Source: a virus
Reading direction: 5' to 3' (one strand)
Length of the DNA stretch: 64,000 nt
Virus record (IMG/VR): IMGVR_UViG_3300022752_000002
Coordinates: 1 to 64,000 of that record
The position numbers and the translations under genes are program-made. The notes beneath the pieces were generated by a model. It did no database searches, was not told the origin of the DNA, and was given only the letters and a program-made list of their open reading frames with translations. Shown in pieces: positions 1 to 64,000 of this stretch. The stretch's first letter is position 1. Every line of letters starts with the position of its first letter.

Positions 1-3000
1 TCATAAACGCCGGCGATACAATTGTCTTTCCGTCCTCTGTTTGCTGAAAGAGCTTCGTCCCTCCGACTTTCCCCTTGGTCTCAACATCGGTGAGGGGAGC
101 CCCAATTGAGAATTTGGCCACGGCTAAAGCGGCCTGCTGGATGCCCATTTCACCCTTGCTCATGGGCTCGGCCGGGAGTTGGCCAATCTCCTGCTGGAGA
201 TTGAAGCGGAGGCCTGCATCAGCCTGCATGGCTTGAATCAGGTTGTATCGTTGCAAGAGAAGGTCGTTGCGCTTTAGTCGAAGAATCTTGCCCTGCGTCG
301 GGTCTGTTTCCTGACCAATAGATGAGTTCAGTCTGGATAGGTCTGCGTCAATCTTTTGACCAACCATAATTGCCCATTGAACCCCGGTTCCGCGAAGCTC
401 GTTTTGAATTGAGAACGGCTCTTTGGCTGCCAAGCTAAATTGCTCGTTTTCGGCGGCTTGAGGTGGGCCGACAATGTCGGCGTATTGCCGCCACCCTCCG
501 GGGATTACATCTGCAGAAAGGTTCTGGTATTGGGAGGCCATCCTGTCGAGACCTTCGTTGTCTGAAAGCATTGAAGGAATGACAACGGTCTTTTTGTAAA
601 CCGAACCGCCGACACCTCCGATCACCGGCAGGGCAAATCCAACCAGAAAGCCCATCATGGCTTCATTGAATGCGCCCTCATTCCAAGGCCTGTTTGGATC
701 CCAATTTTCCAGCTTTTGGGCTAAGGCATTGAGAATCAACCTTTGCGATCCTTCCGCCCCAAACTCGGTTGCGCCGGCGAGGGGAGGGGCCATCCAGATG
801 GGAACTTTCTTTTCCCCTATCTGCATTGCGGTTCTCTTGAAGAATCCGCCAAGCTCCTTGGGTCCGACCAGCTTGGCCGCTCCCTTCAAAACGCCGGCGG
901 CCAGCTTCATTCCTATTGCATCGGAAACCGTATCGATGAATCCGCCAAGTCCGGCATACCTTAGGGCGGCAATATGGGCATCGTGCTCGTCCAGCCGCTG
1001 GGGCTCTTCCTTTAGCTTTCCGGCATTGAATTCCGCCAGCTTTGCCTGATATGTCTGCTCCTGATCCTCTCGGGCCTCCGTGTAGAGCCGACCGGCATTT
1101 GTGGCCATCCCAACCCCAATACCACCGCTCTTGAGGGCTATGTAGGGCAAGGCCGTCCAAGCATAATCTCCAACACCCTTCAAAAATCCACCCCAAGTCC
1201 CTGACTCAAACTGAGGGTCGACAGGCATTGTGGATTTGATCGAGCCTATGTTGCTTTTGGCCGCTTGGGCGGACTCGTCCATCCAGTCGGCAATGTACTC
1301 AACAAATGGCTTAGCCGCTTTGGTTTGGTAGATTTTGTCTAAAATCTTTTGTCCCGCCGCATCAATGGCGATTCTGGCTGTGCTTACGCCAAGATTCCCG
1401 TCCATGTTTGGAAGGACCCTCGAGATCCAGCCTGCGGGCCCCATCGCTTGAGATACATCATCCCCGCCAGAAGCCCTTGCCCTAAGGCCGTTGGCTGACA
1501 TTTGGAAAATTCCCGCCGCAGACTCCTGACTTGCCACAAGGGGAGCTCTCATAAATGAGGCAAGGGAATTCAGGAACCAGCCCTGTTTTTTATTGTCTTT
1601 CTTGTAGGAGTTATAGGCCTTTAGGATCTGGTCGGCGTCCCGCTGGTCTCCACCATTGGCAACATACTCCTGCGCAAGCTTGACCATTCCAGCATCGTCT
1701 CCGGTTGATGCAATTTGTCCGGCCTTGGCAGACAGGGATTGGAAGTTGGATTGTTTCTTTAGATACTCATCACGGATAGAGGACGCGGCCCGCTCGGACT
1801 CAGCCTTGGCAAAGTTGTTTGCCTCTTGGGTTATTTCAAAACTTTTTTTTTGTAAATTATCGTTGAGGGCTTTTTCGCCCTCCTGAACGCTTTTGAATGT
1901 CTGGTCGATTGACTCTGATGCCTTTAAGGCGGCCGGCTCAAGAGTTTTGTATTCCTCTCCAAGCCTTTCAATCGCCTTCCGCCTCCCTTCAAACCTTGAG
2001 TTAAATTCCGTTTTTTCCTGCGGGGTCATTTCCGACCATCTGGCCGTTGCATCCTCAAGCTCCTTGTTTGAAATCTCTACAAGCTGACGGATGGTTTGCT
2101 TCCTTGCCGCCGCCGGCAAGATCGTCTTTCTCGCGTCATCATAAGCCTGCTGGGCTTTGACCGACATCTTGGAGAGCTCTGCCGTTGCGCTTGCCTTTTC
2201 CTGATCAATCCTTTGCGAGGCCCTTAGGTCTGCCCCGGCAGTCCTGAAGTAGGCGGCGGTCTGCTGTTGCGGGACATTTGGCGTTGCCCCTTCAACCATC
2301 ATGGTTCCGCCACCGGTTGAAATGTCTTTTGCGGCACTTGCCATAAAGGCATCTTCTGGCGTCTCCCTGCCGAGGGTCTTATAGGTTTCAGTCAGGCTCC
2401 TAACGATGGGGTCGTCCGCCGGTCTGCGTCCTTCTGAAAGAGCCCTTTCCTTTGCCTGCCGGAGAAGATCGATGGCAACGCTTTGCTTGTGAATTTGCTG
2501 AAGGGCAATCTGTTGCCGCCTGATATCGTTTCTTTGCTGTCCAAGCTCCAGCCTTCGCTGGGCTGACTCTTCGGGTGTTAGTTGTTTGCCGTCAAAAATG
2601 ACTGGCTCTCCGGTGGTCTTTGAGGATGTCTCAAGGTCTCGAAGGTCATCCTCTTTTAGCTGAAGCTCTTGGGCCTGAGCCGCCAGCTCCGAGTTAAGCA
2701 AATCAAACGGCTTTTTGTTTTGCTCGGCCAGACCCTTTCTGGCGACATCACGAATACCCTGATCTTGGGCATTGGAAAACTGTTCATACCCGCCGAGATA
2801 TTTGTATCCCTTGCTGTCGGCTTGTCTTGGGTCTTCGTACTCCTCGTAAATTCCGTCTTTTGAGAATCTTGGATCTAGGGAATCGGACTGTTTCGCCACG
2901 ATTCTGGACATTGGCTTTGAGGTTCTTCCAGTAAGGTTCCCGTACTTGTCAGTGGATACTTTCTCGTCAACAAGCTCTCCAGTCGGCAATCGACGCTGGG

Positions 3001-3307
3001 CAGTAAACTCTCCCGGTGTTCTTTCAATTCTCTGTGCTCCCTGCTCATCAAGTGTAATCTTGGGCTGGATTCCCTCGGTTGGGTCTGTGTATGTGGTTAC
3101 GCCGGCGGCTTCAAAAACTTCTTTTTTCCCGCCCTCAAAAGCCTTTTGTGTCTGTTTTTCTTCCGAAACAAGATCCCTTTCATCTTTTTTTTGCTGACCG
3201 AGAAAAGACCTTAGCCCGGATGGAGATCCTCCGGCAACTGGGGTAGGGCCCTCAAAGGCTTCGCCCTTATTGCGTGGGCTTCCGCCCGTAATTGAATCAA
3301 GGCCCAT
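1..3307 (-). CDS. Giant virion protein, N-terminal part (3' end off the left edge)
   Basis: The frame opens at the ATG at 3307 and stays open for 1102 codons to the window edge, so the C-terminus is missing. Residues about 150-650 are rich in Q, K, E and A and look largely alpha-helical or coiled-coil. A glycine-rich hydrophobic stretch (around MMGFLVGFALPVIGGVGG) lies near residue 890. It follows the 434-aa gene and TerL on the same strand with one base between genes. That position, between terminase and portal, fits an internal or ejected virion protein. I infer that it is the front part of the same protein whose C-terminal part fills 53744-64000, because the two partial frames point at each other across the window ends. 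No catalytic motif was recognised in this part. Confidence 0.8.
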   Translation of the reverse strand, partial: MGLDSITGGSPRNKGEAFEGPTPVAGGSPSGLRSFLGQQKKDERDLVSEEKQTQKAFEGGKKEVFEAAGVTTYTDPTEGIQPKITLDEQGAQRIERTPGEFTAQRRLPTGELVDEKVSTDKYGNLTGRTSKPMSRIVAKQSDSLDPRFSKDGIYEEYEDPRQADSKGYKYLGGYEQFSNAQDQGIRDVARKGLAEQNKKPFDLLNSELAAQAQELQLKEDDLRDLETSSKTTGEPVIFDGKQLTPEESAQRRLELGQQRNDIRRQQIALQQIHKQSVAIDLLRQAKERALSEGRRPADDPIVRSLTETYKTLGRETPEDAFMASAAKDISTGGGTMMVEGATPNVPQQQTAAYFRTAGADLRASQRIDQEKASATAELSKMSVKAQQAYDDARKTILPAAARKQTIRQLVEISNKELEDATARWSEMTPQEKTEFNSRFEGRRKAIERLGEEYKTLEPAALKASESIDQTFKSVQEGEKALNDNLQKKSFEITQEANNFAKAESERAASSIRDEYLKKQSNFQSLSAKAGQIASTGDDAGMVKLAQEYVANGGDQRDADQILKAYNSYKKDNKKQGWFLNSLASFMRAPLVASQESAAGIFQMSANGLRARASGGDDVSQAMGPAGWISRVLPNMDGNLGVSTARIAIDAAGQKILDKIYQTKAAKPFVEYIADWMDESAQAAKSNIGSIKSTMPVDPQFESGTWGGFLKGVGDYAWTALPYIALKSGGIGVGMATNAGRLYTEAREDQEQTYQAKLAEFNAGKLKEEPQRLDEHDAHIAALRYAGLGGFIDTVSDAIGMKLAAGVLKGAAKLVGPKELGGFFKRTAMQIGEKKVPIWMAPPLAGATEFGAEGSQRLILNALAQKLENWDPNRPWNEGAFNEAMMGFLVGFALPVIGGVGGSVYKKTVVIPSMLSDNEGLDRMASQYQNLSADVIPGGWRQYADIVGPPQAAENEQFSLAAKEPFSIQNELRGTGVQWAIMVGQKIDADLSRLNSSIGQETDPTQGKILRLKRNDLLLQRYNLIQAMQADAGLRFNLQQEIGQLPAEPMSKGEMGIQQAALAVAKFSIGAPLTDVETKGKVGGTKLFQQTEDGKTIVSPAFM

Positions 3308-3308
3308 G

Positions 3309-4613
3309 TTAGATAGGGAGAGTCTTGCTGTTGGATCTGGCTATTTCCTTTTGCTTCTTCTTCATCTCATCGCCCTGCGGACCCATAAAAATCGGCTGGC
3401 CTTGACCCGAAGGAAGCAAATCATTCATGGTAAAATTTGTTTGCCCTGACTGAGTTGTTTGCATTCCTCTGGATTGATCTCCTGAATAGTTTGAGCCTGC
3501 AGAAAACTTGCCTGTGTCTGCATCAAGTTGTTGGCGGTTGCGCCCAGTCATTCCGTCCTTGTTTTCGGAAACCAAGGTTCCTCCCGGACCTGATCCACCT
3601 CCAAACGCATAATTCGCCCGCATATCCTCTGCGCTTGCCTTGTAGTTTTGCGGTGATGCCGAGAAGTTGTTGTACTGATTAAAGTTGGAGCCGACATTCC
3701 TGTTGAATGCATCGGCTTTGTTTTGATCTGCTGACGGAAGTCCGGCAAAGTACGTGCTGCCGTCCGGACGCTGCATTTGATTTCCAATCATTTCCTTGCC
3801 GCCCTTGGATGTGTAGGCCTGCCGGCTAACTACCCTGTCCCCTCCATAACGCGATCTGTCCTGAACCTCTCCAGTCCTTTGCGCGATTTCCGTGTCTCTT
3901 GCTTCTGTTTTGTACCCATCAAACCTTTTCGGCAATGTCTGGACTGCAATTCTTGGTCCTTTGGTTGATTCTACTGTTGGCGGTTTCCCATTCCCGGGTG
4001 AGGTTGGGGCCGCCGGTGATGTTGGGTCATTTATGGGCTTGGGGAGGGATTCGGATGGATTCGCGGCCGGAACCTCCTGAGTTCCAATGTTTTTCCCTTC
4101 CGTTTTTTGCTCCGAGCCCGACCCGTATGCCGACTCAGCTACTGTTTTTGCCTCTCCCGAGGCTCTCATGCCGGCTCCAGCATCGCGATAGCGCGTGCTT
4201 CGTTGGCCACCACCAATAAGCTCTTCTGATTGGCCATCAGCCAAAGAAGCTGTTTTTGATGTTCCTCTCATTCCGTCTCCCGGGAGCTGAATGCCGGCAG
4301 CTCTTGCGGAAGCGTAAGCTGGATCAAGCTTCATTCTTGCCACTGCGTTTGGCCCTCTTCCGTATGCCTCGTAAATACCCTTAAGCCTAGCCTCGGCCAT
4401 TTTTCCAATAAGAGTGTCACCCTCGGGAGTTGGATAAATTCCCGGACCGGAGTATCCAAAAGGCGACTGGCTTTCGCCGGATTCCATAACATCCATTTTT
4501 GACGGACCCTTAAACTCGGGATTTTCTAATTTGAGCAGCTTTTTCTCGGCCATAAGAAACAAGTTTCCATCTGCGCCCGCATCCGCAATTAATTGTCGCC
4601 CAACGCGACGCAC
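3309..4613 (-). CDS. Virion-associated protein of unknown function
   Basis: 434 aa if the GTG at 4613 is used; an internal ATG at 4553 (MAEKKLLK) is a plausible alternative, and neither has a clear Shine-Dalgarno. The protein is rich in Gly, Ser, Asn and Gln, has low-complexity central and C-terminal regions and no recognised domain. It starts 3 bases after the TerL stop and ends one base before the giant protein start, so it belongs to the late structural operon. A virion or internal head protein is inferred from position only. Confidence 0.7.
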   Translation of the reverse strand: MRRVGRQLIADAGADGNLFLMAEKKLLKLENPEFKGPSKMDVMESGESQSPFGYSGPGIYPTPEGDTLIGKMAEARLKGIYEAYGRGPNAVARMKLDPAYASARAAGIQLPGDGMRGTSKTASLADGQSEELIGGGQRSTRYRDAGAGMRASGEAKTVAESAYGSGSEQKTEGKNIGTQEVPAANPSESLPKPINDPTSPAAPTSPGNGKPPTVESTKGPRIAVQTLPKRFDGYKTEARDTEIAQRTGEVQDRSRYGGDRVVSRQAYTSKGGKEMIGNQMQRPDGSTYFAGLPSADQNKADAFNRNVGSNFNQYNNFSASPQNYKASAEDMRANYAFGGGSGPGGTLVSENKDGMTGRNRQQLDADTGKFSAGSNYSGDQSRGMQTTQSGQTNFTMNDLLPSGQGQPIFMGPQGDEMKKKQKEIARSNSKTLPI

Positions 4614-4616
4614 AGG

Positions 4617-6353
4617 TTAGCTAAAACTGCTGACGGCCGTCCTTCTTGATAAAAATATCTCTTTAAGATCCCTTGGCATTTCGCGGATTGCTTTTGGGGT
4701 TATGTATCTTGTTGCCCCCATAAGAGTTGCATTGCCAATTGCCAAGGCCAGCACGTCATCGTCGTGTTTGCCCGAGGATGCCTCAGGTCTTCCGCTTTCC
4801 GAAACAACAAAACTCCTTAGTTGGTCTAAAATGTTTTTGCACATTACAAAAATACCGCTGTCTTTTTCGTTATGATCTCTTATCTGTGAGGCGAGTTCCT
4901 CTATAATCATGCGCCTTGTTTTGTCGGTAGTTTGCCAGCCTAGGGCTTTTGATCTTTTTGATTCTCGAAGGTTAAATATTTCCCGCTGGTAAATGTTGGC
5001 TCCGTCTTCTTTTAGCAATTCAATTAAGGCGAGCCCGGGTCCGTTGACTTCAGGAACAATAAGGCATCCGCCGTAAAACATGGAGAGCCGCCCGACAAAG
5101 TCGGCTAGTACATCAATATCGACGCGGCACGGCGGCCTTACCCGGGCGACAACCCTTGGCTTTTGGTATGCCCCGGAGGCATCGTGGAAGCCGGCTTTCA
5201 TAACAAGAACAGAATGAGCATCCGGATCCCTTCCTGATGTTTGCGAACTTCCTGTCATGCAGTCAACGGACACGAGATAGCACCCGTTCTCTTGGGGCAT
5301 TTCCCAAAGCCAAACCCAAGATTCTTGCGGATCGGTTACCCTGAATATTGGGCGAGTCATCTGGCTTGGCACATCGATTACACCATAAGCAGGTTCCTTG
5401 AGGGCTTTCTCCTGAAAGGCAAGCCCATCAGAGTCAAACCTAGGCCTGCCGGATGTAAGGAAACAGGAGACTGGGTCTGATGGATACTCTTGGTCAAACT
5501 GCTTGCTGTCTCCTCCGCACTTTAGTTTTACAACAGACCTTCGCCAAGCAATCTGCTCGTCGTTCAATTCAAATTTTTCCTTTAAATCCTGTTCGCGGAA
5601 AGTAGGCGTAATATTGTCGGCGGGAGCTTTGTTCTCCTCAAAATCATGCCACGCGGCAAAAACGCGTATGTATCCGTTTCCGTAAATACCTTTTTTAAAG
5701 TCCTCAAAATCAACGGCAGACTGCCAAGTGTTATAGAAAGCGCCGCCAGCCCCATTTGGGGTAGACTCTTCAATGACAATCGTGTTTGGAGAGGAGGGGA
5801 CGCAATTGCGGATAGCCAAAAGAACTTTCTCGCCCGATCTTTCTCCTGATCTTCGGTAGTGGGCAACCTCTGAGCAAAGGAGGGCCTGCAGGGTCATAGA
5901 CCGGCCTGCGCCGGGGTCATTGGCTGTTTCCTTCACAAGCCGGCTTCCGTGGCTAAATTCTCCTCTACTTGATGCGTATGTATGACCCCAGTCCATGGCG
6001 TCATTTTCAATGTAACGGTTAACCATATTTAATAGGTTTTGCGACGTGTCTAGCTCGTCGCCAAGCAGGCAGGCGGTTGTATTTGGGTTAACGCGAAGGA
6101 AATGCGTAATAATGGCAGAGGTGATTGTGGATGAGCCCATCTGCCTAGGCTTCAGAACAACCAATCGAACCGGGTGCATATTCTTTTGCAGCCACTTTAC
6201 AATTTCGGAAACTCTTTTCTGAAGGTAATTTGCCCTTGGCGGAATGAGCTTTGCATCCTTATTAAGGATTTTGGTGCAGGTCTCCCACCAAGCCAAAAAA
6301 TCGCGCTTGGCAACAGCCTGAATTGCCTCGAGCGTCAGCTCTTTTTGCGCCAT
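4617..6353 (-). CDS. terL: Terminase large subunit (packaging ATPase and nuclease)
   Basis: 578 aa, the usual TerL length. The ATPase half shows a Walker A variant, KPRQMGSS, at residues 68-75, a Walker B-like segment ending in the acidic pair SEVAHY at about 161-166, and the coupling segment EESTPNG at about 195-201. The C-terminal RNase H-fold nuclease half shows SVDCMTG (D364), VPEVNG (E435) and KHDDDVLALA near residue 535, the expected acidic metal ligands. TerL docks on the portal and drives ATP-dependent packaging and cleavage of the DNA. Its start overlaps the end of the 39-aa gene at 6335-6454. No convincing TerS lies directly upstream; see 37710-38153 for a distant candidate. Confidence 0.95.
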   Translation of the reverse strand: MAQKELTLEAIQAVAKRDFLAWWETCTKILNKDAKLIPPRANYLQKRVSEIVKWLQKNMHPVRLVVLKPRQMGSSTITSAIITHFLRVNPNTTACLLGDELDTSQNLLNMVNRYIENDAMDWGHTYASSRGEFSHGSRLVKETANDPGAGRSMTLQALLCSEVAHYRRSGERSGEKVLLAIRNCVPSSPNTIVIEESTPNGAGGAFYNTWQSAVDFEDFKKGIYGNGYIRVFAAWHDFEENKAPADNITPTFREQDLKEKFELNDEQIAWRRSVVKLKCGGDSKQFDQEYPSDPVSCFLTSGRPRFDSDGLAFQEKALKEPAYGVIDVPSQMTRPIFRVTDPQESWVWLWEMPQENGCYLVSVDCMTGSSQTSGRDPDAHSVLVMKAGFHDASGAYQKPRVVARVRPPCRVDIDVLADFVGRLSMFYGGCLIVPEVNGPGLALIELLKEDGANIYQREIFNLRESKRSKALGWQTTDKTRRMIIEELASQIRDHNEKDSGIFVMCKNILDQLRSFVVSESGRPEASSGKHDDDVLALAIGNATLMGATRYITPKAIREMPRDLKEIFLSRRTAVSSFS

Positions 6354-6454
6354 TTTTTAGGGTCCACAGGCATTCCATAGGGGGCGGTTTTCCAAATTCC
6401 AAATTTGGACAGCCTGCGTTTTTCTGAAAGGCTTTTAGGTTTATTTTTTCTCAT
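6335..6454 (-). CDS. Small basic protein upstream of terminase
   Basis: A 39-aa frame (MRKNKPKSLSEKRRL at the start, WRKKS at the end) strongly enriched in Lys and Arg. It overlaps the end of the 64-aa gene upstream by 14 bases and the TerL start by 19 bases, and it fills what would otherwise be an 87-base gap. Tight overlaps and sensible composition support coding; there is no recognised family. A nucleic-acid-binding role is only a guess from charge. Confidence 0.45.
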   Translation of the reverse strand: MRKNKPKSLSEKRRLSKFGIWKTAPYGMPVDPKKWRKKS

Positions 6455-6635
6455 GCTTCCACCAGTCGGCGGAGTCAATCTTCCGCCGAAACCTTATCCT
6501 AATTGCGTCATGCACATCAGATAGCTCGGTTGTAAGAGCAAGCTTTGCCTCGCCGTTCTCCTCCCACAACCGCAAAAAACCCTCGTCCCACAAATACTGG
6601 AGGGCTTTTATGCAACAATCCTCTCGGTGGCTCAT
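6441..6635 (-). CDS. Small protein near terminase, unknown
   Basis: 64 aa, starting MSHREDCC, with a helix-rich body containing aromatic and acidic residues (WDEGFLRLWEENGE). It lies between the tail-fibre-like gene and TerL, 9 bases after the former's stop. The position would suit a small terminase subunit, but at 64 aa it is shorter than typical TerS and I see no helix-turn-helix, so I leave it unassigned. Confidence 0.6.
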   Translation of the reverse strand: MSHREDCCIKALQYLWDEGFLRLWEENGEAKLALTTELSDVHDAIRIRFRRKIDSADWWKHEKK

Positions 6636-6644
6636 GTCGGCACA

Positions 6645-8495
6645 TTAACCAATCAACAATTGAAGCCTATCCCCGGCAGTTCCAAAGACATTGATTTGCC
6701 CAGACGGGGCAAAATTTTCATTAAAAACAAGTCTTTCGTTTGCCTGCAGCCGATAGCCTGATGAAGTTGCGGTTGTTTGAAAATTTACATACATAACATT
6801 TGAAGATGCGTTTTTTAATTCAACATAATATTTTCTTCCCGTTATTGTAAAGGCGAGTTCGTTTGTATTTGTGGAGCCAATTGTGTAGGCAGAAAGAACT
6901 GGAACACCCTGAAATGGGTTTCTTTGGTCTAGTTTAATAACAAATAAATTTGCTAAATACTTCAACAAAGATATAACTGAAAAATTTCCAGCAAAACCTC
7001 CTGCATTCGCATCGCTTGTCGAGCCAAGCGTAGCATTGGAAACAGGTTGAGTAACGGAAGAGCCGTCAACTTTTATTGGGATTGAGTTTGCCCCGGTATT
7101 CGCAAGCGAGACTGGCTGGGTAACGCCGCTACCATCCACAAGTAGGCGACTGGATGTTACGGTAAGATTGGCTGGAACAAGCGAAGTAATCCTAGAAAGA
7201 AGACGCTTGAATAAAGCTATTAAACTCCCAGAAGAATCCGTGCTTGCGGTTCCTTCATTTAAGTCTCCCACGGATCTTGCTATGTGCATGTCGGATGGCA
7301 GCATGTTGGCGTTCAAGTTAATAGCAGTTATGAATGACCCTGACGTTGGGGTGACAGACACCGAGCCGCTGACTGGCTGAGTTACCCCAGAGCCATCAAC
7401 TGGCACCCTATTCCCGGCCGTAAGCGATGGGATTTTCCCAAGAAGTCTTTTAAACAAGGATATCAGCGAAAATGTCCCAGTATCGGTTGTGGCGGAGGCA
7501 TCAGCCTGTGCGCCCAAGTCCGTGTCAATATTGGCTAGGCTGGTATTGGCGGTTGTCTGATTGGCAGAGGTGGCCGCACCAGATGGAAGCGGTAGGGATG
7601 ATGCGCTTATCGGCTGAGTAACTCCCGACCCATCCACCAGCAGGCGACTGGATGTTACGGTAAGATTGGCTGGAACAAGCGAAGTAACCCGTGAGAGAAG
7701 CCGCTTGAACAATGAAATCAGCGAGAATGTTCCAGTATCAGATGATGCAGCCGATTCCGCCTTATTGCCCACCGCATTTTTTGTTTCAATAGCTATATTT
7801 ACAGAATAAGGGGGATTGTCATAATCCACCTCAGGTGCCCTGTAAACCTTGAAAGCTATGTCTTGGGTCGACAAAATTCCTTCTGCACTTACATTTCCTT
7901 GTTCATTTACCTTTTCAATAATAATTCGTGTCGTTCTCGGCGGTAAAAACAAGGGCGCGAATTGTTCTTTCAACAAAAATGCGGGTGTGGTTCCATCTGC
8001 CAGTTTTGCAGAAATCGTACTAAGGACACTCCAGCCTCCGCTAATCTTTAAGCGCACCAACCCAGATAATGACCCAAATGGAATGTATGGGATAACGACA
8101 ATAGCCCCGACTAGGTTTTCAGGGTCATCTGCAAGATTAAAGTGCGCTAATGTAGTAATTTGCGAATTGCCTAAGTCATTTGCTGTGGCTATTACTTCAG
8201 TTAAATATTTTAAACTCCCTGTCTGGGCGGAAAGCTGGTCATCGTAATAAATGGTTAACTTGTCGGAATCGGAATGCCCCGCGGTGCTGACATCGGTAAG
8301 AATAATCGTGGTGTTATTTACATTTTGGCTCTCTGTGACTACCGCACGATTGGTGGGTGAGGCAAAATTGTAGTAAATCACTCCACGGGTTGCGTTGGTT
8401 ATAAGGAGCAGCTGGTTTTGGGCTATTCTTAGCCCAAACAGCGTTATCGTCTTGGTGGATGCTTGGAATGTGTAGTTTGCGTGTATTTGTTTCAT
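6645..8495 (-). CDS. Tail fibre or host-recognition protein with internal repeats
   Basis: 616 aa. The N-terminal 210 residues are beta-rich (MKQIHANYTFQASTKTITLF at the start). Residues about 230-520 carry three copies of a module with the order SLISLFKRLL, then a short linker, then VDGSGVTQPVS; two copies also share the intervening NLTVTSSRLL, and a degenerate fourth copy follows. The C-terminal 100 residues form a separate beta-rich domain ending LQLLIG. Repeated short modules and a beta-rich end are typical of trimeric fibre shafts. It is translated directly after the 343-aa fibre-like gene (4-base gap), so the two probably act in the same structure. Family assignment is by architecture, not a specific homologue. 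Confidence 0.75.
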   Translation of the reverse strand: MKQIHANYTFQASTKTITLFGLRIAQNQLLLITNATRGVIYYNFASPTNRAVVTESQNVNNTTIILTDVSTAGHSDSDKLTIYYDDQLSAQTGSLKYLTEVIATANDLGNSQITTLAHFNLADDPENLVGAIVVIPYIPFGSLSGLVRLKISGGWSVLSTISAKLADGTTPAFLLKEQFAPLFLPPRTTRIIIEKVNEQGNVSAEGILSTQDIAFKVYRAPEVDYDNPPYSVNIAIETKNAVGNKAESAASSDTGTFSLISLFKRLLSRVTSLVPANLTVTSSRLLVDGSGVTQPISASSLPLPSGAATSANQTTANTSLANIDTDLGAQADASATTDTGTFSLISLFKRLLGKIPSLTAGNRVPVDGSGVTQPVSGSVSVTPTSGSFITAINLNANMLPSDMHIARSVGDLNEGTASTDSSGSLIALFKRLLSRITSLVPANLTVTSSRLLVDGSGVTQPVSLANTGANSIPIKVDGSSVTQPVSNATLGSTSDANAGGFAGNFSVISLLKYLANLFVIKLDQRNPFQGVPVLSAYTIGSTNTNELAFTITGRKYYVELKNASSNVMYVNFQTTATSSGYRLQANERLVFNENFAPSGQINVFGTAGDRLQLLIG

Positions 8496-8499
8496 GATT

Positions 8500-9531
8500 T
8501 TATCCTAGTGCGATTGCAAATGCGATGGCCTCCGATTCCAGAGCGTTGGCGTCGGGAAGTTGGCTCAAGGCAATTTTCCCGTCCGCGCCTAGCCCAGCGT
8601 AGCCGTTGGCGGCGTTTTTGCTTGATGTTAGCTCGTAGCTCCCGGCCGGCTGTGCGCCGATGTCAGAGGGGGCCAAGGCATCCGCCCCTCCGGTTGCATG
8701 AGAAGATTTGTGTGCAGTTGGAGTTCTGTTATCGGAAAGTCTTGCGTCATTGCTTGCGCAAGCCCCAACATCCGAAGCAGTAAGCGTGACTGCACCAGTT
8801 TTTGTGTTTATTGATGTTACTTCGCTGGGGCTAATTTCAATGTAAGCAGAACCAGACCAGCGGAATGTTTTATTTGTCGCAATGGACACATAAATTTTTC
8901 CAGCCTCGCCAGTTGCCGGGAAAGCTGAGTTATTTGCATACTCCAACACATCATCGACAAAACTTGGAAGTTGGTCAGACGGGACTTTCCCGCTCACCAA
9001 AGTTGCGTAGGTTCCTGATGCTTGCTTTCCATCCAAGGCCGACTGAAGGTTTGTTACGTCTGATATTGCGTGAGAATGAGCAGTCGGAGTTCGTGCGTCT
9101 GAAAGTCTGGGATCGCTCGTAACGACTGCTGTTCCGGTGATTGCTGAGGGAGAGATGCCACTTGCGGGAGCGTAGTTACCAGAGGGTTGCTTTCCGTCTA
9201 AAGCATTCTGCAAGTTTGTTACATCAGAAATAGGATGGCTGTGTGCCGTTGGGTTCCGCGAGTCTGAAAGTCTTGAATCATTTGTGTAAACAAGATTTGC
9301 CGTGTTGCTAATGCCATGGGGATTTGTCAGGGCATTGTGGGCAGATACGGCGGCCGCAACCTCGGCATCGAGCGAGGCTTGGTCGGGAAGGTTTGCTACG
9401 GGTACTTTTGCGTTTGCGTCTAGTGGTGCGTAGCCGTTTGCCAGCCCTTTGTTAATCTTGTCTTCTTTTAGGGAAATCAAGCCCTCGCCTATTGGATCAA
9501 GGCTTTCCCCTGCGTAGGGAATCGACGCCAT
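8500..9531 (-). CDS. Tail fibre-like repeat protein
   Basis: 343 aa built from short phage-fibre repeats. DVTNLQxALDGKQ occurs twice (around residues 105 and 160). The DSRLSDxRxPTAHSH motif occurs with variants three to four times, and HATGGADAL-x-PSDIGAQ once near residue 285. The N-terminus (SIPYAGESLDP) may be the virion attachment part; residues 310-335 (GYAGLGADGKIALSQLPDA) repeat the N-terminal GYAPLDANAKVPVANLPDQ pattern. Such repeats are common in fibre proteins of marine and freshwater podoviruses. Fifth gene upstream of TerL in the same operon. Confidence 0.8.
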   Translation of the reverse strand: MASIPYAGESLDPIGEGLISLKEDKINKGLANGYAPLDANAKVPVANLPDQASLDAEVAAAVSAHNALTNPHGISNTANLVYTNDSRLSDSRNPTAHSHPISDVTNLQNALDGKQPSGNYAPASGISPSAITGTAVVTSDPRLSDARTPTAHSHAISDVTNLQSALDGKQASGTYATLVSGKVPSDQLPSFVDDVLEYANNSAFPATGEAGKIYVSIATNKTFRWSGSAYIEISPSEVTSINTKTGAVTLTASDVGACASNDARLSDNRTPTAHKSSHATGGADALAPSDIGAQPAGSYELTSSKNAANGYAGLGADGKIALSQLPDANALESEAIAFAIALG

Positions 9532-9533
9532 AA

Positions 9534-9935
9534 CTATTCCTCGTAAGCCTTGCGCGGGCTAATTTTGGGTGGCTTGTCAGCCATTTTTGGCTTTTTGCGG
9601 TATTCGATTGCTTGCTCTGTGTCCTTGCGATCCTTGTAGGCTTTTCTTACTGCCGCCCCTGCGGCTGCAGTTGCTCCGGCAACAACGCCTGCCCGAAGGG
9701 CTGGGCCAATAGACTTGTCGTTGTCGCTGACATTTCGAATGGAGTTTTTAAGGCCGCTGGAAAAACTTTCTTTGTATTCCGATTCCAAATTTCTCAGGTT
9801 TGACCTTAAATCCCTTTCCCAGTGCTGTCCGCCAGATGGCCCTCTGTATGAGTCGGCCATTCCGCCGCCACCCATGGATGTTTTCTGGGGAAGGTTTTCC
9901 ATCATATCTCCCTTGCTGAATACTTTATTTGGCAT
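9534..9935 (-). CDS. Unknown protein with Ala/Gly hydrophobic segment
   Basis: 133 aa. The N-terminal 40 residues are Gly/Met-rich, residues 40-75 are helical and charged, and residues 84-97 (LRAGVVAGATAAAGAA) form a short Ala/Gly-rich hydrophobic helix that could be a weak membrane segment. The C-terminus is Lys/Pro-rich. It overlaps the 95-aa gene upstream by 11 bases and ends 2 bases before the fibre gene, so it is likely a late gene; function unknown. Confidence 0.6.
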   Translation of the reverse strand: MPNKVFSKGDMMENLPQKTSMGGGGMADSYRGPSGGQHWERDLRSNLRNLESEYKESFSSGLKNSIRNVSDNDKSIGPALRAGVVAGATAAAGAAVRKAYKDRKDTEQAIEYRKKPKMADKPPKISPRKAYEE

Positions 9936-10212
9936 TTTGATCCTTTCCGTTTTCCGCTGATCTCCACCAAGGATGATTTAGGTAGGATTTCCTAGCGGCC
10001 TCCGTCATTTCCTTTTTCTTTTGTTTTTTAACTGCATCGACATATTCCTTGCCGTATGCGTGTTCGCGAAAGCTGGGATCGTCCTGCGCCGACGTAAGGT
10101 CAATTTCGGCCTCCTTGGGGTTGTTTTTTGCCCACTTGTCGTAAGCCTCCCAAGAGCGGTCTTCGGATTTCTTTGAAATCGTAGGGCCGGCGTATTTGTT
10201 GGTGTTCGGCAT
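9925..10212 (-). CDS. Small charged protein, unknown
   Basis: 95 aa, starting MPNTNKYAGP, highly charged, with Trp-rich patches (SWEAYDKWAK, NHPWWRSAEN). Both ends resemble neighbouring small virion or core proteins in composition, but I recognise no family. It overlaps the downstream 133-aa gene by 11 bases. An ATG start at 10212 is the only good choice. Confidence 0.6.
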   Translation of the reverse strand: MPNTNKYAGPTISKKSEDRSWEAYDKWAKNNPKEAEIDLTSAQDDPSFREHAYGKEYVDAVKKQKKKEMTEAARKSYLNHPWWRSAENGKDQNAK

Positions 10213-10258
10213 GCATACAGGGTGGCTTACCCCGCTGTGTCCGCAAATATTTTGTCTG

Positions 10259-10378
10259 CTATGCGTCGCTGTCCGGCATGCGGACGGTCAGACCGCCCTC
10301 ATCATCCAAATCAACAATTTTAATTTTTGCGCTGTCCGGGATTCCGGTCACCAGCTTCATCTCGATTTCGCAGCTCAT
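10259..10378 (-). CDS. Very small protein, unknown
   Basis: A 39-aa frame (MSCEIEMKLVTGIPD at the start, RMPDSDA at the end) whose ATG overlaps the stop of the 53-aa gene upstream (ATGA-type junction). The sequence alternates beta-like hydrophobic and acidic residues. Translational coupling and the filled gap support coding; no function can be given. Confidence 0.5.
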   Translation of the reverse strand: MSCEIEMKLVTGIPDSAKIKIVDLDDEGGLTVRMPDSDA

Positions 10379-10536
10379 TGGGATACCGCCGTTGATTGGG
10401 TTCCCCAGCATCGCCCGGATGAGTCCGTATAGTATACCAAGTAATCTCCGTCATCCTCTTCGCATCCCGTCCATTTTTCCGGCGGAATGATTTCTCCGGT
10501 TTCAATAATGATCGGCTTATTGTCGTCCAGCGTCAT
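10375..10536 (-). CDS. Small protein, unknown
   Basis: 53 aa (MTLDDNKPIIIETGEIIPPE at the start). Starts by overlapping the stop of the 74-aa gene upstream and is itself coupled to the 39-aa gene downstream. Residues 20-45 (KWTGCEEDDGDYLVYYTDSS) look like a small beta hairpin with acidic residues. An in-frame start 69 bases upstream would overlap the neighbour more, so the shorter form is chosen. Confidence 0.55.
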   Translation of the reverse strand: MTLDDNKPIIIETGEIIPPEKWTGCEEDDGDYLVYYTDSSGRCWGTQSTAVSQ

Positions 10537-10757
10537 GGATAGTGCGGGGCAGGGGGTTCTGGAAATTTTGTAAGCCCATAGGTTGCGTTTTCGCATCTCC
10601 TGCAATCTTTGATATCAAAATCAAGAATATCACCCGACTGCAAAAGGACAGTGAAGACCTTGTTGTGGTCGAGCCCGTAGTCGGAAACAATGAAGGCCAG
10701 TCCCTCGCCTTTGGGTGTCATAACCCACATCTCGGGCTGAAGTTGCATCATCATCAT
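10533..10757 (-). CDS. Small SH3-like or beta-rich protein, unknown
   Basis: 74 aa beginning with four consecutive Met codons that overlap the upstream stop (GTATGATGATG). The PKGEGLAFIVSDYG and KVFTVLLQSGDILDFDIKDC segments suggest a small beta-barrel of the kind seen in short phage proteins that bind other proteins or nucleic acid. This is only a fold impression. Part of the coupled chain of small genes 10259-12903. Confidence 0.55.
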   Translation of the reverse strand: MMMMQLQPEMWVMTPKGEGLAFIVSDYGLDHNKVFTVLLQSGDILDFDIKDCRRCENATYGLTKFPEPPAPHYP

Positions 10758-11167
10758 ACAAGAATTCCCTCGCCCAATGCGTTTGTCCAAGCATCGTGGA
10801 TTTTGATAAACTCATCCCACTCGGGCTTTCTTTTCCCAATCTCAAACAAGAGTTTGGCAACGCACTTTCCTTGACATGCGTCCTCGTTGATATTCGCCTT
10901 CGGCGTGACTCTGGCTGTGAAAACACCGCGCCCGGCATGAAGAAGTTCATAATTTCGGTCAGAGCCGCCCTTGGAAACCTTGGCCAGATTTTCCATAAAA
11001 CTCCCTCCAACGATTCCCGTGTAAAACACCCTGAATCCGTTGAGGGTCTTGTAGGCTCGGTGAGGTTCGTTGAGGCTGGGCAGTCCAAAGTCAAAATCGC
11101 CAACCGGATGAATTTTGGATGCGATCACAAGAACTTTCCCGCCTGAATTACGGATTGACCATTCCAT
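10754..11167 (-). CDS. Unknown protein, 137 aa
   Basis: Starts MEWSIRNSGGKV at 11167, nested 20 bases inside the end of the 220-aa gene upstream in another frame. This is the start most consistent with coupling, although the frame is open far upstream. Contains hydrophobic beta-like stretches (KVLVIASKI, FRVFYTGIVGG) and a Cys pair (DACQGKC) near residues 97-102. No family recognised. Confidence 0.55.
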   Translation of the reverse strand: MEWSIRNSGGKVLVIASKIHPVGDFDFGLPSLNEPHRAYKTLNGFRVFYTGIVGGSFMENLAKVSKGGSDRNYELLHAGRGVFTARVTPKANINEDACQGKCVAKLLFEIGKRKPEWDEFIKIHDAWTNALGEGILV

Positions 11168-11810
11168 CGCCTTTTCTTCCAAATTTCTCATCAATCGAGT
11201 CCCAAGCTTCCTTGTGAGCGTAAGTGGTCGGGGATTCGCGAATCTGGCGGGATTCGACATGAATTTCACGGATGGATCCCCAAGCGCCCACGTTAAGAGT
11301 TTGGGACTTCTGGGGATTTGTTTCATAGTAGTAGACGGGCTCGCCGTGTCTTGTGCCCCTCTTGGTCCTGACCGGCTGAACCTCGTACATGTGTCCGCCA
11401 ATCCACCGGACAACACGGCATACAAAGACCCGCTCGTCCTCGCCCCTGCCTGATGATGTGGACCGTAGCTCGTACTCGCGCCCCTCAAACATGACTTGCA
11501 TGTCGGCCGGCCAAAATGCCTGCTGGGCGACTGCGCCGGCGGTCAGGACGCAAAGCAGGGCAAGGCCCTTGGCTGATTTGGCGGTAAACTCGATCGCCTT
11601 AAGGACGGCGTACTCGATGACATCCTTTGGGTTTTGCCGGAGGATTTCCATGCCGGCCCTGTAAAGGTTGCGGGCGGCCTTGGCATCATAGTCGATGTCG
11701 ACCAAGACGTACTTGGTTTTGTCGGGTCTGGATTTCCCGAGGGTGACGACCCCGAGGTTTTTTGCCGGCTTGGATGTTTTTTTGATGCTGAGGATTGGTT
11801 TTTTCTTCAT
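11148..11810 (-). CDS. Unknown protein with an internal signal-peptide-like segment
   Basis: 220 aa starting MKKKPILSIKK. Residues 30-80 form a soluble helical domain (KYVLVDIDYDAKAARNLY and on). They are followed at 82-97 by a hydrophobic stretch, GLALLCVLTAGAVAQQ, ending in a signal-peptidase-like AVA-Q, then a beta-rich C-terminal domain. Either it is one membrane-anchored protein, or two in-frame products exist and the second begins at the in-frame Met near residue 54. It precedes and overlaps the 137-aa gene. No homologue recognised. Confidence 0.55.
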   Translation of the reverse strand: MKKKPILSIKKTSKPAKNLGVVTLGKSRPDKTKYVLVDIDYDAKAARNLYRAGMEILRQNPKDVIEYAVLKAIEFTAKSAKGLALLCVLTAGAVAQQAFWPADMQVMFEGREYELRSTSSGRGEDERVFVCRVVRWIGGHMYEVQPVRTKRGTRHGEPVYYYETNPQKSQTLNVGAWGSIREIHVESRQIRESPTTYAHKEAWDSIDEKFGRKGDGMVNP

Positions 11811-11817
11811 GAACCAA

Positions 11818-12003
11818 TTAGGCCCATCTGTCTGATTCGAGGTTTTTCTCGGCCTCGAGGGAGACATGGCGAAGGTACTCGGCCATGCGATCCACCCTTG
11901 AGCGGAGGATTTGGTTTTCGGCAAAGAGGGACATGTTTGCCTCGGTCATTTGCCTGAGCCCGTTTTTGATAATCTCGATGCTGGGTGTTTCGGTTGCGGT
12001 CAT
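11818..12003 (-). CDS. Short coiled-coil protein, unknown
   Basis: 61 aa starting MTATETPSIEI; residues 18-58 show heptad-like spacing (MTEANMSLFAENQILRSRVD), so a coiled coil is likely. Its ATG overlaps the stop of the 69-aa gene upstream, indicating coupling. It may oligomerise; role unknown. Confidence 0.6.
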   Translation of the reverse strand: MTATETPSIEIIKNGLRQMTEANMSLFAENQILRSRVDRMAEYLRHVSLEAEKNLESDRWA

Positions 12004-12209
12004 TTCTTTTTTGCCTCCAAGTCGCGTTTCTGGAAATTTCTGGCCCGGCGCAGGAGTTCGCGGGTGGTCTGGTGGGCCACATCGAGGTGATCGAGGATGT
12101 CCTTGTTGGATCGCTCTTGTGAGTGGCTCCAGTCCTTCCTGAGTTCGCGGAGTCGTGTGGAGACGTAGCCCAACAAGTCGTCCAGATAGGTGAGGCGTTT
12201 GACGCTCAT
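12000..12209 (-). CDS. Small helical protein, unknown
   Basis: 69 aa starting MSVKRLTYLDDLLGYV at 12209, overlapping the stop of the 36-aa membrane peptide gene upstream. It is Arg/Lys- and Leu-rich, predicted helical throughout, and ends in a run of Lys. It is coupled downstream to the coiled-coil gene. No recognised family. Confidence 0.55.
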   Translation of the reverse strand: MSVKRLTYLDDLLGYVSTRLRELRKDWSHSQERSNKDILDHLDVAHQTTRELLRRARNFQKRDLEAKKK

Positions 12210-12316
12210 TTTCTGGCGACCCAAAGGACGGCGAGGACCAGCAACAGCGGGAGCAGAAAAAGGTGGGCGAGGTCGAGGCTGGTGGGCTCGGGTGTCTGGC
12301 TAAAAAGTAGGTTCAT
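12206..12316 (-). CDS. 36-aa single-pass membrane peptide
   Basis: Starts MNLLFSQTPEPT, with a transmembrane stretch at residues 18-33 (AHLFLLPLLLVLAVLW) and the basic C-terminus VARK. Its ATG overlaps the resolvase stop (TTATGAACC), and its own stop overlaps the next start. The topology is typical of phage micro-membrane proteins; a lysis, exclusion or membrane-regulation role is possible but not shown. Confidence 0.6.
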   Translation of the reverse strand: MNLLFSQTPEPTSLDLAHLFLLPLLLVLAVLWVARK

Positions 12317-12903
12317 AAAGTTTTCAGCATTCGCCAAGTGGTGGTGACAGGGAGTCCGACCATGGGGGCAAGGTTGTTGAGGGTGATGGGTCCGCAAGCC
12401 AAAAGTTTTCGTGCGGCGGACTTGTGCGTCTCGTTGTAGGAGGCCCTGCGGCCCACATGGATGCCCCGTGCCTTGGCGGCTTTCATGCCGGCCTTGGTTC
12501 GTTCCCGGATCAGGTCGCGCTCGAATTCGGCCACGGCGGCAAGGACGTTGAGCTGGAGTTTGCTGGCTGGGTTGATGGATCCGGCCGAGGTGTCGATGCC
12601 TTGGGATGGTACGACCAGCCCGACATTGGCTTCGAGCAGGGTGTTGATGATGCCGGCGAGGTGCTGGGTGGATCGGCCGAGGCGGTCCAGCTTGTAGGCA
12701 AGGACCACTTGGATGGCCCCGGCCTTGCAGTCCTCAAGCAGGCGGTTGAGGGCAGGCCGGTCACGCTTGGCTCCTGAAAGGGCGAAGTCCTCGTATAGGG
12801 CGTGAGCCCATTGTCTCTTATGGGCTATTTCAGTCAGCTCGTTACGCTGAAGGTCGGTGTTTTGGTCTTCGGTGGATACCCTGATGTAGATGCCGGCGTT
12901 CAT
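12313..12903 (-). CDS. Serine recombinase, resolvase/invertase type
   Basis: 196 aa, the standard small resolvase length. The catalytic domain begins YIRVST with the nucleophile at Ser10 and Arg8; the arginine cluster YKLDRLGRS lies at about 70-78 and EFERDLIRERT at about 126-136. A C-terminal helix-turn-helix (about 150-195, GPITLNNLAPMVGLPVTTTW) recognises DNA. Such enzymes recombine short sites through a 5'-phosphoserine link, resolving multimers or inverting segments. It lacks the large C-terminal part of serine integrases, so prophage integration is unlikely to be its job. It carries the start-associated element at 12904-12926 and is the last such gene in the array. The noncoding stretch just upstream (12927-13471) could hold its site. 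Confidence 0.92.
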   Translation of the reverse strand: MNAGIYIRVSTEDQNTDLQRNELTEIAHKRQWAHALYEDFALSGAKRDRPALNRLLEDCKAGAIQVVLAYKLDRLGRSTQHLAGIINTLLEANVGLVVPSQGIDTSAGSINPASKLQLNVLAAVAEFERDLIRERTKAGMKAAKARGIHVGRRASYNETHKSAARKLLACGPITLNNLAPMVGLPVTTTWRMLKTL

Positions 12904-12926
12904 ACATGAATTACCCGCCTTGTTTT

Positions 12927-13471
12927 ATGTCGGGTAAAAAAATAAAAATTCTGGTTGATTTTGGGGGGTGGAAAATGGCGATAGATAGATGAGGGGAATA
13001 GAGCCGGGGGAGAGCCCCGGACAGGATGAGGCGGAACCCCGCAAGGGAGACAGCCGCCGAAATCTCGCTAAACCTCCTTAACACCCCTCGCTTTTCCCCC
13101 TTCCCCCTTGGATCCCCCATCCCCGAGTTTGCCTTTACCTTGATGCTTTCACCTTTTCCTCAAGTTTCCACATCGATGAATCCGTCGTCGTTAACGCGTC
13201 GACGACGACTCAACTTTTAATTGTAAAACAATCTTTTGATTTTTATTTCCGTTATAGTCACCGCTACGCGGGGTGGGGTACAGGGGAGGGGGCGTGGTCG
13301 GGTAGGCAAGCTAAAAGTGAGGAGCCAAGATACGTTATCAGGACGGCTTATAATGGCTATTAGGCTTTATAAAGGCTCACAGAGTGTTGGGATGGGGTGG
13401 GGTGCTGTCCTGACCCTATCGGCCTAGGAAACGAATTTTAAGGCATTTTTACGGCGCAAAGAAGGGCATTC
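12927..13471. other. 545-bp stretch without a convincing gene
   Basis: Upstream of the resolvase start element. Short frames exist on both strands but their translations look non-biological. The stretch holds a G-rich run near 13265-13300, the hairpin at 13184-13206, an AT-rich patch at 13208-13255, and a 10-bp palindrome CTTTATAAAG near 13366. It may be a recombination, replication or promoter region; nothing more specific can be supported. Confidence 0.5.
13184..13206. promoter_or_regulatory. Inverted repeat (GTCGTCG / CGACGAC) upstream of resolvase
   Basis: A 7-bp perfect inverted repeat separated by 9 bases (TTAACGCGT), followed by an extra GAC and an AT-rich tract. It is the strongest dyad in the noncoding region next to the resolvase gene, so it is a candidate recombinase or regulator binding site. 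The function is inferred only from position. Confidence 0.4.
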
Positions 13472-13849
13472 CTATAAGCTGGTGTCGGGCTTATAGGCAG
13501 GACCTATGCGCCTACCCGGCAGCACACAGACGCTTCGGCTTAGGGTAAGGAGCTCCATGCCGGTGGACTTGTGCCGGCCCGTCTTGCCCAATCCCAGCAC
13601 CACCGCACGGCCATAAAACCGCTTCATGGTCAGATTACCCCCTTCATCGGATTTCTCCAAAACAATGAAGCCCCCGTCACAATCCGAATCCATAAAGGAA
13701 TCCTCAATCACATACATGACCTCGGTGTCGTTGATCCGTACCGCCTCCGGAGACCCACGGATAATCTGCACAATGCCCTTGGTCGACCCAGTCACGGTCT
13801 CCTCATAAATCTGCGGCTGCCCACAGGGATCAATCACAATGGCCCTCAT
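13472..13849 (-). CDS. DUF3846-like small protein
   Basis: 125 aa from MRAIVIDPCG. The N-terminal MRAIxIDP and the C-terminal GRAVVLGLGKTG match the layout of the 100-aa protein at 24490-24792 (MRAILIDP and GRGVIVGKGGE), so the two are paralogues. This pattern (short, IDP start, central acidic strand, glycine-rich end) is that of the phage DUF3846 family, whose function is unknown. No start element precedes it; an in-frame GTG 12 bases upstream is also possible. It is an isolated gene between two noncoding stretches. Confidence 0.65.
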   Translation of the reverse strand: MRAIVIDPCGQPQIYEETVTGSTKGIVQIIRGSPEAVRINDTEVMYVIEDSFMDSDCDGGFIVLEKSDEGGNLTMKRFYGRAVVLGLGKTGRHKSTGMELLTLSRSVCVLPGRRIGPAYKPDTSL

Positions 13850-14063
13850 ACCGCCAAACACCTAACCCCCGGGCCGGGGTAAGCAAATAATTCAGGGCAG
13901 GGGGGACACTTTCCATCTCAGAAAAATATTTTGGGGGGTGGGTAAGGGGGCCCCATGACCCTGTAAAAAATTTGGTGGTGGGCGGGTGGGTCCCATACTT
14001 TTTTTTATTCCGCTACCCGCTTGTGACCCAGAGCCCGATTTCGGGGGTGGGTCGGGGTGGGGT

Positions 14064-14294
14064 CTACGCTTTGTCGATTTCCTCCAGTAGTCGCTTAGCG
14101 TCCTCCAGTCCCTCGGCCTTCGCCGTCCGCTTGTATTTCTTGCCTGTGTATCTGGACAATAGGGCAAGCAAGTTGGAAGGCGTTGCCGTTCTGGTTAGGA
14201 GCATTTGCCCGCCTGTCTTGATGTGCATCTCCAAACCTTGTTTTATGCAGAATATCTGCATCCGTTCAGCGTGTCCGATTGTTATTGTTTCCAT
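14064..14294 (-). CDS. Small unknown protein, element-started
   Basis: 76 aa, METITIGHAERM at the start, beta-rich N-terminus and a basic helical C-terminus ending EEIDKA. The start lies 5 bases after a full copy of the start-associated element (14295-14317). That element also encodes the last residues (EKQGG) and stop of the gene upstream. No family recognised. Confidence 0.65.
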   Translation of the reverse strand: METITIGHAERMQIFCIKQGLEMHIKTGGQMLLTRTATPSNLLALLSRYTGKKYKRTAKAEGLEDAKRLLEEIDKA

Positions 14295-14301
14295 ACCCTA
14301 A

Positions 14302-14496
14302 TTACCCTCCCTGTTTTTCTGAAGGGTTCCCTTTTGAAACTACTACGCTGTTCCCCCTCTCGTCACAAGTCCAGTCGGGACAAGCTGACCCTCCCCCTTC
14401 GTGCGTGCGAGCCTTCGGAGGTGAGGCGGGTCTAACAACCGCCTTCCCTGTATAAATCCCATAAGCCCAAGGGGGTTCTGTTTGGGGGATCTTCAA
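14302..14496 (-). CDS. Small unknown protein with TTG start
   Basis: 64 aa, MKIPQTEPPWAYGI if TTG is the initiator. The TTG overlaps the upstream stop (CTTGA), and the frame ends EKQGG-stop inside the next start element. The Gly/Pro/Cys-rich middle (PDWTCDERGN) is unusual. Coding is supported by the coupling and by the filled interval; weak otherwise. Confidence 0.4.
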   Translation of the reverse strand: MKIPQTEPPWAYGIYTGKAVVRPASPPKARTHEGGGSACPDWTCDERGNSVVVSKGNPSEKQGG

Positions 14497-14711
14497 GCCA
14501 ACCTCGCCTGTTCAAAGGTTGCTTTTGAGAATCCGCTGGGTCTGACCCCTTGCGAGAGGTCGTTGACTGCCTCCATGAATTTGAATCGGGAGAAGTTGGG
14601 GTTCATCTCTTGGCAGAACTCCACCATCCGTTCCGTCATCTGTTGCTTCTCTGCTTGGTCTTTTATGCTGGCGACCATTACGGCCAGTTTTTCGAAGTGT
14701 TTTTTGCTCAT
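14493..14711 (-). CDS. Small helical protein, element-started
   Basis: 72 aa, MSKKHFEKLAVMVASIKD at the start, predicted mostly helical with Met and charged residues. The start lies at standard spacing after the element at 14712-14734. Downstream it is coupled to the TTG-started gene. No family recognised. Confidence 0.65.
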   Translation of the reverse strand: MSKKHFEKLAVMVASIKDQAEKQQMTERMVEFCQEMNPNFSRFKFMEAVNDLSQGVRPSGFSKATFEQARLA

Positions 14712-14767
14712 ACCCTAATTACCCTTGTTGTTTTCTTGGGATTCCTCTTTTCCCCGCCTTGGGGGAT

Positions 14768-14932
14768 CTAACGCTCCTCCGTGGCAAGGGCTAAGTCCTC
14801 GACCCTGCCGATGAGCCTGTGCGTCCTTGTCGGCGTGTTCAGCTCCGAGAGGAGGCGGTCGAAGGCATCGACCCGATTGATTTCATCCGTGCAGTTTTCC
14901 AAGTAGTGATAGATTTCGGTTAGGTTGTTCAT
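14768..14932 (-). CDS. 54-aa protein, element-started
   Basis: MNNLTEIYHYLENCTDEINR at the start, ending ALATEER. It is short, but its ATG sits exactly 5 bases after an element copy (14933-14955), which marks it as a real start. Helical and acidic; no function known. Confidence 0.6.
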   Translation of the reverse strand: MNNLTEIYHYLENCTDEINRVDAFDRLLSELNTPTRTHRLIGRVEDLALATEER

Positions 14933-14954
14933 ATCCTAATTATCTGGTTTGTTT

Positions 14955-15239
14955 TTAGAGACCCACCTCGGCAAAGGCCTCGTCTCTGACCTCCACGGCA
15001 TACTCTTTTGCGGTTTCAATAAGGCTTTTTGCCATTTCCTCGCTGGGGTCTTTTCGGAAGTCGGCAAACATATCGCCAAGCCCTTCGGACAAGTCGGCCA
15101 CAAGGGAAGTATCGCCCAAGTCATCCAATCCAATTCCCATAGTGCGACCCACCGCCCAGTTGAGGAGTTTCCGCCCAAGCCGGTAGTCCTCGTTGCATTT
15201 TTCAATCCAGCTTTTCAGAGTTTCGTGGTTTTTGTTCAT
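14955..15239 (-). CDS. Small acidic protein, element-started
   Basis: 94 aa, MNKNHETLKSWIEKC at the start. A central segment, LDDLGDTSLVADLSEG, is followed by charged helices. The start follows the element at 15240-15262; its stop lies just before the next element. Several neighbours begin MNK or MNE, hinting at a common 5' end. Function unknown. Confidence 0.65.
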   Translation of the reverse strand: MNKNHETLKSWIEKCNEDYRLGRKLLNWAVGRTMGIGLDDLGDTSLVADLSEGLGDMFADFRKDPSEEMAKSLIETAKEYAVEVRDEAFAEVGL

Positions 15240-15246
15240 ACCTTAA

Positions 15247-15534
15247 TTAGGCGGTTTGTTTTTCTGCGTTTTCGAAGGCAATCGCTTGGGCGTTTGCGAT
15301 CACGCTCTCCCTCGGCCTGTCCTCATCGAACTGGAAAGCGTCTTGGATTTTTTTGATATGGGCGAGCCAAGCCTCCGGATGCCAGAAGGATTTTGCCATT
15401 TTCTTTTTTACCTCATCGGAGTTTGCCAGCGTGGTTTCCGTGACCATCAAGATGCGCTCCCGAAGGACGGCCAAGGTTATGTCATCCAGCTCTGCAATCG
15501 CTTTCTTCATCACTTGTCGGTTGGTTTTGTTCAT
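15247..15534 (-). CDS. Small helical protein, element-started
   Basis: 95 aa, MNKTNRQVMKKAIAELDD at the start, ending ENAEKQTA; the last codons and stop come from the next element copy. All-helical appearance with an aromatic patch (SFWHPEAWLAHI) near residue 50. Start element at 15535-15557. Not recognised. Confidence 0.65.
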   Translation of the reverse strand: MNKTNRQVMKKAIAELDDITLAVLRERILMVTETTLANSDEVKKKMAKSFWHPEAWLAHIKKIQDAFQFDEDRPRESVIANAQAIAFENAEKQTA

Positions 15535-15594
15535 ACTGGAATTACCCTTGTGGTTTTTTGGGCGTGGTTAGTTACCTCCCACCCCATTTACCCA

Positions 15595-16035
15595 TTAGGC
15601 GGTTGCTGTTGCTTTTTTCGCCTCCTCGACCTCGGCAATTTTACGCATCAAGGCCATCACAAGCTTTTCGTAGAAGTCCACACATTCCTGTTCCACAAGG
15701 TTGTCAGCGACCTTCTGGGCGATCTGGTCGTGAGCAATTTCCTCATCAACTCTGTCGGCCACCCCTCTGACAATGTCGTCAATGTCTAGGCGGTCATATA
15801 CCGAGTCGCTAATGTCGCTGTTGTCAATCGTGTCGGCCACCCTGTCCACAATGTCGTCTTTTATCTGACTCGAATCCTCAAGGATGCCATCAACTGCCTT
15901 GTCGATGACTTGCTCCCGATACTTTTCAAGGTCTTGGGTTTCTGGTTGCTGGGTTTGTGTCGTTTCCGTAAGCGTCAAGATTTTCTCAATCGCTTCCTTG
16001 GCGACATTTACGATTTGCTGATGGGTTTCGTTCAT
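15595..16035 (-). CDS. Acidic helical repeat-like protein
   Basis: 146 aa, MNETHQQIVNVAKEAIEK at the start. Residues 45-110 repeat a rough 11-12-residue pattern around DxIVDRVADxI and DIVRGVADRVDEEI, suggesting amphipathic helices and self-association. Start element at 16036-16058. About 35 bases without a gene separate its stop from the next element. Function unknown. Confidence 0.65.
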   Translation of the reverse strand: MNETHQQIVNVAKEAIEKILTLTETTQTQQPETQDLEKYREQVIDKAVDGILEDSSQIKDDIVDRVADTIDNSDISDSVYDRLDIDDIVRGVADRVDEEIAHDQIAQKVADNLVEQECVDFYEKLVMALMRKIAEVEEAKKATATA

Positions 16036-16042
16036 ATCCTAA

Positions 16043-16240
16043 TTATCCAGCCTGTTTTTCCGATTCCGTGACTTCCGTGACCTCCAAGGCCTCAAAGTCG
16101 TAGTCCACATAATTCCAATCAACCTTGCAGTTTCCAGCCTCGGCCATCGCACCATCAACGGCCTCTTGGTCGTTATTGGCTTCTATCGTGACCCAAGCCT
16201 CTGCGATCTGGTTTTTCTGTAGTTTAACTCTGTATTTCAT
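16043..16240 (-). CDS. Small beta-rich protein, element-started
   Basis: 65 aa from MKYRVKLQKNQIAEAW. The frame extends upstream, but the element at 16241-16263 fixes this ATG. The alternating MKYRVxLxxxxxAEAWVTIEA layout resembles short phage proteins that contain AWVxVEA strands. It ends ESEKQAG-stop within the next element. Confidence 0.65.
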   Translation of the reverse strand: MKYRVKLQKNQIAEAWVTIEANNDQEAVDGAMAEAGNCKVDWNYVDYDFEALEVTEVTESEKQAG

Positions 16241-16247
16241 ATCTGAA

Positions 16248-16424
16248 TTATCCCGCTTGTTTCCCCGATGGTTGGATGATGCCGATGATTTTGCCAAATG
16301 CGGGAATCCAGTTTCTCAAGGCAATCGCATCCAAGCCCAAGTCTGTTTCTATGACGGCATAGGAGACTCCTGTTAGTTTTGCTAGGGTGCTGGCGGTTTT
16401 GATTGTGGTGTCCATATCTGTCAT
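16248..16424 (-). CDS. 58-aa protein, coupled start
   Basis: MTDMDTTIKTASTLAKLTG at the start, ending SGKQAG-stop inside an element, the same C-terminal KQAG as the neighbouring 65-aa protein because the element encodes it. The ATG overlaps the stop of the 25-aa frame upstream. No recognised domain. Confidence 0.55.
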   Translation of the reverse strand: MTDMDTTIKTASTLAKLTGVSYAVIETDLGLDAIALRNWIPAFGKIIGIIQPSGKQAG

Positions 16425-16498
16425 TCCTCGTCCTCGTTTTCGGATTCAACGGCATCCCGAATCTCGTCAACCTCGTCCGTGTTGTAATACTTTCCCAT
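16421..16498 (-). CDS. 25-aa acidic micropeptide
   Basis: MGKYYNTDEVDEIRDAVESE with tail NEDEE. Its stop overlaps the next ATG, and its own start lies 1 base before the upstream stop. Tight packing between two coupled genes supports translation; on its own the frame would not be convincing. Confidence 0.4.
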   Translation of the reverse strand: MGKYYNTDEVDEIRDAVESENEDEE

Positions 16499-16499
16499 A

Positions 16500-16652
16500 T
16501 CAGATTCCTCCCAAGTCTGGTTCTTTGTCGTGGATTTCGGCGGGGACAAAGGTCGGGTCTTGTTTGGACTTCTCGTCTCCCTCGTAAACCGCCATATCGC
16601 ACAAGCCTTCGATGATCGTTATGTATCCGATGGGTTTTGGTGTTTTGCTCAT
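16500..16652 (-). CDS. 50-aa protein, element-started
   Basis: MSKTPKPIGYITIIEGLCD at the start, ending DLGGI. The start is placed by the element at 16653-16675. First of three consecutive tiny genes. Not recognised. Confidence 0.6.
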   Translation of the reverse strand: MSKTPKPIGYITIIEGLCDMAVYEGDEKSKQDPTFVPAEIHDKEPDLGGI

Positions 16653-16655
16653 ACC

Positions 16656-17153
16656 TCAATTATCCAGTTTGTTTTCAAGGGTTCGAATTGACTTGAAGAA
16701 AATCCGTATAAGCTCGTCTGCTTCCTCAATCAGAGAATTAAGCTCTCGGAGCGGTCTGACCTTCTGAATGAGTCGCAGGGCTTGGCGTGATGCCCTCAAT
16801 TCCTTTTCGACCTCTCTGAATTTATCGGCAAACCCTTTCGCCGTCATACTCGCCTCGGCCTCTCCGTGTCGGAAGTAGGACGCTACGGACGGCTTCAAAA
16901 GCTCCTCGGTCAGATTTGTGCTGACAGGGTCTTTGGGGAGTTTGTTGGCAATCCCCAAGCATCCAGAGACAAAGGCTAGGAGTTGGTCGCTGACGCAGAT
17001 TTCAGATTGTTTGCTTGTTTTCTTTTTGTTCTGCACCCGCACCTGATTACGCTCGTGCAGATATTCGAGAAGGTGGTCGGTTATGTGGCCATCCCCCTCG
17101 TATTCCTTTAGGTCTTCAATAATTTCATCAAATATTTTGTCTTTTTTGCTCAT
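16656..17153 (-). CDS. Unknown helical protein, 165 aa
   Basis: MSKKDKIFDEIIEDLKEY at the start; strongly charged and helical, with a probable coiled coil at 105-160 (EVEKELRASRQALRLIQKV). It ends ENKLDN, encoded by the next element. Start element at 17154-17176. No family recognised. Confidence 0.65.
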   Translation of the reverse strand: MSKKDKIFDEIIEDLKEYEGDGHITDHLLEYLHERNQVRVQNKKKTSKQSEICVSDQLLAFVSGCLGIANKLPKDPVSTNLTEELLKPSVASYFRHGEAEASMTAKGFADKFREVEKELRASRQALRLIQKVRPLRELNSLIEEADELIRIFFKSIRTLENKLDN

Positions 17154-17175
17154 ATCTCAATTATCCGAGGTGTTT

Positions 17176-17472
17176 TTAGGCTCTCCCTGTTTTCTTGTTA
17201 TATGCTTTGACCAAGTAGGCGTGACAAAACTCCAGAATCGAATCTAAGTTTTGGTCTTGATCCTCTGAAATGTGTTCGTGTCTTTTTGAATAACGCTCGG
17301 CCTCATCGCTGGCGTATTGCAACGCATCGGCAAGGTCGGACAAAAATTCGCAACTCGTTCCGCCGTCAAATAGTTGGGATATTACATTCACCGCTTGCGT
17401 GATTTGATGCGGGTGCGAGCAAGCCGACATAAACTCACCGGCACAATTCAGTTTTGTTTCGTCCAAGCTCAT
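17176..17472 (-). CDS. Small protein, coupled start
   Basis: 98 aa, MSLDETKLNCAGEFMSACSH at the start. The ATG overlaps the stop of the 68-aa gene upstream (CGATGAGC). Contains Cys and His scattered without a metal-site pattern. Function unknown. Confidence 0.6.
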   Translation of the reverse strand: MSLDETKLNCAGEFMSACSHPHQITQAVNVISQLFDGGTSCEFLSDLADALQYASDEAERYSKRHEHISEDQDQNLDSILEFCHAYLVKAYNKKTGRA

Positions 17473-17675
17473 CGGATTTGCTCCAAGCTAATGATGAGAT
17501 CGACCAAGTCCGTCAAACTGCCGGTGTAGTCTCGGATTGTTTCATCGTGCTTTCCCTGTCGAAGCGAGATCAGTGCATCCTCGGCATACTCAACTCCAAG
17601 GTTCGCAAGCTCCCGAAGCTCTAATTTGATCGGCTCATACCATCCTGTTGGAAGTGTCGGCTTTGTGGTTGTCAT
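17469..17675 (-). CDS. Small helical protein, element-started
   Basis: 68 aa, MTTTKPTLPTGWYEPIKLEL at the start; amphipathic helices follow. The start lies after the element at 17676-17698, which also encodes the C-terminal ETAEVIAV of the amidotransferase. The amidotransferase stop overlaps this start, so the two are translationally linked as well. Confidence 0.6.
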   Translation of the reverse strand: MTTTKPTLPTGWYEPIKLELRELANLGVEYAEDALISLRQGKHDETIRDYTGSLTDLVDLIISLEQIR

Positions 17676-18742
17676 ACTGCAATTACCTCGGCTGTTTCCT
17701 CGGCCTCCTCGTCCTCCGTCTCAACTCCGCTGGTTGTTAGGTCTTTCTCGGCTTGTAAGTAGCCCTCTTGGTAGCCTTTTCTGAACTGCTTGCTTTGGGT
17801 TTTGTCCTCGTAGTATCCAGCTCCGTTCTGGTTGTCCATATAGCCCTCGTCATAGCCGGTCTGGTAATCGGTCTCTGACCCGCTTCCTTCGTGATCTGGA
17901 ACTCCTGTTTCGGTTCCGTCTTCGTCATTCCATCCTCCGGTGGTTGTGGATTTGTAGGTTTTCTTTGGGTAGTAGGTCGTGCCATAACCGAGGGACAACT
18001 GATCCTTGGCATAGCTACGCTTACGGATGGGTTTGACCCGCTTCTTGCCCAGAATTGACCCCAACTTGGTTTCAATGGCGTGGTTTGCTTTGATCTGGAT
18101 CGGGGCTTGCGGAGTTTGTTCAAAAACATCTTTAACTACGCTTGTGCCGTCCAAGGCGGATGTAGCCACGACAAACCCTCCGTTGAATCTTACGCAATAA
18201 AGGGAAGGGGTTTCATCCCGATATATTGTTAGGTGTCCATCCCTGCGGATGATGAGCAGGGCGGCATAGCCCTCGTAATACTTGGAAAGCTCCTTCCAGC
18301 CCTTGCCCTTCGTGAAGGTGTTGAATAAGTCCTCGCTGTCACAAGTGCCGACCTTTTTACGGCGGGGTCCGGTATAATCGACAATTCCGTTATGAGCCAA
18401 GGCCAGCTCATCGCTGACAAAGGGATGGGTATTTTTAATCCCAAGGTCGTTTGTCGAAGTCCGTCCGTGGAATAGGCCAGCCGTGCAAGGCTTAATCTCA
18501 CCTCGCAAGTCAAAGGTGGGTTTGGCTACCGATTCCCACTCTCCAAGCGGATCGTAGCCGTATCCGAGAAGGTTGCCGGTGACAAGTCGAAGGGACGTTA
18601 TTCCTTCAATGTCGCCACCCGACAACGCATACCCGAATCCATCTTTCTGATCCTTCAGAAGGTCACGACTGGTTTTGATAAGTTTGTCCAGCCGTTCCTT
18701 CTCAAGGGGTTTATCAACGCTGAATCCAATTAGTCTGCACAT
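17672..18742 (-). CDS. Class II glutamine amidotransferase (Ntn hydrolase)
   Basis: 356 aa. Met1 is followed by Cys2, the N-terminal nucleophile exposed after Met removal. The glutaminase motifs follow in order: FHGRTSTND (H92, R94), THPF (106-107), LAHNGIVD (N118-G119, oxyanion hole) and CDSEDLF (134-140). These enzymes release ammonia from glutamine for a partner synthetase. Residues about 255-356 are an unusual acidic, Tyr/Gly-rich tail with GYxEGY repeats and no amidotransferase partner domain. The likely partner is the adjacent amidoligase (24 bases away), a pairing described for phage amidoligase operons. Start element at 18743-18765. The product modified is unknown. Confidence 0.88.
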   Translation of the reverse strand: MCRLIGFSVDKPLEKERLDKLIKTSRDLLKDQKDGFGYALSGGDIEGITSLRLVTGNLLGYGYDPLGEWESVAKPTFDLRGEIKPCTAGLFHGRTSTNDLGIKNTHPFVSDELALAHNGIVDYTGPRRKKVGTCDSEDLFNTFTKGKGWKELSKYYEGYAALLIIRRDGHLTIYRDETPSLYCVRFNGGFVVATSALDGTSVVKDVFEQTPQAPIQIKANHAIETKLGSILGKKRVKPIRKRSYAKDQLSLGYGTTYYPKKTYKSTTTGGWNDEDGTETGVPDHEGSGSETDYQTGYDEGYMDNQNGAGYYEDKTQSKQFRKGYQEGYLQAEKDLTTSGVETEDEEAEETAEVIAV

Positions 18743-18765
18743 ATCTTAATTATCCTTTCTGTTTT

Positions 18766-19959
18766 TCAGCTAACGGCGTAGCCGTCTGTTAGCCGGTGTT
18801 TGTCCTCAAGGATCATCTTGTCCCGCAACTTCAAGGCATCTTGCGAGTGAAACTGCCGGTAGCGTCTCCACAAGTAGGCTCTGATCGTCTCTGGAAGCGT
18901 CCGCATTTTGATGATGTCTTCCAGCGATACGCTTAGGATGCCGTTGCCGTGCTTGTGGGAGTTTGCCTCGGCCACCTCATCGACCTCCGAGGAGGTGACA
19001 ATCCACTTGTTGAGATCGACCCACCCCATAATTTTCCAGAAGTCCAGCGTCCCGCCGTGTAGTCGGTTCTCGGTTGTCGTATGCTCGCAGTAGGCTGATG
19101 CGTGATTGATTGCCAAGTAGCGGTCGGTCGAGTGCCGGTAAGTGAATCCCCGATGAATCGGCCTGTTCATACGGCAATAGCGATTGTCCAATCGGGAAGG
19201 TGCGACAATACTTGCCAAGGCTGGCAAACATTTGATAAGTCGCTTGGCTCGCTTGGATGCCATCGCTGAACTGACACCCCGCTGGTCGAGGTGCAAGTGC
19301 ATCCCGCAACTGGTGTTGACCTCCGCACCGCTGGCGTTGAGTTTATCGACAACTCCCTTCAGTCGCAGGGGACGCTCGTGGCGGAATGTCACCTTAAACT
19401 CTGCCGACCCCCAGTCTGGGTCTTCGCTGTCGCCATCGTCCTCGTTCCGTTCCTCGTCCCTGTCCCTGTCGGGATACCACTCCAAGGAGCCGTCATCCTC
19501 CTTGTCGATCAGCATCCGTCCAAGCTGGCGAAGGTTTGGAATGTTATCCTTGTCCTCAAACACACACTCCAGCTCAACCGAGCAAAGCTGTCCTTTGAAG
19601 GCTTGGAAGTATTTAGCCTCCAAGTCCGTGTCTTCCTTTGGCCGAAGTCCACGGCGAAGGTAGGAGAGGGAGCCGAAGTTTGTCTGACGCTTCTCCCAGC
19701 GTTCTTTCTCCTTGGCCAACTCCTCCTCGGAGATGTTGAGTGTCCTTGCATACCACCGATCACGCATTTGTTTGGATAGTCTCATATCTGAATTACCCAG
19801 CTGGTTTTCCTGCCCTTCCGCATATTCCCGCATCGCATCGATGTAGGCCGTCAATGTCCGGGGATCTTGGTCTATCTCATCGACCCCGAACTTGCGGACG
19901 AAACGCCGTAGTTGCTGTTTTGCGGAGAGGCTTTTTGTTTTTTTGGGGCGTTTCGCCAT
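18766..19959 (-). CDS. Amidoligase (COOH-NH2 ligase family) with N-terminal extension
   Basis: 397 aa from the ATG at 19959. A second start-associated element at 19786-19808 precedes an in-frame ATG at 19785, giving a 339-aa form that begins MRLSKQMRDRWY. Numbered from 19785, the GCS-like fold of amidoligases is seen as VELEC (70-74), TSCGMHLHLDQRG (158-170) and RLHGGTLDFWKIMGWVDLNK (241-260). These enzymes join a carboxylate to an amine using ATP, forming peptide-like bonds in proteins or small molecules. The N-terminal 58-residue piece (MAKRPKKTKSLSAKQQ) is basic and may be a formerly separate gene now fused in frame. The neighbouring amidotransferase probably supplies ammonia. Confidence 0.82.
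   Translation of the reverse strand: MAKRPKKTKSLSAKQQLRRFVRKFGVDEIDQDPRTLTAYIDAMREYAEGQENQLGNSDMRLSKQMRDRWYARTLNISEEELAKEKERWEKRQTNFGSLSYLRRGLRPKEDTDLEAKYFQAFKGQLCSVELECVFEDKDNIPNLRQLGRMLIDKEDDGSLEWYPDRDRDEERNEDDGDSEDPDWGSAEFKVTFRHERPLRLKGVVDKLNASGAEVNTSCGMHLHLDQRGVSSAMASKRAKRLIKCLPALASIVAPSRLDNRYCRMNRPIHRGFTYRHSTDRYLAINHASAYCEHTTTENRLHGGTLDFWKIMGWVDLNKWIVTSSEVDEVAEANSHKHGNGILSVSLEDIIKMRTLPETIRAYLWRRYRQFHSQDALKLRDKMILEDKHRLTDGYAVS
19786..19808 (-). promoter_or_regulatory. Start-associated element inside an open frame
   Basis: A copy (AAAACC, AGCT, GGGTAATT, CAGAT, ATG) whose frame has no stop, so translation from 19959 reads through it in frame. It implies a second start at 19785 within the amidoligase gene. 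Confidence 0.75.
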
Positions 19960-19981
19960 GCCCCAATTAACCGGCGTGTTT

Positions 19982-20578
19982 TTAGTCGGTGAGGAGCCGT
20001 GCCTTCGCCCAATACCGACACTCGTTCTGGTCGTATTTGCGGGGGTAGGGGGATTGCTGGTGTTTGGCGACAAACCCCTCCCAAATCACCTCGCAACGGC
20101 GTTCATTGACCTCCCGCATATCTTCAAGGATGAGCCGTGCCTGTGCCTGTGAGTAGGATGGGAATCGAAGGATTGAGTTTGTTGGAATATCGTCCAGCGG
20201 AACCTCGCATAGCTCGTTGAGCAACTGCCTTCGCTCCGAATAGGGCAGGGGAGAGTCCATCAAGTCCATTACCACCACCGACCCCTTACCGGCCTTGGTG
20301 CGTCTGCCAAGGAACTCGCAGTCCAGCATACCGAGACCGGCAATGGCGGGGGTGCTTGCGACAATGTCCAGAATGTGACCCGACTCGGAGAAGGTTGTTC
20401 CGTGCCGTGAAATCACCCTGCCTTTTTCGGCATCCACGACACACCTCCATCCGTTTATCTTCGGCTCAAATGCCCAATCGGAGAATGACTCCAAGGCTAG
20501 GGCGGTGACGCAGGGGTAGGGTCGAAGGGGTAGCCTCGGAGACCTACTTACAAGCGTGGTGGGAGCCTCAACTGACAT
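19982..20578 (-). CDS. ATP-dependent nucleic acid ligase, adenylation domain only
   Basis: 198 aa from ATG 20578, which overlaps the stop of the 196-aa gene upstream. Nucleotidyltransferase motifs are visible: I at EPKINGWR (Lys40 would take the AMP), III at LDCEFLG (85-91), IV at EGFVAK (167-172) and V at YWAKAR (189-194). There is no OB-fold domain after motif V, so this is a minimal ligase. It could seal DNA or RNA nicks or, given its neighbours, adenylate another substrate. Motif I has Asn where DNA ligases usually have Asp (KxDG), which weakens a plain DNA ligase reading. Confidence 0.78.
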   Translation of the reverse strand: MSVEAPTTLVSRSPRLPLRPYPCVTALALESFSDWAFEPKINGWRCVVDAEKGRVISRHGTTFSESGHILDIVASTPAIAGLGMLDCEFLGRRTKAGKGSVVVMDLMDSPLPYSERRQLLNELCEVPLDDIPTNSILRFPSYSQAQARLILEDMREVNERRCEVIWEGFVAKHQQSPYPRKYDQNECRYWAKARLLTD

Positions 20579-21158
20579 AGATTCGTGCGGGACAAACTCC
20601 CTGCAACTGAATGTTTTGTTCGGGCTTGAGGATTCTGTGACGCTCAAGGTGAAACTGCTCGGTGGGTTGGTAGCCCCGCTTGATCGTCACGGCGGACGAA
20701 CTGCGGTGCTTCTCGACCAACGCCCGAAGCTCCGAGACAAACTCACCGGCTGTTTCGGGATTCAGCTTTGAGCCGTCAATCTTGAAGTCGAAGCTCTGCT
20801 GAAAGGCCGTCTCAAACACCGGCTTGGGGACAATCATCAGAACTTCCTCTGGCGAGACCGAGGGATACATCCGAGCCATTGTGATCTTGGCGGTGCAATC
20901 ATCACCCTGCATCTCGGCGGTGGAAGCGGGAAGCTCCCCACCCAAGGATCGGGCGTGGTTCATCCTCCAGAACTCTAATGCCGCCGCCTCCATCAAATCC
21001 TCCTTGGCTTTGCGAAGATCGGACTCGGCGTGGTCGAAGGCTTGTTTGGCCTTCACGAATGTCGTCACCGGCTTGGCATCGACATTGAGCAGGGGTTTCG
21101 GTTCATTCTTGCGGGAAGGTTTGTGTTCGTTGAATCCGTCCAGATTTATTGTTTTCAT
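20568..21158 (-). CDS. Unknown protein, 196 aa, element-started
   Basis: MKTINLDGFNEHKPSRK at the start. Residues 30-65 form a charged helix (KAKQAFDHAESDLRKAKEDL), followed by a mixed alpha/beta region with PSVSPEEVLMIVPKPVFE. The start lies after the element at 21159-21181. Its stop overlaps the ligase start. Could be a ssDNA-binding or ligase-associated factor, but no motif proves it. Confidence 0.65.
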   Translation of the reverse strand: MKTINLDGFNEHKPSRKNEPKPLLNVDAKPVTTFVKAKQAFDHAESDLRKAKEDLMEAAALEFWRMNHARSLGGELPASTAEMQGDDCTAKITMARMYPSVSPEEVLMIVPKPVFETAFQQSFDFKIDGSKLNPETAGEFVSELRALVEKHRSSSAVTIKRGYQPTEQFHLERHRILKPEQNIQLQGVCPARIYVS

Positions 21159-21165
21159 ATATCAA

Positions 21166-21546
21166 TTACCCAGCTTGTTCCAAGATGTCGGCCAGCTTTT
21201 CGACCAGCCAGCCTTTGGCCTCCTCCGCATTTTCGGTTGTCTTCTTTCCATAATGGTTCAAATAAAAAGTTCCGCTTTCAATAGATAGCCTCCACCCAAT
21301 ATCGCCACCCCAATCCCAAAATCCAATGAAGTGGTCTGTGGCCTTATATTCCCAAACTTTCTTTATCGATCCTTCACGACTATTTCTCAGCCTTGCCGGA
21401 AGATGCCTAACCTCATCGTATATCTTTTTGAGAGGAGAAAACTTAGCGGCATCCTCCTCGTCAATTCTCTGTTTTACGGCTTTGGCGTGATCCTCTGCCG
21501 CCTTGTTCATCGCCTGTTTCGATCTGATTAGTTCTAGTGCTGTCAT
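21166..21546 (-). CDS. Unknown protein, 126 aa, element-started
   Basis: MTALELIRSKQAMNKAAED at the start, with an N-terminal helix and a C-terminal beta region containing FIGFWDWGGDIGWRLSIESG. It ends ILEQAG-stop inside the next element. Start element at 21547-21569. No family recognised. Confidence 0.65.
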   Translation of the reverse strand: MTALELIRSKQAMNKAAEDHAKAVKQRIDEEDAAKFSPLKKIYDEVRHLPARLRNSREGSIKKVWEYKATDHFIGFWDWGGDIGWRLSIESGTFYLNHYGKKTTENAEEAKGWLVEKLADILEQAG

Positions 21547-21549
21547 ATA

Positions 21550-22233
21550 TCAATTAACCGCCGTGTTTTTGAACATCTTTTTCATTTGTTTCTCCAGCAA
21601 CGCCTCTGCTCTTTTCACCATCCCCCGCCTAGCTTCAACGGCCTCGTTTTCCTCGTCTGGCGTGAAGTGGTCGGTGATTATGTTGTCGCTGTCGCCCTCG
21701 TCATACCATTCGTTGGTGATGACTTCGCCGGTCTCGTCAGCCATCTTTTGGAGGATGGGTTCGGGTGGAGACCAAGCCGTGCAGAATGTCACCGAGGAGC
21801 CGTCCTCCGACCAGTTTGTCCAGTAGGAGTTCCACTTGGTTCCCCAATTTTCAATGCACCATCCATACCAATCCTTGTGGCCGTATTTCTTGAGGTTTTG
21901 GATAGCTTTCTTGCCCTCGTTCAGCTCTTTTGGGGACAGCTTCTTTTTCTCGTGCTCATAAAGGGCTTCTGCCGTTGTGATTCCAAGCTCCTTGACCCAA
22001 GGCCAGTGAAGCCGGTCTTTGAAGTATGCCATATCCTTTTTAAGGACGGCGATAGCGGTGTCCACGCTTCCACCGGCGGTGATGGCCAGAGACTTCGGCA
22101 TCCTTTTGACATAATCAAAATTGATGTTGAAGTTGCCCTCGTCATCGGCTTTTTCGGAGATGTAGGGTTTCAATACCTCACGGATGTTTCGTCCGCTTTG
22201 GAGTGTCAGTAGGTTTGTGATGTGGTTAGGCAT
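21550..22233 (-). CDS. Api92-like phage protein (ferredoxin-like fold)
   Basis: 227 aa. It has the layout of the Api92-like/DUF1281 family: MPNHITNLL at the N-terminus, FDYVKRMPKSL near residue 40, then KDWYGWCIENWGTKWNSYW (about 118-136) and VTFCTAWSPPEPILQKMA (about 146-163). These proteins are widespread in phages and plasmids and their biochemical role is unknown. Start element at 22234-22256. Confidence 0.8.
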   Translation of the reverse strand: MPNHITNLLTLQSGRNIREVLKPYISEKADDEGNFNINFDYVKRMPKSLAITAGGSVDTAIAVLKKDMAYFKDRLHWPWVKELGITTAEALYEHEKKKLSPKELNEGKKAIQNLKKYGHKDWYGWCIENWGTKWNSYWTNWSEDGSSVTFCTAWSPPEPILQKMADETGEVITNEWYDEGDSDNIITDHFTPDEENEAVEARRGMVKRAEALLEKQMKKMFKNTAVN

Positions 22234-22236
22234 AGC

Positions 22237-22611
22237 TCAATTACCCTTCTTGTTTTCCTGTTCGGCAAACCTTGGGACGCCAAGCCCGACCCAGCCGTAG
22301 TTTTTCCGGTCGATTGAGCCTGCGATCATATAAATGTCGTGCATGAAGCTGAAGCTGTCCTTGGTTTCAGCCATTTCTTTGAGGCGAAGCCGGTGGTGCT
22401 TTACATGGCAAACCTCCAAGTCCATCGCCAAGTCTATTGTCCCCCTGTCGTGGAGGCGGGGAGGGAACTCGGTTCCGTCCGATAAGAACTTGTCCCTCTC
22501 GCAAGCCCTCTTGGCGATTTCGTGAATCAGTTTTGTCTCGGAAAGGGTAAGGCTACCCCAATCAAAGAACCCGTCACCCTTCAGCGTTTTTCCCTGTTTT
22601 CGTTTTTTCAT
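22237..22611 (-). CDS. Phage protein resembling DUF6874-type proteins
   Basis: 124 aa. Residues 30-115 contain IAKRACERD, then MDLEVCHVKHHRLRLKEM, FSFMHDIYMIAGSIDR and a terminal VPRFAEQ. This order (RA, MDxxxxH, LxL, FxHDxxxI, PRF) matches a small uncharacterised phage family that I recall as DUF6874; that identification is tentative. Start element at 22612-22634; it ends EQENKKGN within the next element. Confidence 0.65.
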   Translation of the reverse strand: MKKRKQGKTLKGDGFFDWGSLTLSETKLIHEIAKRACERDKFLSDGTEFPPRLHDRGTIDLAMDLEVCHVKHHRLRLKEMAETKDSFSFMHDIYMIAGSIDRKNYGWVGLGVPRFAEQENKKGN

Positions 22612-22820
22612 ATCATAATTAGCTTTCTTGTTTTTTTGCCGTCCGAGGCGATTTGGTAAGACATGGAAATCGAATCCTCCATTTCTTTCCCGCTTACATA
22701 CGCTTCGATTGTTGCCTTGTTGCGTCCACGACCAAGGATGCGGAAGGCAATCCCATTGACCTCAATCCAAGCAGCCCCGTCCTTTAGTAGATAGTCTCCG
22801 TCCCTAATGCGGTTTTTCAT
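22608..22820 (-). CDS. Small beta-rich protein, coupled start
   Basis: 70 aa from MKNRIRDGDYLLKDGAAWIE; the ATG lies just upstream of the previous gene's stop. The body alternates short strands (WIEVNGIAFRILGRG). It ends in the next element, where its TGA overlaps the following ATG. Unknown. Confidence 0.6.
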   Translation of the reverse strand: MKNRIRDGDYLLKDGAAWIEVNGIAFRILGRGRNKATIEAYVSGKEMEDSISMSYQIASDGKKTRKLIMI

Positions 22821-23053
22821 ACAATGTCCAAGTGACCGGCTCCGTTGCCCTCCGGATCGCACATAATCCAAGCGGTCTTGATCTTTCCGCTTTTGGTGCG
22901 GAATACCAAACCATACTCCTCATCGCTGGTGTGGCCGGTGTCCGTGTTTCTTGCTATGTCCACGCAAACGGCTCCTTTGAGTTGTTTGAGGTGTTCAAAG
23001 CCCCAGTCCTTGGATTGTGGCTCCTCTGATAATAGTGTGATGCCTTTAGTCAT
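22817..23053 (-). CDS. Small unknown protein, coupled start
   Basis: 78 aa, MTKGITLLSEEPQSKDWGF at the start. ATG overlaps the upstream TGA (GTATGACT). The second half, EYGLVFRTKSGKIKTAWIMC, looks like a beta sheet with a surface Trp and Cys. Unknown. Confidence 0.6.
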   Translation of the reverse strand: MTKGITLLSEEPQSKDWGFEHLKQLKGAVCVDIARNTDTGHTSDEEYGLVFRTKSGKIKTAWIMCDPEGNGAGHLDIV

Positions 23054-23289
23054 ACCTTCCCCTCCATCATTTCCTTGTAGAGTTGTTCTGGAGTGGGCTT
23101 CAAAACCCATCCGTCCCAAACCTCGATGGCTTTTTTTTCTTGGATTCCACCGACATACGGAATCCTTGTGGTGTCAATCGGCCAAACCCCCGCCTTCTTG
23201 GCCTTTTCGATGGCCTCTTCGGGGCTGTTGGCCTTGACGACCTTATACCTCCACCGCTTTTCCCATCCTTCGACTTTGTATGTTTTCAC
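23050..23289 (-). CDS. Small unknown protein with GTG start
   Basis: 79 aa, MKTYKVEGWEKRWRYKVVKA. The initiator is GTG, placed exactly 5 bases after an element copy (23290-23312). The EKRWRYKVVKANSPEEAIEKA layout is that of short phage proteins with a beta strand followed by an SPEEAIEKA helix. Unknown function. Confidence 0.65.
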   Translation of the reverse strand: MKTYKVEGWEKRWRYKVVKANSPEEAIEKAKKAGVWPIDTTRIPYVGGIQEKKAIEVWDGWVLKPTPEQLYKEMMEGKV

Positions 23290-23312
23290 GCCTCAATTAC
23301 CCCCGATGTTTC
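23290..23312 (-). promoter_or_regulatory. Start-associated element before a GTG start
   Basis: AAACA, TCGG, GGGTAATT, GAGGC, then GTG. The invariant spacing to a non-ATG initiator shows that the element marks the start position rather than being part of a repeat that happens to include ATG. Confidence 0.75.
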
Positions 23313-23446
23313 AGTCGCCTCAAGGTAGGACAAAATCGCATCCCTTGGGCTGAACCCCATTCCCACGGGCTCGCAGGGCTCCCGCCGTAATTATCATCGG
23401 TGCAAACCCACTGCCCCATGCAGATGTATTCTATGTCTAGCCTCAT
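23297..23446 (-). CDS. 49-aa protein, element-started
   Basis: MRLDIEYICMGQWVCTDDNY at the start, ending RLKHRG. The element at 23447-23469 is slightly diverged (GGGTAGTT). Two Cys and several Trp; the C-terminal part is basic. Unknown. Confidence 0.55.
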   Translation of the reverse strand: MRLDIEYICMGQWVCTDDNYGGSPASPWEWGSAQGMRFCPTLRRLKHRG

Positions 23447-24009
23447 ACCCCAACTACCCGCCGTGTTCTGCGGCCTCTTGAGGCATAAATCTGGGCAACT
23501 TGGGACCAATCCGATATTTCTCCGAAGCAATGAAAGAATCTTGCCCTCTCGGCTCTCTCGTGCTCTTGAATGGCCTGATGTTCCGGAGGGGTCATGTCAA
23601 TAGCCCTCAAAAACACCAACCCATCGTTCTCTTCCTCAAACAAATCCTGATAAGAAAACCCGTAATGAGTTAACGCCCATTCAACTTCCTGAGTTATTTC
23701 TCCCGTGAGCCAATTTCGATCAAGCGGCGGGAGGAGCTTGGCGACCCAAGCGGGCGATGGGCTGTCCCAGTCATCCGTCATTACTTTGGACTCCTCATGC
23801 ATCAATACGGCGTGGCAACCTCCCGCATATACCGAATCCCTGTGCTCTCCCGGCCCCCAAAAATCAATAAGTGGATTAACCCTTCTAACAATGCATGATC
23901 CGATTTCGCACAATCCGCCGGCAGCGGGACGCCAGTCGCCCCAGCCTTCGATGTGGTCTTGAAGCTCCTCCTCCGCTTCCGCTTTTGCAAAAAGGTCTAA
24001 TTGATTCAT
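23443..24009 (-). CDS. Unknown protein, 188 aa, element-started
   Basis: MNQLDLFAKAEAEEELQDHI at the start. The MNQLDLF N-terminus resembles clamp- or replisome-binding peptides (QLxLF) but this is only similarity. A middle region contains WRPAAGGLCEIGSC, and the C-terminus is basic (RGRRTRRVVGV), its last residues coming from the next element. Start element at 24010-24032. Function unknown. Confidence 0.65.
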   Translation of the reverse strand: MNQLDLFAKAEAEEELQDHIEGWGDWRPAAGGLCEIGSCIVRRVNPLIDFWGPGEHRDSVYAGGCHAVLMHEESKVMTDDWDSPSPAWVAKLLPPLDRNWLTGEITQEVEWALTHYGFSYQDLFEEENDGLVFLRAIDMTPPEHQAIQEHERAERARFFHCFGEISDWSQVAQIYASRGRRTRRVVGV

Positions 24010-24037
24010 GGATCAATTACCCCTTGTGTTTTTGGGG

Positions 24038-24217
24038 CTATTTAAGCGTCTTGCCTATCGAGGGGTGGCCGTGAACCCGATCTATGATGGCTCTGACCAC
24101 GGCTCCGTTGATAGCCTCTAGGAACTCACCGCTGATGCGGGTGAATTTGCCGTTCCTTCGTTCTTTGCTGAGGTGAAGGGCATATTTTTTGACTTGGGCT
24201 TTGTTGATGAGGCTCAT
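24038..24217 (-). CDS. 59-aa basic protein, element-started
   Basis: MSLINKAQVKKYALHLSKER at the start, with FLEAINGAVVRAIIDRVHGH in the middle. The VKKYAL, SGEFLEAIN and IDRVHGHPSIG arrangement resembles histone-like or ribbon-helix-helix small phage DNA-binding proteins. Start element at 24218-24240 (diverged, GAATAGTT). Confidence 0.6.
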   Translation of the reverse strand: MSLINKAQVKKYALHLSKERRNGKFTRISGEFLEAINGAVVRAIIDRVHGHPSIGKTLK

Positions 24218-24468
24218 GCCTTAACTATTCGCCTTGTTTCTGCGTCTTTGCTGTGAAAGGTGTGGGCTCGGCAGTTATCGGCAACCCCGACCACCGCAAC
24301 CTTCAATCCGTTTCGCTCCACGACATGAATGTCCCTATTCCAGCATCCATCCCAGTAGATTTTGTGGCCTTTTTCAAAATTCTCGTCCCCAAACCATACA
24401 GCAAACCCAACATAGACTTCCTTGTCCTTAATTTTGCCCAACTGCTTGATTAGGTCTTTTATTTTCAT
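24214..24468 (-). CDS. Small unknown protein, element-started
   Basis: 84 aa, MKIKDLIKQLGKIKDKEVYV at the start. The KDLIxxLxxxxdDxxVxV opening is a common phage layout. Residues 55-70 (GLKVAVVGVADNCRAHTFHS) form a hydrophobic strand pair. Start element at 24469-24491; its stop overlaps the next start. Confidence 0.65.
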   Translation of the reverse strand: MKIKDLIKQLGKIKDKEVYVGFAVWFGDENFEKGHKIYWDGCWNRDIHVVERNGLKVAVVGVADNCRAHTFHSKDAETRRIVKA

Positions 24469-24489
24469 GCCCCAATTACCCGCCTTGTT

Positions 24490-24792
24490 TTATTTGTGGA
24501 TAATGGTGACCAGCTGTGAGGCCTTGAGCAGGGGAAGCAGGGCATCGGCCTCGCCACCCTTGCCAACAATCACCCCACGGCCACCGAAGGTGAAGTTGCC
24601 GATCTGAAACCTACCGCTGAACTTGGGGCTCTTCTGTATATTCCACTCCTCGTTGACGAAGAGGGTGTCCCTTTGGATGGGGTAGGCCTCGATGTAGCCA
24701 CCGACCAGCTCCTGAAGCTTCTCAAGGGTCGGCTCGACATCGATCTCGGATATCGCCGGCGTTGCGGAGGGGTCAATAAGGATGGCTCTCAT
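24490..24792 (-). CDS. DUF3846-like protein (paralogue of 13472-13849)
   Basis: 100 aa from ATG 24792, overlapping the TGA of the upstream 33-aa membrane peptide gene. MRAILIDPSATPAI at the start, then LEKLQELVGGYIEAYPI (about 24-40) and FVNEEWNIQKSP. The Q-x-L-V-G-G-Y-I-E element and the NEE strand are the hallmark of phage DUF3846 proteins. Function unknown. Confidence 0.75.
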   Translation of the reverse strand: MRAILIDPSATPAISEIDVEPTLEKLQELVGGYIEAYPIQRDTLFVNEEWNIQKSPKFSGRFQIGNFTFGGRGVIVGKGGEADALLPLLKASQLVTIIHK

Positions 24793-24890
24793 TTGAAGGC
24801 TAGGGTTGTGAGTCCCACCAGAAATCCAAGCACAAGGCCGGTGGTGTAGCACCAAAAACCGATTTTTTCCTCAAGCTCCTTTGTGGTCAT
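24789..24890 (-). CDS. 33-aa membrane peptide
   Basis: MTTKELEEKIGFWCYTTGLV then LGFLVGLTTLAFK; one transmembrane helix at about 11-31. The start overlaps the upstream TGA and the stop overlaps the next ATG. Second of a tandem pair of 33-aa membrane peptides. Confidence 0.55.
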   Translation of the reverse strand: MTTKELEEKIGFWCYTTGLVLGFLVGLTTLAFK

Positions 24891-24988
24891 AGAATGGCCC
24901 TCAGGAGTGCGATGATGAATGCGGTGACACCAAAGCCCACCGCAAAGCCCAAGTTGAAGACTAGGAAGTATATTGGCAGTAGAATCAT
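24887..24988 (-). CDS. 33-aa membrane peptide, element-started
   Basis: MILLPIYFLVFNLGFAVGFG then VTAFIIALLRAIL; hydrophobic along nearly its whole length, with one Arg near the end. The element at 24989-25011 marks the start, which argues for real translation despite the size. Could be a holin-like, exclusion or membrane-regulatory peptide. Confidence 0.6.
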   Translation of the reverse strand: MILLPIYFLVFNLGFAVGFGVTAFIIALLRAIL

Positions 24989-24991
24989 GAC

Positions 24992-25288
24992 CTAATTACC
25001 CGCCGTGTTTTCAGCCAGCTCTAGGTTCTCGGCCTCGGCGGGTGGCTCAATCTCGCGGAATCGCCATTCGGCAAAGCCACGCTCGGGGTGAGGGGGTTTC
25101 TGGGAGCAGGGGTTCTCCATTCCGTCCAGATAGACCACGATCTCCCCCGGTTCGCCCTTGTGGGATATTCCCACGCCCATGCCACGGACGACATAGACCC
25201 TGTCCTTGAGGGGAAGGGAGTTGTAGTAAATAAGGATCTCGGGAGGGAAGCGGTCATCCACACACACAACCTTGCTGCCGGCCCTCAT
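24992..25288 (-). CDS. Unknown protein, 98 aa, coupled start
   Basis: From MRAGSKVVCVDDRFPPEIL; the ATG overlaps the TGA of the 65-aa gene upstream. The frame is open further upstream, but the coupled start is preferred. Beta-rich middle (RVYVVRGMGVGI) and an acidic tail ending ENTAGN encoded by the next element. Unknown. Confidence 0.6.
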   Translation of the reverse strand: MRAGSKVVCVDDRFPPEILIYYNSLPLKDRVYVVRGMGVGISHKGEPGEIVVYLDGMENPCSQKPPHPERGFAEWRFREIEPPAEAENLELAENTAGN

Positions 25289-25482
25289 GGCTTCCTCCAA
25301 ATAACTTCGTCCTTGTCCAGCTCGCACGACCACCGCATGAGGCGGCTGTAAGCCCTGTATCCATAGCCCCAACGGAGCAGGGTATGGCTGATAAGGTCGC
25401 CGGCCCCATAGCAGAGCCAAGCCGACCCCAGCCTCAAAAGGCCTTTAATTCGGCTCTCTTTGTGCTTTCGATGGTTCGCCAT
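25285..25482 (-). CDS. Small basic protein, unknown
   Basis: 65 aa, MANHRKHKESRIKGLLRLGS at the start, with Trp- and Arg-rich helices, possibly amphipathic. It overlaps the 3' end of the 115-aa gene by 49 bases and couples to the downstream gene. The large overlap makes the exact start uncertain. Confidence 0.5.
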   Translation of the reverse strand: MANHRKHKESRIKGLLRLGSAWLCYGAGDLISHTLLRWGYGYRAYSRLMRWSCELDKDEVIWRKP

Positions 25483-25781
25483 ATCTCAATCTGGTTCTGT
25501 GCGGCCGTCATCAGGGCCTTGATCTTTTCCTCGGCAAAAACGGCCTCCTTGTGGGCCTTGAGGAGCTCCAAAAACTCGGGGTGGGCAAGGGCTTCGCGCT
25601 CCTGTGCGGCCAAGGCCCCGTGCGTCTTGGAGAGCTCCTGCATGAGCGTGGCCTTCTTGCTCTTTAGAAACTGCTCGATGTAGGCCCTCTCGGCTTTGGC
25701 GTTAGCCAGCTTTTCGGCATTGTCCCGCATCCAAGCCAAAGCCTTGAGCGGGTCGGGGGCATCGTTGATTTCGTAGCTCAT
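25434..25781 (-). CDS. Helical protein of a recombination-associated type
   Basis: 115 aa, MSYEINDAPDPLKALAWMRD at the start; entirely helical, with EQFLKSKKATLM and EEKIKALMTAAQNQIEIWRT. This arrangement is seen in small phage proteins encoded near RecT or exonuclease genes, of unknown role. It has a GGAG Shine-Dalgarno formed by the end of the upstream gene rather than an element. Confidence 0.65.
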   Translation of the reverse strand: MSYEINDAPDPLKALAWMRDNAEKLANAKAERAYIEQFLKSKKATLMQELSKTHGALAAQEREALAHPEFLELLKAHKEAVFAEEKIKALMTAAQNQIEIWRTIESTKRAELKAF

Positions 25782-25783
25782 TT

Positions 25784-25981
25784 TTACTCCTTGTCGGCAA
25801 TTCTAATATCGCCATCAATTTCGTATCCGGCTCCTCTTAAAAAATTCCTGATCTCCGGTAAAACCTCGTCCAAACATACGGCCGAGAATTCGTGCGTAAT
25901 TCTGGCCTGCGAAGACTTGGAAATGTTTGATGCCTCAAGATCGTCCAAGCAATACTCAAAGATTAGGGTGAATTTATTCAT
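25784..25981 (-). CDS. Small unknown protein, coupled start
   Basis: 65 aa from MNKFTLIFEYCLDDLEAS; the ATG overlaps the upstream TGA (AAAATGA). Mixed alpha/beta; FTLIFEY and ARITHEFSAVCLDEVLPEI are compatible with a small ferredoxin-like fold. Its terminal KEstop supplies the GGAG of the next gene. Confidence 0.6.
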   Translation of the reverse strand: MNKFTLIFEYCLDDLEASNISKSSQARITHEFSAVCLDEVLPEIRNFLRGAGYEIDGDIRIADKE

Positions 25982-26325
25982 TTTATTGGTTGGTCGCACC
26001 TGACCCAAGCAAAGCCCGACCCCTTCATAATGTTGTTCCTCTCAAATGAGGTTGCGTAGGTCATCATGGAAAACTTCAAGATGTTCCTGTCCGCATCTAC
26101 CAAGGCGAAACTCAATTCGGGACAAAACTCCTGCTTCCATAGCCGGCTGGCCTTGGTGGAGCGTTTGTCGTTTCTGCGGACGGCCTCCATCATCCCGCGC
26201 TTTGGCCTTCCTGCGGAAGCCAGCGACAGCCTTGCCGTGATGGCCGAGGCGATAATGTTGTAGTCGGTGCCGGTTGGTCCGGTTGACCCACGGCTAACCC
26301 GAGACATGTGTCTTCGCTGGTTCAT
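25978..26325 (-). CDS. Unknown basic protein, 115 aa
   Basis: From MNQRRHMSRVSRGSTGPTGT; the start lies 2 bases after the HNH gene stop. Arg-rich N-terminus with GPTGTDYNIIASAITARL, then a mixed domain with LSFALVDADRNILKFS. No domain recognised. Confidence 0.55.
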   Translation of the reverse strand: MNQRRHMSRVSRGSTGPTGTDYNIIASAITARLSLASAGRPKRGMMEAVRRNDKRSTKASRLWKQEFCPELSFALVDADRNILKFSMMTYATSFERNNIMKGSGFAWVRCDQPIK

Positions 26326-26326
26326 T

Positions 26327-26629
26327 TTAGGCGGGAAGGATGTAGCCTTTTTGTCTGGCCCACCTTCCATTGGCGTGGATTTCGGCGTGACAGCCTTGGC
26401 AGATCGCCATGAAGAACTCCTCGGCGTTGAGCCGCCAAGCGATTCTTCCCCGTTTGTGATGGATCTGGGTGGCCTTCCTCCCGCAAAGCCGGCAGTAGGG
26501 AAAGCGTTTTAAGTAGGAAACACGCAATTTTCTGTAGTGATCCAGCTGGCCCTTTCGCTTCTGGGTAAAAGGACGAAGCCTCCCAGACCGCTTGAGCGGA
26601 GTTTTGCGCCTTAGCCAGCATCGCTTCAC
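26327..26629 (-). CDS. HNH endonuclease
   Basis: 100 aa with a GTG start that overlaps the upstream stop (GGGTGA). CRLCG (C46, C49) and CQGCHAEIH (C77, C80) would hold a structural zinc. The catalytic HNH core is QIHHKRG (H57/H58), N68 and H81 or H85. The N-terminal 40 residues are very basic, for DNA contact. Stand-alone HNH proteins of this size often nick DNA and are common beside phage packaging or replication genes. Here it sits in the early-type small-gene array, not next to TerL. Confidence 0.88.
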   Translation of the reverse strand: MKRCWLRRKTPLKRSGRLRPFTQKRKGQLDHYRKLRVSYLKRFPYCRLCGRKATQIHHKRGRIAWRLNAEEFFMAICQGCHAEIHANGRWARQKGYILPA

Positions 26630-26994
26630 CCAGCCGAAGCCCTCTTGAGGAGATCGTAATATTCATTACGCATGTCGCTTCCGTGCTTCCGCATTTCAGC
26701 AAGGAACTTTGGCTCGTTGCGGATCGCGGGAGTCTCGGCCATCGTGACGTTTGACATCAGGCTCGACCAGCGGGTCAGGCCCTTTCTGGTGCTGGTGGAG
26801 ATGGACAGGAAGAAGAGGAGGTAGGCTACCTCTGTCGCCACGGCCTTGGTGGCCGGGTTTTCATCGTCAGAGTCTCCAAGAACCTTCTCCATAATTGCCA
26901 GAAGAAGGCAGGAGGCATCGGTGGGGCTCTTGTCCCCGACCCTTTGTTTGATGTAACGGCAGGCTATATCGACTATTTCGTGGTTTGGCTTCAT
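26626..26994 (-). CDS. Unknown protein, 122 aa, first gene of the array
   Basis: From MKPNHEIVDIACRYIKQRVG; helical, with a hydrophobic patch (VAYLLFFLSIST) near residue 60. The frame continues upstream through the element as KNTAGNSA, but the element at 26995-27017 marks the ATG at 26994. It is the most upstream gene of the minus-strand array and follows the divergent control region. Confidence 0.65.
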   Translation of the reverse strand: MKPNHEIVDIACRYIKQRVGDKSPTDASCLLLAIMEKVLGDSDDENPATKAVATEVAYLLFFLSISTSTRKGLTRWSSLMSNVTMAETPAIRNEPKFLAEMRKHGSDMRNEYYDLLKRASAG

Positions 26995-27072
26995 GGCCGA
27001 ATTACCCGCCGTGTTTTTCACTAGAATTCGGGTACTTGTGGCGGTGGGGTGGGCAAGAACAATTTTAGGTGA

Positions 27073-27085
27073 TCACAATTTGTGA
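27073..27085. promoter_or_regulatory. 13-bp dyad in the divergent control region
   Basis: TCACAATTTGTGA, symmetric about its central T, lies between the first minus-strand array gene (start 26994) and the plus-strand gene at 27144. A second dyad, CGGGT-N5-ACCCG, follows at about 27124-27138 next to the plus-strand start. Both are candidate operators. Confidence 0.5.
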
Positions 27086-27143
27086 CCCCCAAAGGGCGAT
27101 TCTTCTTGCGGACCAAAACAGGGCGGGTATTTGACCCGTGGCC

Positions 27144-27623
27144 ATGTTCCTTTTTGAGACCTCCATAAACGTGCGGAAGATGAAGAAAGACCATCCGCAC
27201 ACCTACAAACACATCCTCAGGCTTGATCCCACCGACTTCATGGGGTGCTGGGTCAACCTCAGGGGAGGGGAGGAGCCCCAAGAGTGGGTTGCCCTGTTAC
27301 GCTTCTACAGGAACGGAGGAGGGGTGCTTGGAGATGGCGGATACTGTGCCCACGGATACTTGTGGTGCCGGTGTCAGTCCGCCGGCGAGCTTTACAGGGC
27401 TTGGGGTTTCTCGGTGCGGCCGAGCTTTGAGTTTAAGAGGCTGAAGAACGCTCCGGGCAGGGGGCTGGAATGGCAGTTGCGGGGATCGGCGGACACGCTG
27501 GACGAGCTATTGGGCGGGCTATCGGAGAAGATAGCGGCAGCCAAAATGGGTGTATCAAGAGAATTTGGGACACTAAAAGAAAACGCACGAAGAGCCCAGT
27601 TAGCAAAGCCCGGGCTGAACTAA
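27144..27623 (+). CDS. Unknown protein, first plus-strand gene
   Basis: 159 aa from MFLFETSINVRKMKKDH; an in-frame ATG 6 bases earlier is an alternative. The middle has GYCAHGYLWCRCQSAGELY and a Gly/Arg-rich stretch; the C-terminal helix contains DTLDELLGGLSEKIAAAK. The C-terminal 190 bases overlap a convergent frame on the other strand. No family recognised. Confidence 0.55.
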   Translation: MFLFETSINVRKMKKDHPHTYKHILRLDPTDFMGCWVNLRGGEEPQEWVALLRFYRNGGGVLGDGGYCAHGYLWCRCQSAGELYRAWGFSVRPSFEFKRLKNAPGRGLEWQLRGSADTLDELLGGLSEKIAAAKMGVSREFGTLKENARRAQLAKPGLN

Positions 27624-27750
27624 GCTTCTTAATCAGCAGGGTTGAGAGCTTTAGCCCCTTCTTAGAGGCTTCCTTTATCAGCTTGGCCTTCAGGGCCTTT
27701 TTTATCCAAAAGCCGATGAAGACTTTGTCTTTATGCCGATGATTGGGCAT
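27433..27750 (-). CDS. Ribbon-helix-helix-like small regulator (C-terminus uncertain)
   Basis: 105 aa from MPNHRHKDKVFIGFWIKK. Residues 8-45 have the ribbon-helix-helix layout: a strand (KVFIGFWI), then KKALKAKLIKEASKKG and KLSTLLIKKLSSA. The first 42 codons lie outside other genes. The rest runs antisense through the 3' end of the plus-strand gene and turns hydrophobic and Pro-rich, so the true C-terminus may be shorter. Possible binder of the dyads at 27794-27806 and 27884-27896. Confidence 0.45.
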   Translation of the reverse strand: MPNHRHKDKVFIGFWIKKALKAKLIKEASKKGLKLSTLLIKKLSSARALLTGLFVRFLLVSQILLIHPFWLPLSSPIARPIARPACPPIPATAIPAPCPERSSAS

Positions 27751-27780
27751 TGGGCGGGTATGCATTAACCCTGCGCGCAA

Positions 27781-27950
27781 GCTAGGACAAAAGGGTGTTA
27801 AACACCTGATTTATAATACATTACAAAATAGTATCCTATTGTCTACCTTAATTTTTATGTGGTAGTTAGTATAAATTTTTTGTGGTGTTAACCACCCGAT
27901 TTGGTGTTGCGACAAAATGATAGCCCGTTGTAGATACAAAAACTTGAGAC
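27781..27950. promoter_or_regulatory. AT-rich control region with two related dyads
   Basis: GGTGTTAAACACC at 27794-27806 is a 13-bp dyad. GGTGTTAACCACC at 27884-27896 is a diverged copy; both are followed by a C or T and GATTT. A perfect TATAAT lies at 27812-27817 on the plus strand, just after the first dyad, so a repressor bound there would block that promoter. No plus-strand gene is seen before 27951. I could not place a convincing -35 box. Confidence 0.55.
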
Positions 27951-28556
27951 ATGGCGTGTACTTGCTGTTACGTGAAGACATATTGTCCGACACAACAGAG
28001 GTTTCCGCATGTTCCCTTGGGAATAGGGACATCAGTAGTAGTATTAGGAAACCTAATAGTAGACACCCGACCAATGGACCCGGATGGACAGTTGCTTTTG
28101 GCAAAAGAGTTTGAATCCAAGGAATTATCCCATTTGGACTACATGAAGACCTTTGTCCGGATCAGGTCGATCAATGGCAAAAATGTGTATTTGGTGCATC
28201 CTGACGACTTATTGGATGATGAGGAGCGGTGGCGGGGTTGCCGGGCTTGTTGCCGGGAATGCAAGCGGGCCTGCAACGCCAAACCGGTGGTAGACCCCAA
28301 AGTGACCCGCCGTGCGGCCGCTATTAAGAGGGTTGAAACTTTTGTGTTGACACAAGCAGGGGGAAAAAATAATTTGCCCGACGTTGAAGCCGCTGTCAAA
28401 AAACGCATGCAATTCCTCGGCAGTCTCGGGGGCAGAAAAAAATCGCCAAAAAAACGTGTGTCCGCTCGGCTTGCGGCACTCGCACGATGGAGGATGCGTA
28501 AGCTAAATTCCGAATCCAATTGTGCGATGCCAAGCGATGGTAAAGTCGCACAATAA
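27951..28556 (+). CDS. Cys-rich basic protein, putative DNA-binding regulator
   Basis: 201 aa starting MACTCCYVKTYCP; the start is weak (no Shine-Dalgarno) and could lie later. Two Cys clusters are seen: CTCCYVKTYC at the N-terminus and CRACCRECKRAC at about 97-108, which may bind a metal. The C-terminus (GGRKKSPKKRVSARLAALAR) is strongly basic. First gene after the AT-rich control region; a regulatory role is inferred from that. No family recognised. Confidence 0.5.
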   Translation: MACTCCYVKTYCPTQQRFPHVPLGIGTSVVVLGNLIVDTRPMDPDGQLLLAKEFESKELSHLDYMKTFVRIRSINGKNVYLVHPDDLLDDEERWRGCRACCRECKRACNAKPVVDPKVTRRAAAIKRVETFVLTQAGGKNNLPDVEAAVKKRMQFLGSLGGRKKSPKKRVSARLAALARWRMRKLNSESNCAMPSDGKVAQ

Positions 28557-28591
28557 ATATTCGAGCACTTAAAATTTATCGCTTCGCATAG

Positions 28592-28867
28592 ACTAAAATT
28601 TCTCAAAAAGGCCTTTCGAAGTTAGACGCTAGGCTTCGCAAAAAGTCCAAGCCGGTTCCGTTCCCCAAGGATTACCAGTGGGATTGGATCAGGCATTTCC
28701 TCATTCGCGGTCTTCGTAAGACCGATTTTGTCCACTTCAGCGGGAACGACACCCGCCAGATTCTTTGCGCCCTAAATCATTTTGACAATTTTTTGAATTG
28801 TCGCTTTCGGGGGCGTTATCGCTCCGCACCGCTGGAAAACGAATGCAAAAGCGGGAACGGTTTATGA
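28592..28867 (+). CDS. Coding-like frame with no ATG, GTG or TTG start in its main part
   Basis: Open from the TAG at 28589-28591 to a TGA at 28865-28867 that overlaps the next ATG (TTATGACA). The translation looks protein-like: VPFPKDYQWDWIRHFLIRGL, then FVHFSGNDTRQILCALNH, with a basic end. The only in-frame usual start (a TTG) is about 29 codons from the end. Either a rare start such as ATT at 28598 is used, or the 5' part is lost or shifted. It may be a remnant gene. Confidence 0.4.
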   Translation, partial: TKISQKGLSKLDARLRKKSKPVPFPKDYQWDWIRHFLIRGLRKTDFVHFSGNDTRQILCALNHFDNFLNCRFRGRYRSAPLENECKSGNGL

Positions 28868-29697
28868 CACAACAAACAAATACCAACACTCAACTCATAG
28901 ATTCGTCGGCCCTTCACCACGGCCTTCGGACCTTGGCGCATGTGGTGAAAGACAACGTCCTTGAGCAGACGATCTCCATACAGGGGAAGCGGTATATCAA
29001 GGTCGAGGGCTGGGGGATGCTGGCCAATGCGGCCGGATTCATTCCCGGAGTGGCCGAGGTTCGTCCCGAGGGGGACGGCTTTGTGGCCACGGCAGAGCTT
29101 CGCAAGGCCGACACCGGCATTGTGGTGGCAAAGGCTGAGGGATTCTGCGGGCGGGATGAGCCCCGCTGGAAGAACGCCCCTGCCTATGCCATTCGCTCGA
29201 TGGCCCAGACACGAGCTTTGTCCAAGGTGGTTCGATCTGCCTTGGCGAGCGTGGTTCCCTTGATGGGGGTTTCCGATCTTTCCGCGACTCCTGCGGAGGA
29301 AGTCCCCGATGGCGGGTTCAAGGATCACGAGGCCCGTGGTCGGATCGTAGAGGTGGAGCCCACGCCGGCGGAAGCCCGTGCAATCAACACCCTGATTCAG
29401 GCCGAATCCGATGGCACAAGGGTTGCTGAAAGGAATCGTCAGGCGATTCAGGTGGATCCCAACGCTCCGGTGGAGGACATGGTGCTGGCCTTCGGCAAGT
29501 ACAAGGGCAAGACCATCCGCCAGATCGCTCGTGAGGACGAGGGTCGGCGTTACCTCGCTTGGCTTGAGGGACAGGAACTCAAGTTGGGCAAGGACGGCAA
29601 GCCGTTCCAGAAGGACATTCAGCGAAACAAGATCATCCGCCGGCTGCTGGAGACCGCGCCGGAGGCCTTGGACACCGCTGACAACGTGCCGTTCTGA
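28864..29697 (+). CDS. Annealing/recombination-type protein with an FGKYKG domain
   Basis: 277 aa from MTQQTNTNTQLIDSS; in-frame ATGs at 28798 and 28843 are alternatives. Residues about 35-155 (KVEGWGMLANAAGF, RSMAQTRALSKVVRSAL) match a phage family often placed with ssDNA-annealing or recombination proteins; that is an association, not proof. Residues about 210-265, VLAFGKYKGKTIRQIA then YLAWLEGQ, form the small FGKxKG domain seen at the C-terminus of exonuclease X-type and DUF3820 proteins. Upstream of the PD-(D/E)XK exonuclease, fitting a two-component recombination module. Confidence 0.7.
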   Translation: MTQQTNTNTQLIDSSALHHGLRTLAHVVKDNVLEQTISIQGKRYIKVEGWGMLANAAGFIPGVAEVRPEGDGFVATAELRKADTGIVVAKAEGFCGRDEPRWKNAPAYAIRSMAQTRALSKVVRSALASVVPLMGVSDLSATPAEEVPDGGFKDHEARGRIVEVEPTPAEARAINTLIQAESDGTRVAERNRQAIQVDPNAPVEDMVLAFGKYKGKTIRQIAREDEGRRYLAWLEGQELKLGKDGKPFQKDIQRNKIIRRLLETAPEALDTADNVPF

Positions 29698-29849
29698 TGA
29701 CTTGGGAGTTCTTCAAGGTGCTTGCTGAAACCGCCATGACGATTGTTGGCTACACGCTCTTTGTCGGAGCTGGGGTCACAGGAGTCGTTTTTGTGGGGGC
29801 TTTTATGCTCTGGCTCTACGACAGGGTCAGAAAGGAGATGTGTGAGTAA
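29697..29849 (+). CDS. 50-aa membrane protein
   Basis: MTWEFFKVLAETAMTIVGYT at the start; one long or two short hydrophobic segments (IVGYTLFVGAGV, VVFVGAFMLWLY), then the basic tail DRVRKEMCE. ATG overlaps the upstream TGA. Its 3' end supplies the GGAG ribosome site of the next gene. Role unknown. Confidence 0.6.
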   Translation: MTWEFFKVLAETAMTIVGYTLFVGAGVTGVVFVGAFMLWLYDRVRKEMCE

Positions 29850-30045
29850 GCCGGTCAATGTGCAGGGACCGGACGGCCTTCACTTTATCTGGGTCGGGAA
29901 AACCGACTTGGATGGGGACTTCATGCACCTGTGCGATGACGACATGGCTCGGATCTTCTGCGTCCCAAAGGAGTGGGTGTCGGATGCCACCGAACAGCAG
30001 ATAGCCGAAGTCAAAAAGATGGGTGAGGAGGTTGAGGTAGAATGA
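29842..30045 (+). CDS. Small unknown protein with GTG start
   Basis: 67 aa, MSKPVNVQGPDGLHFIWVGK. The GTG follows AAAGGAG at suitable spacing; the frame is open upstream, but this start avoids deep overlap. Acidic and aromatic, ending EEVEVE. Its stop overlaps the exonuclease start. Confidence 0.55.
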   Translation: MSKPVNVQGPDGLHFIWVGKTDLDGDFMHLCDDDMARIFCVPKEWVSDATEQQIAEVKKMGEEVEVE

Positions 30046-31109
30046 TCGTTGCTGACGACAGAAAGGGATTGCCCTCTGCCTCCAAGCGGGAGCGGTGGAG
30101 CAAATGTCCGGGGTCGCATGCCCTTGAAAAGCTTGCGCCCGAACAGGAGACCACCGAGGCCTTGCTGAAAGGCAATCGAATCCATGATGCCCTCTACAAG
30201 GGCGATCTGTCTGTCTTGGTAGACGAGGAGAGGGAACTTGCCGAAAGGCTGGTCGAGCTTGAAAGGGAGGCGATCTCCCAATGGAAAAAGGACATCGGCT
30301 ATGAGGGCAAGCCCTTGCTCCTTAAAGAACAGAGGCTGGGATTCGCGGATAGGGGCGAGGTCAGGATGACCGGCAAGCCCGATGTGGTTTATTCCAACGA
30401 CGAGACCATTTTGGTCATCGATTACAAGACAGGGATGGTGGGCGTTGAGTCCACCGAGAATCCCCAGCTTCGAGCCTTGGCGGTGCTGGCGGCTGAGGAG
30501 TTTGGGGTCAAGACGGCCTATGTGACCATCCTTCAGGCCGGCAATCCGGTGGTAATTGAGAAGTTGTCTGAGTCCGCCCTAAGGATGGAATCCGAGCGGT
30601 TAAAGAACGAGCTGGAGAGGCTTGAGACAAGCATAGACACCCGCGTTTCCGGCCCCCAATGCCAGTATTGCAGGGCGGTGGGCATCTGTCCCGAGGCGGC
30701 AAGCCAAACGCTCGCTTTGGCCCAAATACGGCCCGAAACGAGGGATTTAATCAATCCCAGCGACCTTCCCAAGCTTTTGGAGGGATGCATTGTGGCCGAG
30801 GCCGTCATAGATGCAGTTCGGGCTAGGGCGAAGGAGATCATTTCTGGTGGCGGCGAGGTGAAGGGCTGGAAGGTTCAGTCGGTTAGGAAGCGTTTTATTA
30901 CCGACGATACAGAGGCCCTACAGCGTCTCTCGGAAGAGCTTGGAACCGATGGTGCGCTTAAGGTTGCGTCCGTTTCGTTGACCGAGGCTGAAAAAGCCAT
31001 TCAAGCCAAACACAAGTGCTCCAAGGCCGAGGCCGGCAAGCGGATCGATGCCCTTTTGGGTGAGCTCGTTGACCGCAAGGAGATCGAAAGGCTGATGCGA
31101 TGCAAGTAA
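30042..31109 (+). CDS. PD-(D/E)XK exonuclease (DUF2800-like)
   Basis: 355 aa. Nuclease motifs in order: GNRIHDAL (H48), a PD segment KPDVVY (D114), VIDYKTG (D127, K129) and NPQLRAL (Q142). Cys residues at CQYCRAVGIC (about 208-217), with C22 near the N-terminus, form the Cys cluster that binds an Fe-S or zinc site in related nucleases. It would degrade DNA ends to single strands for annealing by the partner encoded at 28864. The long C-terminal region (220-355) is helical. It overlaps both neighbours by 4-10 bases. Confidence 0.85.
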   Translation: MIVADDRKGLPSASKRERWSKCPGSHALEKLAPEQETTEALLKGNRIHDALYKGDLSVLVDEERELAERLVELEREAISQWKKDIGYEGKPLLLKEQRLGFADRGEVRMTGKPDVVYSNDETILVIDYKTGMVGVESTENPQLRALAVLAAEEFGVKTAYVTILQAGNPVVIEKLSESALRMESERLKNELERLETSIDTRVSGPQCQYCRAVGICPEAASQTLALAQIRPETRDLINPSDLPKLLEGCIVAEAVIDAVRARAKEIISGGGEVKGWKVQSVRKRFITDDTEALQRLSEELGTDGALKVASVSLTEAEKAIQAKHKCSKAEAGKRIDALLGELVDRKEIERLMRCK

Positions 31110-31597
31110 AGCTATCGGTCAACGAGGTGCTGGTCGCCGGCTATGTCGGGATGCGAAGGAACGCCGAGGCATCCTACAAGCACCGGGAGATGCGTTTCCC
31201 CGAAAGGAATGTGGGTGAGCTTTGGGGGAATCATATCGAATCGGCCCATGCTGAGTTGGTTGTTTCGAAGGCCCTTGGAATCTACTGGGGTTTCGGGGTC
31301 AACACTTTCCACAACCCCGACATTGCCGACACTAATCTGGAGGTCCGCTGGTCGAGCCGTGACGATGTCAAAATACGGCCTGACGACAGCGGAATCATTG
31401 TGTCGGTCAAGGGGCGATGCCCCGATTACGAGATCATGGGATGGATTTATGCATCAGAGGGACAAGCCGAGCAGTTCAAGTACAGCAAGGAGCCGGTTTG
31501 TTACTTCGTCCCGCATAAACATCTGAGGCCGTTTCATAGCCTTGAAGCGCTCTTGGAGAAAAAGAAACAGGAAAGGCTAAATATGGAGGGAAAATGA
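31100..31597 (+). CDS. Possible nuclease-like protein, 165 aa
   Basis: MQVKLSVNEVLVAGYVGMRR at the start. It contains NHIESAHAELVVSKALG, then IADTNLEVRWSSRDD and IIVSVKGRCPDYEIMGWI. The helix with GNHIESAHAE, the DxxLEVR strand and the VSVKG strand resemble a small PD-(D/E)XK fold, but the catalytic set is not clear. Overlaps the exonuclease end by 10 bases, suggesting a shared role. Confidence 0.5.
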   Translation: MQVKLSVNEVLVAGYVGMRRNAEASYKHREMRFPERNVGELWGNHIESAHAELVVSKALGIYWGFGVNTFHNPDIADTNLEVRWSSRDDVKIRPDDSGIIVSVKGRCPDYEIMGWIYASEGQAEQFKYSKEPVCYFVPHKHLRPFHSLEALLEKKKQERLNMEGK

Positions 31598-32184
31598 AAA
31601 CAGAAACCGGCTCGAAAATCATCTATCTAAATCCGGATCGTGCTATGGACTTTACGGACAATGAGGTCCTGCACGATGCGGTAACGCAAAGGGCAAGAAA
31701 GGTGCTGGATCCTCTGGCCAACTCCGAGATTGCCCGCCTTGAAGAGGTGGTTGCATCGCTCAAGAAGGCCGTGAACGAACTGCAGGACTTGCGGGTCGAG
31801 GTTGCCTCCTACCGCGAAGTCACCGTCAAGCTGGCTTGCGAGCTTGGGATGATCCAGAAAACCGGCCTATTCAAGAATCCGGGATCCTCTCAGGCCCATA
31901 ACGTCATTCTTGCCGCCTCTAGCGCATTTGGTGTTTCGACCCAAAAGCTGCTTGGCAAGGAGCGTCCCGATTACATTGCCCATCCCCGCATGGCCGCAAT
32001 GTGGGTGCTTCGAACAAAGCTGGGAATGCCGCTGACGGAGGTTGGGGCCCTCTTTGGCCGAGACCACGGAACCGTGCTTCATGCATGCAATCGGGTTCCG
32101 GCAATGATGAAAAAGAACAAGGTGTTTGCTGAAAACGTGATGAAGGTTTTGAACACGTTTAATTGGGAACAGGAGTCCAAATGA
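31594..32184 (+). CDS. DnaA domain IV-like DNA-binding protein
   Basis: 196 aa. Residues 110-180 match the C-terminal DNA-binding domain of DnaA: a LLGKERPDYIAHPRMAAMW helix, then LTEVGALFGRDHGTVLHACN. The FGRDHGTV segment is the DnaA signature that contacts the DnaA box. The N-terminal 90 residues are charged and coiled-coil-like (EIARLEEVVASLKKAVNEL) and there is no AAA+ ATPase. It may direct replication to phage sites, compete with host DnaA or act as a regulator. Confidence 0.82.
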   Translation: MKTETGSKIIYLNPDRAMDFTDNEVLHDAVTQRARKVLDPLANSEIARLEEVVASLKKAVNELQDLRVEVASYREVTVKLACELGMIQKTGLFKNPGSSQAHNVILAASSAFGVSTQKLLGKERPDYIAHPRMAAMWVLRTKLGMPLTEVGALFGRDHGTVLHACNRVPAMMKKNKVFAENVMKVLNTFNWEQESK

Positions 32185-32351
32185 AGGACGGCCTTTACGC
32201 CAACATCCATCAGAAACGCAAGCGGATTGCCCGTGGTTCGGGCGAGAAGATGCGTAAACCCGGACAGAAGGGCGCGCCCACGGCAGAGGCGTTCCGCAAG
32301 TCGGCCAAAACCGCCAAACCCATCAACACGAGGAAAATGTATGATTCTTGA
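32181..32351 (+). CDS. Small conserved phage protein (KDGLYANIHxKR family)
   Basis: 56 aa, basic: MKDGLYANIHQKRKRIARGS then EKMRKPGQKGAPTAEAFRKS. I recognise the xGLYANIHxKRxRI, GSGEKMRKPG and KGAPTAxAF pattern from many phages; its function is not established. ATG after GGAGTCCAA overlaps the upstream stop. Confidence 0.75.
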   Translation: MKDGLYANIHQKRKRIARGSGEKMRKPGQKGAPTAEAFRKSAKTAKPINTRKMYDS

Positions 32352-32556
32352 GGATCACGAATACGACTCGCTGATACGTATGTCGGCTGGCGAGACGGAC
32401 GGGCAAGCCATGAGGCTAATCCGCTGGGCGGAAAAGATCAGGGTGAATGAGTCAATTCTCCGGCTGGTTCTCAATGGAGCTTTAACCGCAATGGTTGATG
32501 GGGATGAGGTAAGCGTTCGCCCTACTCAGGGCAAAGTGGAGGTGCTCCATGAGTAG
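32341..32556 (+). CDS. Small unknown protein
   Basis: 71 aa from MILEDHEYDSLIRMSAGETD; ATG 3 bases ahead of the previous stop. Helical start followed by a beta-like C-terminus (VDGDEVSVRPTQGKVEVL). Unknown. Confidence 0.6.
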   Translation: MILEDHEYDSLIRMSAGETDGQAMRLIRWAEKIRVNESILRLVLNGALTAMVDGDEVSVRPTQGKVEVLHE

Positions 32557-32818
32557 TCCAGCTTGGCAGAGGAAAGAAGGGAAGAATCCCGATGGCGGTC
32601 TCAACGAGGCCGGCCGGCGTAGCTACAATCGGGCTACAGGTGGCAATCTTAAGGCTCCAGTCAGCCGTGAGGAAGCCTCTCGGTCCAAGAAGTCGGCGGC
32701 TCGCCGGAGGTCTTTCTGCGCCCGCATGGAGGGCATGAAGCGGAAAAACACCTCTTCGTCTACGGCCAAAGACCCCGACAGCCGCATCAATAAAAGCCTA
32801 AGAAAGTGGGACTGCTGA
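32549..32818 (+). CDS. Conserved basic phage protein (SPAWQRKEGKNP family)
   Basis: 89 aa: SPAWQRKEGKNPDGGLNEAG, then ARRRSFCARMEGMKRKNTSS and DPDSRINKSLRKWDC. This is a widespread phage protein that I recall as DUF6321. It is often found in the replication or structural region and its role is unknown. The protein is very basic with a conserved FCARM and a C-terminal SRINKSLRKWxC. Confidence 0.75.
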   Translation: MSSPAWQRKEGKNPDGGLNEAGRRSYNRATGGNLKAPVSREEASRSKKSAARRRSFCARMEGMKRKNTSSSTAKDPDSRINKSLRKWDC

Positions 32819-33075
32819 TGGACTCTGAGCTCATGCTGGAAAATGTCGAGAGGCTCAGGGAGTTTGAGCCATTTGTCTGGTACAGGGAAGTGATGGGCAA
32901 GGCTCTATCCAAGATGGCCAACCTTTGTCTGGACTCCTCGGTAACTCAGGAGGAAAGGGAAAGGCGATTTCAGCAGTATGTTGGCGCCTCCACGCTGGAC
33001 AGGATTTTTGACGAAATGGACAAGGGGCTAAGGCTTGGGCTTGCCCAGAAAAAGAAGGCCGAAGATGCCAAGTAG
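32818..33075 (+). CDS. Small helical protein, unknown
   Basis: 85 aa from MDSELMLENVERLREFEPF; the ATG overlaps the upstream TGA. All-helical with an aromatic-rich start and a Lys-rich end. Its end overlaps the next start. Unknown. Confidence 0.6.
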   Translation: MDSELMLENVERLREFEPFVWYREVMGKALSKMANLCLDSSVTQEERERRFQQYVGASTLDRIFDEMDKGLRLGLAQKKKAEDAK

Positions 33076-33313
33076 GCCACAGAAGAGTAGCCCAGCCGAG
33101 ATTGTTGCCGAGGAGCGAAAGCAACAGGCGTTTTGGCGTAATGTTGTGACCTATTCGGTCTGTCAGTTCGGGCCGATATTGGTAGAGGAAAAGCCGTTTG
33201 AGGGTGTTTTGGACATTCAAAGCACCGAAAGGGGCCTCGTCGTCAGGATCGAGGGCCTGCGGAGGAGCCTTAAGACAAGGCTGATTGGAGCATGGCGAGT
33301 TCTAACAGGATAG
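33065..33313 (+). CDS. Small unknown protein
   Basis: 82 aa from MPSRPQKSSPAEIVAEER; helical N-terminal half, then short strands (FEGVLDIQSTERGLVVRIEG). It overlaps both the previous gene and RusA by about 10-20 bases. Confidence 0.55.
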   Translation: MPSRPQKSSPAEIVAEERKQQAFWRNVVTYSVCQFGPILVEEKPFEGVLDIQSTERGLVVRIEGLRRSLKTRLIGAWRVLTG

Positions 33314-33708
33314 CCGCCACGCTTCCGGTTGCCCCTAGGAGCATCCAAAGCACCCTCAGATTTGCTTCCAAGGGTGGTGTAAGGGTGTTTCGAAATTCCG
33401 CATACAAAACCTACATGCGGGATCTTGTGTTTGCCGCCAACAAGCATGCGCCGGCGGCATTTTTGGAGGGGCCGCTAAAGGCCGATGTCACTTTTGTCCT
33501 AGAAAGGCCAAAGAGCAAAAAGAAGGGCCAAAGGGAGTACGCACCGGTTCGGCCGGACAGGGACAATCTTATCAAGCCGGTCATGGACGCTTTGACAACC
33601 AGCAATTGGTGGAAGGACGACGCCCAAGTCGTCACAGGAGACATAACAAAGGTTTATGGAGCATCAGGCGAAAAACCATGCATCGAAATCGTCGTTTCTA
33701 AAGTTTAG
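33292..33708 (+). CDS. rusA: RusA-like Holliday junction resolvase
   Basis: 138 aa. The RusA acidic set is present: RPDRDNLIKPVMDAL (D89, D91, and the following Asp near 99) and WKDDAQVV (D109, D110), before the closing strand. RusA dimers cut four-way junctions symmetrically. It belongs with the exonuclease and annealing-type proteins upstream and would resolve recombination intermediates before packaging. It overlaps the initiator-like gene by 53 bases. Confidence 0.88.
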   Translation: MASSNRIAATLPVAPRSIQSTLRFASKGGVRVFRNSAYKTYMRDLVFAANKHAPAAFLEGPLKADVTFVLERPKSKKKGQREYAPVRPDRDNLIKPVMDALTTSNWWKDDAQVVTGDITKVYGASGEKPCIEIVVSKV

Positions 33709-34345
33709 CCCAGCCAGTTGGTGGGCAGACACAGGAAACCTGACTCTGGAGGCTAAGGCCCTCTGGATGGAGATGCTTTTGCTTATGCATATTTCACCGA
33801 AAAGGGGCTACTTGCTGAAAGAGGATGGGACTCCATACGGTGCAAAGGACATTGCCAAGCGGATTAAAAGAAGTCATTTGGAGGCGACCTCTATTTGCAA
33901 CGAGCTTCAGGCATCAAAGGTTTTCAGCCGAAACGATGACGGGGTTATCTACTCGCGAAGGATGGTTCGTGAGCAGGCTAAAATTGAGAAGGAGAACAAT
34001 GAGGCAAGAGCTGAAGATGAGGCCGCCAAAATAGAGAAAGTTCTTAAAATGGCCCGGGAGAGGGGTGTGGATACGGCAATTGAGCTGAAGAAGCTTCAGG
34101 CCTATTTGCTTGCTCACACCGACAAAAGATACTGCCTTAAGTTTGTGGTCAGCTGGATGAATCGCGCAATTCCTACGCTTCCACCCAAAAGAAGGGGAAG
34201 ACCACAAAACTGGCATTGTTACAGCCCGCCATCAGGAAGGGCTTGGTGTGGCCTTGGCTCCAAGGAGGAGTGGATAAAGGCCGGGAAGCCTTCAGAAGAG
34301 GATCTTCTGCTTGCCAAGCGTAGTCCTGAGGAGATTCCGGCGTGA
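33656..34345 (+). CDS. Replication initiator/helicase-loader-like protein (N-terminal wHTH)
   Basis: 229 aa. Residues 12-100 have the layout of phage DnaD/DUF1376-type replication proteins: FLKFSPASWWADTGNLTLEA, an IAKRIKRSHLEATSICNELQ helix pair and a VFSRNDDGVIYSRRMVREQ strand. The middle is a long charged helix (100-150), and the C-terminus carries RGRPQNWHCY. It probably binds origin DNA or recruits host helicase, but no ATPase is present. Substantial overlap with rusA (53 bases). Confidence 0.65.
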   Translation: MEHQAKNHASKSSFLKFSPASWWADTGNLTLEAKALWMEMLLLMHISPKRGYLLKEDGTPYGAKDIAKRIKRSHLEATSICNELQASKVFSRNDDGVIYSRRMVREQAKIEKENNEARAEDEAAKIEKVLKMARERGVDTAIELKKLQAYLLAHTDKRYCLKFVVSWMNRAIPTLPPKRRGRPQNWHCYSPPSGRAWCGLGSKEEWIKAGKPSEEDLLLAKRSPEEIPA

Positions 34346-34725
34346 GCGAGTATTATCAACCTCAGGTTTTGGACCCACAGAACCGCATCTGGTACTTGGA
34401 TGCCCTTTGCGTAATCAATGAACTTGGGGGACAGCTGATGGCCGGCAAGGTCGAGGGCAAGGACTGGGTCAGGGTTGGCCAGCCGGTCAAAAATTTTTGC
34501 GCCCCAAACGGCATCTGCTATTCGATCCGGTTTGCCTGCATCAGGATTCCTTCGGAAGGATGGGGATGGCTCAAAAGAATGCTCAACACGGAGCAGTATG
34601 ACAAGGCTCGGGAAATGTGCCTCATGACGAGCGAGGAATTTAAGAGAAGGACCGAGGAGTATGTTGCCGAGGCTGAAAAGCGCCATGGCAAAAGAATTTC
34701 GGAGATAATTCCGAATGTACGTTGA
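34342..34725 (+). CDS. Unknown protein, 127 aa
   Basis: MSEYYQPQVLDPQNRIWYLD at the start, beta-rich first half with GWGWLKRMLNTEQYDKARE, ending in a charged helix. Its ATG overlaps the previous stop. No domain recognised. Confidence 0.6.
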   Translation: MSEYYQPQVLDPQNRIWYLDALCVINELGGQLMAGKVEGKDWVRVGQPVKNFCAPNGICYSIRFACIRIPSEGWGWLKRMLNTEQYDKAREMCLMTSEEFKRRTEEYVAEAEKRHGKRISEIIPNVR

Positions 34726-35035
34726 CATGGACAAAGCTGTTGCCGAGGCCCTTTCCATGCGCGTTGGCGCACTTGAGAAAAGGGTCGGACTTCTTGAGAG
34801 CAGAATGCAGTCTCACCCAAGCCCGGATGATGGTATCGAGGGCGGAACCGACTTCAAAAAGGCCTGCACTACGCTTGGATTTACTGAAAAGCAGATCCTT
34901 AGCCACGACAGGACGGGGGAGCTTCAGGATGCAAGGTATCAGATTGCCAGAATTCTGATTAGGGGAGGCCTGACAGTACGCGAGATTTCTAGGATTATGC
35001 GTAGAAGCTGCCGGTCAATCCAGAGAATGATATGA
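34715..35035 (+). CDS. Helix-turn-helix protein, DnaA/sigma-region-like C-terminus
   Basis: 106 aa (alternative start MDKAVAEAL at 34727). N-terminal coiled coil (RVGALEKRVGLLESRMQ), then residues 62-106: ILSHDRTGELQDARYQIARI, then GLTVREISRIMRRSCRSIQR. This last part is a helix-turn-helix of the type in DnaA domain IV and sigma region 4. Second such protein in this operon (see 31594). May regulate transcription or replication. Confidence 0.6.
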   Translation: MYVDMDKAVAEALSMRVGALEKRVGLLESRMQSHPSPDDGIEGGTDFKKACTTLGFTEKQILSHDRTGELQDARYQIARILIRGGLTVREISRIMRRSCRSIQRMI

Positions 35036-36087
35036 AGCCCAAGCATATTTATGTTTGGGGCTATCTCCATCAGTGTGGGGGTGCTGGGCCTGAGGCCGGT
35101 CACATTATCGAGCTTCTTAGGTTTAACCAATGTGAAGTGACTTGTGTTCTTACGCCCGGGACGGATGTCCTAAAAACATCCGAGCCGAGAAGACGTTATT
35201 TTGACAGCATAGGGGTTAAGACAGAGGAATACAGGCCGGGCATGCTGACAGGCAAGGTTGTGTGGTGTTGGTGTCAGGATGAGATTTTTAGGCATTTGTC
35301 GGTTAATGGTGAAAAACCCGCCATTTTGGCCTACTGGCCATGTATGAATTGGCTAACGGACAAGGAGCTTGTTGGGCTTGCAATGATGCCGGGGACGGCA
35401 GTCTTGTGTCAGTCTGAATTTCAGAAGTCCAAAATAGACCAACTTATCTCTGCTTACGGACTGAAGGCCAAAACCAGCCTTTGTGGGACATATTTCAATG
35501 TTTATTCCCCGTGGAACAGATTTAGAAACCAGCCAAAAGACAGATCCAGATTCGATGTTATCCGGATAGGGAGGGATGATCCGTTAAAATATCCAGAGAA
35601 CATGTGGGAGCTTGCCTTTAGGTATGGCTCGCCCAAAACGAAGGGCTTTCACGTGGTTGGCTGGGGCCCGAATGGCGAGGAATTGCTTGGAGACCACAGG
35701 AAGGCAGATCACCCATATCATGGAAAGATATCAGGAAATATTCTTGGCCATGTTTATGATCCGCTTCTGATATCCGACATGCTGGCCTCTAGCCATGTCA
35801 CGCTGATGTATTACCCTTGGGAGGAAAATGCCCCGAGAGTTGCTTTTGAGGCCATGGCAAGCGGGTCAGTGGTCGTTGGCAGACCTGCTGGAGGTCTCCC
35901 GGAGTTCATCATTGACGGAGAGAGTGGGCTATTGTGTGAGAATGACGAACAGCTCATTTATCAGCTTGGAAGGCTGGCGTTTGATTATGAGGCGAGGGAG
36001 GCCTTGGCCCAGAATGCCTACACGCTTCTCGTTAGCGGCGTTGGGAATGGGGCCGGTGCGATAACAAGGATTTCGGAGTTTTTGTAA
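35032..36087 (+). CDS. Family 4-type glycosyltransferase
   Basis: 351 aa. The C-terminal half is GT4-like: VIRIGRDDPLKYPENMWEL near residue 185, then ENAPRVAFEAMASGSVVVG (about 263-281), which holds the E-x7-E nucleotide-sugar motif, and GGLPEFIIDGESGLL. The N-terminal half carries GGAGPEAGHIIELL, a Rossmann-like start. GT4 enzymes transfer a sugar from a nucleotide donor. The acceptor here is unknown: DNA, host surface glycans, or phage proteins such as the serine-rich virion set. Last gene of the plus-strand operon; its 3' end overlaps the convergent wHTH gene by 56 bases. Confidence 0.82.
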   Translation: MKPKHIYVWGYLHQCGGAGPEAGHIIELLRFNQCEVTCVLTPGTDVLKTSEPRRRYFDSIGVKTEEYRPGMLTGKVVWCWCQDEIFRHLSVNGEKPAILAYWPCMNWLTDKELVGLAMMPGTAVLCQSEFQKSKIDQLISAYGLKAKTSLCGTYFNVYSPWNRFRNQPKDRSRFDVIRIGRDDPLKYPENMWELAFRYGSPKTKGFHVVGWGPNGEELLGDHRKADHPYHGKISGNILGHVYDPLLISDMLASSHVTLMYYPWEENAPRVAFEAMASGSVVVGRPAGGLPEFIIDGESGLLCENDEQLIYQLGRLAFDYEAREALAQNAYTLLVSGVGNGAGAITRISEFL

Positions 36088-36358
36088 GCTCTTTCTTGGG
36101 AAGCCTGTAGTGGGGTACCTTTCTGACCAACCCAAAATCCTTGTTTACGCATATCTTGAAATATTCAACTTCTACAAGACCCTCGTCCTTCAACCTTTTT
36201 AAAAACTTAAGAGCTTGGGTTCGATTTACTCCAAGCTGTTCGGCCACCTGATCGGAATTAAGCCAATCTTTCGGCACTTCTTCGGCCTGCTTTGATAGTG
36301 CGGCTTGAATGGCCCTAGCCCATTCGTTCTTGTGGGCCGGTAGTCGATGCAGGCTCAA
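36032..36358 (-). CDS. Winged-helix DNA-binding protein
   Basis: 108 aa. Residues 28-75 are a winged helix: WLNSDQVAEQLGVNRTQALK, then FLKRLKDEGLVEVEYFKI as the recognition and wing part. The ATG overlaps the phosphoesterase TGA. Last gene of the minus-strand late operon; 56 bases overlap the glycosyltransferase end on the other strand. A late regulator is possible. Confidence 0.7.
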   Translation of the reverse strand: MSLHRLPAHKNEWARAIQAALSKQAEEVPKDWLNSDQVAEQLGVNRTQALKFLKRLKDEGLVEVEYFKICVNKDFGLVRKVPHYRLPKKELTKTPKSLLSHRPHSQRR

Positions 36359-37101
36359 AATGACCTCACTTGGGTTGGAATGGTAAACTTCCCGCCCCTT
36401 TGTTTTGCCAGAAACACGTCATGGCTTTTATCCTCAAGGTGAATAAGCCCATAGGCAAATCCGTGTTGCCATCGCATTCTGCGCATATTGTTTCTATTGT
36501 AAGAAGGGGCTAAATTTGACAGGCATCCGATATTCCAAGCCTCTCTTGAGTCTATAGACACGGATTTGAAATAATCTATTGCGTGGGTATGTCCAAAAAG
36601 AACATTCCCGTAGGCATCGGCGTGTTGCTTGGCCGCATGCATGGCATGTCCGTATCCGTGCACAAACTTAAGAGACCCGCATGAATAAACCCCAGAAACC
36701 GAGTCGTAGGGAAACATCCTTGCGCGAAGCTCTTTCATTAAAGACTCAATATTCTCAATTCCGTCATTGGCATAATCTCTGGCTACACCAGACCTTGCGT
36801 TTTGAGCCAAGTCAAAAATTCTCTCATCGTGATTTCCGCGCAAAAAAATCCGATCATCCCCAAATGAAAAGAAGCCCCTCAAAAACTCCTCTCCGGCAAC
36901 CCAGTCCTCCTGAAGAGAAGATGCCTGCTCCTCTTCTCCAGCTCCCTTTCTGATTGCTTTGAAGTCCCACAAGTCGCCAATCATCACCACCAAGTCGGGC
37001 TTAAACTCTGTCATGAACGAAAAAAGAGCTTTGACGGTTTTGTCGTCTTGCTCGCTTCCGTGAAGATCGCCTGCCGCAACAAATTTAATTGGCCTACTCA
37101 T
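36355..37101 (-). CDS. Calcineurin-like metallophosphoesterase
   Basis: 248 aa from MSRPIKFVAAGDLHG (the ATG at 37107 is also possible). Metal-binding motifs: GDLHG (D12, H14), GDLWD (about 43-47), GNHDER, HGYGHAMH and GHTH near the end, in the order of the family. Such phage phosphoesterases act on nucleotides, DNA ends or signalling nucleotides; the substrate is not evident. Lies downstream of a zinc-binding small protein. Confidence 0.85.
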   Translation of the reverse strand: MSRPIKFVAAGDLHGSEQDDKTVKALFSFMTEFKPDLVVMIGDLWDFKAIRKGAGEEEQASSLQEDWVAGEEFLRGFFSFGDDRIFLRGNHDERIFDLAQNARSGVARDYANDGIENIESLMKELRARMFPYDSVSGVYSCGSLKFVHGYGHAMHAAKQHADAYGNVLFGHTHAIDYFKSVSIDSREAWNIGCLSNLAPSYNRNNMRRMRWQHGFAYGLIHLEDKSHDVFLAKQRGGKFTIPTQVRSF

Positions 37102-37415
37102 CACCATTTTTCTTTTGGGCATTTTCCCGTGGAAAGTTTTGCCTTTAAAGCCATAAAGCACCCACAAACCATGCATCTTCCGCCCTTGAAAAACTCACAC
37201 TCTCCGCATATTGCGAGCCTTCTTGAAACCTCTTCTTGATTTCCGGTTTTAAATCCATCCTTGGCCCAAGCCGTAGTGTCCATATAAAGATTTTTGATTA
37301 AATCGGGGATTGGTGGCGGATCTCCGACGGCTGCCCTGTCTGGTCTGGACGTAAATATCTCTTCCGTCATGTTTTTTGGCGGCTGTCCAAACATTTCTTC
37401 TGCAATATTGCTCAT
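37101..37415 (-). CDS. Small zinc-binding protein
   Basis: 104 aa. The C-terminal 40 residues hold CGEC (C70, C73), CMVCGC (C81, C84, C86) and KCP (C99), a conserved phage zinc-ribbon layout. The N-terminal 65 residues are Pro-rich. Its stop overlaps or adjoins the phosphoesterase start. Function unknown. Confidence 0.75.
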   Translation of the reverse strand: MSNIAEEMFGQPPKNMTEEIFTSRPDRAAVGDPPPIPDLIKNLYMDTTAWAKDGFKTGNQEEVSRRLAICGECEFFKGGRCMVCGCFMALKAKLSTGKCPKEKW

Positions 37416-37735
37416 TTTTCGGTTATTGGTGTCTTTTCAAGAACGGATCGGATTTCGTAGCCAATTTTGGATGAGTCCCCAATTCCGGCCTCAAGCTTCA
37501 TTGCCAAATCGAGAATTTTGTTAAGTCCTATAATTAAATGGTGCGAGTATGCAATTGCATCAAGGGATTCGTGCCTTAGATTATTTGCGTACCAAAGAGC
37601 TCCAGCTGTCCAAAACTTGCTTTTGTGCTCCTTGTGCCCAGCCTCATACTTCTTCCTGCCGTCGACATAAGCGCACGACCAGATGGAGTGGCCATCTGCC
37701 TCATAATCTTTACTCGTTCCGTTTTTCACCTTCAT
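37412..37735 (-). CDS. Unknown His-rich protein, 107 aa
   Basis: From MKVKNGTSKDYEADGHSIWS; upstream in-frame ATGs would overlap the neighbour deeply. YEAGHKEHKSKF and HESLDAIAYSHHLIIGLNKI loosely resemble the His/Asp layout of phage nucleotide hydrolases of the DUF5664 type, but the match is weak. Coupled to both neighbours. Confidence 0.55.
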   Translation of the reverse strand: MKVKNGTSKDYEADGHSIWSCAYVDGRKKYEAGHKEHKSKFWTAGALWYANNLRHESLDAIAYSHHLIIGLNKILDLAMKLEAGIGDSSKIGYEIRSVLEKTPITEK

Positions 37736-38153
37736 CCTCCAAAAGCTCCTTGAGGGCCACCCGAAGTGCTGGGCTTGACTTAACAAGTTGAACTGGGTCA
37801 TCCATTTTTTGGTGAGCAACCATAATTTGTTGTCTTTCTACCGGTCTACCAACGATATATGAGAGTGCTAGCTCTGCGGCCTTGATGCGCGTCGCATAGT
37901 CCGGAACCTCGTCAGCCTGCTGTCTTTTGCCGTCCCATTGATGCTTTACTGCGGAGAGCGAGTCCGCAATTGCCTTGACGATTGACTGTTGAATGGATGG
38001 CTCTGAAAGGGCTTTTTCCAGCCACTCGGCTGGCTTAATATCTTTTTTTATTTCCCGAAGAGTCGGCCCCTTCGATCCAGTCTTTGACGACAATCGTTTG
38101 GTTTGACCTTCTTCTGCGGTATACGCCGTCCCCGTCTCTTGAGCCTCCATCAT
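37710..38153 (-). CDS. Candidate terminase small subunit (uncertain)
   Basis: 147 aa. Residues 75-115 (VKHQWDGKRQQADEVPDYAT then RIKAAELALSYIVGRP) resemble the PDxxTRxKAAELxLxxxGR part of TerS or DNA-packaging proteins. It lies just downstream of the endolysin and far from terL, which is unusual. A helix-turn-helix in the N-terminal part is not clear. It overlaps the endolysin end by 119 bases in another frame, so the start may be further downstream. If not TerS, it is an unassigned late protein. Confidence 0.5.
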   Translation of the reverse strand: MMEAQETGTAYTAEEGQTKRLSSKTGSKGPTLREIKKDIKPAEWLEKALSEPSIQQSIVKAIADSLSAVKHQWDGKRQQADEVPDYATRIKAAELALSYIVGRPVERQQIMVAHQKMDDPVQLVKSSPALRVALKELLEDEGEKRNE

Positions 38154-38562
38154 TTGTGTTTCCCTCTATGGTTATGCAGTATTTACCCTTCGGCTCCTCT
38201 ATGATGCCGGTATGGGCGATTCTGCGTAGTTTGCTAAAATAGATTCCGAAGACATCGGCCGGCTTGGCTTGTTCTGCCGACTTTCTTTCTCCTGATAGCC
38301 ACTCCGGAGACCAACCCGTTCTCGGCACTCGGTTCGAAAGGCCGGCCTCTCTGAAGACATAGAAATTGAAGGCTGCGCACCAAGGATAGCCGGGATCAAG
38401 ACCCACAGAGGCAAGGATTTTGTCCACCAAGGGCCCGGAGTTTGGACCCCATTCCTCTTTTGTCTCCAATAAGGCTGAGGCAACTCGGACAACATCTTCT
38501 CTTGGGCCCGCGAAAAGCTGAAAAGACATTGACAATAAAGCCAAGACAGCCGGCATGCGCAT
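38035..38562 (-). CDS. Endolysin, CHAP/NlpC-P60-like, with signal peptide
   Basis: 175 aa from MRMPAVLALLSMSFQLFAG. Residues 1-19 look like a cleavable signal or signal-anchor sequence. The hydrolase domain shows NSGPLVDKILASVG, WCAAFNFYVFREAG (nucleophile Cys62), then RIAHTGII (His117) and an ITIEGNTNDG segment supplying the third residue. This is the TIGR02594-like CHAP family of peptidoglycan amidases or peptidases. An exported lysin could be released by the holin-like protein encoded 4 bases upstream. Confidence 0.82.
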   Translation of the reverse strand: MRMPAVLALLSMSFQLFAGPREDVVRVASALLETKEEWGPNSGPLVDKILASVGLDPGYPWCAAFNFYVFREAGLSNRVPRTGWSPEWLSGERKSAEQAKPADVFGIYFSKLRRIAHTGIIEEPKGKYCITIEGNTNDGGSRDGDGVYRRRRSNQTIVVKDWIEGADSSGNKKRY

Positions 38563-38566
38563 TTGA

Positions 38567-38914
38567 TTATCTCCATGCAAGAAGGCATGTAATTGCTCCA
38601 ATGAAAAGAACTGCCCAAATTGCGATTGAGTAAAACAGCCTTGCTTGCGGTGTTGTCGACCTCCAGTCCTGAGTCCATTTTTGGTCGTCTATGTGTTTGT
38701 CCAAGGAGGGCCATTCGAGCTGAAAGGCGAGCCAAGCAATCCATACTGCCAAGAAATATGTTGCGGCCCCAATTGCAAGCCCATGAATTGAGCCCCTGTC
38801 CCAGACCCCGGCGGTTGCATCAATTTGCTGAACCAAGGGTGCCGAGTACCAAAAGACCAATCCTGCAATCAGAAAGCACCAAAACCCCTGAAGAGTTGAA
38901 AAGAATCTTCTCAC
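38567..38914 (-). CDS. Holin-like membrane protein
   Basis: 115 aa from a GTG at 38914 that overlaps the spanin stop (TGGTGAG). Three hydrophobic segments: about 11-29 (GFWCFLIAGLVFWYSAPLV), 44-68 (IHGLAIGAATYFLAVWIAWL) and 93-114 (LFYSIAIWAVLFIGAITCLL). Three-helix small proteins beside an endolysin are usually class I holins. No sequence signature, so the call rests on topology and position between spanin and endolysin. Confidence 0.7.
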   Translation of the reverse strand: MRRFFSTLQGFWCFLIAGLVFWYSAPLVQQIDATAGVWDRGSIHGLAIGAATYFLAVWIAWLAFQLEWPSLDKHIDDQKWTQDWRSTTPQARLFYSIAIWAVLFIGAITCLLAWR

Positions 38915-39294
38915 CAAGGTATTCCAATGAGCTTTCTGGCAATCCAAAAAATTGGGCCACGAGCGGCAAACAAAATAGCCACAATCAGGGCGCCCCTCCA
39001 AAACCACAATTCCTTTAAGGCCTTTCTTTGTTTCTGCTTCCAATATTCTGCGTCTTTGATGGCATCGTTTTTATCCCGGATTGCCTGCTCAAGCTGGGCT
39101 CCATTTGTTTCGCAAGCCTCAATGGCTGTTTTTAGCTGGTCTCTTGCTGCGACAAGATGCCTCTTTGTTGCCGGATCTGCGCTTTCAATTGCCATATCGA
39201 TTCTTGCATTGGCAGCAGAAAAGTCCGCTACTCTTGTTTTGGTGCTGGCACATCCGGACAAAATCAAAAGAACAGCGGGAATTATTATGAGCAT
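38911..39294 (-). CDS. Unimolecular spanin (u-spanin)
   Basis: 127 aa. N-terminal lipoprotein signal with the lipobox LSGC (Cys15) for outer-membrane attachment; a periplasmic helical coiled-coil stretch (residues 30-90); then a C-terminal transmembrane helix (LWFWRGALIVAILFAARGP, about 96-115) and the basic tail. This is the u-spanin architecture, known from phage T1 gp11, linking outer and inner membranes and fusing them at lysis. It implies a Gram-negative host. Next to holin and endolysin candidates. Confidence 0.85.
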   Translation of the reverse strand: MLIIIPAVLLILSGCASTKTRVADFSAANARIDMAIESADPATKRHLVAARDQLKTAIEACETNGAQLEQAIRDKNDAIKDAEYWKQKQRKALKELWFWRGALIVAILFAARGPIFWIARKLIGIPW

Positions 39295-40097
39295 TTTAAC
39301 CTACATCCTGCCGGTGCCACAGGAGCAAAAGCCTGACCGGCCCATCTCCCGGAAGTCTTGTCAAAAGCCCGGCTATTTCTCTTGTTTTCCTCATAGATTT
39401 GCCCATTTTGCGTAACGCTGTTTTCGGATGTTGAGGTGGAAGACTCTGTTCCTTCCGAGTTGCTTGATTCTGATCTTATTGTTTCAGATCCATCCTCAGA
39501 ACTGGATGATGAGCCAGAGCCAGATCCTCCAAGTTCTGTTCTTTGATCTGAAGATGAAGAGCCCTCCTCGGATTCCGATGACGTTGTTGTGTTTGAGTTT
39601 TCCTTTCTGCTCGATAGGCCGCCAGAGGAGTCGTTTTGGGAGTTTCCCTCATCCTCTTCATTTGACCTCAGGGATACTCCATTTGACTGGTCTGATGAAG
39701 AGTCCTGCGATGCTTCCAAAGACTCCGAGGAATCAAGGCTTATTGATTCAGATTGCTCGTTTTCAGCAGACGACTCCTGATCGCCAGAATCAGACTCTTC
39801 GGAATCCTCAGATAAATCAAGATCGGTGGACGAGGTTTGCTCAGATGAGCCTCCTCCGGAAACTGATCCAGAAAGACCGCCCCCATCCTTTGTTTCAGTC
39901 GCAACCGAGCTTCGAGAAAGCAATTGATGGCCAGATATTACCATCATTTCAAAATCGATCTTCTCAGGAAGGTCGACCATAATGCCAAGGAGCGGGTTTG
40001 ACTGATTATTATTTCTTGCCGTTGCTATCCCCTGTCGTATCTCAAAAAGAGAATCCCGAAGAAAAAGATCAACCTCAGATAGGGGAACGATGTTCAT
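39285..40097 (-). CDS. Acidic serine-rich protein B
   Basis: 270 aa. The N-terminal 60 residues (PLSEVDLFLRDSLFEIRQG, then VDLPEKIDFE and HQLLSRS) match those of protein A at 40983-41756. Residues 70-235 are low-complexity Ser, Asp, Glu, Gly and Thr. The C-terminus contains SGRWAGQAFAPVAPAGCRLK. Length and charge suggest an extended, disordered virion or surface protein. The low-complexity part resembles protein A in composition, not in exact sequence. Overlaps the spanin start by 10 bases. Confidence 0.7.
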   Translation of the reverse strand: MNIVPLSEVDLFLRDSLFEIRQGIATARNNNQSNPLLGIMVDLPEKIDFEMMVISGHQLLSRSSVATETKDGGGLSGSVSGGGSSEQTSSTDLDLSEDSEESDSGDQESSAENEQSESISLDSSESLEASQDSSSDQSNGVSLRSNEEDEGNSQNDSSGGLSSRKENSNTTTSSESEEGSSSSDQRTELGGSGSGSSSSSEDGSETIRSESSNSEGTESSTSTSENSVTQNGQIYEENKRNSRAFDKTSGRWAGQAFAPVAPAGCRLKCS

Positions 40098-40357
40098 TTA
40101 AAGAATCTTGCAGTGACAATCTGCCAAACTGCCGAGACAACTCCCCCTGCAACTACCCCGACAAGCCAGAGCTTTGTTTTTAGGCTATGCGAATCCTTTT
40201 CAAGGTTAGAGATCCTTTCATCAAACTCATCTAACTTTTCAACATGGAGATGAAGCCAATCGTGGATTTGTATTTGCCGCTGCTCCATTCTGGCAAGCCT
40301 TTCCCCTTGGGTCTGAAGCCTGTCGCGGATGTCGTTTAGTTCTAAATCAATGTTCAC
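40094..40357 (-). CDS. Coiled-coil protein with a C-terminal membrane helix
   Basis: 87 aa: a long N-terminal coiled coil (RDRLQTQGERLARMEQRQIQ), a second helix EKLDEFDERISNLEKDSHSL and a C-terminal transmembrane helix (LWLVGVVAGGVVSAVWQIVT). XhlA-like lysis proteins and other phage membrane anchors have this topology. It sits between two serine-rich genes; a lysis or virion-membrane role is possible. Confidence 0.6.
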   Translation of the reverse strand: MNIDLELNDIRDRLQTQGERLARMEQRQIQIHDWLHLHVEKLDEFDERISNLEKDSHSLKTKLWLVGVVAGGVVSAVWQIVTARFFK

Positions 40358-40986
40358 GGAGCAACATCTCCGGGGAACTGGACAACGATTGGGACGCTAA
40401 ACCTCACCACGCACCCTATGTCATCCTTTTGTGTTTCTGTCCTTGTTGATGTGCCGCTTGAGGATCGTGATGAGCTTGAGGAGCGGGAGGAGCTAGAAGA
40501 CCCCGAGCCGCTCGATGAGCGGGATGTGCTGGAGCTTCTTGTCCCGCTGGAGGATCTGGATCCGCTCGACGATCTTGAGCCCGAGGAGCTTGTTGACCGG
40601 CTACCAGAAGAACTTGTTGAGCTAGATCGGCTTGTGCTTCCGGATCCGCTTGACGAACTGCTATTGCTAGAACTTGCGGAGCCACTTGTGGATCGGCTGG
40701 AGCTTGCTGACCGACTTGATGAATTTGATCCGCTTGTGCTTGAAGAGGCACTTGAAGAATTGCTAGATGAACGACTTCCGCTTCTTGAGGAAGATCCTGA
40801 GTTGCTTGAGCTTGTAGATGTGCTGGAAGATCCTGAGGTTGAAGAGCTCCCGGATGTGGACGATGATCCTGAGCTTGAGGTTGATTGCGAAGAGCTCCCA
40901 GAGCTTGAGTTTGATGAGCTTCCAGATCCGGAGTTAACAGAATTTCCAGTCTGCGAGTTTAGATAATCTGCAAGTGTAAAGCTCAT
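40354..40986 (-). CDS. Basic, extremely serine-rich repeat protein
   Basis: 210 aa. Residues 15-185 are almost entirely Ser with Gly, Thr, Asn and Arg in three-residue patterns (SSG, SST, SSR), positively charged overall. The N-terminus (MSFTLADYLNSQTGN) and C-terminus (GCVVRFSVPIVVQFPGDVAP) are ordinary sequence and may anchor or terminate it. The opposite charge to its acidic neighbours is notable. A frame on the other strand is rich in Glu and Leu only because of the repeats; I reject it as a gene. Confidence 0.7.
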   Translation of the reverse strand: MSFTLADYLNSQTGNSVNSGSGSSSNSSSGSSSQSTSSSGSSSTSGSSSTSGSSSTSTSSSNSGSSSRSGSRSSSNSSSASSSTSGSNSSSRSASSSRSTSGSASSSNSSSSSGSGSTSRSSSTSSSGSRSTSSSGSRSSSGSRSSSGTRSSSTSRSSSGSGSSSSSRSSSSSRSSSGTSTRTETQKDDIGCVVRFSVPIVVQFPGDVAP

Positions 40987-41756
40987 GATGCTTGTTGAAC
41001 TCCTCCTCCAACCTCATCTAGGCGCCAGTAATTACGACTCGTCTGGGTTACAACACACTTGTCGGAACACTCAAATTCAGAAGAAGAGCCACCTGATTTC
41101 TTGCTGTCGACGGATCCTTTTTCGTCCGAGGTTCCGGACCCTGATGTTCTTATTTCACTTTCGTTGCTTGTTCTGTTCTCAAGCGATGAAGAAGAACCGG
41201 AGGTTTCCTCCTCTGATGATTCGCCGTCTGAGTCGTTTGTTGACGATTGTTGTGCTGTGACGTTTGTTGAGTCGTCCTGTTCCGAGGATGACGAAACCTC
41301 TGACGATAATCCTAGGGTGCTAGAAACCTCTTCAGAGGTGGATAATTTCTCATCCAGACTTGACGAGGCATCTGTTTCTTCTTTTCCAGATTCATCAGCC
41401 TCAAGCGAATCATTGGAACTTCCGGAAGCGGATGAAAAGACCTCATTGTCAGCCTGCTCAGACAAGGATTCGCTGTCTTGCTGATTTAGCTCAGACGAAA
41501 TATCCGATTCAACCTCAAGCGAAATCTCTAGCTCACCCTCCGATTGCGAATCCTCAAGGGTTGAGATTCTGTCAAGTTGCTGATGATACTTCACTAAATT
41601 AATCTCAAAATCAATCCTTTCTGGAAGATCGCACATAACTCCTGTTGAGAAATCCAACGTATTTTGCATGCGTGAAAGGGAAACGCCGCGACGTATCTTT
41701 GTCAGAACGTCTGTAATCAAGCCCGAGGTCTGGCTAAGGGGTGCAATTGTTGCCAT
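40983..41756 (-). CDS. Acidic serine-rich protein A
   Basis: 257 aa. N-terminal domain PLSQTSGLITDVLTKIRRG, then CDLPERIDFEINLVKYHQQL, homologous to that of protein B (39285-40097). From about residue 70 to 225 it is Ser/Glu/Asp-rich low complexity, followed by ECSDKCVV (possible Cys pair) and a distinct tail RNYWRLDEVGGG. Directly after the 289-aa adaptor gene, so likely late and virion-associated. Confidence 0.7.
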   Translation of the reverse strand: MATIAPLSQTSGLITDVLTKIRRGVSLSRMQNTLDFSTGVMCDLPERIDFEINLVKYHQQLDRISTLEDSQSEGELEISLEVESDISSELNQQDSESLSEQADNEVFSSASGSSNDSLEADESGKEETDASSSLDEKLSTSEEVSSTLGLSSEVSSSSEQDDSTNVTAQQSSTNDSDGESSEEETSGSSSSLENRTSNESEIRTSGSGTSDEKGSVDSKKSGGSSSEFECSDKCVVTQTSRNYWRLDEVGGGVQQAS

Positions 41757-41758
41757 GA

Positions 41759-42628
41759 TTAATATCCCGAGGGCGTTAAAACCCTGCTCATGTTTGGGCC
41801 TGACGGCTCATGATAGGTTCTTAGGTATGCCTCGGTCTCCTTTCCCTTTAGTAGCGCTGATGCCCTGTCAATCGAGGGATTCCATACAGTCGTTTGCGCT
41901 AATTCGGCGGCAATCAAGGGCACGACAAAGGCTTCAACATCAAGGTTGTTCACGTATAGTGAAAAAGCCGAGGACATCGACAAAATGGTGAACTGTTGTG
42001 GCTCAAGGCTTGCTGAAAATCTCAAAGTCGATGGCTGGGTTGGGAACGGATAAATCCGTATCAAACCCCTCACAGCTCCACCGACAACATCTCCCAGATT
42101 CTCGATTGAATAGAACTGTGGGGTGTTTGACGTTTTCGGAATAACCACCTCATCCTCAACTATTGGAACCTCTGAAATGTAGTCCAGCCGGTGCTGTTCA
42201 TTAAAAATGACTGATCCTTCAATTCTTCTTATTGGGGAATACATCGGGACAGCGTCATCGTAGATAACACCCGGGTAAACACCTGTTTGCCCCGGCCATG
42301 GCTCTCTCATGTTGGATCCAATAGCAAGTGGGCACTTTCTTCCGGAAACATAAAGAGTGTCGCCAATGTCGTCATCCTGAAGGTCATTTACGCCTGAAAA
42401 GGCGGACGACCCCTGTGTCAGTGAAATGGATTGATAATTTCTTGGTGGCTTTAAAAAGTATGTTACAGGAGTGGTTTTTCTTCCGCTCGGGGCATTCAAA
42501 TAGTATTTGGACATTCCGGCATTCATTGCCCCAACAACAACGGCGGCCTGATCGGCCGGGACACTGGCAGGGTCTTGGGCAAGCGCTGTAAAAGAAAGGG
42601 CTCTTTGGGCCAATTGAAGGGTTGTCAT
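41759..42628 (-). CDS. Probable head-tail or tail adaptor protein
   Basis: 289 aa, MTTLQLAQRALSFTALAQDP at the start. Beta-rich body with RIYPFPTQPSTLRF, and a C-terminal region LIAAELAQTTVWNPSIDRAS typical of tail-tube or connector components of short-tailed phages. It overlaps the 223-aa gene upstream by 4 bases; the two resemble each other in layout and probably form adjoining connector rings. Confidence 0.65.
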   Translation of the reverse strand: MTTLQLAQRALSFTALAQDPASVPADQAAVVVGAMNAGMSKYYLNAPSGRKTTPVTYFLKPPRNYQSISLTQGSSAFSGVNDLQDDDIGDTLYVSGRKCPLAIGSNMREPWPGQTGVYPGVIYDDAVPMYSPIRRIEGSVIFNEQHRLDYISEVPIVEDEVVIPKTSNTPQFYSIENLGDVVGGAVRGLIRIYPFPTQPSTLRFSASLEPQQFTILSMSSAFSLYVNNLDVEAFVVPLIAAELAQTTVWNPSIDRASALLKGKETEAYLRTYHEPSGPNMSRVLTPSGY

Positions 42629-43296
42629 GCCGCCTCCGAAAGTGTTTGCAGGGCCCTGTCATACTCGGCCTTGAGAAGCGGTTCCCGCTGTTTTGTTTTG
42701 TCGGCAAAAAACAATGAAGAGCAAACGAGGTATCTGGCAATAGGCAGAAGAAGAGTTTCCGCATAGTTGTGGGGTATGGGTATTTGCGTTTGCGCCGTGT
42801 AGTCTGACAGCGAGTAAGATGGGGCTCGAAGGGAAACCTCGAGTGAAATCTGAGTGTTTACGACTGGCACAGGCACAACAAATATTGAAAGGGAGGTGGC
42901 ATCTGGAGCCGTTCCTCGATTTTGGTCTATGAAGTAAGCATGAGGAGGCGCTCCCTGAAGTGCCGTGATGCTTCCGGCATAGATGCCCGAATAGTTGTCA
43001 TACTCGCCACGAGTGCGGATCGGCCTTAACAACATTCCGTCAGAAACTCTTTTTACAGGCCCAAGAACGGACTGGATTGAATCACTTAGCCCAACTGATT
43101 TGTTGTTGGATGGAATTGTCACAAGCTCCTCGCTGCGGGTGTAATAATCCAAAAGCCTGTGGCCCTTCGTCCAAAGCAACTGCATAGCCGAGTTTAGGTC
43201 GTTAAATATTCTTCGCCGCATGATGTCTGGAGCAGAGGCATTGTTCGGGATGCCGAACACCTCGTACATGGAGTCGATGGCCTCGTTAACCTTCAT
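42625..43296 (-). CDS. Probable head-tail connector/tail adaptor protein
   Basis: 223 aa. The N-terminal helix region (MKVNEAIDSMYEVFG, DIMRRRIFNDLNSAMQLLWT) followed by a beta domain and a C-terminal helix with YAETLLLPIARYLVCSSLFF is the layout of connector proteins such as gp4/gp6-type adaptors. Position just after the capsid gene and the IDP-like small protein supports this. A direct homologue was not recognised. Confidence 0.65.
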   Translation of the reverse strand: MKVNEAIDSMYEVFGIPNNASAPDIMRRRIFNDLNSAMQLLWTKGHRLLDYYTRSEELVTIPSNNKSVGLSDSIQSVLGPVKRVSDGMLLRPIRTRGEYDNYSGIYAGSITALQGAPPHAYFIDQNRGTAPDATSLSIFVVPVPVVNTQISLEVSLRAPSYSLSDYTAQTQIPIPHNYAETLLLPIARYLVCSSLFFADKTKQREPLLKAEYDRALQTLSEAA

Positions 43297-43685
43297 GGGT
43301 TTTTGCGTGGCCGGCCCCGTTTTTTCGGCTTTTCTGCCCTATCATCAATCCTATTGCTGTCTTTGTCTTGAAAATCGGATGGATCCCGGGAGAACACTTT
43401 TTCGGCCGTCATATAGGCCTCAATAGCCGGAAGGTGGGATCCTTTGGTTTCTGTTTCTTGGATCGGATCCCGCAGGATCCTTACAATCGGTATGTAGATT
43501 TTATTGGGAACCGATAGGATGGCTTCCAAGTCGGCAGAGTCCTCTGGCCCAAGCTCGCCTCTGTCCCAAAGATGAGCCCTGTGAATAGGCGAATACACAA
43601 AGGTTCTATTGGCGCCCTTGGCGTCCTGAATCTTGAGGAATGGCAAATGAGCCGATCCCCCGTTGATAATGCAAATGGCCCTCAT
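43293..43685 (-). CDS. Unknown protein, capsid-adjacent
   Basis: 130 aa from MRAICIINGGSAHLPFLKI, with a beta-rich first half and a Lys/Arg-rich C-terminus (EKPKKRGRPRKNP), an AT-hook-like RGRPRK motif. Preceded by the hairpin at 43698-43725. Its MRAI opening recalls the DUF3846-type proteins, but the rest differs. Could be a head-decoration or DNA-binding virion protein. Confidence 0.6.
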   Translation of the reverse strand: MRAICIINGGSAHLPFLKIQDAKGANRTFVYSPIHRAHLWDRGELGPEDSADLEAILSVPNKIYIPIVRILRDPIQETETKGSHLPAIEAYMTAEKVFSRDPSDFQDKDSNRIDDRAEKPKKRGRPRKNP

Positions 43686-43697
43686 GAAAGAAGGAAA

Positions 43698-43725
43698 GGG
43701 CAGGGGAGGTTTCCCTCCCCCGCCC
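43698..43725 (-). terminator. Strong hairpin after the capsid gene
   Basis: On the minus strand, a 12-bp stem (GGGCGGGGGAGG pairing with CCTCCCCTGCCC, one G-T pair) with a GAAA loop, followed by TTTCCTTCTTTC. It lies between the capsid stop and the next gene, so it may end or reduce transcription downstream of the abundant capsid gene, or protect its mRNA end. Confidence 0.7.
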
Positions 43726-43738
43726 ATTCCAAGGTCAT

Positions 43739-45268
43739 TTAGGCAATGACCGGCAGGGTCAGGCCTGCGTAGTTCACCGCGTGGGTCAGCACCAAGTAAT
43801 TGGGCTGTTCGCCGTCGGGGCGGACATACGGGCTCTGGCCGAAGATCGACGTAATGTAGGTCTTACGCACGAATTCGCCGTCGTGGTTCTCTTCCGAACG
43901 CTCGCCGTCGAGGGAACCGTAACCGCGCACGGCGGCCATGGCACCCAGAACGAGGGAGCGACCAATCGCAACACCGCTGGCATTGCACTCAATGATGAGC
44001 GAGCCAACAGGGAAGCTGTTGGTGATTTTATCGGAGTGGAACGGATCGGTTGCGGCAGTCGTGACGACAGCCGAGCCGTAGGCAGTGTTCCAATCGGCGG
44101 CCGTCAGGCGACGGAAAGCACCGCTCGCGTCCGAGGTTCCGGAGGCGATGAGGGTGCGATCCAGCGTGAGGGTCGTGCCGTTGTTCGCGCTGTAATGGAA
44201 GATGTTGTACTTCCCGTTGGTCGGGTTGACCAAGAGCACGAAGCCGTCAGCCTGCTCGGAAGCTCCGAAGCCAGCGCCAGTCGACAGGGAATCCCCTTCA
44301 ATGAACTTATAGGCATAGCCCGAGAAGAGCTTGAAGTAGGGAGCCTTGCCGGCAGCGGAGGCCGCGCCGCCACCCTGAAGGGTGATGGCCGAGGTTCCGG
44401 TGGCCGTGTTGACCGCATTGCCAGCGGAGGCCTTGGCGTTCAGCGGGGAGCCGATTGCGCCGAAACCGTCGTGGTCGGTCGGGTTGAACTGGCGGATGGC
44501 GTGACCATCAAGATCAACAAATCCACCGGTGAACTGAACGCCATTGTAGCCTTCAGCGGCGGCGGCGGCCTGCACGGCGGCGAGGTACTTGGACTCGCTT
44601 TTGAGCGAGAGCAAACCTTCACCTGTGGAAACCACCACGTAGCGGTTGATTTTGTTCTTGTTGATCGTCGCAACCGTGGCCGGACGCGCACCGCGAGTGC
44701 GGAGCTGCTGGCCGGCGGCGATGATGCCATCATAGCTGACAACGTCGGAGGAACGCAGGGCGTTCACGCCGGACTTGTTGTTGGCGTAGATGTAATTCTT
44801 GCTCCTGCCTTTGTGCAGGAACATCTTCATCAGCTTTTCGGTTTTGATGCGGCCGAGCCAGTTGCCAAGCATCACGGGGACGTTGGACTTCAGCTCGGAA
44901 GCCAGTGCCGTCTTTTCCTCGAGCCGGCGGTTGTAGGAAACCGCATGCCGAAGGAAGTCAACGGTCAGGTTGTACGCGCCAACGCGGAAATCTTCCGTGT
45001 TGTCGTTGACCAGCGTGTCGCCGGTGACGCCCTCTCCGTAGAGCTGGGCCATCGTGCGGAACGTGATCTTGGATCCGGCACCACGACTCAGGTCGCGGAG
45101 GGACATAACAGGGTAGCTCTCAGTCGGCCCTTCGAACTGGTTGAAGAAGTTCTCAGCGGCTTCGGAGAGTTGTACCCCCTTCTTCCAAAGCTCGGGAAGA
45201 AACGAGGACGCCTGACTGGTAAAGTCAGTCGTCGCATTGTTGGTAGGGATATTAAGAGCAACGCTCAT
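43739..45268 (-). CDS. Major capsid protein, N4 gp56-type
   Basis: 509 aa. It has the N4-gp56 family opening: MSVALNIPTNNATTDFTSQA, a SSFLPELWKKGVQLSEAAEN segment, GAGSKITFRTM and YGEGVTGDTL. The inserted Ala/Gly-rich, Thr-rich region at about 280-410 may form an insertion or surface domain. Assembles the HK97-fold head shell. Excellent ribosome site AAAGGAGG at 5-8 bases from ATG, consistent with high expression. GC content is higher than in neighbouring late genes. Confidence 0.88.
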   Translation of the reverse strand: MSVALNIPTNNATTDFTSQASSFLPELWKKGVQLSEAAENFFNQFEGPTESYPVMSLRDLSRGAGSKITFRTMAQLYGEGVTGDTLVNDNTEDFRVGAYNLTVDFLRHAVSYNRRLEEKTALASELKSNVPVMLGNWLGRIKTEKLMKMFLHKGRSKNYIYANNKSGVNALRSSDVVSYDGIIAAGQQLRTRGARPATVATINKNKINRYVVVSTGEGLLSLKSESKYLAAVQAAAAAEGYNGVQFTGGFVDLDGHAIRQFNPTDHDGFGAIGSPLNAKASAGNAVNTATGTSAITLQGGGAASAAGKAPYFKLFSGYAYKFIEGDSLSTGAGFGASEQADGFVLLVNPTNGKYNIFHYSANNGTTLTLDRTLIASGTSDASGAFRRLTAADWNTAYGSAVVTTAATDPFHSDKITNSFPVGSLIIECNASGVAIGRSLVLGAMAAVRGYGSLDGERSEENHDGEFVRKTYITSIFGQSPYVRPDGEQPNYLVLTHAVNYAGLTLPVIA

Positions 45269-45293
45269 TTATCGCCTCCTTTCAATTTATGCC

Positions 45294-46349
45294 TCAGAGC
45301 TTGGCCATGAGTTCGCGGAATTGGTCCACGTCCTCAATCTTGGACAAGACATCCGAAGCGTTGATGGGTTGGGGTGTGTTGGTGCGAGCGTTACCGCTTG
45401 CGGGTTGGATGGTGGGACTGCGCCGGGCGGTGCTTGACGGGGGCGTCGTAGCAACCGGTTTGGGGGCAGGGGTAGCCTTTGGGGCCTTCGGATTCCTTGG
45501 GGCGATCCCAAGCTCGTTGGCGGCCATTTGGGCCAGCTTAAACGGCATATTGGGGTCGCTGATGATCGGATTCCCGGAGTCCTGAAGGACATCGAAAATC
45601 TCGAACATTTTCTTGGTCAGCGCGGAATCCTTGTTGGCCGTGTCAGGATAGAACTCAACAGCCTTTTGCTTGGCTGAACTGAGGGTTTCCTGACGGGCGA
45701 CCTTCTCGGCTTCCTCCCGCTGAATGGCGATCCTTTCGGCCTTGCGAAACTCCTTTTGGAGTCCGGCAATCTCAAGCTCAAGCTGGGCGGCCTTGTCAAA
45801 TTCAAGGTTCTTGATGGCATCGGCCTTTTCCTTGGCCTTGGCATCAAGCGTTCCTTCGATTTTGGCAAGATCCGGCACCTCTTGGGCCTGTTCCGCCTGT
45901 TCCTTGCCCTTGGCCATTTCGATGGCCTGCTCAAGGCTGAGGTCGGGGTTGCGGGCCCTGATTTGCAGGGCTTTGCGCTCGACCTCCGACCAACTTCCAA
46001 TCCGTATGCGCTCAGGGAGCGTTTCCGGGTCGGGGGCAGGGGTCTCCTCGGCTTTGGGCTCTTCTTTGGCTTCCTCGTCCTTTGGCTCCTCTTTTGCCTC
46101 TTCAGCCTTTGCCGGTTCTTGGGCTTGCGCCGCTTCTTCCGGCTGTTCGGCGGGGGTTTCTGGTTGCGGATTGTCTTTCGCAACCGGTTCCGCCGGTTTG
46201 GCTTCGATGGCCTTGGGGTCCAAAGACTGGATAAGCTCGTGGTACGCGCGCTCGTCAAGCGCCGCCACGTCCACAGTCTTGTTTTGCGTTTCGTTAGAAA
46301 CGCCCGTCTGAGTAGTGTTCTCGGCTTGCGCCGGAGTATTTTCGCTCAT
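45294..46349 (-). CDS. Capsid scaffolding-like protein
   Basis: 351 aa. The acidic Pro/Glu/Ala-rich segment (about 45-115) with EEAKEEPKDEE repeats, a helical coiled-coil region (about 150-235; KAEKKV-type pattern LELEIAGLQKEFRKAERIAI) and a short helical C-terminus DQFRELMAKL match typical scaffolds placed immediately upstream of the capsid gene. It guides head assembly and leaves before packaging. A hairpin (46351-46394) abuts its start. Confidence 0.75.
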   Translation of the reverse strand: MSENTPAQAENTTQTGVSNETQNKTVDVAALDERAYHELIQSLDPKAIEAKPAEPVAKDNPQPETPAEQPEEAAQAQEPAKAEEAKEEPKDEEAKEEPKAEETPAPDPETLPERIRIGSWSEVERKALQIRARNPDLSLEQAIEMAKGKEQAEQAQEVPDLAKIEGTLDAKAKEKADAIKNLEFDKAAQLELEIAGLQKEFRKAERIAIQREEAEKVARQETLSSAKQKAVEFYPDTANKDSALTKKMFEIFDVLQDSGNPIISDPNMPFKLAQMAANELGIAPRNPKAPKATPAPKPVATTPPSSTARRSPTIQPASGNARTNTPQPINASDVLSKIEDVDQFRELMAKL

Positions 46350-46350
46350 A

Positions 46351-46394
46351 CATATTCTTTTGGGCTACATGGGGTAGCTCGCAAAAAGAATATG
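46351..46394 (-). promoter_or_regulatory. Hairpin abutting the scaffold start codon
   Basis: An 11-bp perfect inverted repeat (CATATTCTTTT / AAAAGAATATG) encloses a second 5-bp stem GCTAC/GTAGC. The outer arm ends one base before the ATG at 46349. In mRNA it would enclose the region where a ribosome site is expected; no other Shine-Dalgarno is seen. Could be an RNase III-type processing site or a translation switch. Confidence 0.7.
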
Positions 46395-46406
46395 CCCTTG
46401 CGACGC

Positions 46407-47471
46407 TTAGAGTTTTCTCTCTTTAAGGGTCCAATTGATATCCAAATCCAGCCTCCCCTCGTATCCGGTGGTATTCCAAGTTGTTCCGGCTGGTATTTCA
46501 ACATCATCAACAGTTATTTTTGTTTTTGTTGAATGTTTTTTGTAGGACCCCCTATTGGGTTTATCTTTTGGATGATCCCCCTCCCAACCTGATGAGGGGT
46601 ATGCACCCGAGAGAAGGATGTTTGGGTAAACTTGTTTCTCAATAGGATCATACCAAGATGTTCCAAAAGAAATTTGGGCATAAGTATAAAACTTGACTGA
46701 ATAATTTGAGAAATAGCACCGAATCGGGGCCTTATATGTTGTGTTATTTGGTCCAGAGCAATCCGTTGTTCCGCAAGTTGTGACTGAATAAAAGCGCGAA
46801 TCAGCGTTGCTGCTACCGGGATTGATGTCAGCCGGAACAGGTGGCTGTTGGTCGCACGAAACGGAAACAGCAAGATCGTCTGTTCTTTTATATCGTGTTT
46901 GAAACCATCCTCTAGCTCCGTTTCCTAGGCAAACATTGTAACGTAATTTTTCCAAATCAGCATTTGGACGTTTCCCATAAATTGTGGGTGTGGTATTAAA
47001 GTTGGGGCAGGGCACTTCCTCGTAGGTAGGCACGGGAGTGGTTTCGTCGCTTTTTGGGCATTTGTTTATTCTCTCGATGTAGCCGGTGCTATTTGTGTCA
47101 AAGGAGCCGTTGGTTTGCTGTATGAACAACAACTCTGTTGACACGTGCGCCGTCTTCATTGCCCTATTACAACAGCTACAGCCGTTGCAATCACCGCAAT
47201 CTGGCTTCATTGGGCAGTCCTTTGGCTCGTCGGATGCAGTTTTAAGCCTGTAATAACCAGACATTTTTATCTGAACCTCCCAAATTCCATTTAGCCATCT
47301 AAAATACCTATTAAGGCCTATTTTTACTCTGTTTCTTGCGTCCCAGAGCTCTTGGGACATTTCGTCCGGCTTCTTTTCTGGCTTAAGCTCGAATGGGCAG
47401 TTTAGCTGCGCATTGCCACTATAATCGTAGCTGAAATTCCCATCGGTATTCCAATAAAGAGAGGGAGGCAT
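46407..47471 (-). CDS. Cys-rich structural protein, unknown
   Basis: 354 aa, with about 20 Cys residues, including a cluster MKPDCGDCNGCSCCNRAMKT near residues 88-107 and paired Cys later (VTTCGTTDC). Aromatic- and Asn-rich, likely beta-structured. Located between the Ig-like proteins and scaffold; probably a virion surface or tail protein. The Cys-rich knot is unusual for phage proteins. No family recognised. Confidence 0.6.
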   Translation of the reverse strand: MPPSLYWNTDGNFSYDYSGNAQLNCPFELKPEKKPDEMSQELWDARNRVKIGLNRYFRWLNGIWEVQIKMSGYYRLKTASDEPKDCPMKPDCGDCNGCSCCNRAMKTAHVSTELLFIQQTNGSFDTNSTGYIERINKCPKSDETTPVPTYEEVPCPNFNTTPTIYGKRPNADLEKLRYNVCLGNGARGWFQTRYKRTDDLAVSVSCDQQPPVPADINPGSSNADSRFYSVTTCGTTDCSGPNNTTYKAPIRCYFSNYSVKFYTYAQISFGTSWYDPIEKQVYPNILLSGAYPSSGWEGDHPKDKPNRGSYKKHSTKTKITVDDVEIPAGTTWNTTGYEGRLDLDINWTLKERKL

Positions 47472-47480
47472 CGCTGTCCA

Positions 47481-48071
47481 CTATGCCGTTTGTGTGTTTT
47501 GCGATGAGGTATTGTCGTCACGCAAAAACTCCTGAACGAGGATCTTTGCGGCGTAGCCATTGAAGCAATAAAGTGGGGCCATCAGATTGGTTTTAACATT
47601 TTGAATCACATAAATTGTATCCCCGCCGGTTGAAGTAACGCCCTCGGATGTCGCTTTCCCAAATTGGGCCAAAATAATCTTGGCCTTTGTTTGTCGCCCG
47701 CCAGAGATCACGGCTCTGAACGGCTCCGATGGCGTTTCTGCCTTTATGTCGATATTTCCAAGCTCCATGTCCGATGTTATATCAACGCTCAAAACTATGC
47801 ATTGCCCTTGGCTGGATGGGAGGGATTTCCATCCAGATTCGTCTTTTACTTTTCCATCAACAAAACCTTTGGCAACTTTGAATTCCCAACTTCCTGACTG
47901 CTTTTTTCTTATTGAAACCTGAAATGGATGGGTTTCCTCTTGCTGTGAAAAATTAATTGTTCCGCCCCCAAAAAACCTAGCGTCTGTTCCGAGAACATGG
48001 CCGTACTGTTTGGCCGGGCTTACGCCAAGCCCCTCAATGTCCTGAGCACCGACTGCACCGCTTAATTTCAT
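47481..48071 (-). CDS. Unknown structural-region protein, 196 aa
   Basis: MKLSGAVGAQDIEGLGVSP at the start; beta-rich, including VTSTGGDTIYVIQNVKTNLM and a C-terminal NGYAAKILVQEFLRDD. It starts 4 bases inside the end of the 1039-aa protein, so it is co-expressed with it. Not recognised. Confidence 0.6.
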   Translation of the reverse strand: MKLSGAVGAQDIEGLGVSPAKQYGHVLGTDARFFGGGTINFSQQEETHPFQVSIRKKQSGSWEFKVAKGFVDGKVKDESGWKSLPSSQGQCIVLSVDITSDMELGNIDIKAETPSEPFRAVISGGRQTKAKIILAQFGKATSEGVTSTGGDTIYVIQNVKTNLMAPLYCFNGYAAKILVQEFLRDDNTSSQNTQTA

Positions 48072-51000
48072 ATAACCGGAAGGCTGTAAAGATCAATTGA
48101 GCTCTGGGCGAGGAAATATTCTTCATTCAGACCTCCAAGCCCAGTAAATCTGTCAGTCTTTGTAGTTTGGAAAAAAAAGGAACCGTATGTCATAGTTCGT
48201 GAAGGAGTTGTGGCAAAACTAAAATAATCCCCCAAATATCCATTATGGAATGGGAAATCCGGTGATGAATATATGGAGTAGGTTGGCGCCGCAACAGGAA
48301 AATTTATTATGCCTACTCCTTGTGTATACGTACCAAAAGGGCCGAGGAGCGCGGGTGGGGTCCCAGTGAGACCCCCGCAACCCGCCCATGATATCACTTT
48401 ACATATTGGAAGTTGGAGGCCGAGATCGCAAACATAGGTACAGGTAGAAGAATAGGACAAATCTGACAAAAACCCCGGTTGCGTTCCGAGGTCTGGACGA
48501 AATAAAACCACCCCTTGTGAGCCAAAATTCCTAGAAACCGGAACCCTTATCAGTCGACCTTCAGAAAAACCCATAGAAGATGAGTAAAGGTCGTAAGATT
48601 GATTCAACATTCCGAATTGGTTGGTTCCACTATTTCCAAGCACATCACAAATCGGGGCGCTGCCATAAGAGGTTGACCATGGGATGGCCATGGCTGGATT
48701 TAGCGAAGTTACAATGACTGGAATTTGAAAGCTGGTTTCAACATATTCAAAAGTATCTGGGCATCCGCCCCCCAAAACTACCAAGCTGGCGCGCGTGGCG
48801 CTTCCGCCAAAAAACCAGTTCATGCCTGATGGAGTATCCTCAAAGGTGCATTGAAAGCCAGATGCACCTCCGGATGCGCCCGGAATACTCGTAAGCGTGT
48901 CCTGTTTAACAGCGAGCATGCCCTTCTTGACACGAATTGTCCGGCTAATTGTAAAAGACTTAAACTTCTCAGAATTAAGGGTAACATCGAATGTCGCAAG
49001 ACCGGAGCTTTGGGGCTTCATTTTCACAAGCGTATTTTGATTGTTGGCGATTACCTTTGACTCCACAGACGCCGAAGGAGTTGAGAGGGAGGTCGTTAAG
49101 TTTGATGTCGCCCCAGACCACCCGATTCCTTCTGGCATAGTTGAGAGCAGATATCTTGGATTTGTGTCTTCAAAAGAATGCAGGTAAAACAAATCATCCG
49201 TATCCGCTCCGGAGCACCACTTGTGTATATTTTTGAGTGGAGCCGCGCTTGTGACATAGGTAAGAGAAATTGAAGAATCAAGCTTCCCAACATTAAACTG
49301 AATCACCTTGTTGTATGCCGGCGTGTCTTCTAGGCCAACCGTTAGGTTGAATGTCCCGCCCTTGTGAATGTTGAGGTTCATCGCTGTGTCTTGGTTTGCA
49401 ATTTCGGTTGCTATGCCAACCCCAAAGTCAGCCACCCCGCTTCCGCTGGAAACAGTTGCCCTTACCCGCTGGTTGGTTGGTGCGCCTCCGGCAGAAACTC
49501 CCTTAATCTGAACGACATGAGGGCAACATGCCGGAAGGGTTCCCCAGCTTGTTGCGTACTCGTTAGCCTGATTTACATCAAGATTTAGTGTCAGGATTTC
49601 GGTAAAAGCCCCGGCGGCTCCAGAAAGTCCTGCCGCGCTCACAATAATTCTCGGTCCGCTTCGGAAAAAGTTTAGGTTAACTGTTGCTGTCCAAGCCAGC
49701 TTTACGCCAAGGGCTGCCTTGGTGAGCAATAAAGACCCTGCGGATATCACGCCGCCATTGCCTTGGGGTATGGATGAGATTGTGCCTGTGATTGTGTCTC
49801 CAGACTGGGAGAAAGTAATCCAGTTCTGCGATGAGATAAGATTTGTGAACTGATAGGAAAGGGCGGAAGTTGTTCCGACGTATGGAGAGCTTGGCTGGGA
49901 AAGGCTGATGGTGAATGTAAACGGCAACGACACCTCGGTCTCAAGCTCTCCGTCTGAATTTGCGTCCAAGCCGGCAGAAATTTCCGCGCTTTTTGCAGTT
50001 GCCCAAGCCGTACCAAACGGTTCTCCTGACTCAAATTTGATCCCGCTCGTGGATGAAGCCACAACCATTCTTGGTTGCACTCCGACAACCGTAACTTGGG
50101 TTGAGGAGTCGGCTGTTTGATATGTGGCGTCTCCGGGGAAAGAGCATGAAATTTCAAAACTTCCAAAAGACAGGAGGTTGATCGTTGGCGGGTAGGAGTT
50201 GTTCTTGGTTATGGTGGCAACCTCTTCATTACTTGAGGTGAACTCCATAACAGAATACCTTGCTGGAGTAAGATTGAAATTTGTTGTGAAATTAAACGGA
50301 TAGCTTATGCCATTTGCCGCGCTAAGGGTAAGTGTTGCCGGAGCAGAAATCACCGAGGCAAGCTTTGTCAGCGTGATTGTAAACGAGGTCTCAAACGGAT
50401 AGTAGTCGGAGGTTTCTCCGCTTGATGCAGAAATAACAGCTTCTCCAATTGAGTTCCTGTTCAAAACCACTGTGCAGATATCCCCGGTTGGGGTCGTGGT
50501 CTGTGTAAAACTTGCCACCGAGACAGCCGTTGGATTTGTTGATGTAACCGAAGTGATTGTTACAGGTGTTTCCTGTGCAATATAAAAAATTACCGTTTCG
50601 GTTCCGGTGGCAAACTCTTTCGATATATCAACTGGAGGAGTGATGGTTGGCGTTGATTTGAGGATTGAGAAAGAATCAATTCCAATCCCGACTGCCCCAT
50701 CCCTCGTTGCTGTTACGCGCGCATAGTAGAAGCCCCTGCTTGTCGGGGGGGTGGAGACGTAGGTAAGCCCGCCATCGTAGCTATATTCAACAGTTATTAC
50801 GCTTCCGGAAGGCGCATTGTAAGAAACTGCACCATAGGGAAAGCCTGAGTAAACCATGTCCGGAGCTGTGACAGAAACGGAAAGAGATGGCCCCCTAAGT
50901 TCATCAAAGAGGCTGGCCTCAAGGACAAAGGCGTTATTTATCGTTTTTTGTGTGTTGGGGCTTGCCGGATTTGGCTGAATAACCACGGATGACGATTTCC

Positions 51001-51187
51001 ATTGAATTGGCCTGTCAGCGGATGGTTTGGCCTCGTATTTCTTGAGGAACTCGTCCGTAACCCTGTAGATAAGCCTAAATGGGTCGGCAACCGATGTTGT
51101 GTAGTCGGCATCCAGATCAAACGATATCTCCCCGTTGGAGAAGGAGTAGTTTGTCAGCCAGTTTTGTGGGGACGGTGAAAACGGCAT
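48068..51187 (-). CDS. Large Ig-like/beta-sandwich structural protein
   Basis: 1039 aa. Multiple beta-sandwich repeats: PSLSVSVTAPDMVYSG, YNAPSGSVITVEYSYDGGLT, several Thr/Ser-rich units with ISAPATLTLSAANG and VTVVG ends that resemble bacterial Ig-like (Big) domains. The C-terminal 300 residues are a different, Cys-containing beta region. Such proteins form tail spikes, fibres or surface decorations. Overlaps the 109-aa gene by one base and the 196-aa gene by 4. Confidence 0.7.
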   Translation of the reverse strand: MPFSPSPQNWLTNYSFSNGEISFDLDADYTTSVADPFRLIYRVTDEFLKKYEAKPSADRPIQWKSSSVVIQPNPASPNTQKTINNAFVLEASLFDELRGPSLSVSVTAPDMVYSGFPYGAVSYNAPSGSVITVEYSYDGGLTYVSTPPTSRGFYYARVTATRDGAVGIGIDSFSILKSTPTITPPVDISKEFATGTETVIFYIAQETPVTITSVTSTNPTAVSVASFTQTTTPTGDICTVVLNRNSIGEAVISASSGETSDYYPFETSFTITLTKLASVISAPATLTLSAANGISYPFNFTTNFNLTPARYSVMEFTSSNEEVATITKNNSYPPTINLLSFGSFEISCSFPGDATYQTADSSTQVTVVGVQPRMVVASSTSGIKFESGEPFGTAWATAKSAEISAGLDANSDGELETEVSLPFTFTISLSQPSSPYVGTTSALSYQFTNLISSQNWITFSQSGDTITGTISSIPQGNGGVISAGSLLLTKAALGVKLAWTATVNLNFFRSGPRIIVSAAGLSGAAGAFTEILTLNLDVNQANEYATSWGTLPACCPHVVQIKGVSAGGAPTNQRVRATVSSGSGVADFGVGIATEIANQDTAMNLNIHKGGTFNLTVGLEDTPAYNKVIQFNVGKLDSSISLTYVTSAAPLKNIHKWCSGADTDDLFYLHSFEDTNPRYLLSTMPEGIGWSGATSNLTTSLSTPSASVESKVIANNQNTLVKMKPQSSGLATFDVTLNSEKFKSFTISRTIRVKKGMLAVKQDTLTSIPGASGGASGFQCTFEDTPSGMNWFFGGSATRASLVVLGGGCPDTFEYVETSFQIPVIVTSLNPAMAIPWSTSYGSAPICDVLGNSGTNQFGMLNQSYDLYSSSMGFSEGRLIRVPVSRNFGSQGVVLFRPDLGTQPGFLSDLSYSSTCTYVCDLGLQLPICKVISWAGCGGLTGTPPALLGPFGTYTQGVGIINFPVAAPTYSIYSSPDFPFHNGYLGDYFSFATTPSRTMTYGSFFFQTTKTDRFTGLGGLNEEYFLAQSSIDLYSLPVI

Positions 51188-51516
51188 TACGGCTCGTCCT
51201 TGACATCATCAAGCTCAGGTGAAATATCAAAAGCGAATTGCGTCGTGTATTTTGTGTCCTCAGGTGGATATTGATTCTCAAAAATTTCCCTGACAGAAAT
51301 GCTCGTGGCGGTTGAGTCTCTTGATCTGATGTCAGCAATTGTGTCGGCAAGCTTGCTCATCACTCCGTAGGCTATTTTTCTGATGTCTCCGGTAGCTGGG
51401 TTTGCTTCCGCGTTTGAAATAAGTGGAAAAAGAATTTTTTTGAAGGTAACCCTAGTTTTGCCAGAAACCGTGGAAACTGACACGTTTCCAATCCCAAATG
51501 CCTGATCCAGCGTCAT
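51187..51516 (-). CDS. Unknown protein, 109 aa, portal-adjacent
   Basis: MTLDQAFGIGNVSVSTVSGK at the start, beta-rich, then KIAYGVMSKLADTIADIRSR helix. Sits between portal and the Ig-like protein, overlapping the portal stop by 4 bases and touching the next start. Could be a head completion or tail-attachment protein. Confidence 0.6.
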   Translation of the reverse strand: MTLDQAFGIGNVSVSTVSGKTRVTFKKILFPLISNAEANPATGDIRKIAYGVMSKLADTIADIRSRDSTATSISVREIFENQYPPEDTKYTTQFAFDISPELDDVKDEP

Positions 51517-53732
51517 ACGGCTGTTCCTGTTTCCGGGCTTGCGCCTCCGGAGGGTCCTGCATCAAGGGGGACTTGTCTTGCGTTGCCAACCGACTTTGCC
51601 GGAGCTCCGGGCGATCCCGCTTGACCAAACACACGTCCGTCCGGAGTAATTCCGTTAATTGCAGGGGGTGGCTCAAATGGCTGAATGATGGAATCTGCTT
51701 CCATAACTCCGAGGGCCTTGAGGCTTTGCCGATAAAAGAGGGATACCTTCTGCTGAACTTCCGGAGGGAGCCCATAGAACTGGGCAACCATATTTGCTGC
51801 TTGGGCGTTGCTTTGAAGCTGTTGCTCGCCGTGATAGCGGGTTAGAAGGATTTTAACATTAAGGTTGAAATTCTTAACCTCCTCTGGGGTTACGGAAACA
51901 AGGCTCACGGCATCCCCCTCTAAATAAGTAAAGGCTTCGAGCCTGTCCAAGTTGTCGAGCAGGATGGCCATCAGTCGGTTCAGGATTTGATTTAATCCGC
52001 TTTCCAAGCTCAAAAGGTACTGGCTGAACATTTCCGAGCCGGCCTGATCGATTGACCGGATCCCGGTGGCCAGCTTGGAGCTTGGGAGTCCGGAGAACTC
52101 CTGATCGCCGGCATGAACCACCCCGGACTCCAGCTGAACCAGCTGGGTGAAGTAATTCAACATGAAGTTGAGGTCTTGGTTCTTGGTTTCCGGCAGGGTG
52201 ACATAAGTGAGGGCATCGGCCGCGTTGAAGCCCGGACGCAATGTATACGTCCCACCTGTGTTTAATATCAGGTTTGGGTTGGCCGACCCCTCAAAAGTTG
52301 CATCAGGGCGCCAGAAGGTGACCCTTCCTGACGCGCTTTGGGCAAAGTTAAGGCGGTTGATGGTGAGATCGATAAAGTCCTGAGATGTCTTGAACTGCTC
52401 AACCCCGCCAAGCCCATACCAGCGTCCGTCAACCGGATTGATCCTGACAACTGTGAACGGCCTCTTGCCGTCCGGGGTCACATTGGCGAGGTAGTCGTAG
52501 TAGAGGGCCTTTCGGTTGCGGACATCCAGCATGAGCATGATTTCTTCCATCACGCCGTCACCGTTAGCATCGTATCTTAGGTAGCATTCTGCCACCTCGA
52601 TAGTCGGGTTTTCTTGGTCATTGGTGACCTCGGCTTCACCACGCTCGCTTCTGGCCTGTTTTGCCGCCGTCTTGGGATTGCTGCTTTCCCCTGCGGCGAG
52701 ACGTATCTGCTCGATTGCGGCCTGAATTCTTGCCAGCTCAGCTTCTGGTGTTTCCTCGCTTTTTGATTTGGAGTAAAAGTCAGCGAGTTCCATCACCGGA
52801 GCGTCATAGAGATGCGCACAGAAATCCGCATCGTCCACGCTCACGGAGCTTAGCGGACAGATAAAATCCTGATAGTAGACCGGTTCAGCTGTGGGCCCTT
52901 CGTGCAGGATGATTTTGCGGGTGATTGTCTTCTCTATATAGATCGGGACTACCGGTTGCTGGGTTACGGCGTCCCGCTGGAGAATCATTGTCACTCCATC
53001 CGGTCCGGGGACAAACGAATCAGTATCCGTGATGATGTCGCCATCTTGGGCCAGAATGTCATTTCCGTTGACATCAACCAGAACCTTGGCCTTGCGCTGA
53101 AAGATCGACTCTTTCCTTTGGTGTGTGGTTTTGACCACGCACTCCCCACGGACGAAGGCCATCTGAAGAATCATGGCCACGGCCTCTTTCAGCTTGGTTT
53201 TGTCAAACTTCCAGCGGGCGTATTTCTCGACCCGCTCGGCAACATTGCGGTCAGCCGGCCCCTGAGGGAAAGTGCTAAACCAAGGATCGGTTCCTATGAA
53301 GTATTTTTGCGCTTTGGCAATCATCTGCCGGACAATTCGGCGGGTGATTGGAACAATCAGGTTGCTGTGCTCAAAAATTCCACCCATGACGGTAGGCCGC
53401 CACTCAACATTGTTTTCATAGAGCCACTCGTAAACTTGCCGGCGGCCAAGGAAGGATTCGTGCGCGGCCATTGTCCCCGTCTCGCTGCTCCAAGCAACCC
53501 CTCGAATAAGGGATCGGCCCATCTCAGTTTCGGTTTTTCGAAGCCTCTCGCATGCGTATTCGACAAGGATTTTCTCCTGTTCTTCGGTTAGTTTGTATGG
53601 GGATGAAAACCCTGTCTCGGCAGGAACCCCGCCGCCTAAGGCGGTTTCATTTGTTTCCGGCCTTGCGTTTTCTAATGCCTTCTCAAGCTCTTCTGCCTGA
53701 TTGACAAGGTTTTCTATTTGAGGAGAAGCCAC
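51513..53732 (-). CDS. Portal protein, N4/P22-like large form
   Basis: 739 aa. Central wing and stem region with VAECYLRYDANGDGVMEEIM (about 383-402), LYYDYLANVTPDGKRPFTVV and a long helical C-terminus (QLESGVVHAGDQEFSGLPSS, about 533-555). This is the layout of the large portals of N4-like and related podoviruses. A dodecameric ring at one head vertex, it is the entry for DNA and the dock for terminase. Ends in a Pro/Gly/Ala tail. Encoded right after the giant protein (10-base gap). Confidence 0.85.
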   Translation of the reverse strand: MASPQIENLVNQAEELEKALENARPETNETALGGGVPAETGFSSPYKLTEEQEKILVEYACERLRKTETEMGRSLIRGVAWSSETGTMAAHESFLGRRQVYEWLYENNVEWRPTVMGGIFEHSNLIVPITRRIVRQMIAKAQKYFIGTDPWFSTFPQGPADRNVAERVEKYARWKFDKTKLKEAVAMILQMAFVRGECVVKTTHQRKESIFQRKAKVLVDVNGNDILAQDGDIITDTDSFVPGPDGVTMILQRDAVTQQPVVPIYIEKTITRKIILHEGPTAEPVYYQDFICPLSSVSVDDADFCAHLYDAPVMELADFYSKSKSEETPEAELARIQAAIEQIRLAAGESSNPKTAAKQARSERGEAEVTNDQENPTIEVAECYLRYDANGDGVMEEIMLMLDVRNRKALYYDYLANVTPDGKRPFTVVRINPVDGRWYGLGGVEQFKTSQDFIDLTINRLNFAQSASGRVTFWRPDATFEGSANPNLILNTGGTYTLRPGFNAADALTYVTLPETKNQDLNFMLNYFTQLVQLESGVVHAGDQEFSGLPSSKLATGIRSIDQAGSEMFSQYLLSLESGLNQILNRLMAILLDNLDRLEAFTYLEGDAVSLVSVTPEEVKNFNLNVKILLTRYHGEQQLQSNAQAANMVAQFYGLPPEVQQKVSLFYRQSLKALGVMEADSIIQPFEPPPAINGITPDGRVFGQAGSPGAPAKSVGNARQVPLDAGPSGGASPETGTAV

Positions 53733-53743
53733 AGATAAACCTC

Positions 53744-56700
53744 CTACCTGACAAGGGCGGGTTCAACAGACTTTTTCTCATTTGCGCGTCGCGCATTTCG
53801 AACCGCTTGTCTTGCCCGTGAGATTGCGTCCTCTCGGATCGAGTCAACCATCTTGCGGGTTGCTTCTGTAGGGTTTGAGATTCTTTCTTCGGTAAGTACG
53901 TTATCGATACGGCTTCCCGCATACTTGGATGCGAGCGCAAGCATCGTGTTGTACTCCTTGGGGGTCATCTCCTCGTTTGTGGAAATGCCGTCCTTGTCCT
54001 TCATCTGAATAAACCGGCTGGGGGCTCTTGGTTGATAGCGGGTTTGCGGGAACCTTGAGTTAAAGGCAGTTACAAACCTATCCAAATTGCTCTTTTTGGA
54101 CTCCATAAAGGCCAAGCCGTCCGGCAGAAGGCCCTTAGTGATACCGCCGGCAAGCCTAGAGGCTCGCTCGTTCATCCCGAGGAGCTTAAGCCCAGCTTCG
54201 GTTCCGGTAACCTCGCGCTCCTTGGGCTTCAGGTCGGCCTTGTATCTTGGCGGTAACGACAAGTCCTCGTTTCCTGTAAGGGCAGGGAGGCCCGGAAGAA
54301 ATGAGTTTACCCATCCAGCCATTTCGCCCGGCCCCCATCCTGTCATTCTGTCCGTGTCCCATGACTCGTCCCCGAAGGTAAGGGCACCCGGCTCAAACAA
54401 ACGCTTAAAGAAGTTTGGTATCAGCAGGGAGGAGAGCCTTTCGCGCATGACATCGTATCCCTTGTATTTTCCTGTGTCGGTCGGCGTTCCCCATCCCGAT
54501 AGCTTTCCAAGATCGCGGACGGCCTTGGCAAATGTTTTTGTGAATGGGTACTTAAAGAACTCCATCACATACGCCCCAACCGCTTCGCCGCCCGTCTGCC
54601 TTCCGCGCATGGCCTGCTTCATGGCCCTTGCGGCATCAATTACATAGGCAAGTCCGCTAACCGGCTCATAGCGGCCGTAGGGGATAACAAGTCCGCCGCC
54701 AAATCCCCGAATAATGACTGATGCCGATGGGTTATTGAATTTTGTGTTAACCCCGCCAGATCCCGTGATAAGGACAGTCTTCTTGTCGTCGTCATCATCG
54801 CCTTCCGCAAGGACAAACAATGCGGCCAGACCGGTAATTCCAAGCAATGCCTCGGAGTGCCTTTGGGACAGGGTATTGTACTCAAAAGCGTTCATCCTTC
54901 CGCCGGCAGATCCTCGCTTTGCCCTCATGGCGACATTGGCCATGGCAAATGGCGAATAGGCCGCAGACGCCCGGGCAATGTTATATGGGCTACGAATCAA
55001 GATCAGGAAGCTCTGTGCAAATCGGAGGGCAAGCTCGGCAGGGGAGAGCGTCCTTCCAAAGACCCTGATTGAAGAGGTTCTTGCCACTCTATTTGCGGCC
55101 CTGCCAAGTTCCATGTTAATCATCGTCAAGGCCTCCGGAACGAGGCCGGCAAGCTCTCCAAAGGACTGGTAGTCCCTTAGCGACTTTGCCATTCCCTTGG
55201 CCTTTTGCCACATGGGCTGAGGCGTGAGCAGTTCCTCGTCTCCACGGATTGACAGCCTTTGCGTAAAGGTGTCCCGAAGAGTCCGGTCAACAGCCAGTCT
55301 CCAAGTTAGCGATGTTTTGTCGGCCAGCTCGGATTCGATGTAGTCATTCAGCGCATCACCGGAAAGACCTCTGGCCTTGCCGAGCCTGTATGCAAATGCC
55401 CCCACATAAGCCCTGACGCGCATGGTTTTGTTGTACTCGTCGCCGGCGAGCAGGATGTTGGTTCCTGCTCTCAGGACTTTCCCGGTTGTGCCCGGAATAG
55501 ATTTCTCAAGAACGCCGGCCTCCCGCAGGCGGATGTCGGTTGTTTTCACAATACCCTGCTCAACCCCGAACTGAATGGTTTCGCTTTTGAAGGCTTCTGT
55601 TGCCCGGGTCCAAGCCTCTTTGCTAAAGCCAAGCCATCCGAGCTCCCTAAATGCGCGCAAGGCTTCGGTTGCCCCGCCCTGAATAGCCTCTCCAAGCGTC
55701 TTGTAGGGTGTGCCAATATCTACCTCTCGTGGCACAAGGCGTGTGCCGGCGGGGTTGCCTTCTTCGTCAAATTGCGGAACTTTCTCGAAGGCTGTTTCGG
55801 TCATGGTGACCCCACGAACCCCGCCCCGATAGTAGTTGGTTAGTGCCTCGACAAATAGGTGTATAGGAACAGATAGTTTTGCAAACGGAATGGTTGAAAT
55901 GTTTGCGACCAAGGACGGGCCGCCGGAGAAAATGTTTGAAGAGAACAAGTCCGATGCAATCTTGCCCCAAGATGCCGGTCCATTGATGCCTTCCGAGATA
56001 AGGCTGTTGATCTTACCGGCCGCAACCGGGTCGTCGTAGCCAAACAGGGGATCGCTTTCAGCGTTTTCTAGGTTGTCCGTGTTGAGCCCAAAAGCGTCGT
56101 ACAGGAGCTGGCGGGCCTCTTCTTCGCTAAATCCGTCCTTGTCGGGGTCATCAGGCATCTTGGCGAGCAATCCTTGGCCCTCTGAGTGCTTTTTGATGGC
56201 CTGCATAAGCTGTTTTCTGGTCATCTTGCCGGCGCGGACTTGCTCAAGAACTCGCTGGAACCGGCGGTCAGCCTCAGGCCTTAGGCCCTTTAGGATGGCC
56301 AGCTTAATTTTGTTTCTGGCGTTCTTCAGGCCGGTTTGGGCCTCAATATCTTTAACAGAATAGCCCAAAAGGTATAATTGAACCGCATCTCGCAATTGGG
56401 TGTCTTTGATGGATTCCAGCATTTGGCCGGCTGTTTGGCCGGTGCGCAGTTTCTTCTGCATGTTCTCTTGCTCGATCCCGGCAAGGCTTTTGCCAGCCTT
56501 CTGAAGGGACTGGTCGGCCTTCTTGGCCTGTCTTTCAAGGATGGACTTCTCGGCCGCACGGACCCCGCCGTCTGCAATATCTGCCTGCATCTGGGCAATT
56601 GCCGCTTCCTGCTGGGCAATATAATCAGCCCACTCTTTTGGAAGATTTGTTCCGTAAGCCGCCCGAGCTCTTGTCTTTTGTTGGGCTAAACCATCTTCAG

Positions 56701-59700
56701 CAACTGCTAGGCTGGCCGAAATTTCAGCAACCTTGTTTCTTGCCTCTGCCTCAAGGTCGCGCCTGTCAATGGCGGTTATTGGAGCTAAAACTGCCTTTCT
56801 AGCTGTATCTTCTGGGTTGAACGGCTTTCTGCCCTGCAAGGATCTGCCAGCCGCCGTTCCCGATTTGTCGTACTGCCTTTGGAGGTAAAGAAACTCGTTG
56901 ATTTGCCTGTCATCGCCAGATTGAAATGCTTCGTAAGCGAGCTGGTTAAGCTCACGTTGGGCCGCATAATCCTCGTCCTTGGTGAGAGTTTCGTCCTCGT
57001 CCAAGTTGGCCAGCCTGTTAAAGATTCGCTCTTTTGAGATTCCGGAGGCTTTTGAGGCCGCCTCTATGTCGGTAAATGGCTCCGGGCGAGGGGAGGCCTC
57101 TTGGGATGCCCGGATGACTGCGCTGGCCTCGGGGGTATTGCCGTAGTCAACAAGGCCACGCCTTTCTCCAACAGACTCGTCACGAAGCGCAGCCTGAATC
57201 TCTTCATTTGTAATCCAGTCTCCGTCGAGAGCCTGCTGAAGCTCGTCATCTGTCATCATGTCCGGCATTCTTGAGAACAGGGCCTGACCGGATGTAGAGA
57301 TGTCCTTTGCCATCTCTGGGGTGATATCGATTCTGTATATGGAGCTTCTTTTTGTCGGGGGTTTTACAACAAGCCTTCCGCCCAAAAGCGATGCCCTGAA
57401 TTCTTTCGCCCCGGGCCAACTGGAATCAAGGTCTCCTCGGGAGTTTACCCTCTCCCGAAATCTGCCATCTGCATTATACCTTAATAGGTTTTCAGAAATG
57501 AGGGTAGCCGTACTCGCCACACCATTCAGCTCAATATCATCCTCTGCCATTGGCGTATTTTGATCGAGCGGAAATTCGACAGGGTTAGACCGGTTTTTTT
57601 CTCTGCGTATAAACCCGGCAATCTTGTTAATTGCGCTTATCTGTTGCTCTTTAAGCTCTTGAAATTCGAATCCACTATTGGACAGCGGCCATTCTCCTGT
57701 TCTATCAAGTTCATTTAGCCACTCGCGCAATGATTTTGCGAATACCACAGCTTCTTGATTCCGCTTTATGTCAAAAGGCCTTCCGATAAGTCCATAATTG
57801 TCAAAGGAGTATTCAATCCTTTCTATCATTGGATAGAGCTTATTAATTCCAGTATTTTTTCGATTATTTTTTAGAAGGGCTGCATACATTTGAGAGGCAA
57901 TCCCTTCCCTTGCATCCGCCACGATATTTGGGAGGGTCGTTGATAAGTTTGTGCTAAAATTTTCGTCAAACCCAATATCAAGCATTGTTGCCTTAATTAC
58001 ATTGCTATCATCAGTGCCAATTGCTTGTACCAACCTGTTCCTGTCCTCAATGATTTTTAGGCCGGCGGACACGGCAAGTCTGGCCTCTTGCTTGGTCAGC
58101 CCATCAAGGGCTGCATCTATGCTTGTCTTGAGGATGACGGACTCAATTACGTCAGGGATGGGGCCCTCATATTGCTCGACTGGCCCAGTGCTTACATCGT
58201 CCTTCTTGATTTTACCTCCCCATTTGGAGACGTATTTTGATATCTGCTGGTAAATGGTTTTGTCGTAAAGATTTCTGAGTTTTTGCGAGCCGAACTCAAG
58301 GTTTTCACCCTGAAGGTCAAGAATTCTGCTTTGCGCAATTTTATGCTCTTGCTCGTCTGTGGGGGAAAATGCGGATTCCTCTACCCCAACTTCTGCAGCC
58401 CGTCGCATTAAATCGTCGTATGGCTCAATAAAATTAAAGTCAGCCCCAGCAAGCGGAGTGATCGCCATAGCCTTTTCGGCAATTGGTTTTCCAACTAATC
58501 CGGAAAGTTTTTTGCCATCAACAATGTCTTTCTTGATAATGCGTCCGTCCTTGTATGCCGCTATTGCGTAAAGAATCTCTTCTTTTGGTGCGGTTGATTC
58601 GTTATTAGGCCTCGTGCCCCCGAAAGGAGTATCCCTTTTGTTGTCTTGCTGAATCTCGTCAAGAAGAGTTCCGGTCTCGTTGTCTGATACGGCAGGAAAC
58701 CTATCTACCCTTGAGTGGGCAATGTAGCTTTTCCCCTCAAAGTGCTGGCCGGACTCCTCGGATCGGCTGTATGTCGGGTCTATCTGTCTCCCGGTCTTAA
58801 ACGGAAGGATCCTGATTCTATCAACCAGTTCTGTTCTGTTGTATCTTTCAATCTGCGAGTCGCCAGTTGAAAATCCAATCCATTTGTCGCCACGCTCAAT
58901 GCTTTTTGCAAGCTCGAGCTTAAACATTTGCAGATAAGGCGATCCTCCCTGAGGCTTTGTGGATTCGATATAGTCCAAAGCCCTCTCAAAGTCAGACCCT
59001 TCGCTTATTGTTCCGGTGAGGTATCTTGGAAGCGTTTCAAGAGGAACCTTGGTTTTGCTGATAACCGCATATTTTCCTGTGTAGTTTTTCTGAAACTGCT
59101 CTTTTAGTTGTTCACTTGAAAATATTGGCGCGATCCCCAGCCCTGACGGGGCCTGAGATGCCCTAATTGACTCTCGCCCGCCGATTTCACCAAGGCTTGT
59201 TTCAACAAGATCCGTATATCCCTCGGTCAGCTTCTTCCAAGCCTCCTCGCTCATGATGGCCGATCTTCGCGGGTTGCCTTGTTCTCCAGATATAAAAAGC
59301 ATTGCATTGCTGGCTGGCTTGACTTCCGCAATCACATAATTGCCATTACCAAGAATTTCCGCTTTCTTTTGTTCTGAAACCCTGCTCCAAAGCTCCGGAG
59401 GCCTTCTATCAATAATCCTTGAGCTTGGATCTGCGAACCGCAGAACCCTCTCTGCGTAATCTTGACCGCGCTTGTTGCTTGGGGCATCGCGAGTTTCGCG
59501 AGTGAGCATTCCTCGTGTACCGTATGCTGAATATTTTGCGTTTGGCCCGGTTAATGTTTCTACAAAGAACAAATTGCCCAACGCATTCTTAACCTTTTGG
59601 ATAAGCAAATCCTTGTCTACTCGTCTGTTTTCAGGATTTGGGCCTGATTCAGTAGTTGCCTCTTCCACGAGGCCCTCAAAATCGACCCACCTAAGCTCTT

Positions 59701-62700
59701 CGGCGCGAACTCCCGGGGTTTTTGTGGCTATATCCATCACCTGACCGATGGTTGCCTTTGATGGCATCTTGGTCTCGATGGCATCTATAAGCCTTGAGTA
59801 GAACTTCGCGAAGGCCTTTCCGCTATGCCCAATCGCTCCTCCAATATAAACAGGGATGTCTGGAGTCCTTGCATCCAAGCTTAGTCCGCCAAAGTCAAAT
59901 TCGTCCTGAACGGCCTTGGCGGCCTCGGCTCTTCCGGCTGTTGCCCTGCGAAGTAGGTTTGGAATGTCAAATAAGCGAAGTTGAACCGGTATTGGCCAGT
60001 TAAACTTAATGGCCATGGACTCGATCCTTTCAAACATATCAAGGTCTTTTGGCTCAAATTCGCCTGATTTAATCTTGTCTCTCAGCTCGGAGTATTTGGC
60101 AAAAAGACGAGCAGGGGGGAGGTCTGGGACGCGGGCCTCAAGGGAAAACCCAGAAGATTGATCGACGGCTTTGCGAAATTCATATCTCTGTTCTGCGGCC
60201 GTTTGGAGCATCCGATTGCGTGAAAATAGGCTGTTATATTCTTCCAGCCTTTTGCTTTCTTCGGCTGTAAGTGGATTCTTTAATTCAAGCCGTTTCTTTG
60301 ATGAATAAATTGAATCAATAGCCGAAAGCGCCTTTTTATAGGCCTGTTTAAAACGTATTCTTGCAATATTGTCCGGCCTATAATATTCATCGATGCCAAG
60401 CGCATTTGCTATTTCCCGAAAGCTCATTCCGTCAATTCGCATCTGAATAACTGAAAGTTCATTCTCGTTGAGGAACTGAGTTATTGCCCCTAACTCATCC
60501 GTCTGGAAGAAGTCTGGAACTCGAGCTTCAAGGCCAAGCTCGAGCTGTCCGGTTGCCTGTATGGTCGTTTCTCGAATGTCCTTTTCGTTTTGAACTCGCT
60601 CTCTGGCGATTGTTTCAATTGTCTGTCCACCCATGTCGCTCGACAAAAAGCGGTTGTAATCCGCAAGCTTTTCCATGTCTTCGTCTACGCCGGGATAGAC
60701 TCTTCTTTGGCTTAATTTTTCTGCAAGTTGGTTCCTTACTGCGTAGATTTGGTCAACCGCGAAAAGCATCCTTGAAACTGCCTCACTATATCTTGTCCTA
60801 ATGATGTTATCTCTTCGGTCAACCTGATCGTCCTCAATTCCGTACTCATCCGCAATATCCTCAAAAGACATTCCCTGCGCTCTTTTTTGGAGCAGATCCA
60901 TCATTGCTGAATTGATGAAGCGGCTCAGAACGCTCGATACTGGCTGATTTTCGGCAAGCAGGGTTTCCTGAAGATTGGCGGCCTCTTCAGCTCTTTCATC
61001 AAGCTCGTTACCGGTGGCCGGATTGACAAATTTACGCTCAACAATTCCCTCCGTGTCTTCCTCATCCCGAATCTCTGTTGGCCGCATTGCTCTTGCTTCG
61101 GCTGAGGTGACCACAAGAGAGCGGCCTTGGTCGTCGTAGTTTCCGACCAGCTTTCGGATGTGGTTTTCAATAGCCCGCATCAGGAAGTTGTTGAGCCTGA
61201 TTTCCTCCCTAGCTCCGGATATGTGCCTCTGCTCAAACCCCAGCTTTTTATCCGCCTCAGTCATTGCGTTTGTGACATCTTCCAGCGATGGATTCTTGTT
61301 TCCGCCGGCCAAAAGATTGCGGATGATGCGCTGGACAAATGCCTTTCTTGCCTCGGCAAAAAGGTTTATGTCCTGCTGAGTGGCCCCAAGCCTTGTGTTA
61401 AGGAAGTCCTTGGATATCTGCTTGCCTGTCTCTGATTTGGAAAGAACATCGATGATCTTGTCATACGCAATTTCTCGGAACTGCTCTTCCCCATATCCTC
61501 TTGCAAAGAAACGATCCACAGGGGTCATGCCTGACGAACTAGCCTTATTAATCAGGTAGGTGATTATCTTGCCGCCGGGCCTGATCCTTCGGTTGCCTTC
61601 TTCGTTGATTGGGTCGTAGGTGGTTTCTTCTTCACCGGTTTCAGCATTTGCAACCCTTGTAATCCTTGCTCTTGAGATGCCCTCCATTGGGGCGATCTCT
61701 TGGGCGATAAGGTAAGCGTTCTTTATGGATTCTTCGGTTGCGCCCGTCTCCGGGCCGTCGTCGCTTTCTGGCTCTTCAGAGGATTCAAACAAGTCCACGT
61801 CGGGCGTTCTGGCTCGAAGTGAAAGGGCTCGACGGCCCGGGAACATGAAGTCTGGAACCCTTGCCATAAGTTCGGATATCGTCTGGCTTTGCCCCGGGAA
61901 AATGGGGGCAGGGGGCTTGGATCCTTCTGGGTAAATTGCGCCGGCCTTGTCGAGGGCAAGGCGGATAAGATTCAGGTTTGTCTTTGGCTCAAATCGAGTT
62001 TCCATGCCCGGTAGCATTGTCTCTCCGCGCTCTCGGAAGATGCTGGCCACAAACTCGGAGTAGTTAGCCAAGAAGGCGGCTACTCTTTCTGGGGATCCCT
62101 TGATGCCGTGGGCATTGTCAATCGTGGCAAGTTGGCCGGCGACCCCAGTAACCGAGGAAAGCCTTCCCTCGCGGACAACAGGGATCAGGACCATTGCCTG
62201 CATGGGGCTGATAGAACCAAAAATCTTTGACTGGCTTACATAGTCCTCATAGTTGGCGAGGCTAACCATGGCGCGAGCTCTGTCGTTGCCACTCTTGCTG
62301 GCGGCGGCGTCCCGCTCTGCCCGATAAGCCAAATAATCAGCAATTGAATTCTGAATGGCAGTAAGCGGATTGGCCATGCGGGCCTCTTCGCCAAGCTCGT
62401 TTTCATACTTCTTGAAATCTCTTTTGACGTTAAAGAGGGAAACCGATGCCTTCTCGAGCCCTTGACGGAAGGTTTCAAGCCCGTTGTTCCGGGCAATGGT
62501 CGGGGATACGAGCATGTTGATTGTGTCAAACGTCTGCTTGTTGAGGAGCATTTCACCATTTTCATTTTCAGGAGCGAAAACGAATGCAAGGATTGCCCTG
62601 CGGATTCGGCCTTCAAAAGCCGGCTGATACACCCCGTTCTCGTAAAGGTTTCTGTCCGAGCTAAAGATTTTAAGCCATTTTTCTAGGATTTCGTCGTTTT

Positions 62701-64000
62701 GGCCGGCAGGGGAGCCGTCTTGGTTGAGAAGACTCGGCACTCCGTTGACCAGCACTTCCTTGGGAAGGCTAAGGCTTGGGTCGTCCCGGATCTCAAGGGC
62801 ATCGGCAAGCGCAATTTCTGCATTGTTTTCGTTGCCCGTTCCGAGGTTTGCATCTCTGGCAATACGCCGAAGTTGCTGTTTCTCGGTTCCGAGAGACGGA
62901 TTCTTTGTGTTGTTCCAGTCAATTTTCCTTACGAGAACAGGCTTTTGTCCGGAGGCTATGATTTCATCCACTTTGCCGGCCAGATCAGGGTACTTGACCT
63001 TCAGGCGGTTTGCGTAGTCGGCAACCCTCTCGTCGGATGCCATTTCATACCCGCCCTTGCGCCCGTGGCCGGCGACAATATCAAAACCCTGCTGACTGAC
63101 CGCATAGGGGTTGTCCTTGGCCTCAATGACAGTAATCGGCCCGGTATCCAGCTCGGTTGTGTCTGTCGAGGCGGCTCCGTCTTTATCCCAGTCCCTTCCA
63201 ATCTCTGCAATTTTGGAGGCATAAGCGGAATCACCTTGACGGCTTCGCAGCTGAAGCTCTGTCCCAGCCATGTCGTTAAGGCTGTTTAGCGGGACAACCT
63301 CAAGGTCATAACGTGTCACGCCATACTCGGTCTTCCTTGTGTTGGTTGACTTCAAGCCTTTGGTTTGTGCGGCTTGAGCGGATGGGGCAGGGGATGGGGC
63401 AATAAGCCTTTGTCTGGCATCTTCCGGAGACATCCTTGAGATTTCCTCCGGTGAAAGTCCCGCATCCCGAAGCCTGCGGGTGGTGGCATTATCTAGCGTT
63501 GGCTGGACTTCCTGCCGGCCGCCCGGTTCCTTCATTTCCAAAACGTCATTGATTGACTGGATTAACCCATCAAGCTCGTCGGCAACTTCGGGAGATGCAT
63601 CACGAAGGCCCCTGCGAATACCCTGAATCGCCCTTAAAACAGAGCGAAGATAGTCCTTGATAGTCTGCATCACGCTCGCCAGAACGCCACCGCCCTTTTG
63701 TGCGTTGATAACCTCAACAGAGGATTCTGTTAGTCTGCTCTTCTGGCCAAGCTGTCGAACAAGCTCTCCCATCAGCGTAAAATCGCTGATCCTGTTTTCC
63801 TCGGCCCACTGCATGAATTCCTCTGCCGTGTACCCACCCTCCTTCATGGGCGGACCCTTGTCCCCCATATAGACGGAGGCCGAGCTCATTAGGCCCTCAA
63901 GAATCCGCCCGTCCTGCTTGGATGCCTCGAAGATGCTTCGGTAGAGCCGAGACCTTTCCTCGTTGTAAAACTGGAGGTAGTCGGTTCTGCCGGCTTCCTT
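53744..64000 (-). CDS. Giant polyvalent-type virion protein, C-terminal part (5' end off the right edge)
   Basis: At least 3419 codons; the frame is open from the window edge, so the internal Met at 63889 is not the start. Numbered from 63889: a DdrB/ParB-like domain at about 195-420 (VPLNSLNDM, GFDIVAGHGRKGGYEMA); sigma-region-4-like helix-turn-helices at about 985-1040 and 1125-1185; a large polyvalent-associated region at about 1345-2200 (IGFSTGDSQIERY, LLDEIQQDN); and a C-terminal LPD38-like region at about 2900-3381 with a hydrophobic helix (TGLAALFVLAEG). Seven ARxPD-type linkers (RVPDF, RTPD, RMPD) separate modules. Polyvalent proteins enter the host with the DNA and act on it early. 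I infer that its N-terminus is the frame at 1-3307. No polymerase motif was found, so this is not clearly an N4 virion RNA polymerase. Confidence 0.85.
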   Translation of the reverse strand, partial: KEAGRTDYLQFYNEERSRLYRSIFEASKQDGRILEGLMSSASVYMGDKGPPMKEGGYTAEEFMQWAEENRISDFTLMGELVRQLGQKSRLTESSVEVINAQKGGGVLASVMQTIKDYLRSVLRAIQGIRRGLRDASPEVADELDGLIQSINDVLEMKEPGGRQEVQPTLDNATTRRLRDAGLSPEEISRMSPEDARQRLIAPSPAPSAQAAQTKGLKSTNTRKTEYGVTRYDLEVVPLNSLNDMAGTELQLRSRQGDSAYASKIAEIGRDWDKDGAASTDTTELDTGPITVIEAKDNPYAVSQQGFDIVAGHGRKGGYEMASDERVADYANRLKVKYPDLAGKVDEIIASGQKPVLVRKIDWNNTKNPSLGTEKQQLRRIARDANLGTGNENNAEIALADALEIRDDPSLSLPKEVLVNGVPSLLNQDGSPAGQNDEILEKWLKIFSSDRNLYENGVYQPAFEGRIRRAILAFVFAPENENGEMLLNKQTFDTINMLVSPTIARNNGLETFRQGLEKASVSLFNVKRDFKKYENELGEEARMANPLTAIQNSIADYLAYRAERDAAASKSGNDRARAMVSLANYEDYVSQSKIFGSISPMQAMVLIPVVREGRLSSVTGVAGQLATIDNAHGIKGSPERVAAFLANYSEFVASIFRERGETMLPGMETRFEPKTNLNLIRLALDKAGAIYPEGSKPPAPIFPGQSQTISELMARVPDFMFPGRRALSLRARTPDVDLFESSEEPESDDGPETGATEESIKNAYLIAQEIAPMEGISRARITRVANAETGEEETTYDPINEEGNRRIRPGGKIITYLINKASSSGMTPVDRFFARGYGEEQFREIAYDKIIDVLSKSETGKQISKDFLNTRLGATQQDINLFAEARKAFVQRIIRNLLAGGNKNPSLEDVTNAMTEADKKLGFEQRHISGAREEIRLNNFLMRAIENHIRKLVGNYDDQGRSLVVTSAEARAMRPTEIRDEEDTEGIVERKFVNPATGNELDERAEEAANLQETLLAENQPVSSVLSRFINSAMMDLLQKRAQGMSFEDIADEYGIEDDQVDRRDNIIRTRYSEAVSRMLFAVDQIYAVRNQLAEKLSQRRVYPGVDEDMEKLADYNRFLSSDMGGQTIETIARERVQNEKDIRETTIQATGQLELGLEARVPDFFQTDELGAITQFLNENELSVIQMRIDGMSFREIANALGIDEYYRPDNIARIRFKQAYKKALSAIDSIYSSKKRLELKNPLTAEESKRLEEYNSLFSRNRMLQTAAEQRYEFRKAVDQSSGFSLEARVPDLPPARLFAKYSELRDKIKSGEFEPKDLDMFERIESMAIKFNWPIPVQLRLFDIPNLLRRATAGRAEAAKAVQDEFDFGGLSLDARTPDIPVYIGGAIGHSGKAFAKFYSRLIDAIETKMPSKATIGQVMDIATKTPGVRAEELRWVDFEGLVEEATTESGPNPENRRVDKDLLIQKVKNALGNLFFVETLTGPNAKYSAYGTRGMLTRETRDAPSNKRGQDYAERVLRFADPSSRIIDRRPPELWSRVSEQKKAEILGNGNYVIAEVKPASNAMLFISGEQGNPRRSAIMSEEAWKKLTEGYTDLVETSLGEIGGRESIRASQAPSGLGIAPIFSSEQLKEQFQKNYTGKYAVISKTKVPLETLPRYLTGTISEGSDFERALDYIESTKPQGGSPYLQMFKLELAKSIERGDKWIGFSTGDSQIERYNRTELVDRIRILPFKTGRQIDPTYSRSEESGQHFEGKSYIAHSRVDRFPAVSDNETGTLLDEIQQDNKRDTPFGGTRPNNESTAPKEEILYAIAAYKDGRIIKKDIVDGKKLSGLVGKPIAEKAMAITPLAGADFNFIEPYDDLMRRAAEVGVEESAFSPTDEQEHKIAQSRILDLQGENLEFGSQKLRNLYDKTIYQQISKYVSKWGGKIKKDDVSTGPVEQYEGPIPDVIESVILKTSIDAALDGLTKQEARLAVSAGLKIIEDRNRLVQAIGTDDSNVIKATMLDIGFDENFSTNLSTTLPNIVADAREGIASQMYAALLKNNRKNTGINKLYPMIERIEYSFDNYGLIGRPFDIKRNQEAVVFAKSLREWLNELDRTGEWPLSNSGFEFQELKEQQISAINKIAGFIRREKNRSNPVEFPLDQNTPMAEDDIELNGVASTATLISENLLRYNADGRFRERVNSRGDLDSSWPGAKEFRASLLGGRLVVKPPTKRSSIYRIDITPEMAKDISTSGQALFSRMPDMMTDDELQQALDGDWITNEEIQAALRDESVGERRGLVDYGNTPEASAVIRASQEASPRPEPFTDIEAASKASGISKERIFNRLANLDEDETLTKDEDYAAQRELNQLAYEAFQSGDDRQINEFLYLQRQYDKSGTAAGRSLQGRKPFNPEDTARKAVLAPITAIDRRDLEAEARNKVAEISASLAVAEDGLAQQKTRARAAYGTNLPKEWADYIAQQEAAIAQMQADIADGGVRAAEKSILERQAKKADQSLQKAGKSLAGIEQENMQKKLRTGQTAGQMLESIKDTQLRDAVQLYLLGYSVKDIEAQTGLKNARNKIKLAILKGLRPEADRRFQRVLEQVRAGKMTRKQLMQAIKKHSEGQGLLAKMPDDPDKDGFSEEEARQLLYDAFGLNTDNLENAESDPLFGYDDPVAAGKINSLISEGINGPASWGKIASDLFSSNIFSGGPSLVANISTIPFAKLSVPIHLFVEALTNYYRGGVRGVTMTETAFEKVPQFDEEGNPAGTRLVPREVDIGTPYKTLGEAIQGGATEALRAFRELGWLGFSKEAWTRATEAFKSETIQFGVEQGIVKTTDIRLREAGVLEKSIPGTTGKVLRAGTNILLAGDEYNKTMRVRAYVGAFAYRLGKARGLSGDALNDYIESELADKTSLTWRLAVDRTLRDTFTQRLSIRGDEELLTPQPMWQKAKGMAKSLRDYQSFGELAGLVPEALTMINMELGRAANRVARTSSIRVFGRTLSPAELALRFAQSFLILIRSPYNIARASAAYSPFAMANVAMRAKRGSAGGRMNAFEYNTLSQRHSEALLGITGLAALFVLAEGDDDDDKKTVLITGSGGVNTKFNNPSASVIIRGFGGGLVIPYGRYEPVSGLAYVIDAARAMKQAMRGRQTGGEAVGAYVMEFFKYPFTKTFAKAVRDLGKLSGWGTPTDTGKYKGYDVMRERLSSLLIPNFFKRLFEPGALTFGDESWDTDRMTGWGPGEMAGWVNSFLPGLPALTGNEDLSLPPRYKADLKPKEREVTGTEAGLKLLGMNERASRLAGGITKGLLPDGLAFMESKKSNLDRFVTAFNSRFPQTRYQPRAPSRFIQMKDKDGISTNEEMTPKEYNTMLALASKYAGSRIDNVLTEERISNPTEATRKMVDSIREDAISRARQAVRNARRANEKKSVEPALVR

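Follow-up and report, generated by a model that had tools for sequence, protein, structure and literature searches.

An uncultured phage and its relatives carry a two-box sequence element that adjoins the start codon of about 26 early genes, and we give a probability of roughly one half to the reading that it is a phage-specific promoter box, from which RNA would start at or next to the start codon to yield leaderless mRNAs.

The element and its copies

The window, by which we mean the whole stretch of DNA analysed, comprises 64,000 of 64,882 bp, the complete circular phage genome being 64,755 bp. On its minus strand, between 12,904 and 27,017, lie 25 copies of AAAACA-N4-GGGTAATT-N5-[A/G]TG, all with four bases between the boxes and five before the start codon, which is ATG in 24 cases and GTG at 23,289. 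Our recount confirms the original observation of 25 identically spaced, start-linked copies, among them one at a GTG and one inside an open frame. The copy list itself needed correction: it had missed a plus-strand copy at 27,115–27,137, ahead of a divergent GTG gene, and only 8 of the resulting 26 are exact at all 14 letters, the rest carrying one to four changes, for the most part purine-for-purine swaps in the two leading letters of a box. As to its variants, a three-mismatch match at 20,411 has no start codon behind it, whereas the degenerate copy at 24,218–24,240 (GAAACA-AGGC-GAATAGTT-AAGGC-ATG) does sit before a start.

A PWM built from 24 of the window copies and applied with a threshold of 18 bits gave 26 matches in the window, every one directly before a start codon (Table 1); with this PWM, trained on those copies, 0.01 matches would be expected per random genome. 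The biases in strand and position are both real: 25 of the 26 copies lie in a single block, on its coding strand, and the PWM scan of the window places no copy at structural genes. Relative to the start codon, box 1 (AAAACA) occupies −23 to −18 and box 2 (GGGTAATT) −13 to −6, the latter including an AT-rich TAATT at −10 to −6 and ending 5 nt before the start. The box centres are about 11 bp apart, or one turn of the DNA helix.

Table 1. Element copies and other features of the window, with PWM scores
Feature	Position	Strand	Context	Bits
Element	12904..12926	-	before serine recombinase gene 12313-12903; ortholog in L011 1636	30.9
Element	14295..14317	-	before gene 14064-14294	31.0
Element	14712..14734	-	before gene 14493-14711	30.7
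Element	14933..14955	-	before gene 14768-14932	27.9
Element	15240..15262	-	before gene 14955-15239	25.8
Element	15535..15557	-	before gene 15247-15534	22.1
Element	16036..16058	-	before gene 15595-16035	29.2
Element	16241..16263	-	before gene 16043-16240	28.3
Element	16653..16675	-	before gene 16500-16652	30.4
Element	17154..17176	-	before gene 16656-17153	27.9
Element	17676..17698	-	before gene 17469-17675	20.1
Element	18743..18765	-	before class II glutamine amidotransferase-like gene 17672-18742	28.2
Nested element	19786..19808	-	within open frame 18766-19959, at its internal in-frame start 19785	28.4
Element	19960..19982	-	before amidoligase-like gene 18766-19959	29.0
Element	21159..21181	-	before gene 20568-21158	25.3
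Element	21547..21569	-	before gene 21166-21546	28.4
Element	22234..22256	-	before gene 21550-22233	31.2
Element	22612..22634	-	before gene 22237-22611	24.0
Element	23290..23312	-	before GTG gene 23050-23289	24.6
Element	23447..23469	-	before gene 23297-23446	25.7
Element	24010..24032	-	before gene 23443-24009	25.0
Degenerate element	24218..24240	-	before gene 24038-24217; variant copy also at L077 ortholog	19.2
Element	24469..24491	-	before gene 24214-24468	32.1
Element	24989..25011	-	before gene 24887-24988	28.0
Shine-Dalgarno AAGGAG	25782..25798	-	before element-less gene 25434-25781	
Element	26995..27017	-	before first leftward gene 26626-26994, divergent junction	28.6
Conserved block TAAAAT..CTTGCCCACCCCACCGCC	27040..27067	-	between divergent elements; hardly varies among four genomes; present once in window	
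Element	27115..27137	+	before GTG gene 27138-27623 (divergent); this start is ATG in relatives	18.6

Conservation in related genomes

The same element occurs in four IMG/VR relatives, which together with the window hold 75 distinct copies. The gap between the boxes is exactly four in every counted copy, never three or five, except for two compositional matches with a gap of 0 in one genome. The distance to the start is nearly fixed; a few copies in the relatives have six or seven bases, and in these a pyrimidine still adjoins the ATG. Base −1 is C or T in 75 of 75 element copies, against 27 of 47 other starts, and among 48 ortholog pairs it swaps between C and T in 19 and to a purine in none. 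Identity across these pairs is 94% and 89% for the two boxes, against 37% for the upstream sequence and 49% for N4. A distant relative, L077, whose major capsid protein is 70% identical, has variant elements at all three comparable starts, one with six bases instead of N5; a pattern scan with this variant gave no further block. Elsewhere, the block matched no INPHARED phage at the DNA level, neither the portal nor the amidotransferase had a protein match among these phages, and an Rfam search gave no match. A scan of 84,980 bacterial and archaeal species genomes returned 21 single matches, which is about chance, and therefore no host or prophage was found.

The divergent gene pair at about 27 kb, with its elements, is found as the same pair in three relatives. 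The conserved block between its two elements is possibly an operator or an ordinary promoter; as a sigma70 promoter it was rejected, TAAAAT being conserved yet no −35 box seen. For the protein of the rightward gene, structure prediction gave no reliable model (pLDDT 43).

Starts with and without the element

Words resembling a Shine-Dalgarno site precede 2 of 25 element starts, none of the elements having a canonical AGGAG core, against 17 of 50 other starts, in support of the earlier proposal that the element replaces such a site. Most of the remaining starts in the block do, as had been noted, either overlap the stop of the preceding gene or have a Shine-Dalgarno site (AAGGAG at 25,781, GGAGG at 25,288), but the start near 13,849–13,861 has neither of these, nor an element; its L011 ortholog does have an element. 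The L077 ortholog of the gene starting at 25,781 has a Shine-Dalgarno-type site and no recognised element, and some structural genes have strong sites, such as AAAGGAGG at the major capsid gene. It is true that the element supplies stop codons to upstream genes, as had been suggested, but this looks secondary, because copies without an upstream gene keep both boxes. Sigma70-like promoters are scarce in the block (2 against 9.8 expected), and terminators are not enriched there.

Promoter or translation signal

We infer that in this phage group the element is an expression signal tied to gene starts, and that it is recognised as DNA by a transcription-initiation machinery whose promoter preference is specific to the phage. 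Box 1 and box 2 would form one promoter, transcription would begin at, or one or two bases from, the A/G of the start codon, and the resulting mRNAs, being leaderless or nearly so, could dispense with a Shine-Dalgarno site. Where a gene overlaps the previous stop, it would be translated from these mRNAs by coupling; structural genes would rely on their ordinary Shine-Dalgarno sites. RNA polymerase start sites prefer a pyrimidine at −1 and a purine at +1, so that the universal pyrimidine at −1, followed by A/G and set at N5 from the box in nearly all copies, resembles an initiator preference and argues for a promoter. The invariant N4 with its helical-turn box spacing, the few sigma70-like promoters in the block, the scarcity of Shine-Dalgarno words at element starts, and the conservation of the boxes in orthologs against that of the upstream sequence and N4 all point the same way. 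Among the three functions originally offered, the near-leaderless promoter is the best supported, by the −1 pyrimidine, the spacing and the AT-rich box.

Several observations count against a promoter. A stretch of 14 kb with about 26 promoters would have an unusual density of them, TANNNT occurs near the start in 1 of 75 copies, so that there is no sigma-A −10 box, the GG of box 2 aligns with the AAAGGA of related cassettes in other phages, and the TAAAAT block of the divergent region could be the real promoter. GTG starts are poorly used by leaderless mRNAs in some hosts, and the 4 GTG starts among the 75 copies therefore also weigh against leaderlessness. The promoter reading also suffers from the failure to recognise an RNA polymerase or sigma factor in the complete genome by Pfam/PHROGs, motifs or HMMs: no phage-encoded single-subunit or two-barrel RNA polymerase was found in the genome, and DxDGD-type loops and T7-type RNA polymerase motifs are absent from the six frames and from a giant protein. 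Sigma-region-4/HTH matches in this protein are weak and do not reach the Pfam cut-off, and we regard them as a lead only. A bolder version of the promoter reading, which we offer tentatively and think rather unlikely, is that an undescribed compact bipartite promoter, AAAACA-N4-GGGTAATT, drives much of the non-structural programme, with nearly every non-overlapping gene of the block receiving its own leaderless mRNA. This promoter might be recognised by a sigma-like factor of the phage that has diverged, for which the sigma-region-4-like segment of the giant protein, which would be injected, is a possible candidate.

The element may instead act in RNA, as a translation signal on early polycistronic mRNAs to which a factor of phage or host would bind, either an activator or a RegA-like repressor, with GG(G/A) as a weak Shine-Dalgarno core; we consider this the main rival, credible though less probable than the promoter. 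The element does occupy the Shine-Dalgarno position, genes have an element, a stop-start overlap or a Shine-Dalgarno site, one or another, and the duplex energy with the anti-Shine-Dalgarno sequence, at −6.4, is a little better than the random value of −4.9. In the amidotransferase copy, GAAAGGA lines up with the AAAGGA site that other phages have, and the block upstream of the first leftward copy may be an ordinary promoter. The strict C/T at −1 and the invariant N4 are, however, unexplained in single-stranded RNA, and no candidate RNA-binding factor was found. Direct pairing of GGGTAATT with GAUCACC in the 16S tail, as a non-canonical Shine-Dalgarno site, seems to us very improbable and is poorly supported as the driver. 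By inspection seven of eight bases pair if wobble is allowed, but position −9 is A in 75 of 75 copies where G would pair, −11 varies freely, the conserved bases are not those that maximise pairing, box 1 has no partner, and strong canonical sites exist elsewhere in the genome. We likewise give little credence to the suggestion that the element is a cassette or recombination boundary that shuffles small genes and supplies stop codons to the upstream gene. Most copies do hold stops in two or three frames, and the gene content of the block differs between relatives. Yet other phages have the amidoligase/amidotransferase pair but not the element, and their amidotransferase start has an AAAGGA-type site; orthologous copies diverge in place, each keeping its own spacer; and first genes without an upstream frame keep perfect boxes. 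Moreover, the nested copy in the amidoligase-like frame, which is also nested and in frame in L016 and L009, holds no stop, the frame being open in three genomes; from this copy two isoforms of the amidoligase would be predicted.

Comparison with known systems

Cluster K mycobacteriophages have start-associated sequences (SAS), short directional repeats of unproven function upstream of many non-structural starts (PMC3203893, PMC11373665, PMC12699233). The present element is likewise a directional repeat with internal stop codons just upstream of many non-structural starts (26 copies at starts, none at structural genes), conserved across divergent genomes as SAS are across subclusters. SAS, however, consist of one box, GGGATAGGAGCCC, which has a real AGGAG and lies 3–9 bp from the start, in some cases downstream of an inverted-repeat ESAS/SigA promoter, whereas the element has two boxes, no AGGAG, an invariant N4, a nearly fixed N5, a −1 pyrimidine and no upstream conservation. 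That the sequences differ, as originally remarked, was upheld: GGGATAGGAGCCC with up to two mismatches has 2 matches in the window against 1.9 expected, neither at an element. Judged by sequence, then, the element is of another family that would work like SAS.

In Thermus phage phiYS40 the middle and late mRNAs are leaderless (PMC3594737), and here too phage genes would be translated without a Shine-Dalgarno leader, but from non-structural genes and another sequence, with a leaderlessness that we deduce. Deinococcus has promoter boxes adjoining start codons, with a spacing requirement (PMC12340547), as the element appears to have; the Deinococcus–Thermus box is, however, a TANNNT for the housekeeping sigma factor, which is absent a few bases before the start in 74 of 75 element copies, and the element has a further conserved upstream box. 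T4 RegA, a parallel for a translation signal, binds about 30 early mRNAs on their AUG or beside it and so marks early genes at the start codon, but its sites are A+U-rich and, unlike the element, without a clear consensus (PMC3014915); no RegA homolog was recognised in the phage genome.

Implications

Start-associated repeats have been known in phages since 2011, without a proven function. The element described here is a second family, unrelated in sequence and under far tighter limits on internal gap, start distance and the −1 pyrimidine, and it offers a reliable start-codon marker for annotating genomes of such phages. These limits, and the conservation of the element over divergent genomes, open the choice between transcription and translation to a direct test. 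As a leaderless promoter, the element would be a single 23-bp unit by which the phage replaces both host promoter and Shine-Dalgarno site; as a translation signal, it would define a regulon of early genes whose RNA code is unusually clear.

Results

The virus record is 64,882 bp long, of which the window covers 64,000, and its ends overlap by 127 bp; the genome is therefore circular and complete, at 64,755 bp. It encodes the genes of a tailed phage (terminase, SU10-type portal, major head protein and a giant protein), and the collections searched hold no match to it among cultured phages or bacterial genomes. The giant protein carries a ddrB-ParB-like domain and sigma-region-4/HTH-like segments (GMSFREIANALGI and GMSFEDIADEYGI, the latter recognisable in relatives too), and that of one relative has a HATPase/RIIA-like insertion. 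Judging by its position and content, the minus-strand block is probably expressed early.

Features of the phage genome, in window coordinates
Feature	Position	Strand	Remarks
Giant protein, 4,772 aa	1-3307 and 53744-64000	minus, across record end	crosses circular junction
Small genes, amidoligase, class II glutamine amidotransferase, ligase-like gene, serine recombinase	12.3-27 kb	minus	
GC-rich, mostly non-coding region beside serine recombinase	12930-14060		inverted repeat GTCGTCGTCGACGCGTTAACGACGACG; DUF3846-like gene without element, which is present at the ortholog in the relative L011
Non-coding gaps before elements	14320-14490 and 15560-15594	minus	possible hairpins (e.g. GGGGTGGGAGGTAACTAACCACGCCC); no Rfam match
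Amidoligase frame	18766-19959	minus	nested element
Divergent intergenic region	27018-27114		conserved TAAAAT..CTTGCCCACCCCACCGCC; inverted repeat GGTCACAAATTGTGATC in this phage
DNA metabolism genes, including exonuclease, RusA resolvase, replisome organiser-like protein	27.1-36 kb	plus	
Cys-rich protein	27951-28556	plus	basic GGRKKSPKKR tail, conserved as far as the distant relative

Scanning the window with a PWM built from 24 copies of the element (AAAACA, four bases, a second box, five bases, start codon), we found 26 sites above a threshold of 18 bits: 25 in the small-gene block, all on the minus strand, and a single plus-strand site at the divergent junction. Exactly five bases after each stands ATG (24) or GTG (2). 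Eight copies match all fourteen letters, the next best matches in the window score at most 12.4, and random genomes of matched dinucleotide composition yield 0.01 sites above the threshold. The element is in the main as originally predicted, though not in some details.

The same element precedes small genes of four IMG/VR contigs, 3300044949_002421 (64.8 kb), 3300045999_006869, 3300021091_000226 and 3300013132_000706, which together with the window give 75 distinct start-adjacent copies, a set chosen to have its start codon five bases on. When copies are counted regardless of where the start codon lies, internal gaps of 3 or 5 do not occur, and in a few cases 6 or 7 bases, instead of 5, separate box 2 from ATG. 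Occurrence in structural genes had been named as telling against the original prediction; no start in the structural regions of the group is preceded by the element.

Over 48 ortholog pairs, identity is 94% and 89% in the boxes, 49% in the four-base gap, 37% upstream (-60 to -30) and 59% in coding sequence (+13 to +39). Position -1, directly before the start codon, differs in 19 of these pairs, always C against T; C or T stands there at 27 of the 47 other starts in the window. Three longer-gap copies have a purine five bases after box 2, yet T directly before ATG, suggesting that the pyrimidine is bound to the start codon.

The more distant relative, 3300032303_002011, whose major capsid protein is 70% identical and whose early proteins are about 50% identical, keeps variant copies at orthologous starts, GAAACA-AGAA-GGCTAAAT-AGGCC-ATG, CAAACA-ATAG-GACTAATT-GAGGC-ATG and CAAACA-GCGG-GACTATCT-ATGGAT-ATG, so the architecture predates the sequence consensus. 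At an orthologous start where the window carries an SD-type site, this relative has an ordinary one too.

Ordinary Shine-Dalgarno (SD) sites stand at several genes, including the major capsid (AAAGGAGG), portal and exonuclease genes. An SD-like word precedes 2 of 25 element genes as against 17 of 50 others, and most block genes lacking the element overlap the previous stop or carry an SD site. In other phages the amidotransferase gene (about 50% identity) lacks the element, and its start has AAAGGA where the element has GGATAATT. The element is therefore a property of the phage, not of the gene, and it substitutes for the SD site, as had been proposed.

One copy lies inside the amidoligase frame, before an in-frame ATG 58 codons past the first start. 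Two relatives share this arrangement, at 61 and 66 codons, and the element interrupts the frame in none of the three genomes. The amidoligase gene is paired with that of the class II glutamine amidotransferase, a pair common to otherwise different phages.

Discussion

We favour recognition of the element as DNA, with transcription that would begin on the start codon itself, and give the promoter reading a probability of about 0.5. The boxes lie one helical turn apart across a rigid gap, the second is AT-rich, and sigma70-like sites are few within the block. RNA polymerase prefers a pyrimidine before a first transcript base that is a purine, and the pyrimidine at -1 is what we would expect if transcripts began at the A or G of the start codon. 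A signal read in the RNA is a somewhat less probable reading. Three observations keep it alive: no polymerase or sigma gene is recognised in the phage, the element occupies the SD position, and a conserved block containing TAAAAT lies between the divergent elements. The original prediction also offered pairing with the 16S tail, which fails, given the invariant A at -9 where G would pair. Nor are the elements likely to be boundaries of gene cassettes, as was also suggested, since cassettes shared with other phages lack them there and the nested copy, lying in frame, contributes no stop.

The element works in the manner of the start-associated sequences (SAS) found in cluster K mycobacteriophages (PMC3203893), likewise of unproven function. 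The two differ in consensus, architecture and SD content, and the SAS consensus is absent from the window, in keeping with the expected difference in sequence. We class the element as a new start-associated sequence variant, distinct from SAS. The Cys-rich protein is a candidate nucleic-acid binder and possibly the recogniser of the element. Under either mechanism, DNA-level or RNA-level, the nested copy predicts two amidoligase isoforms.
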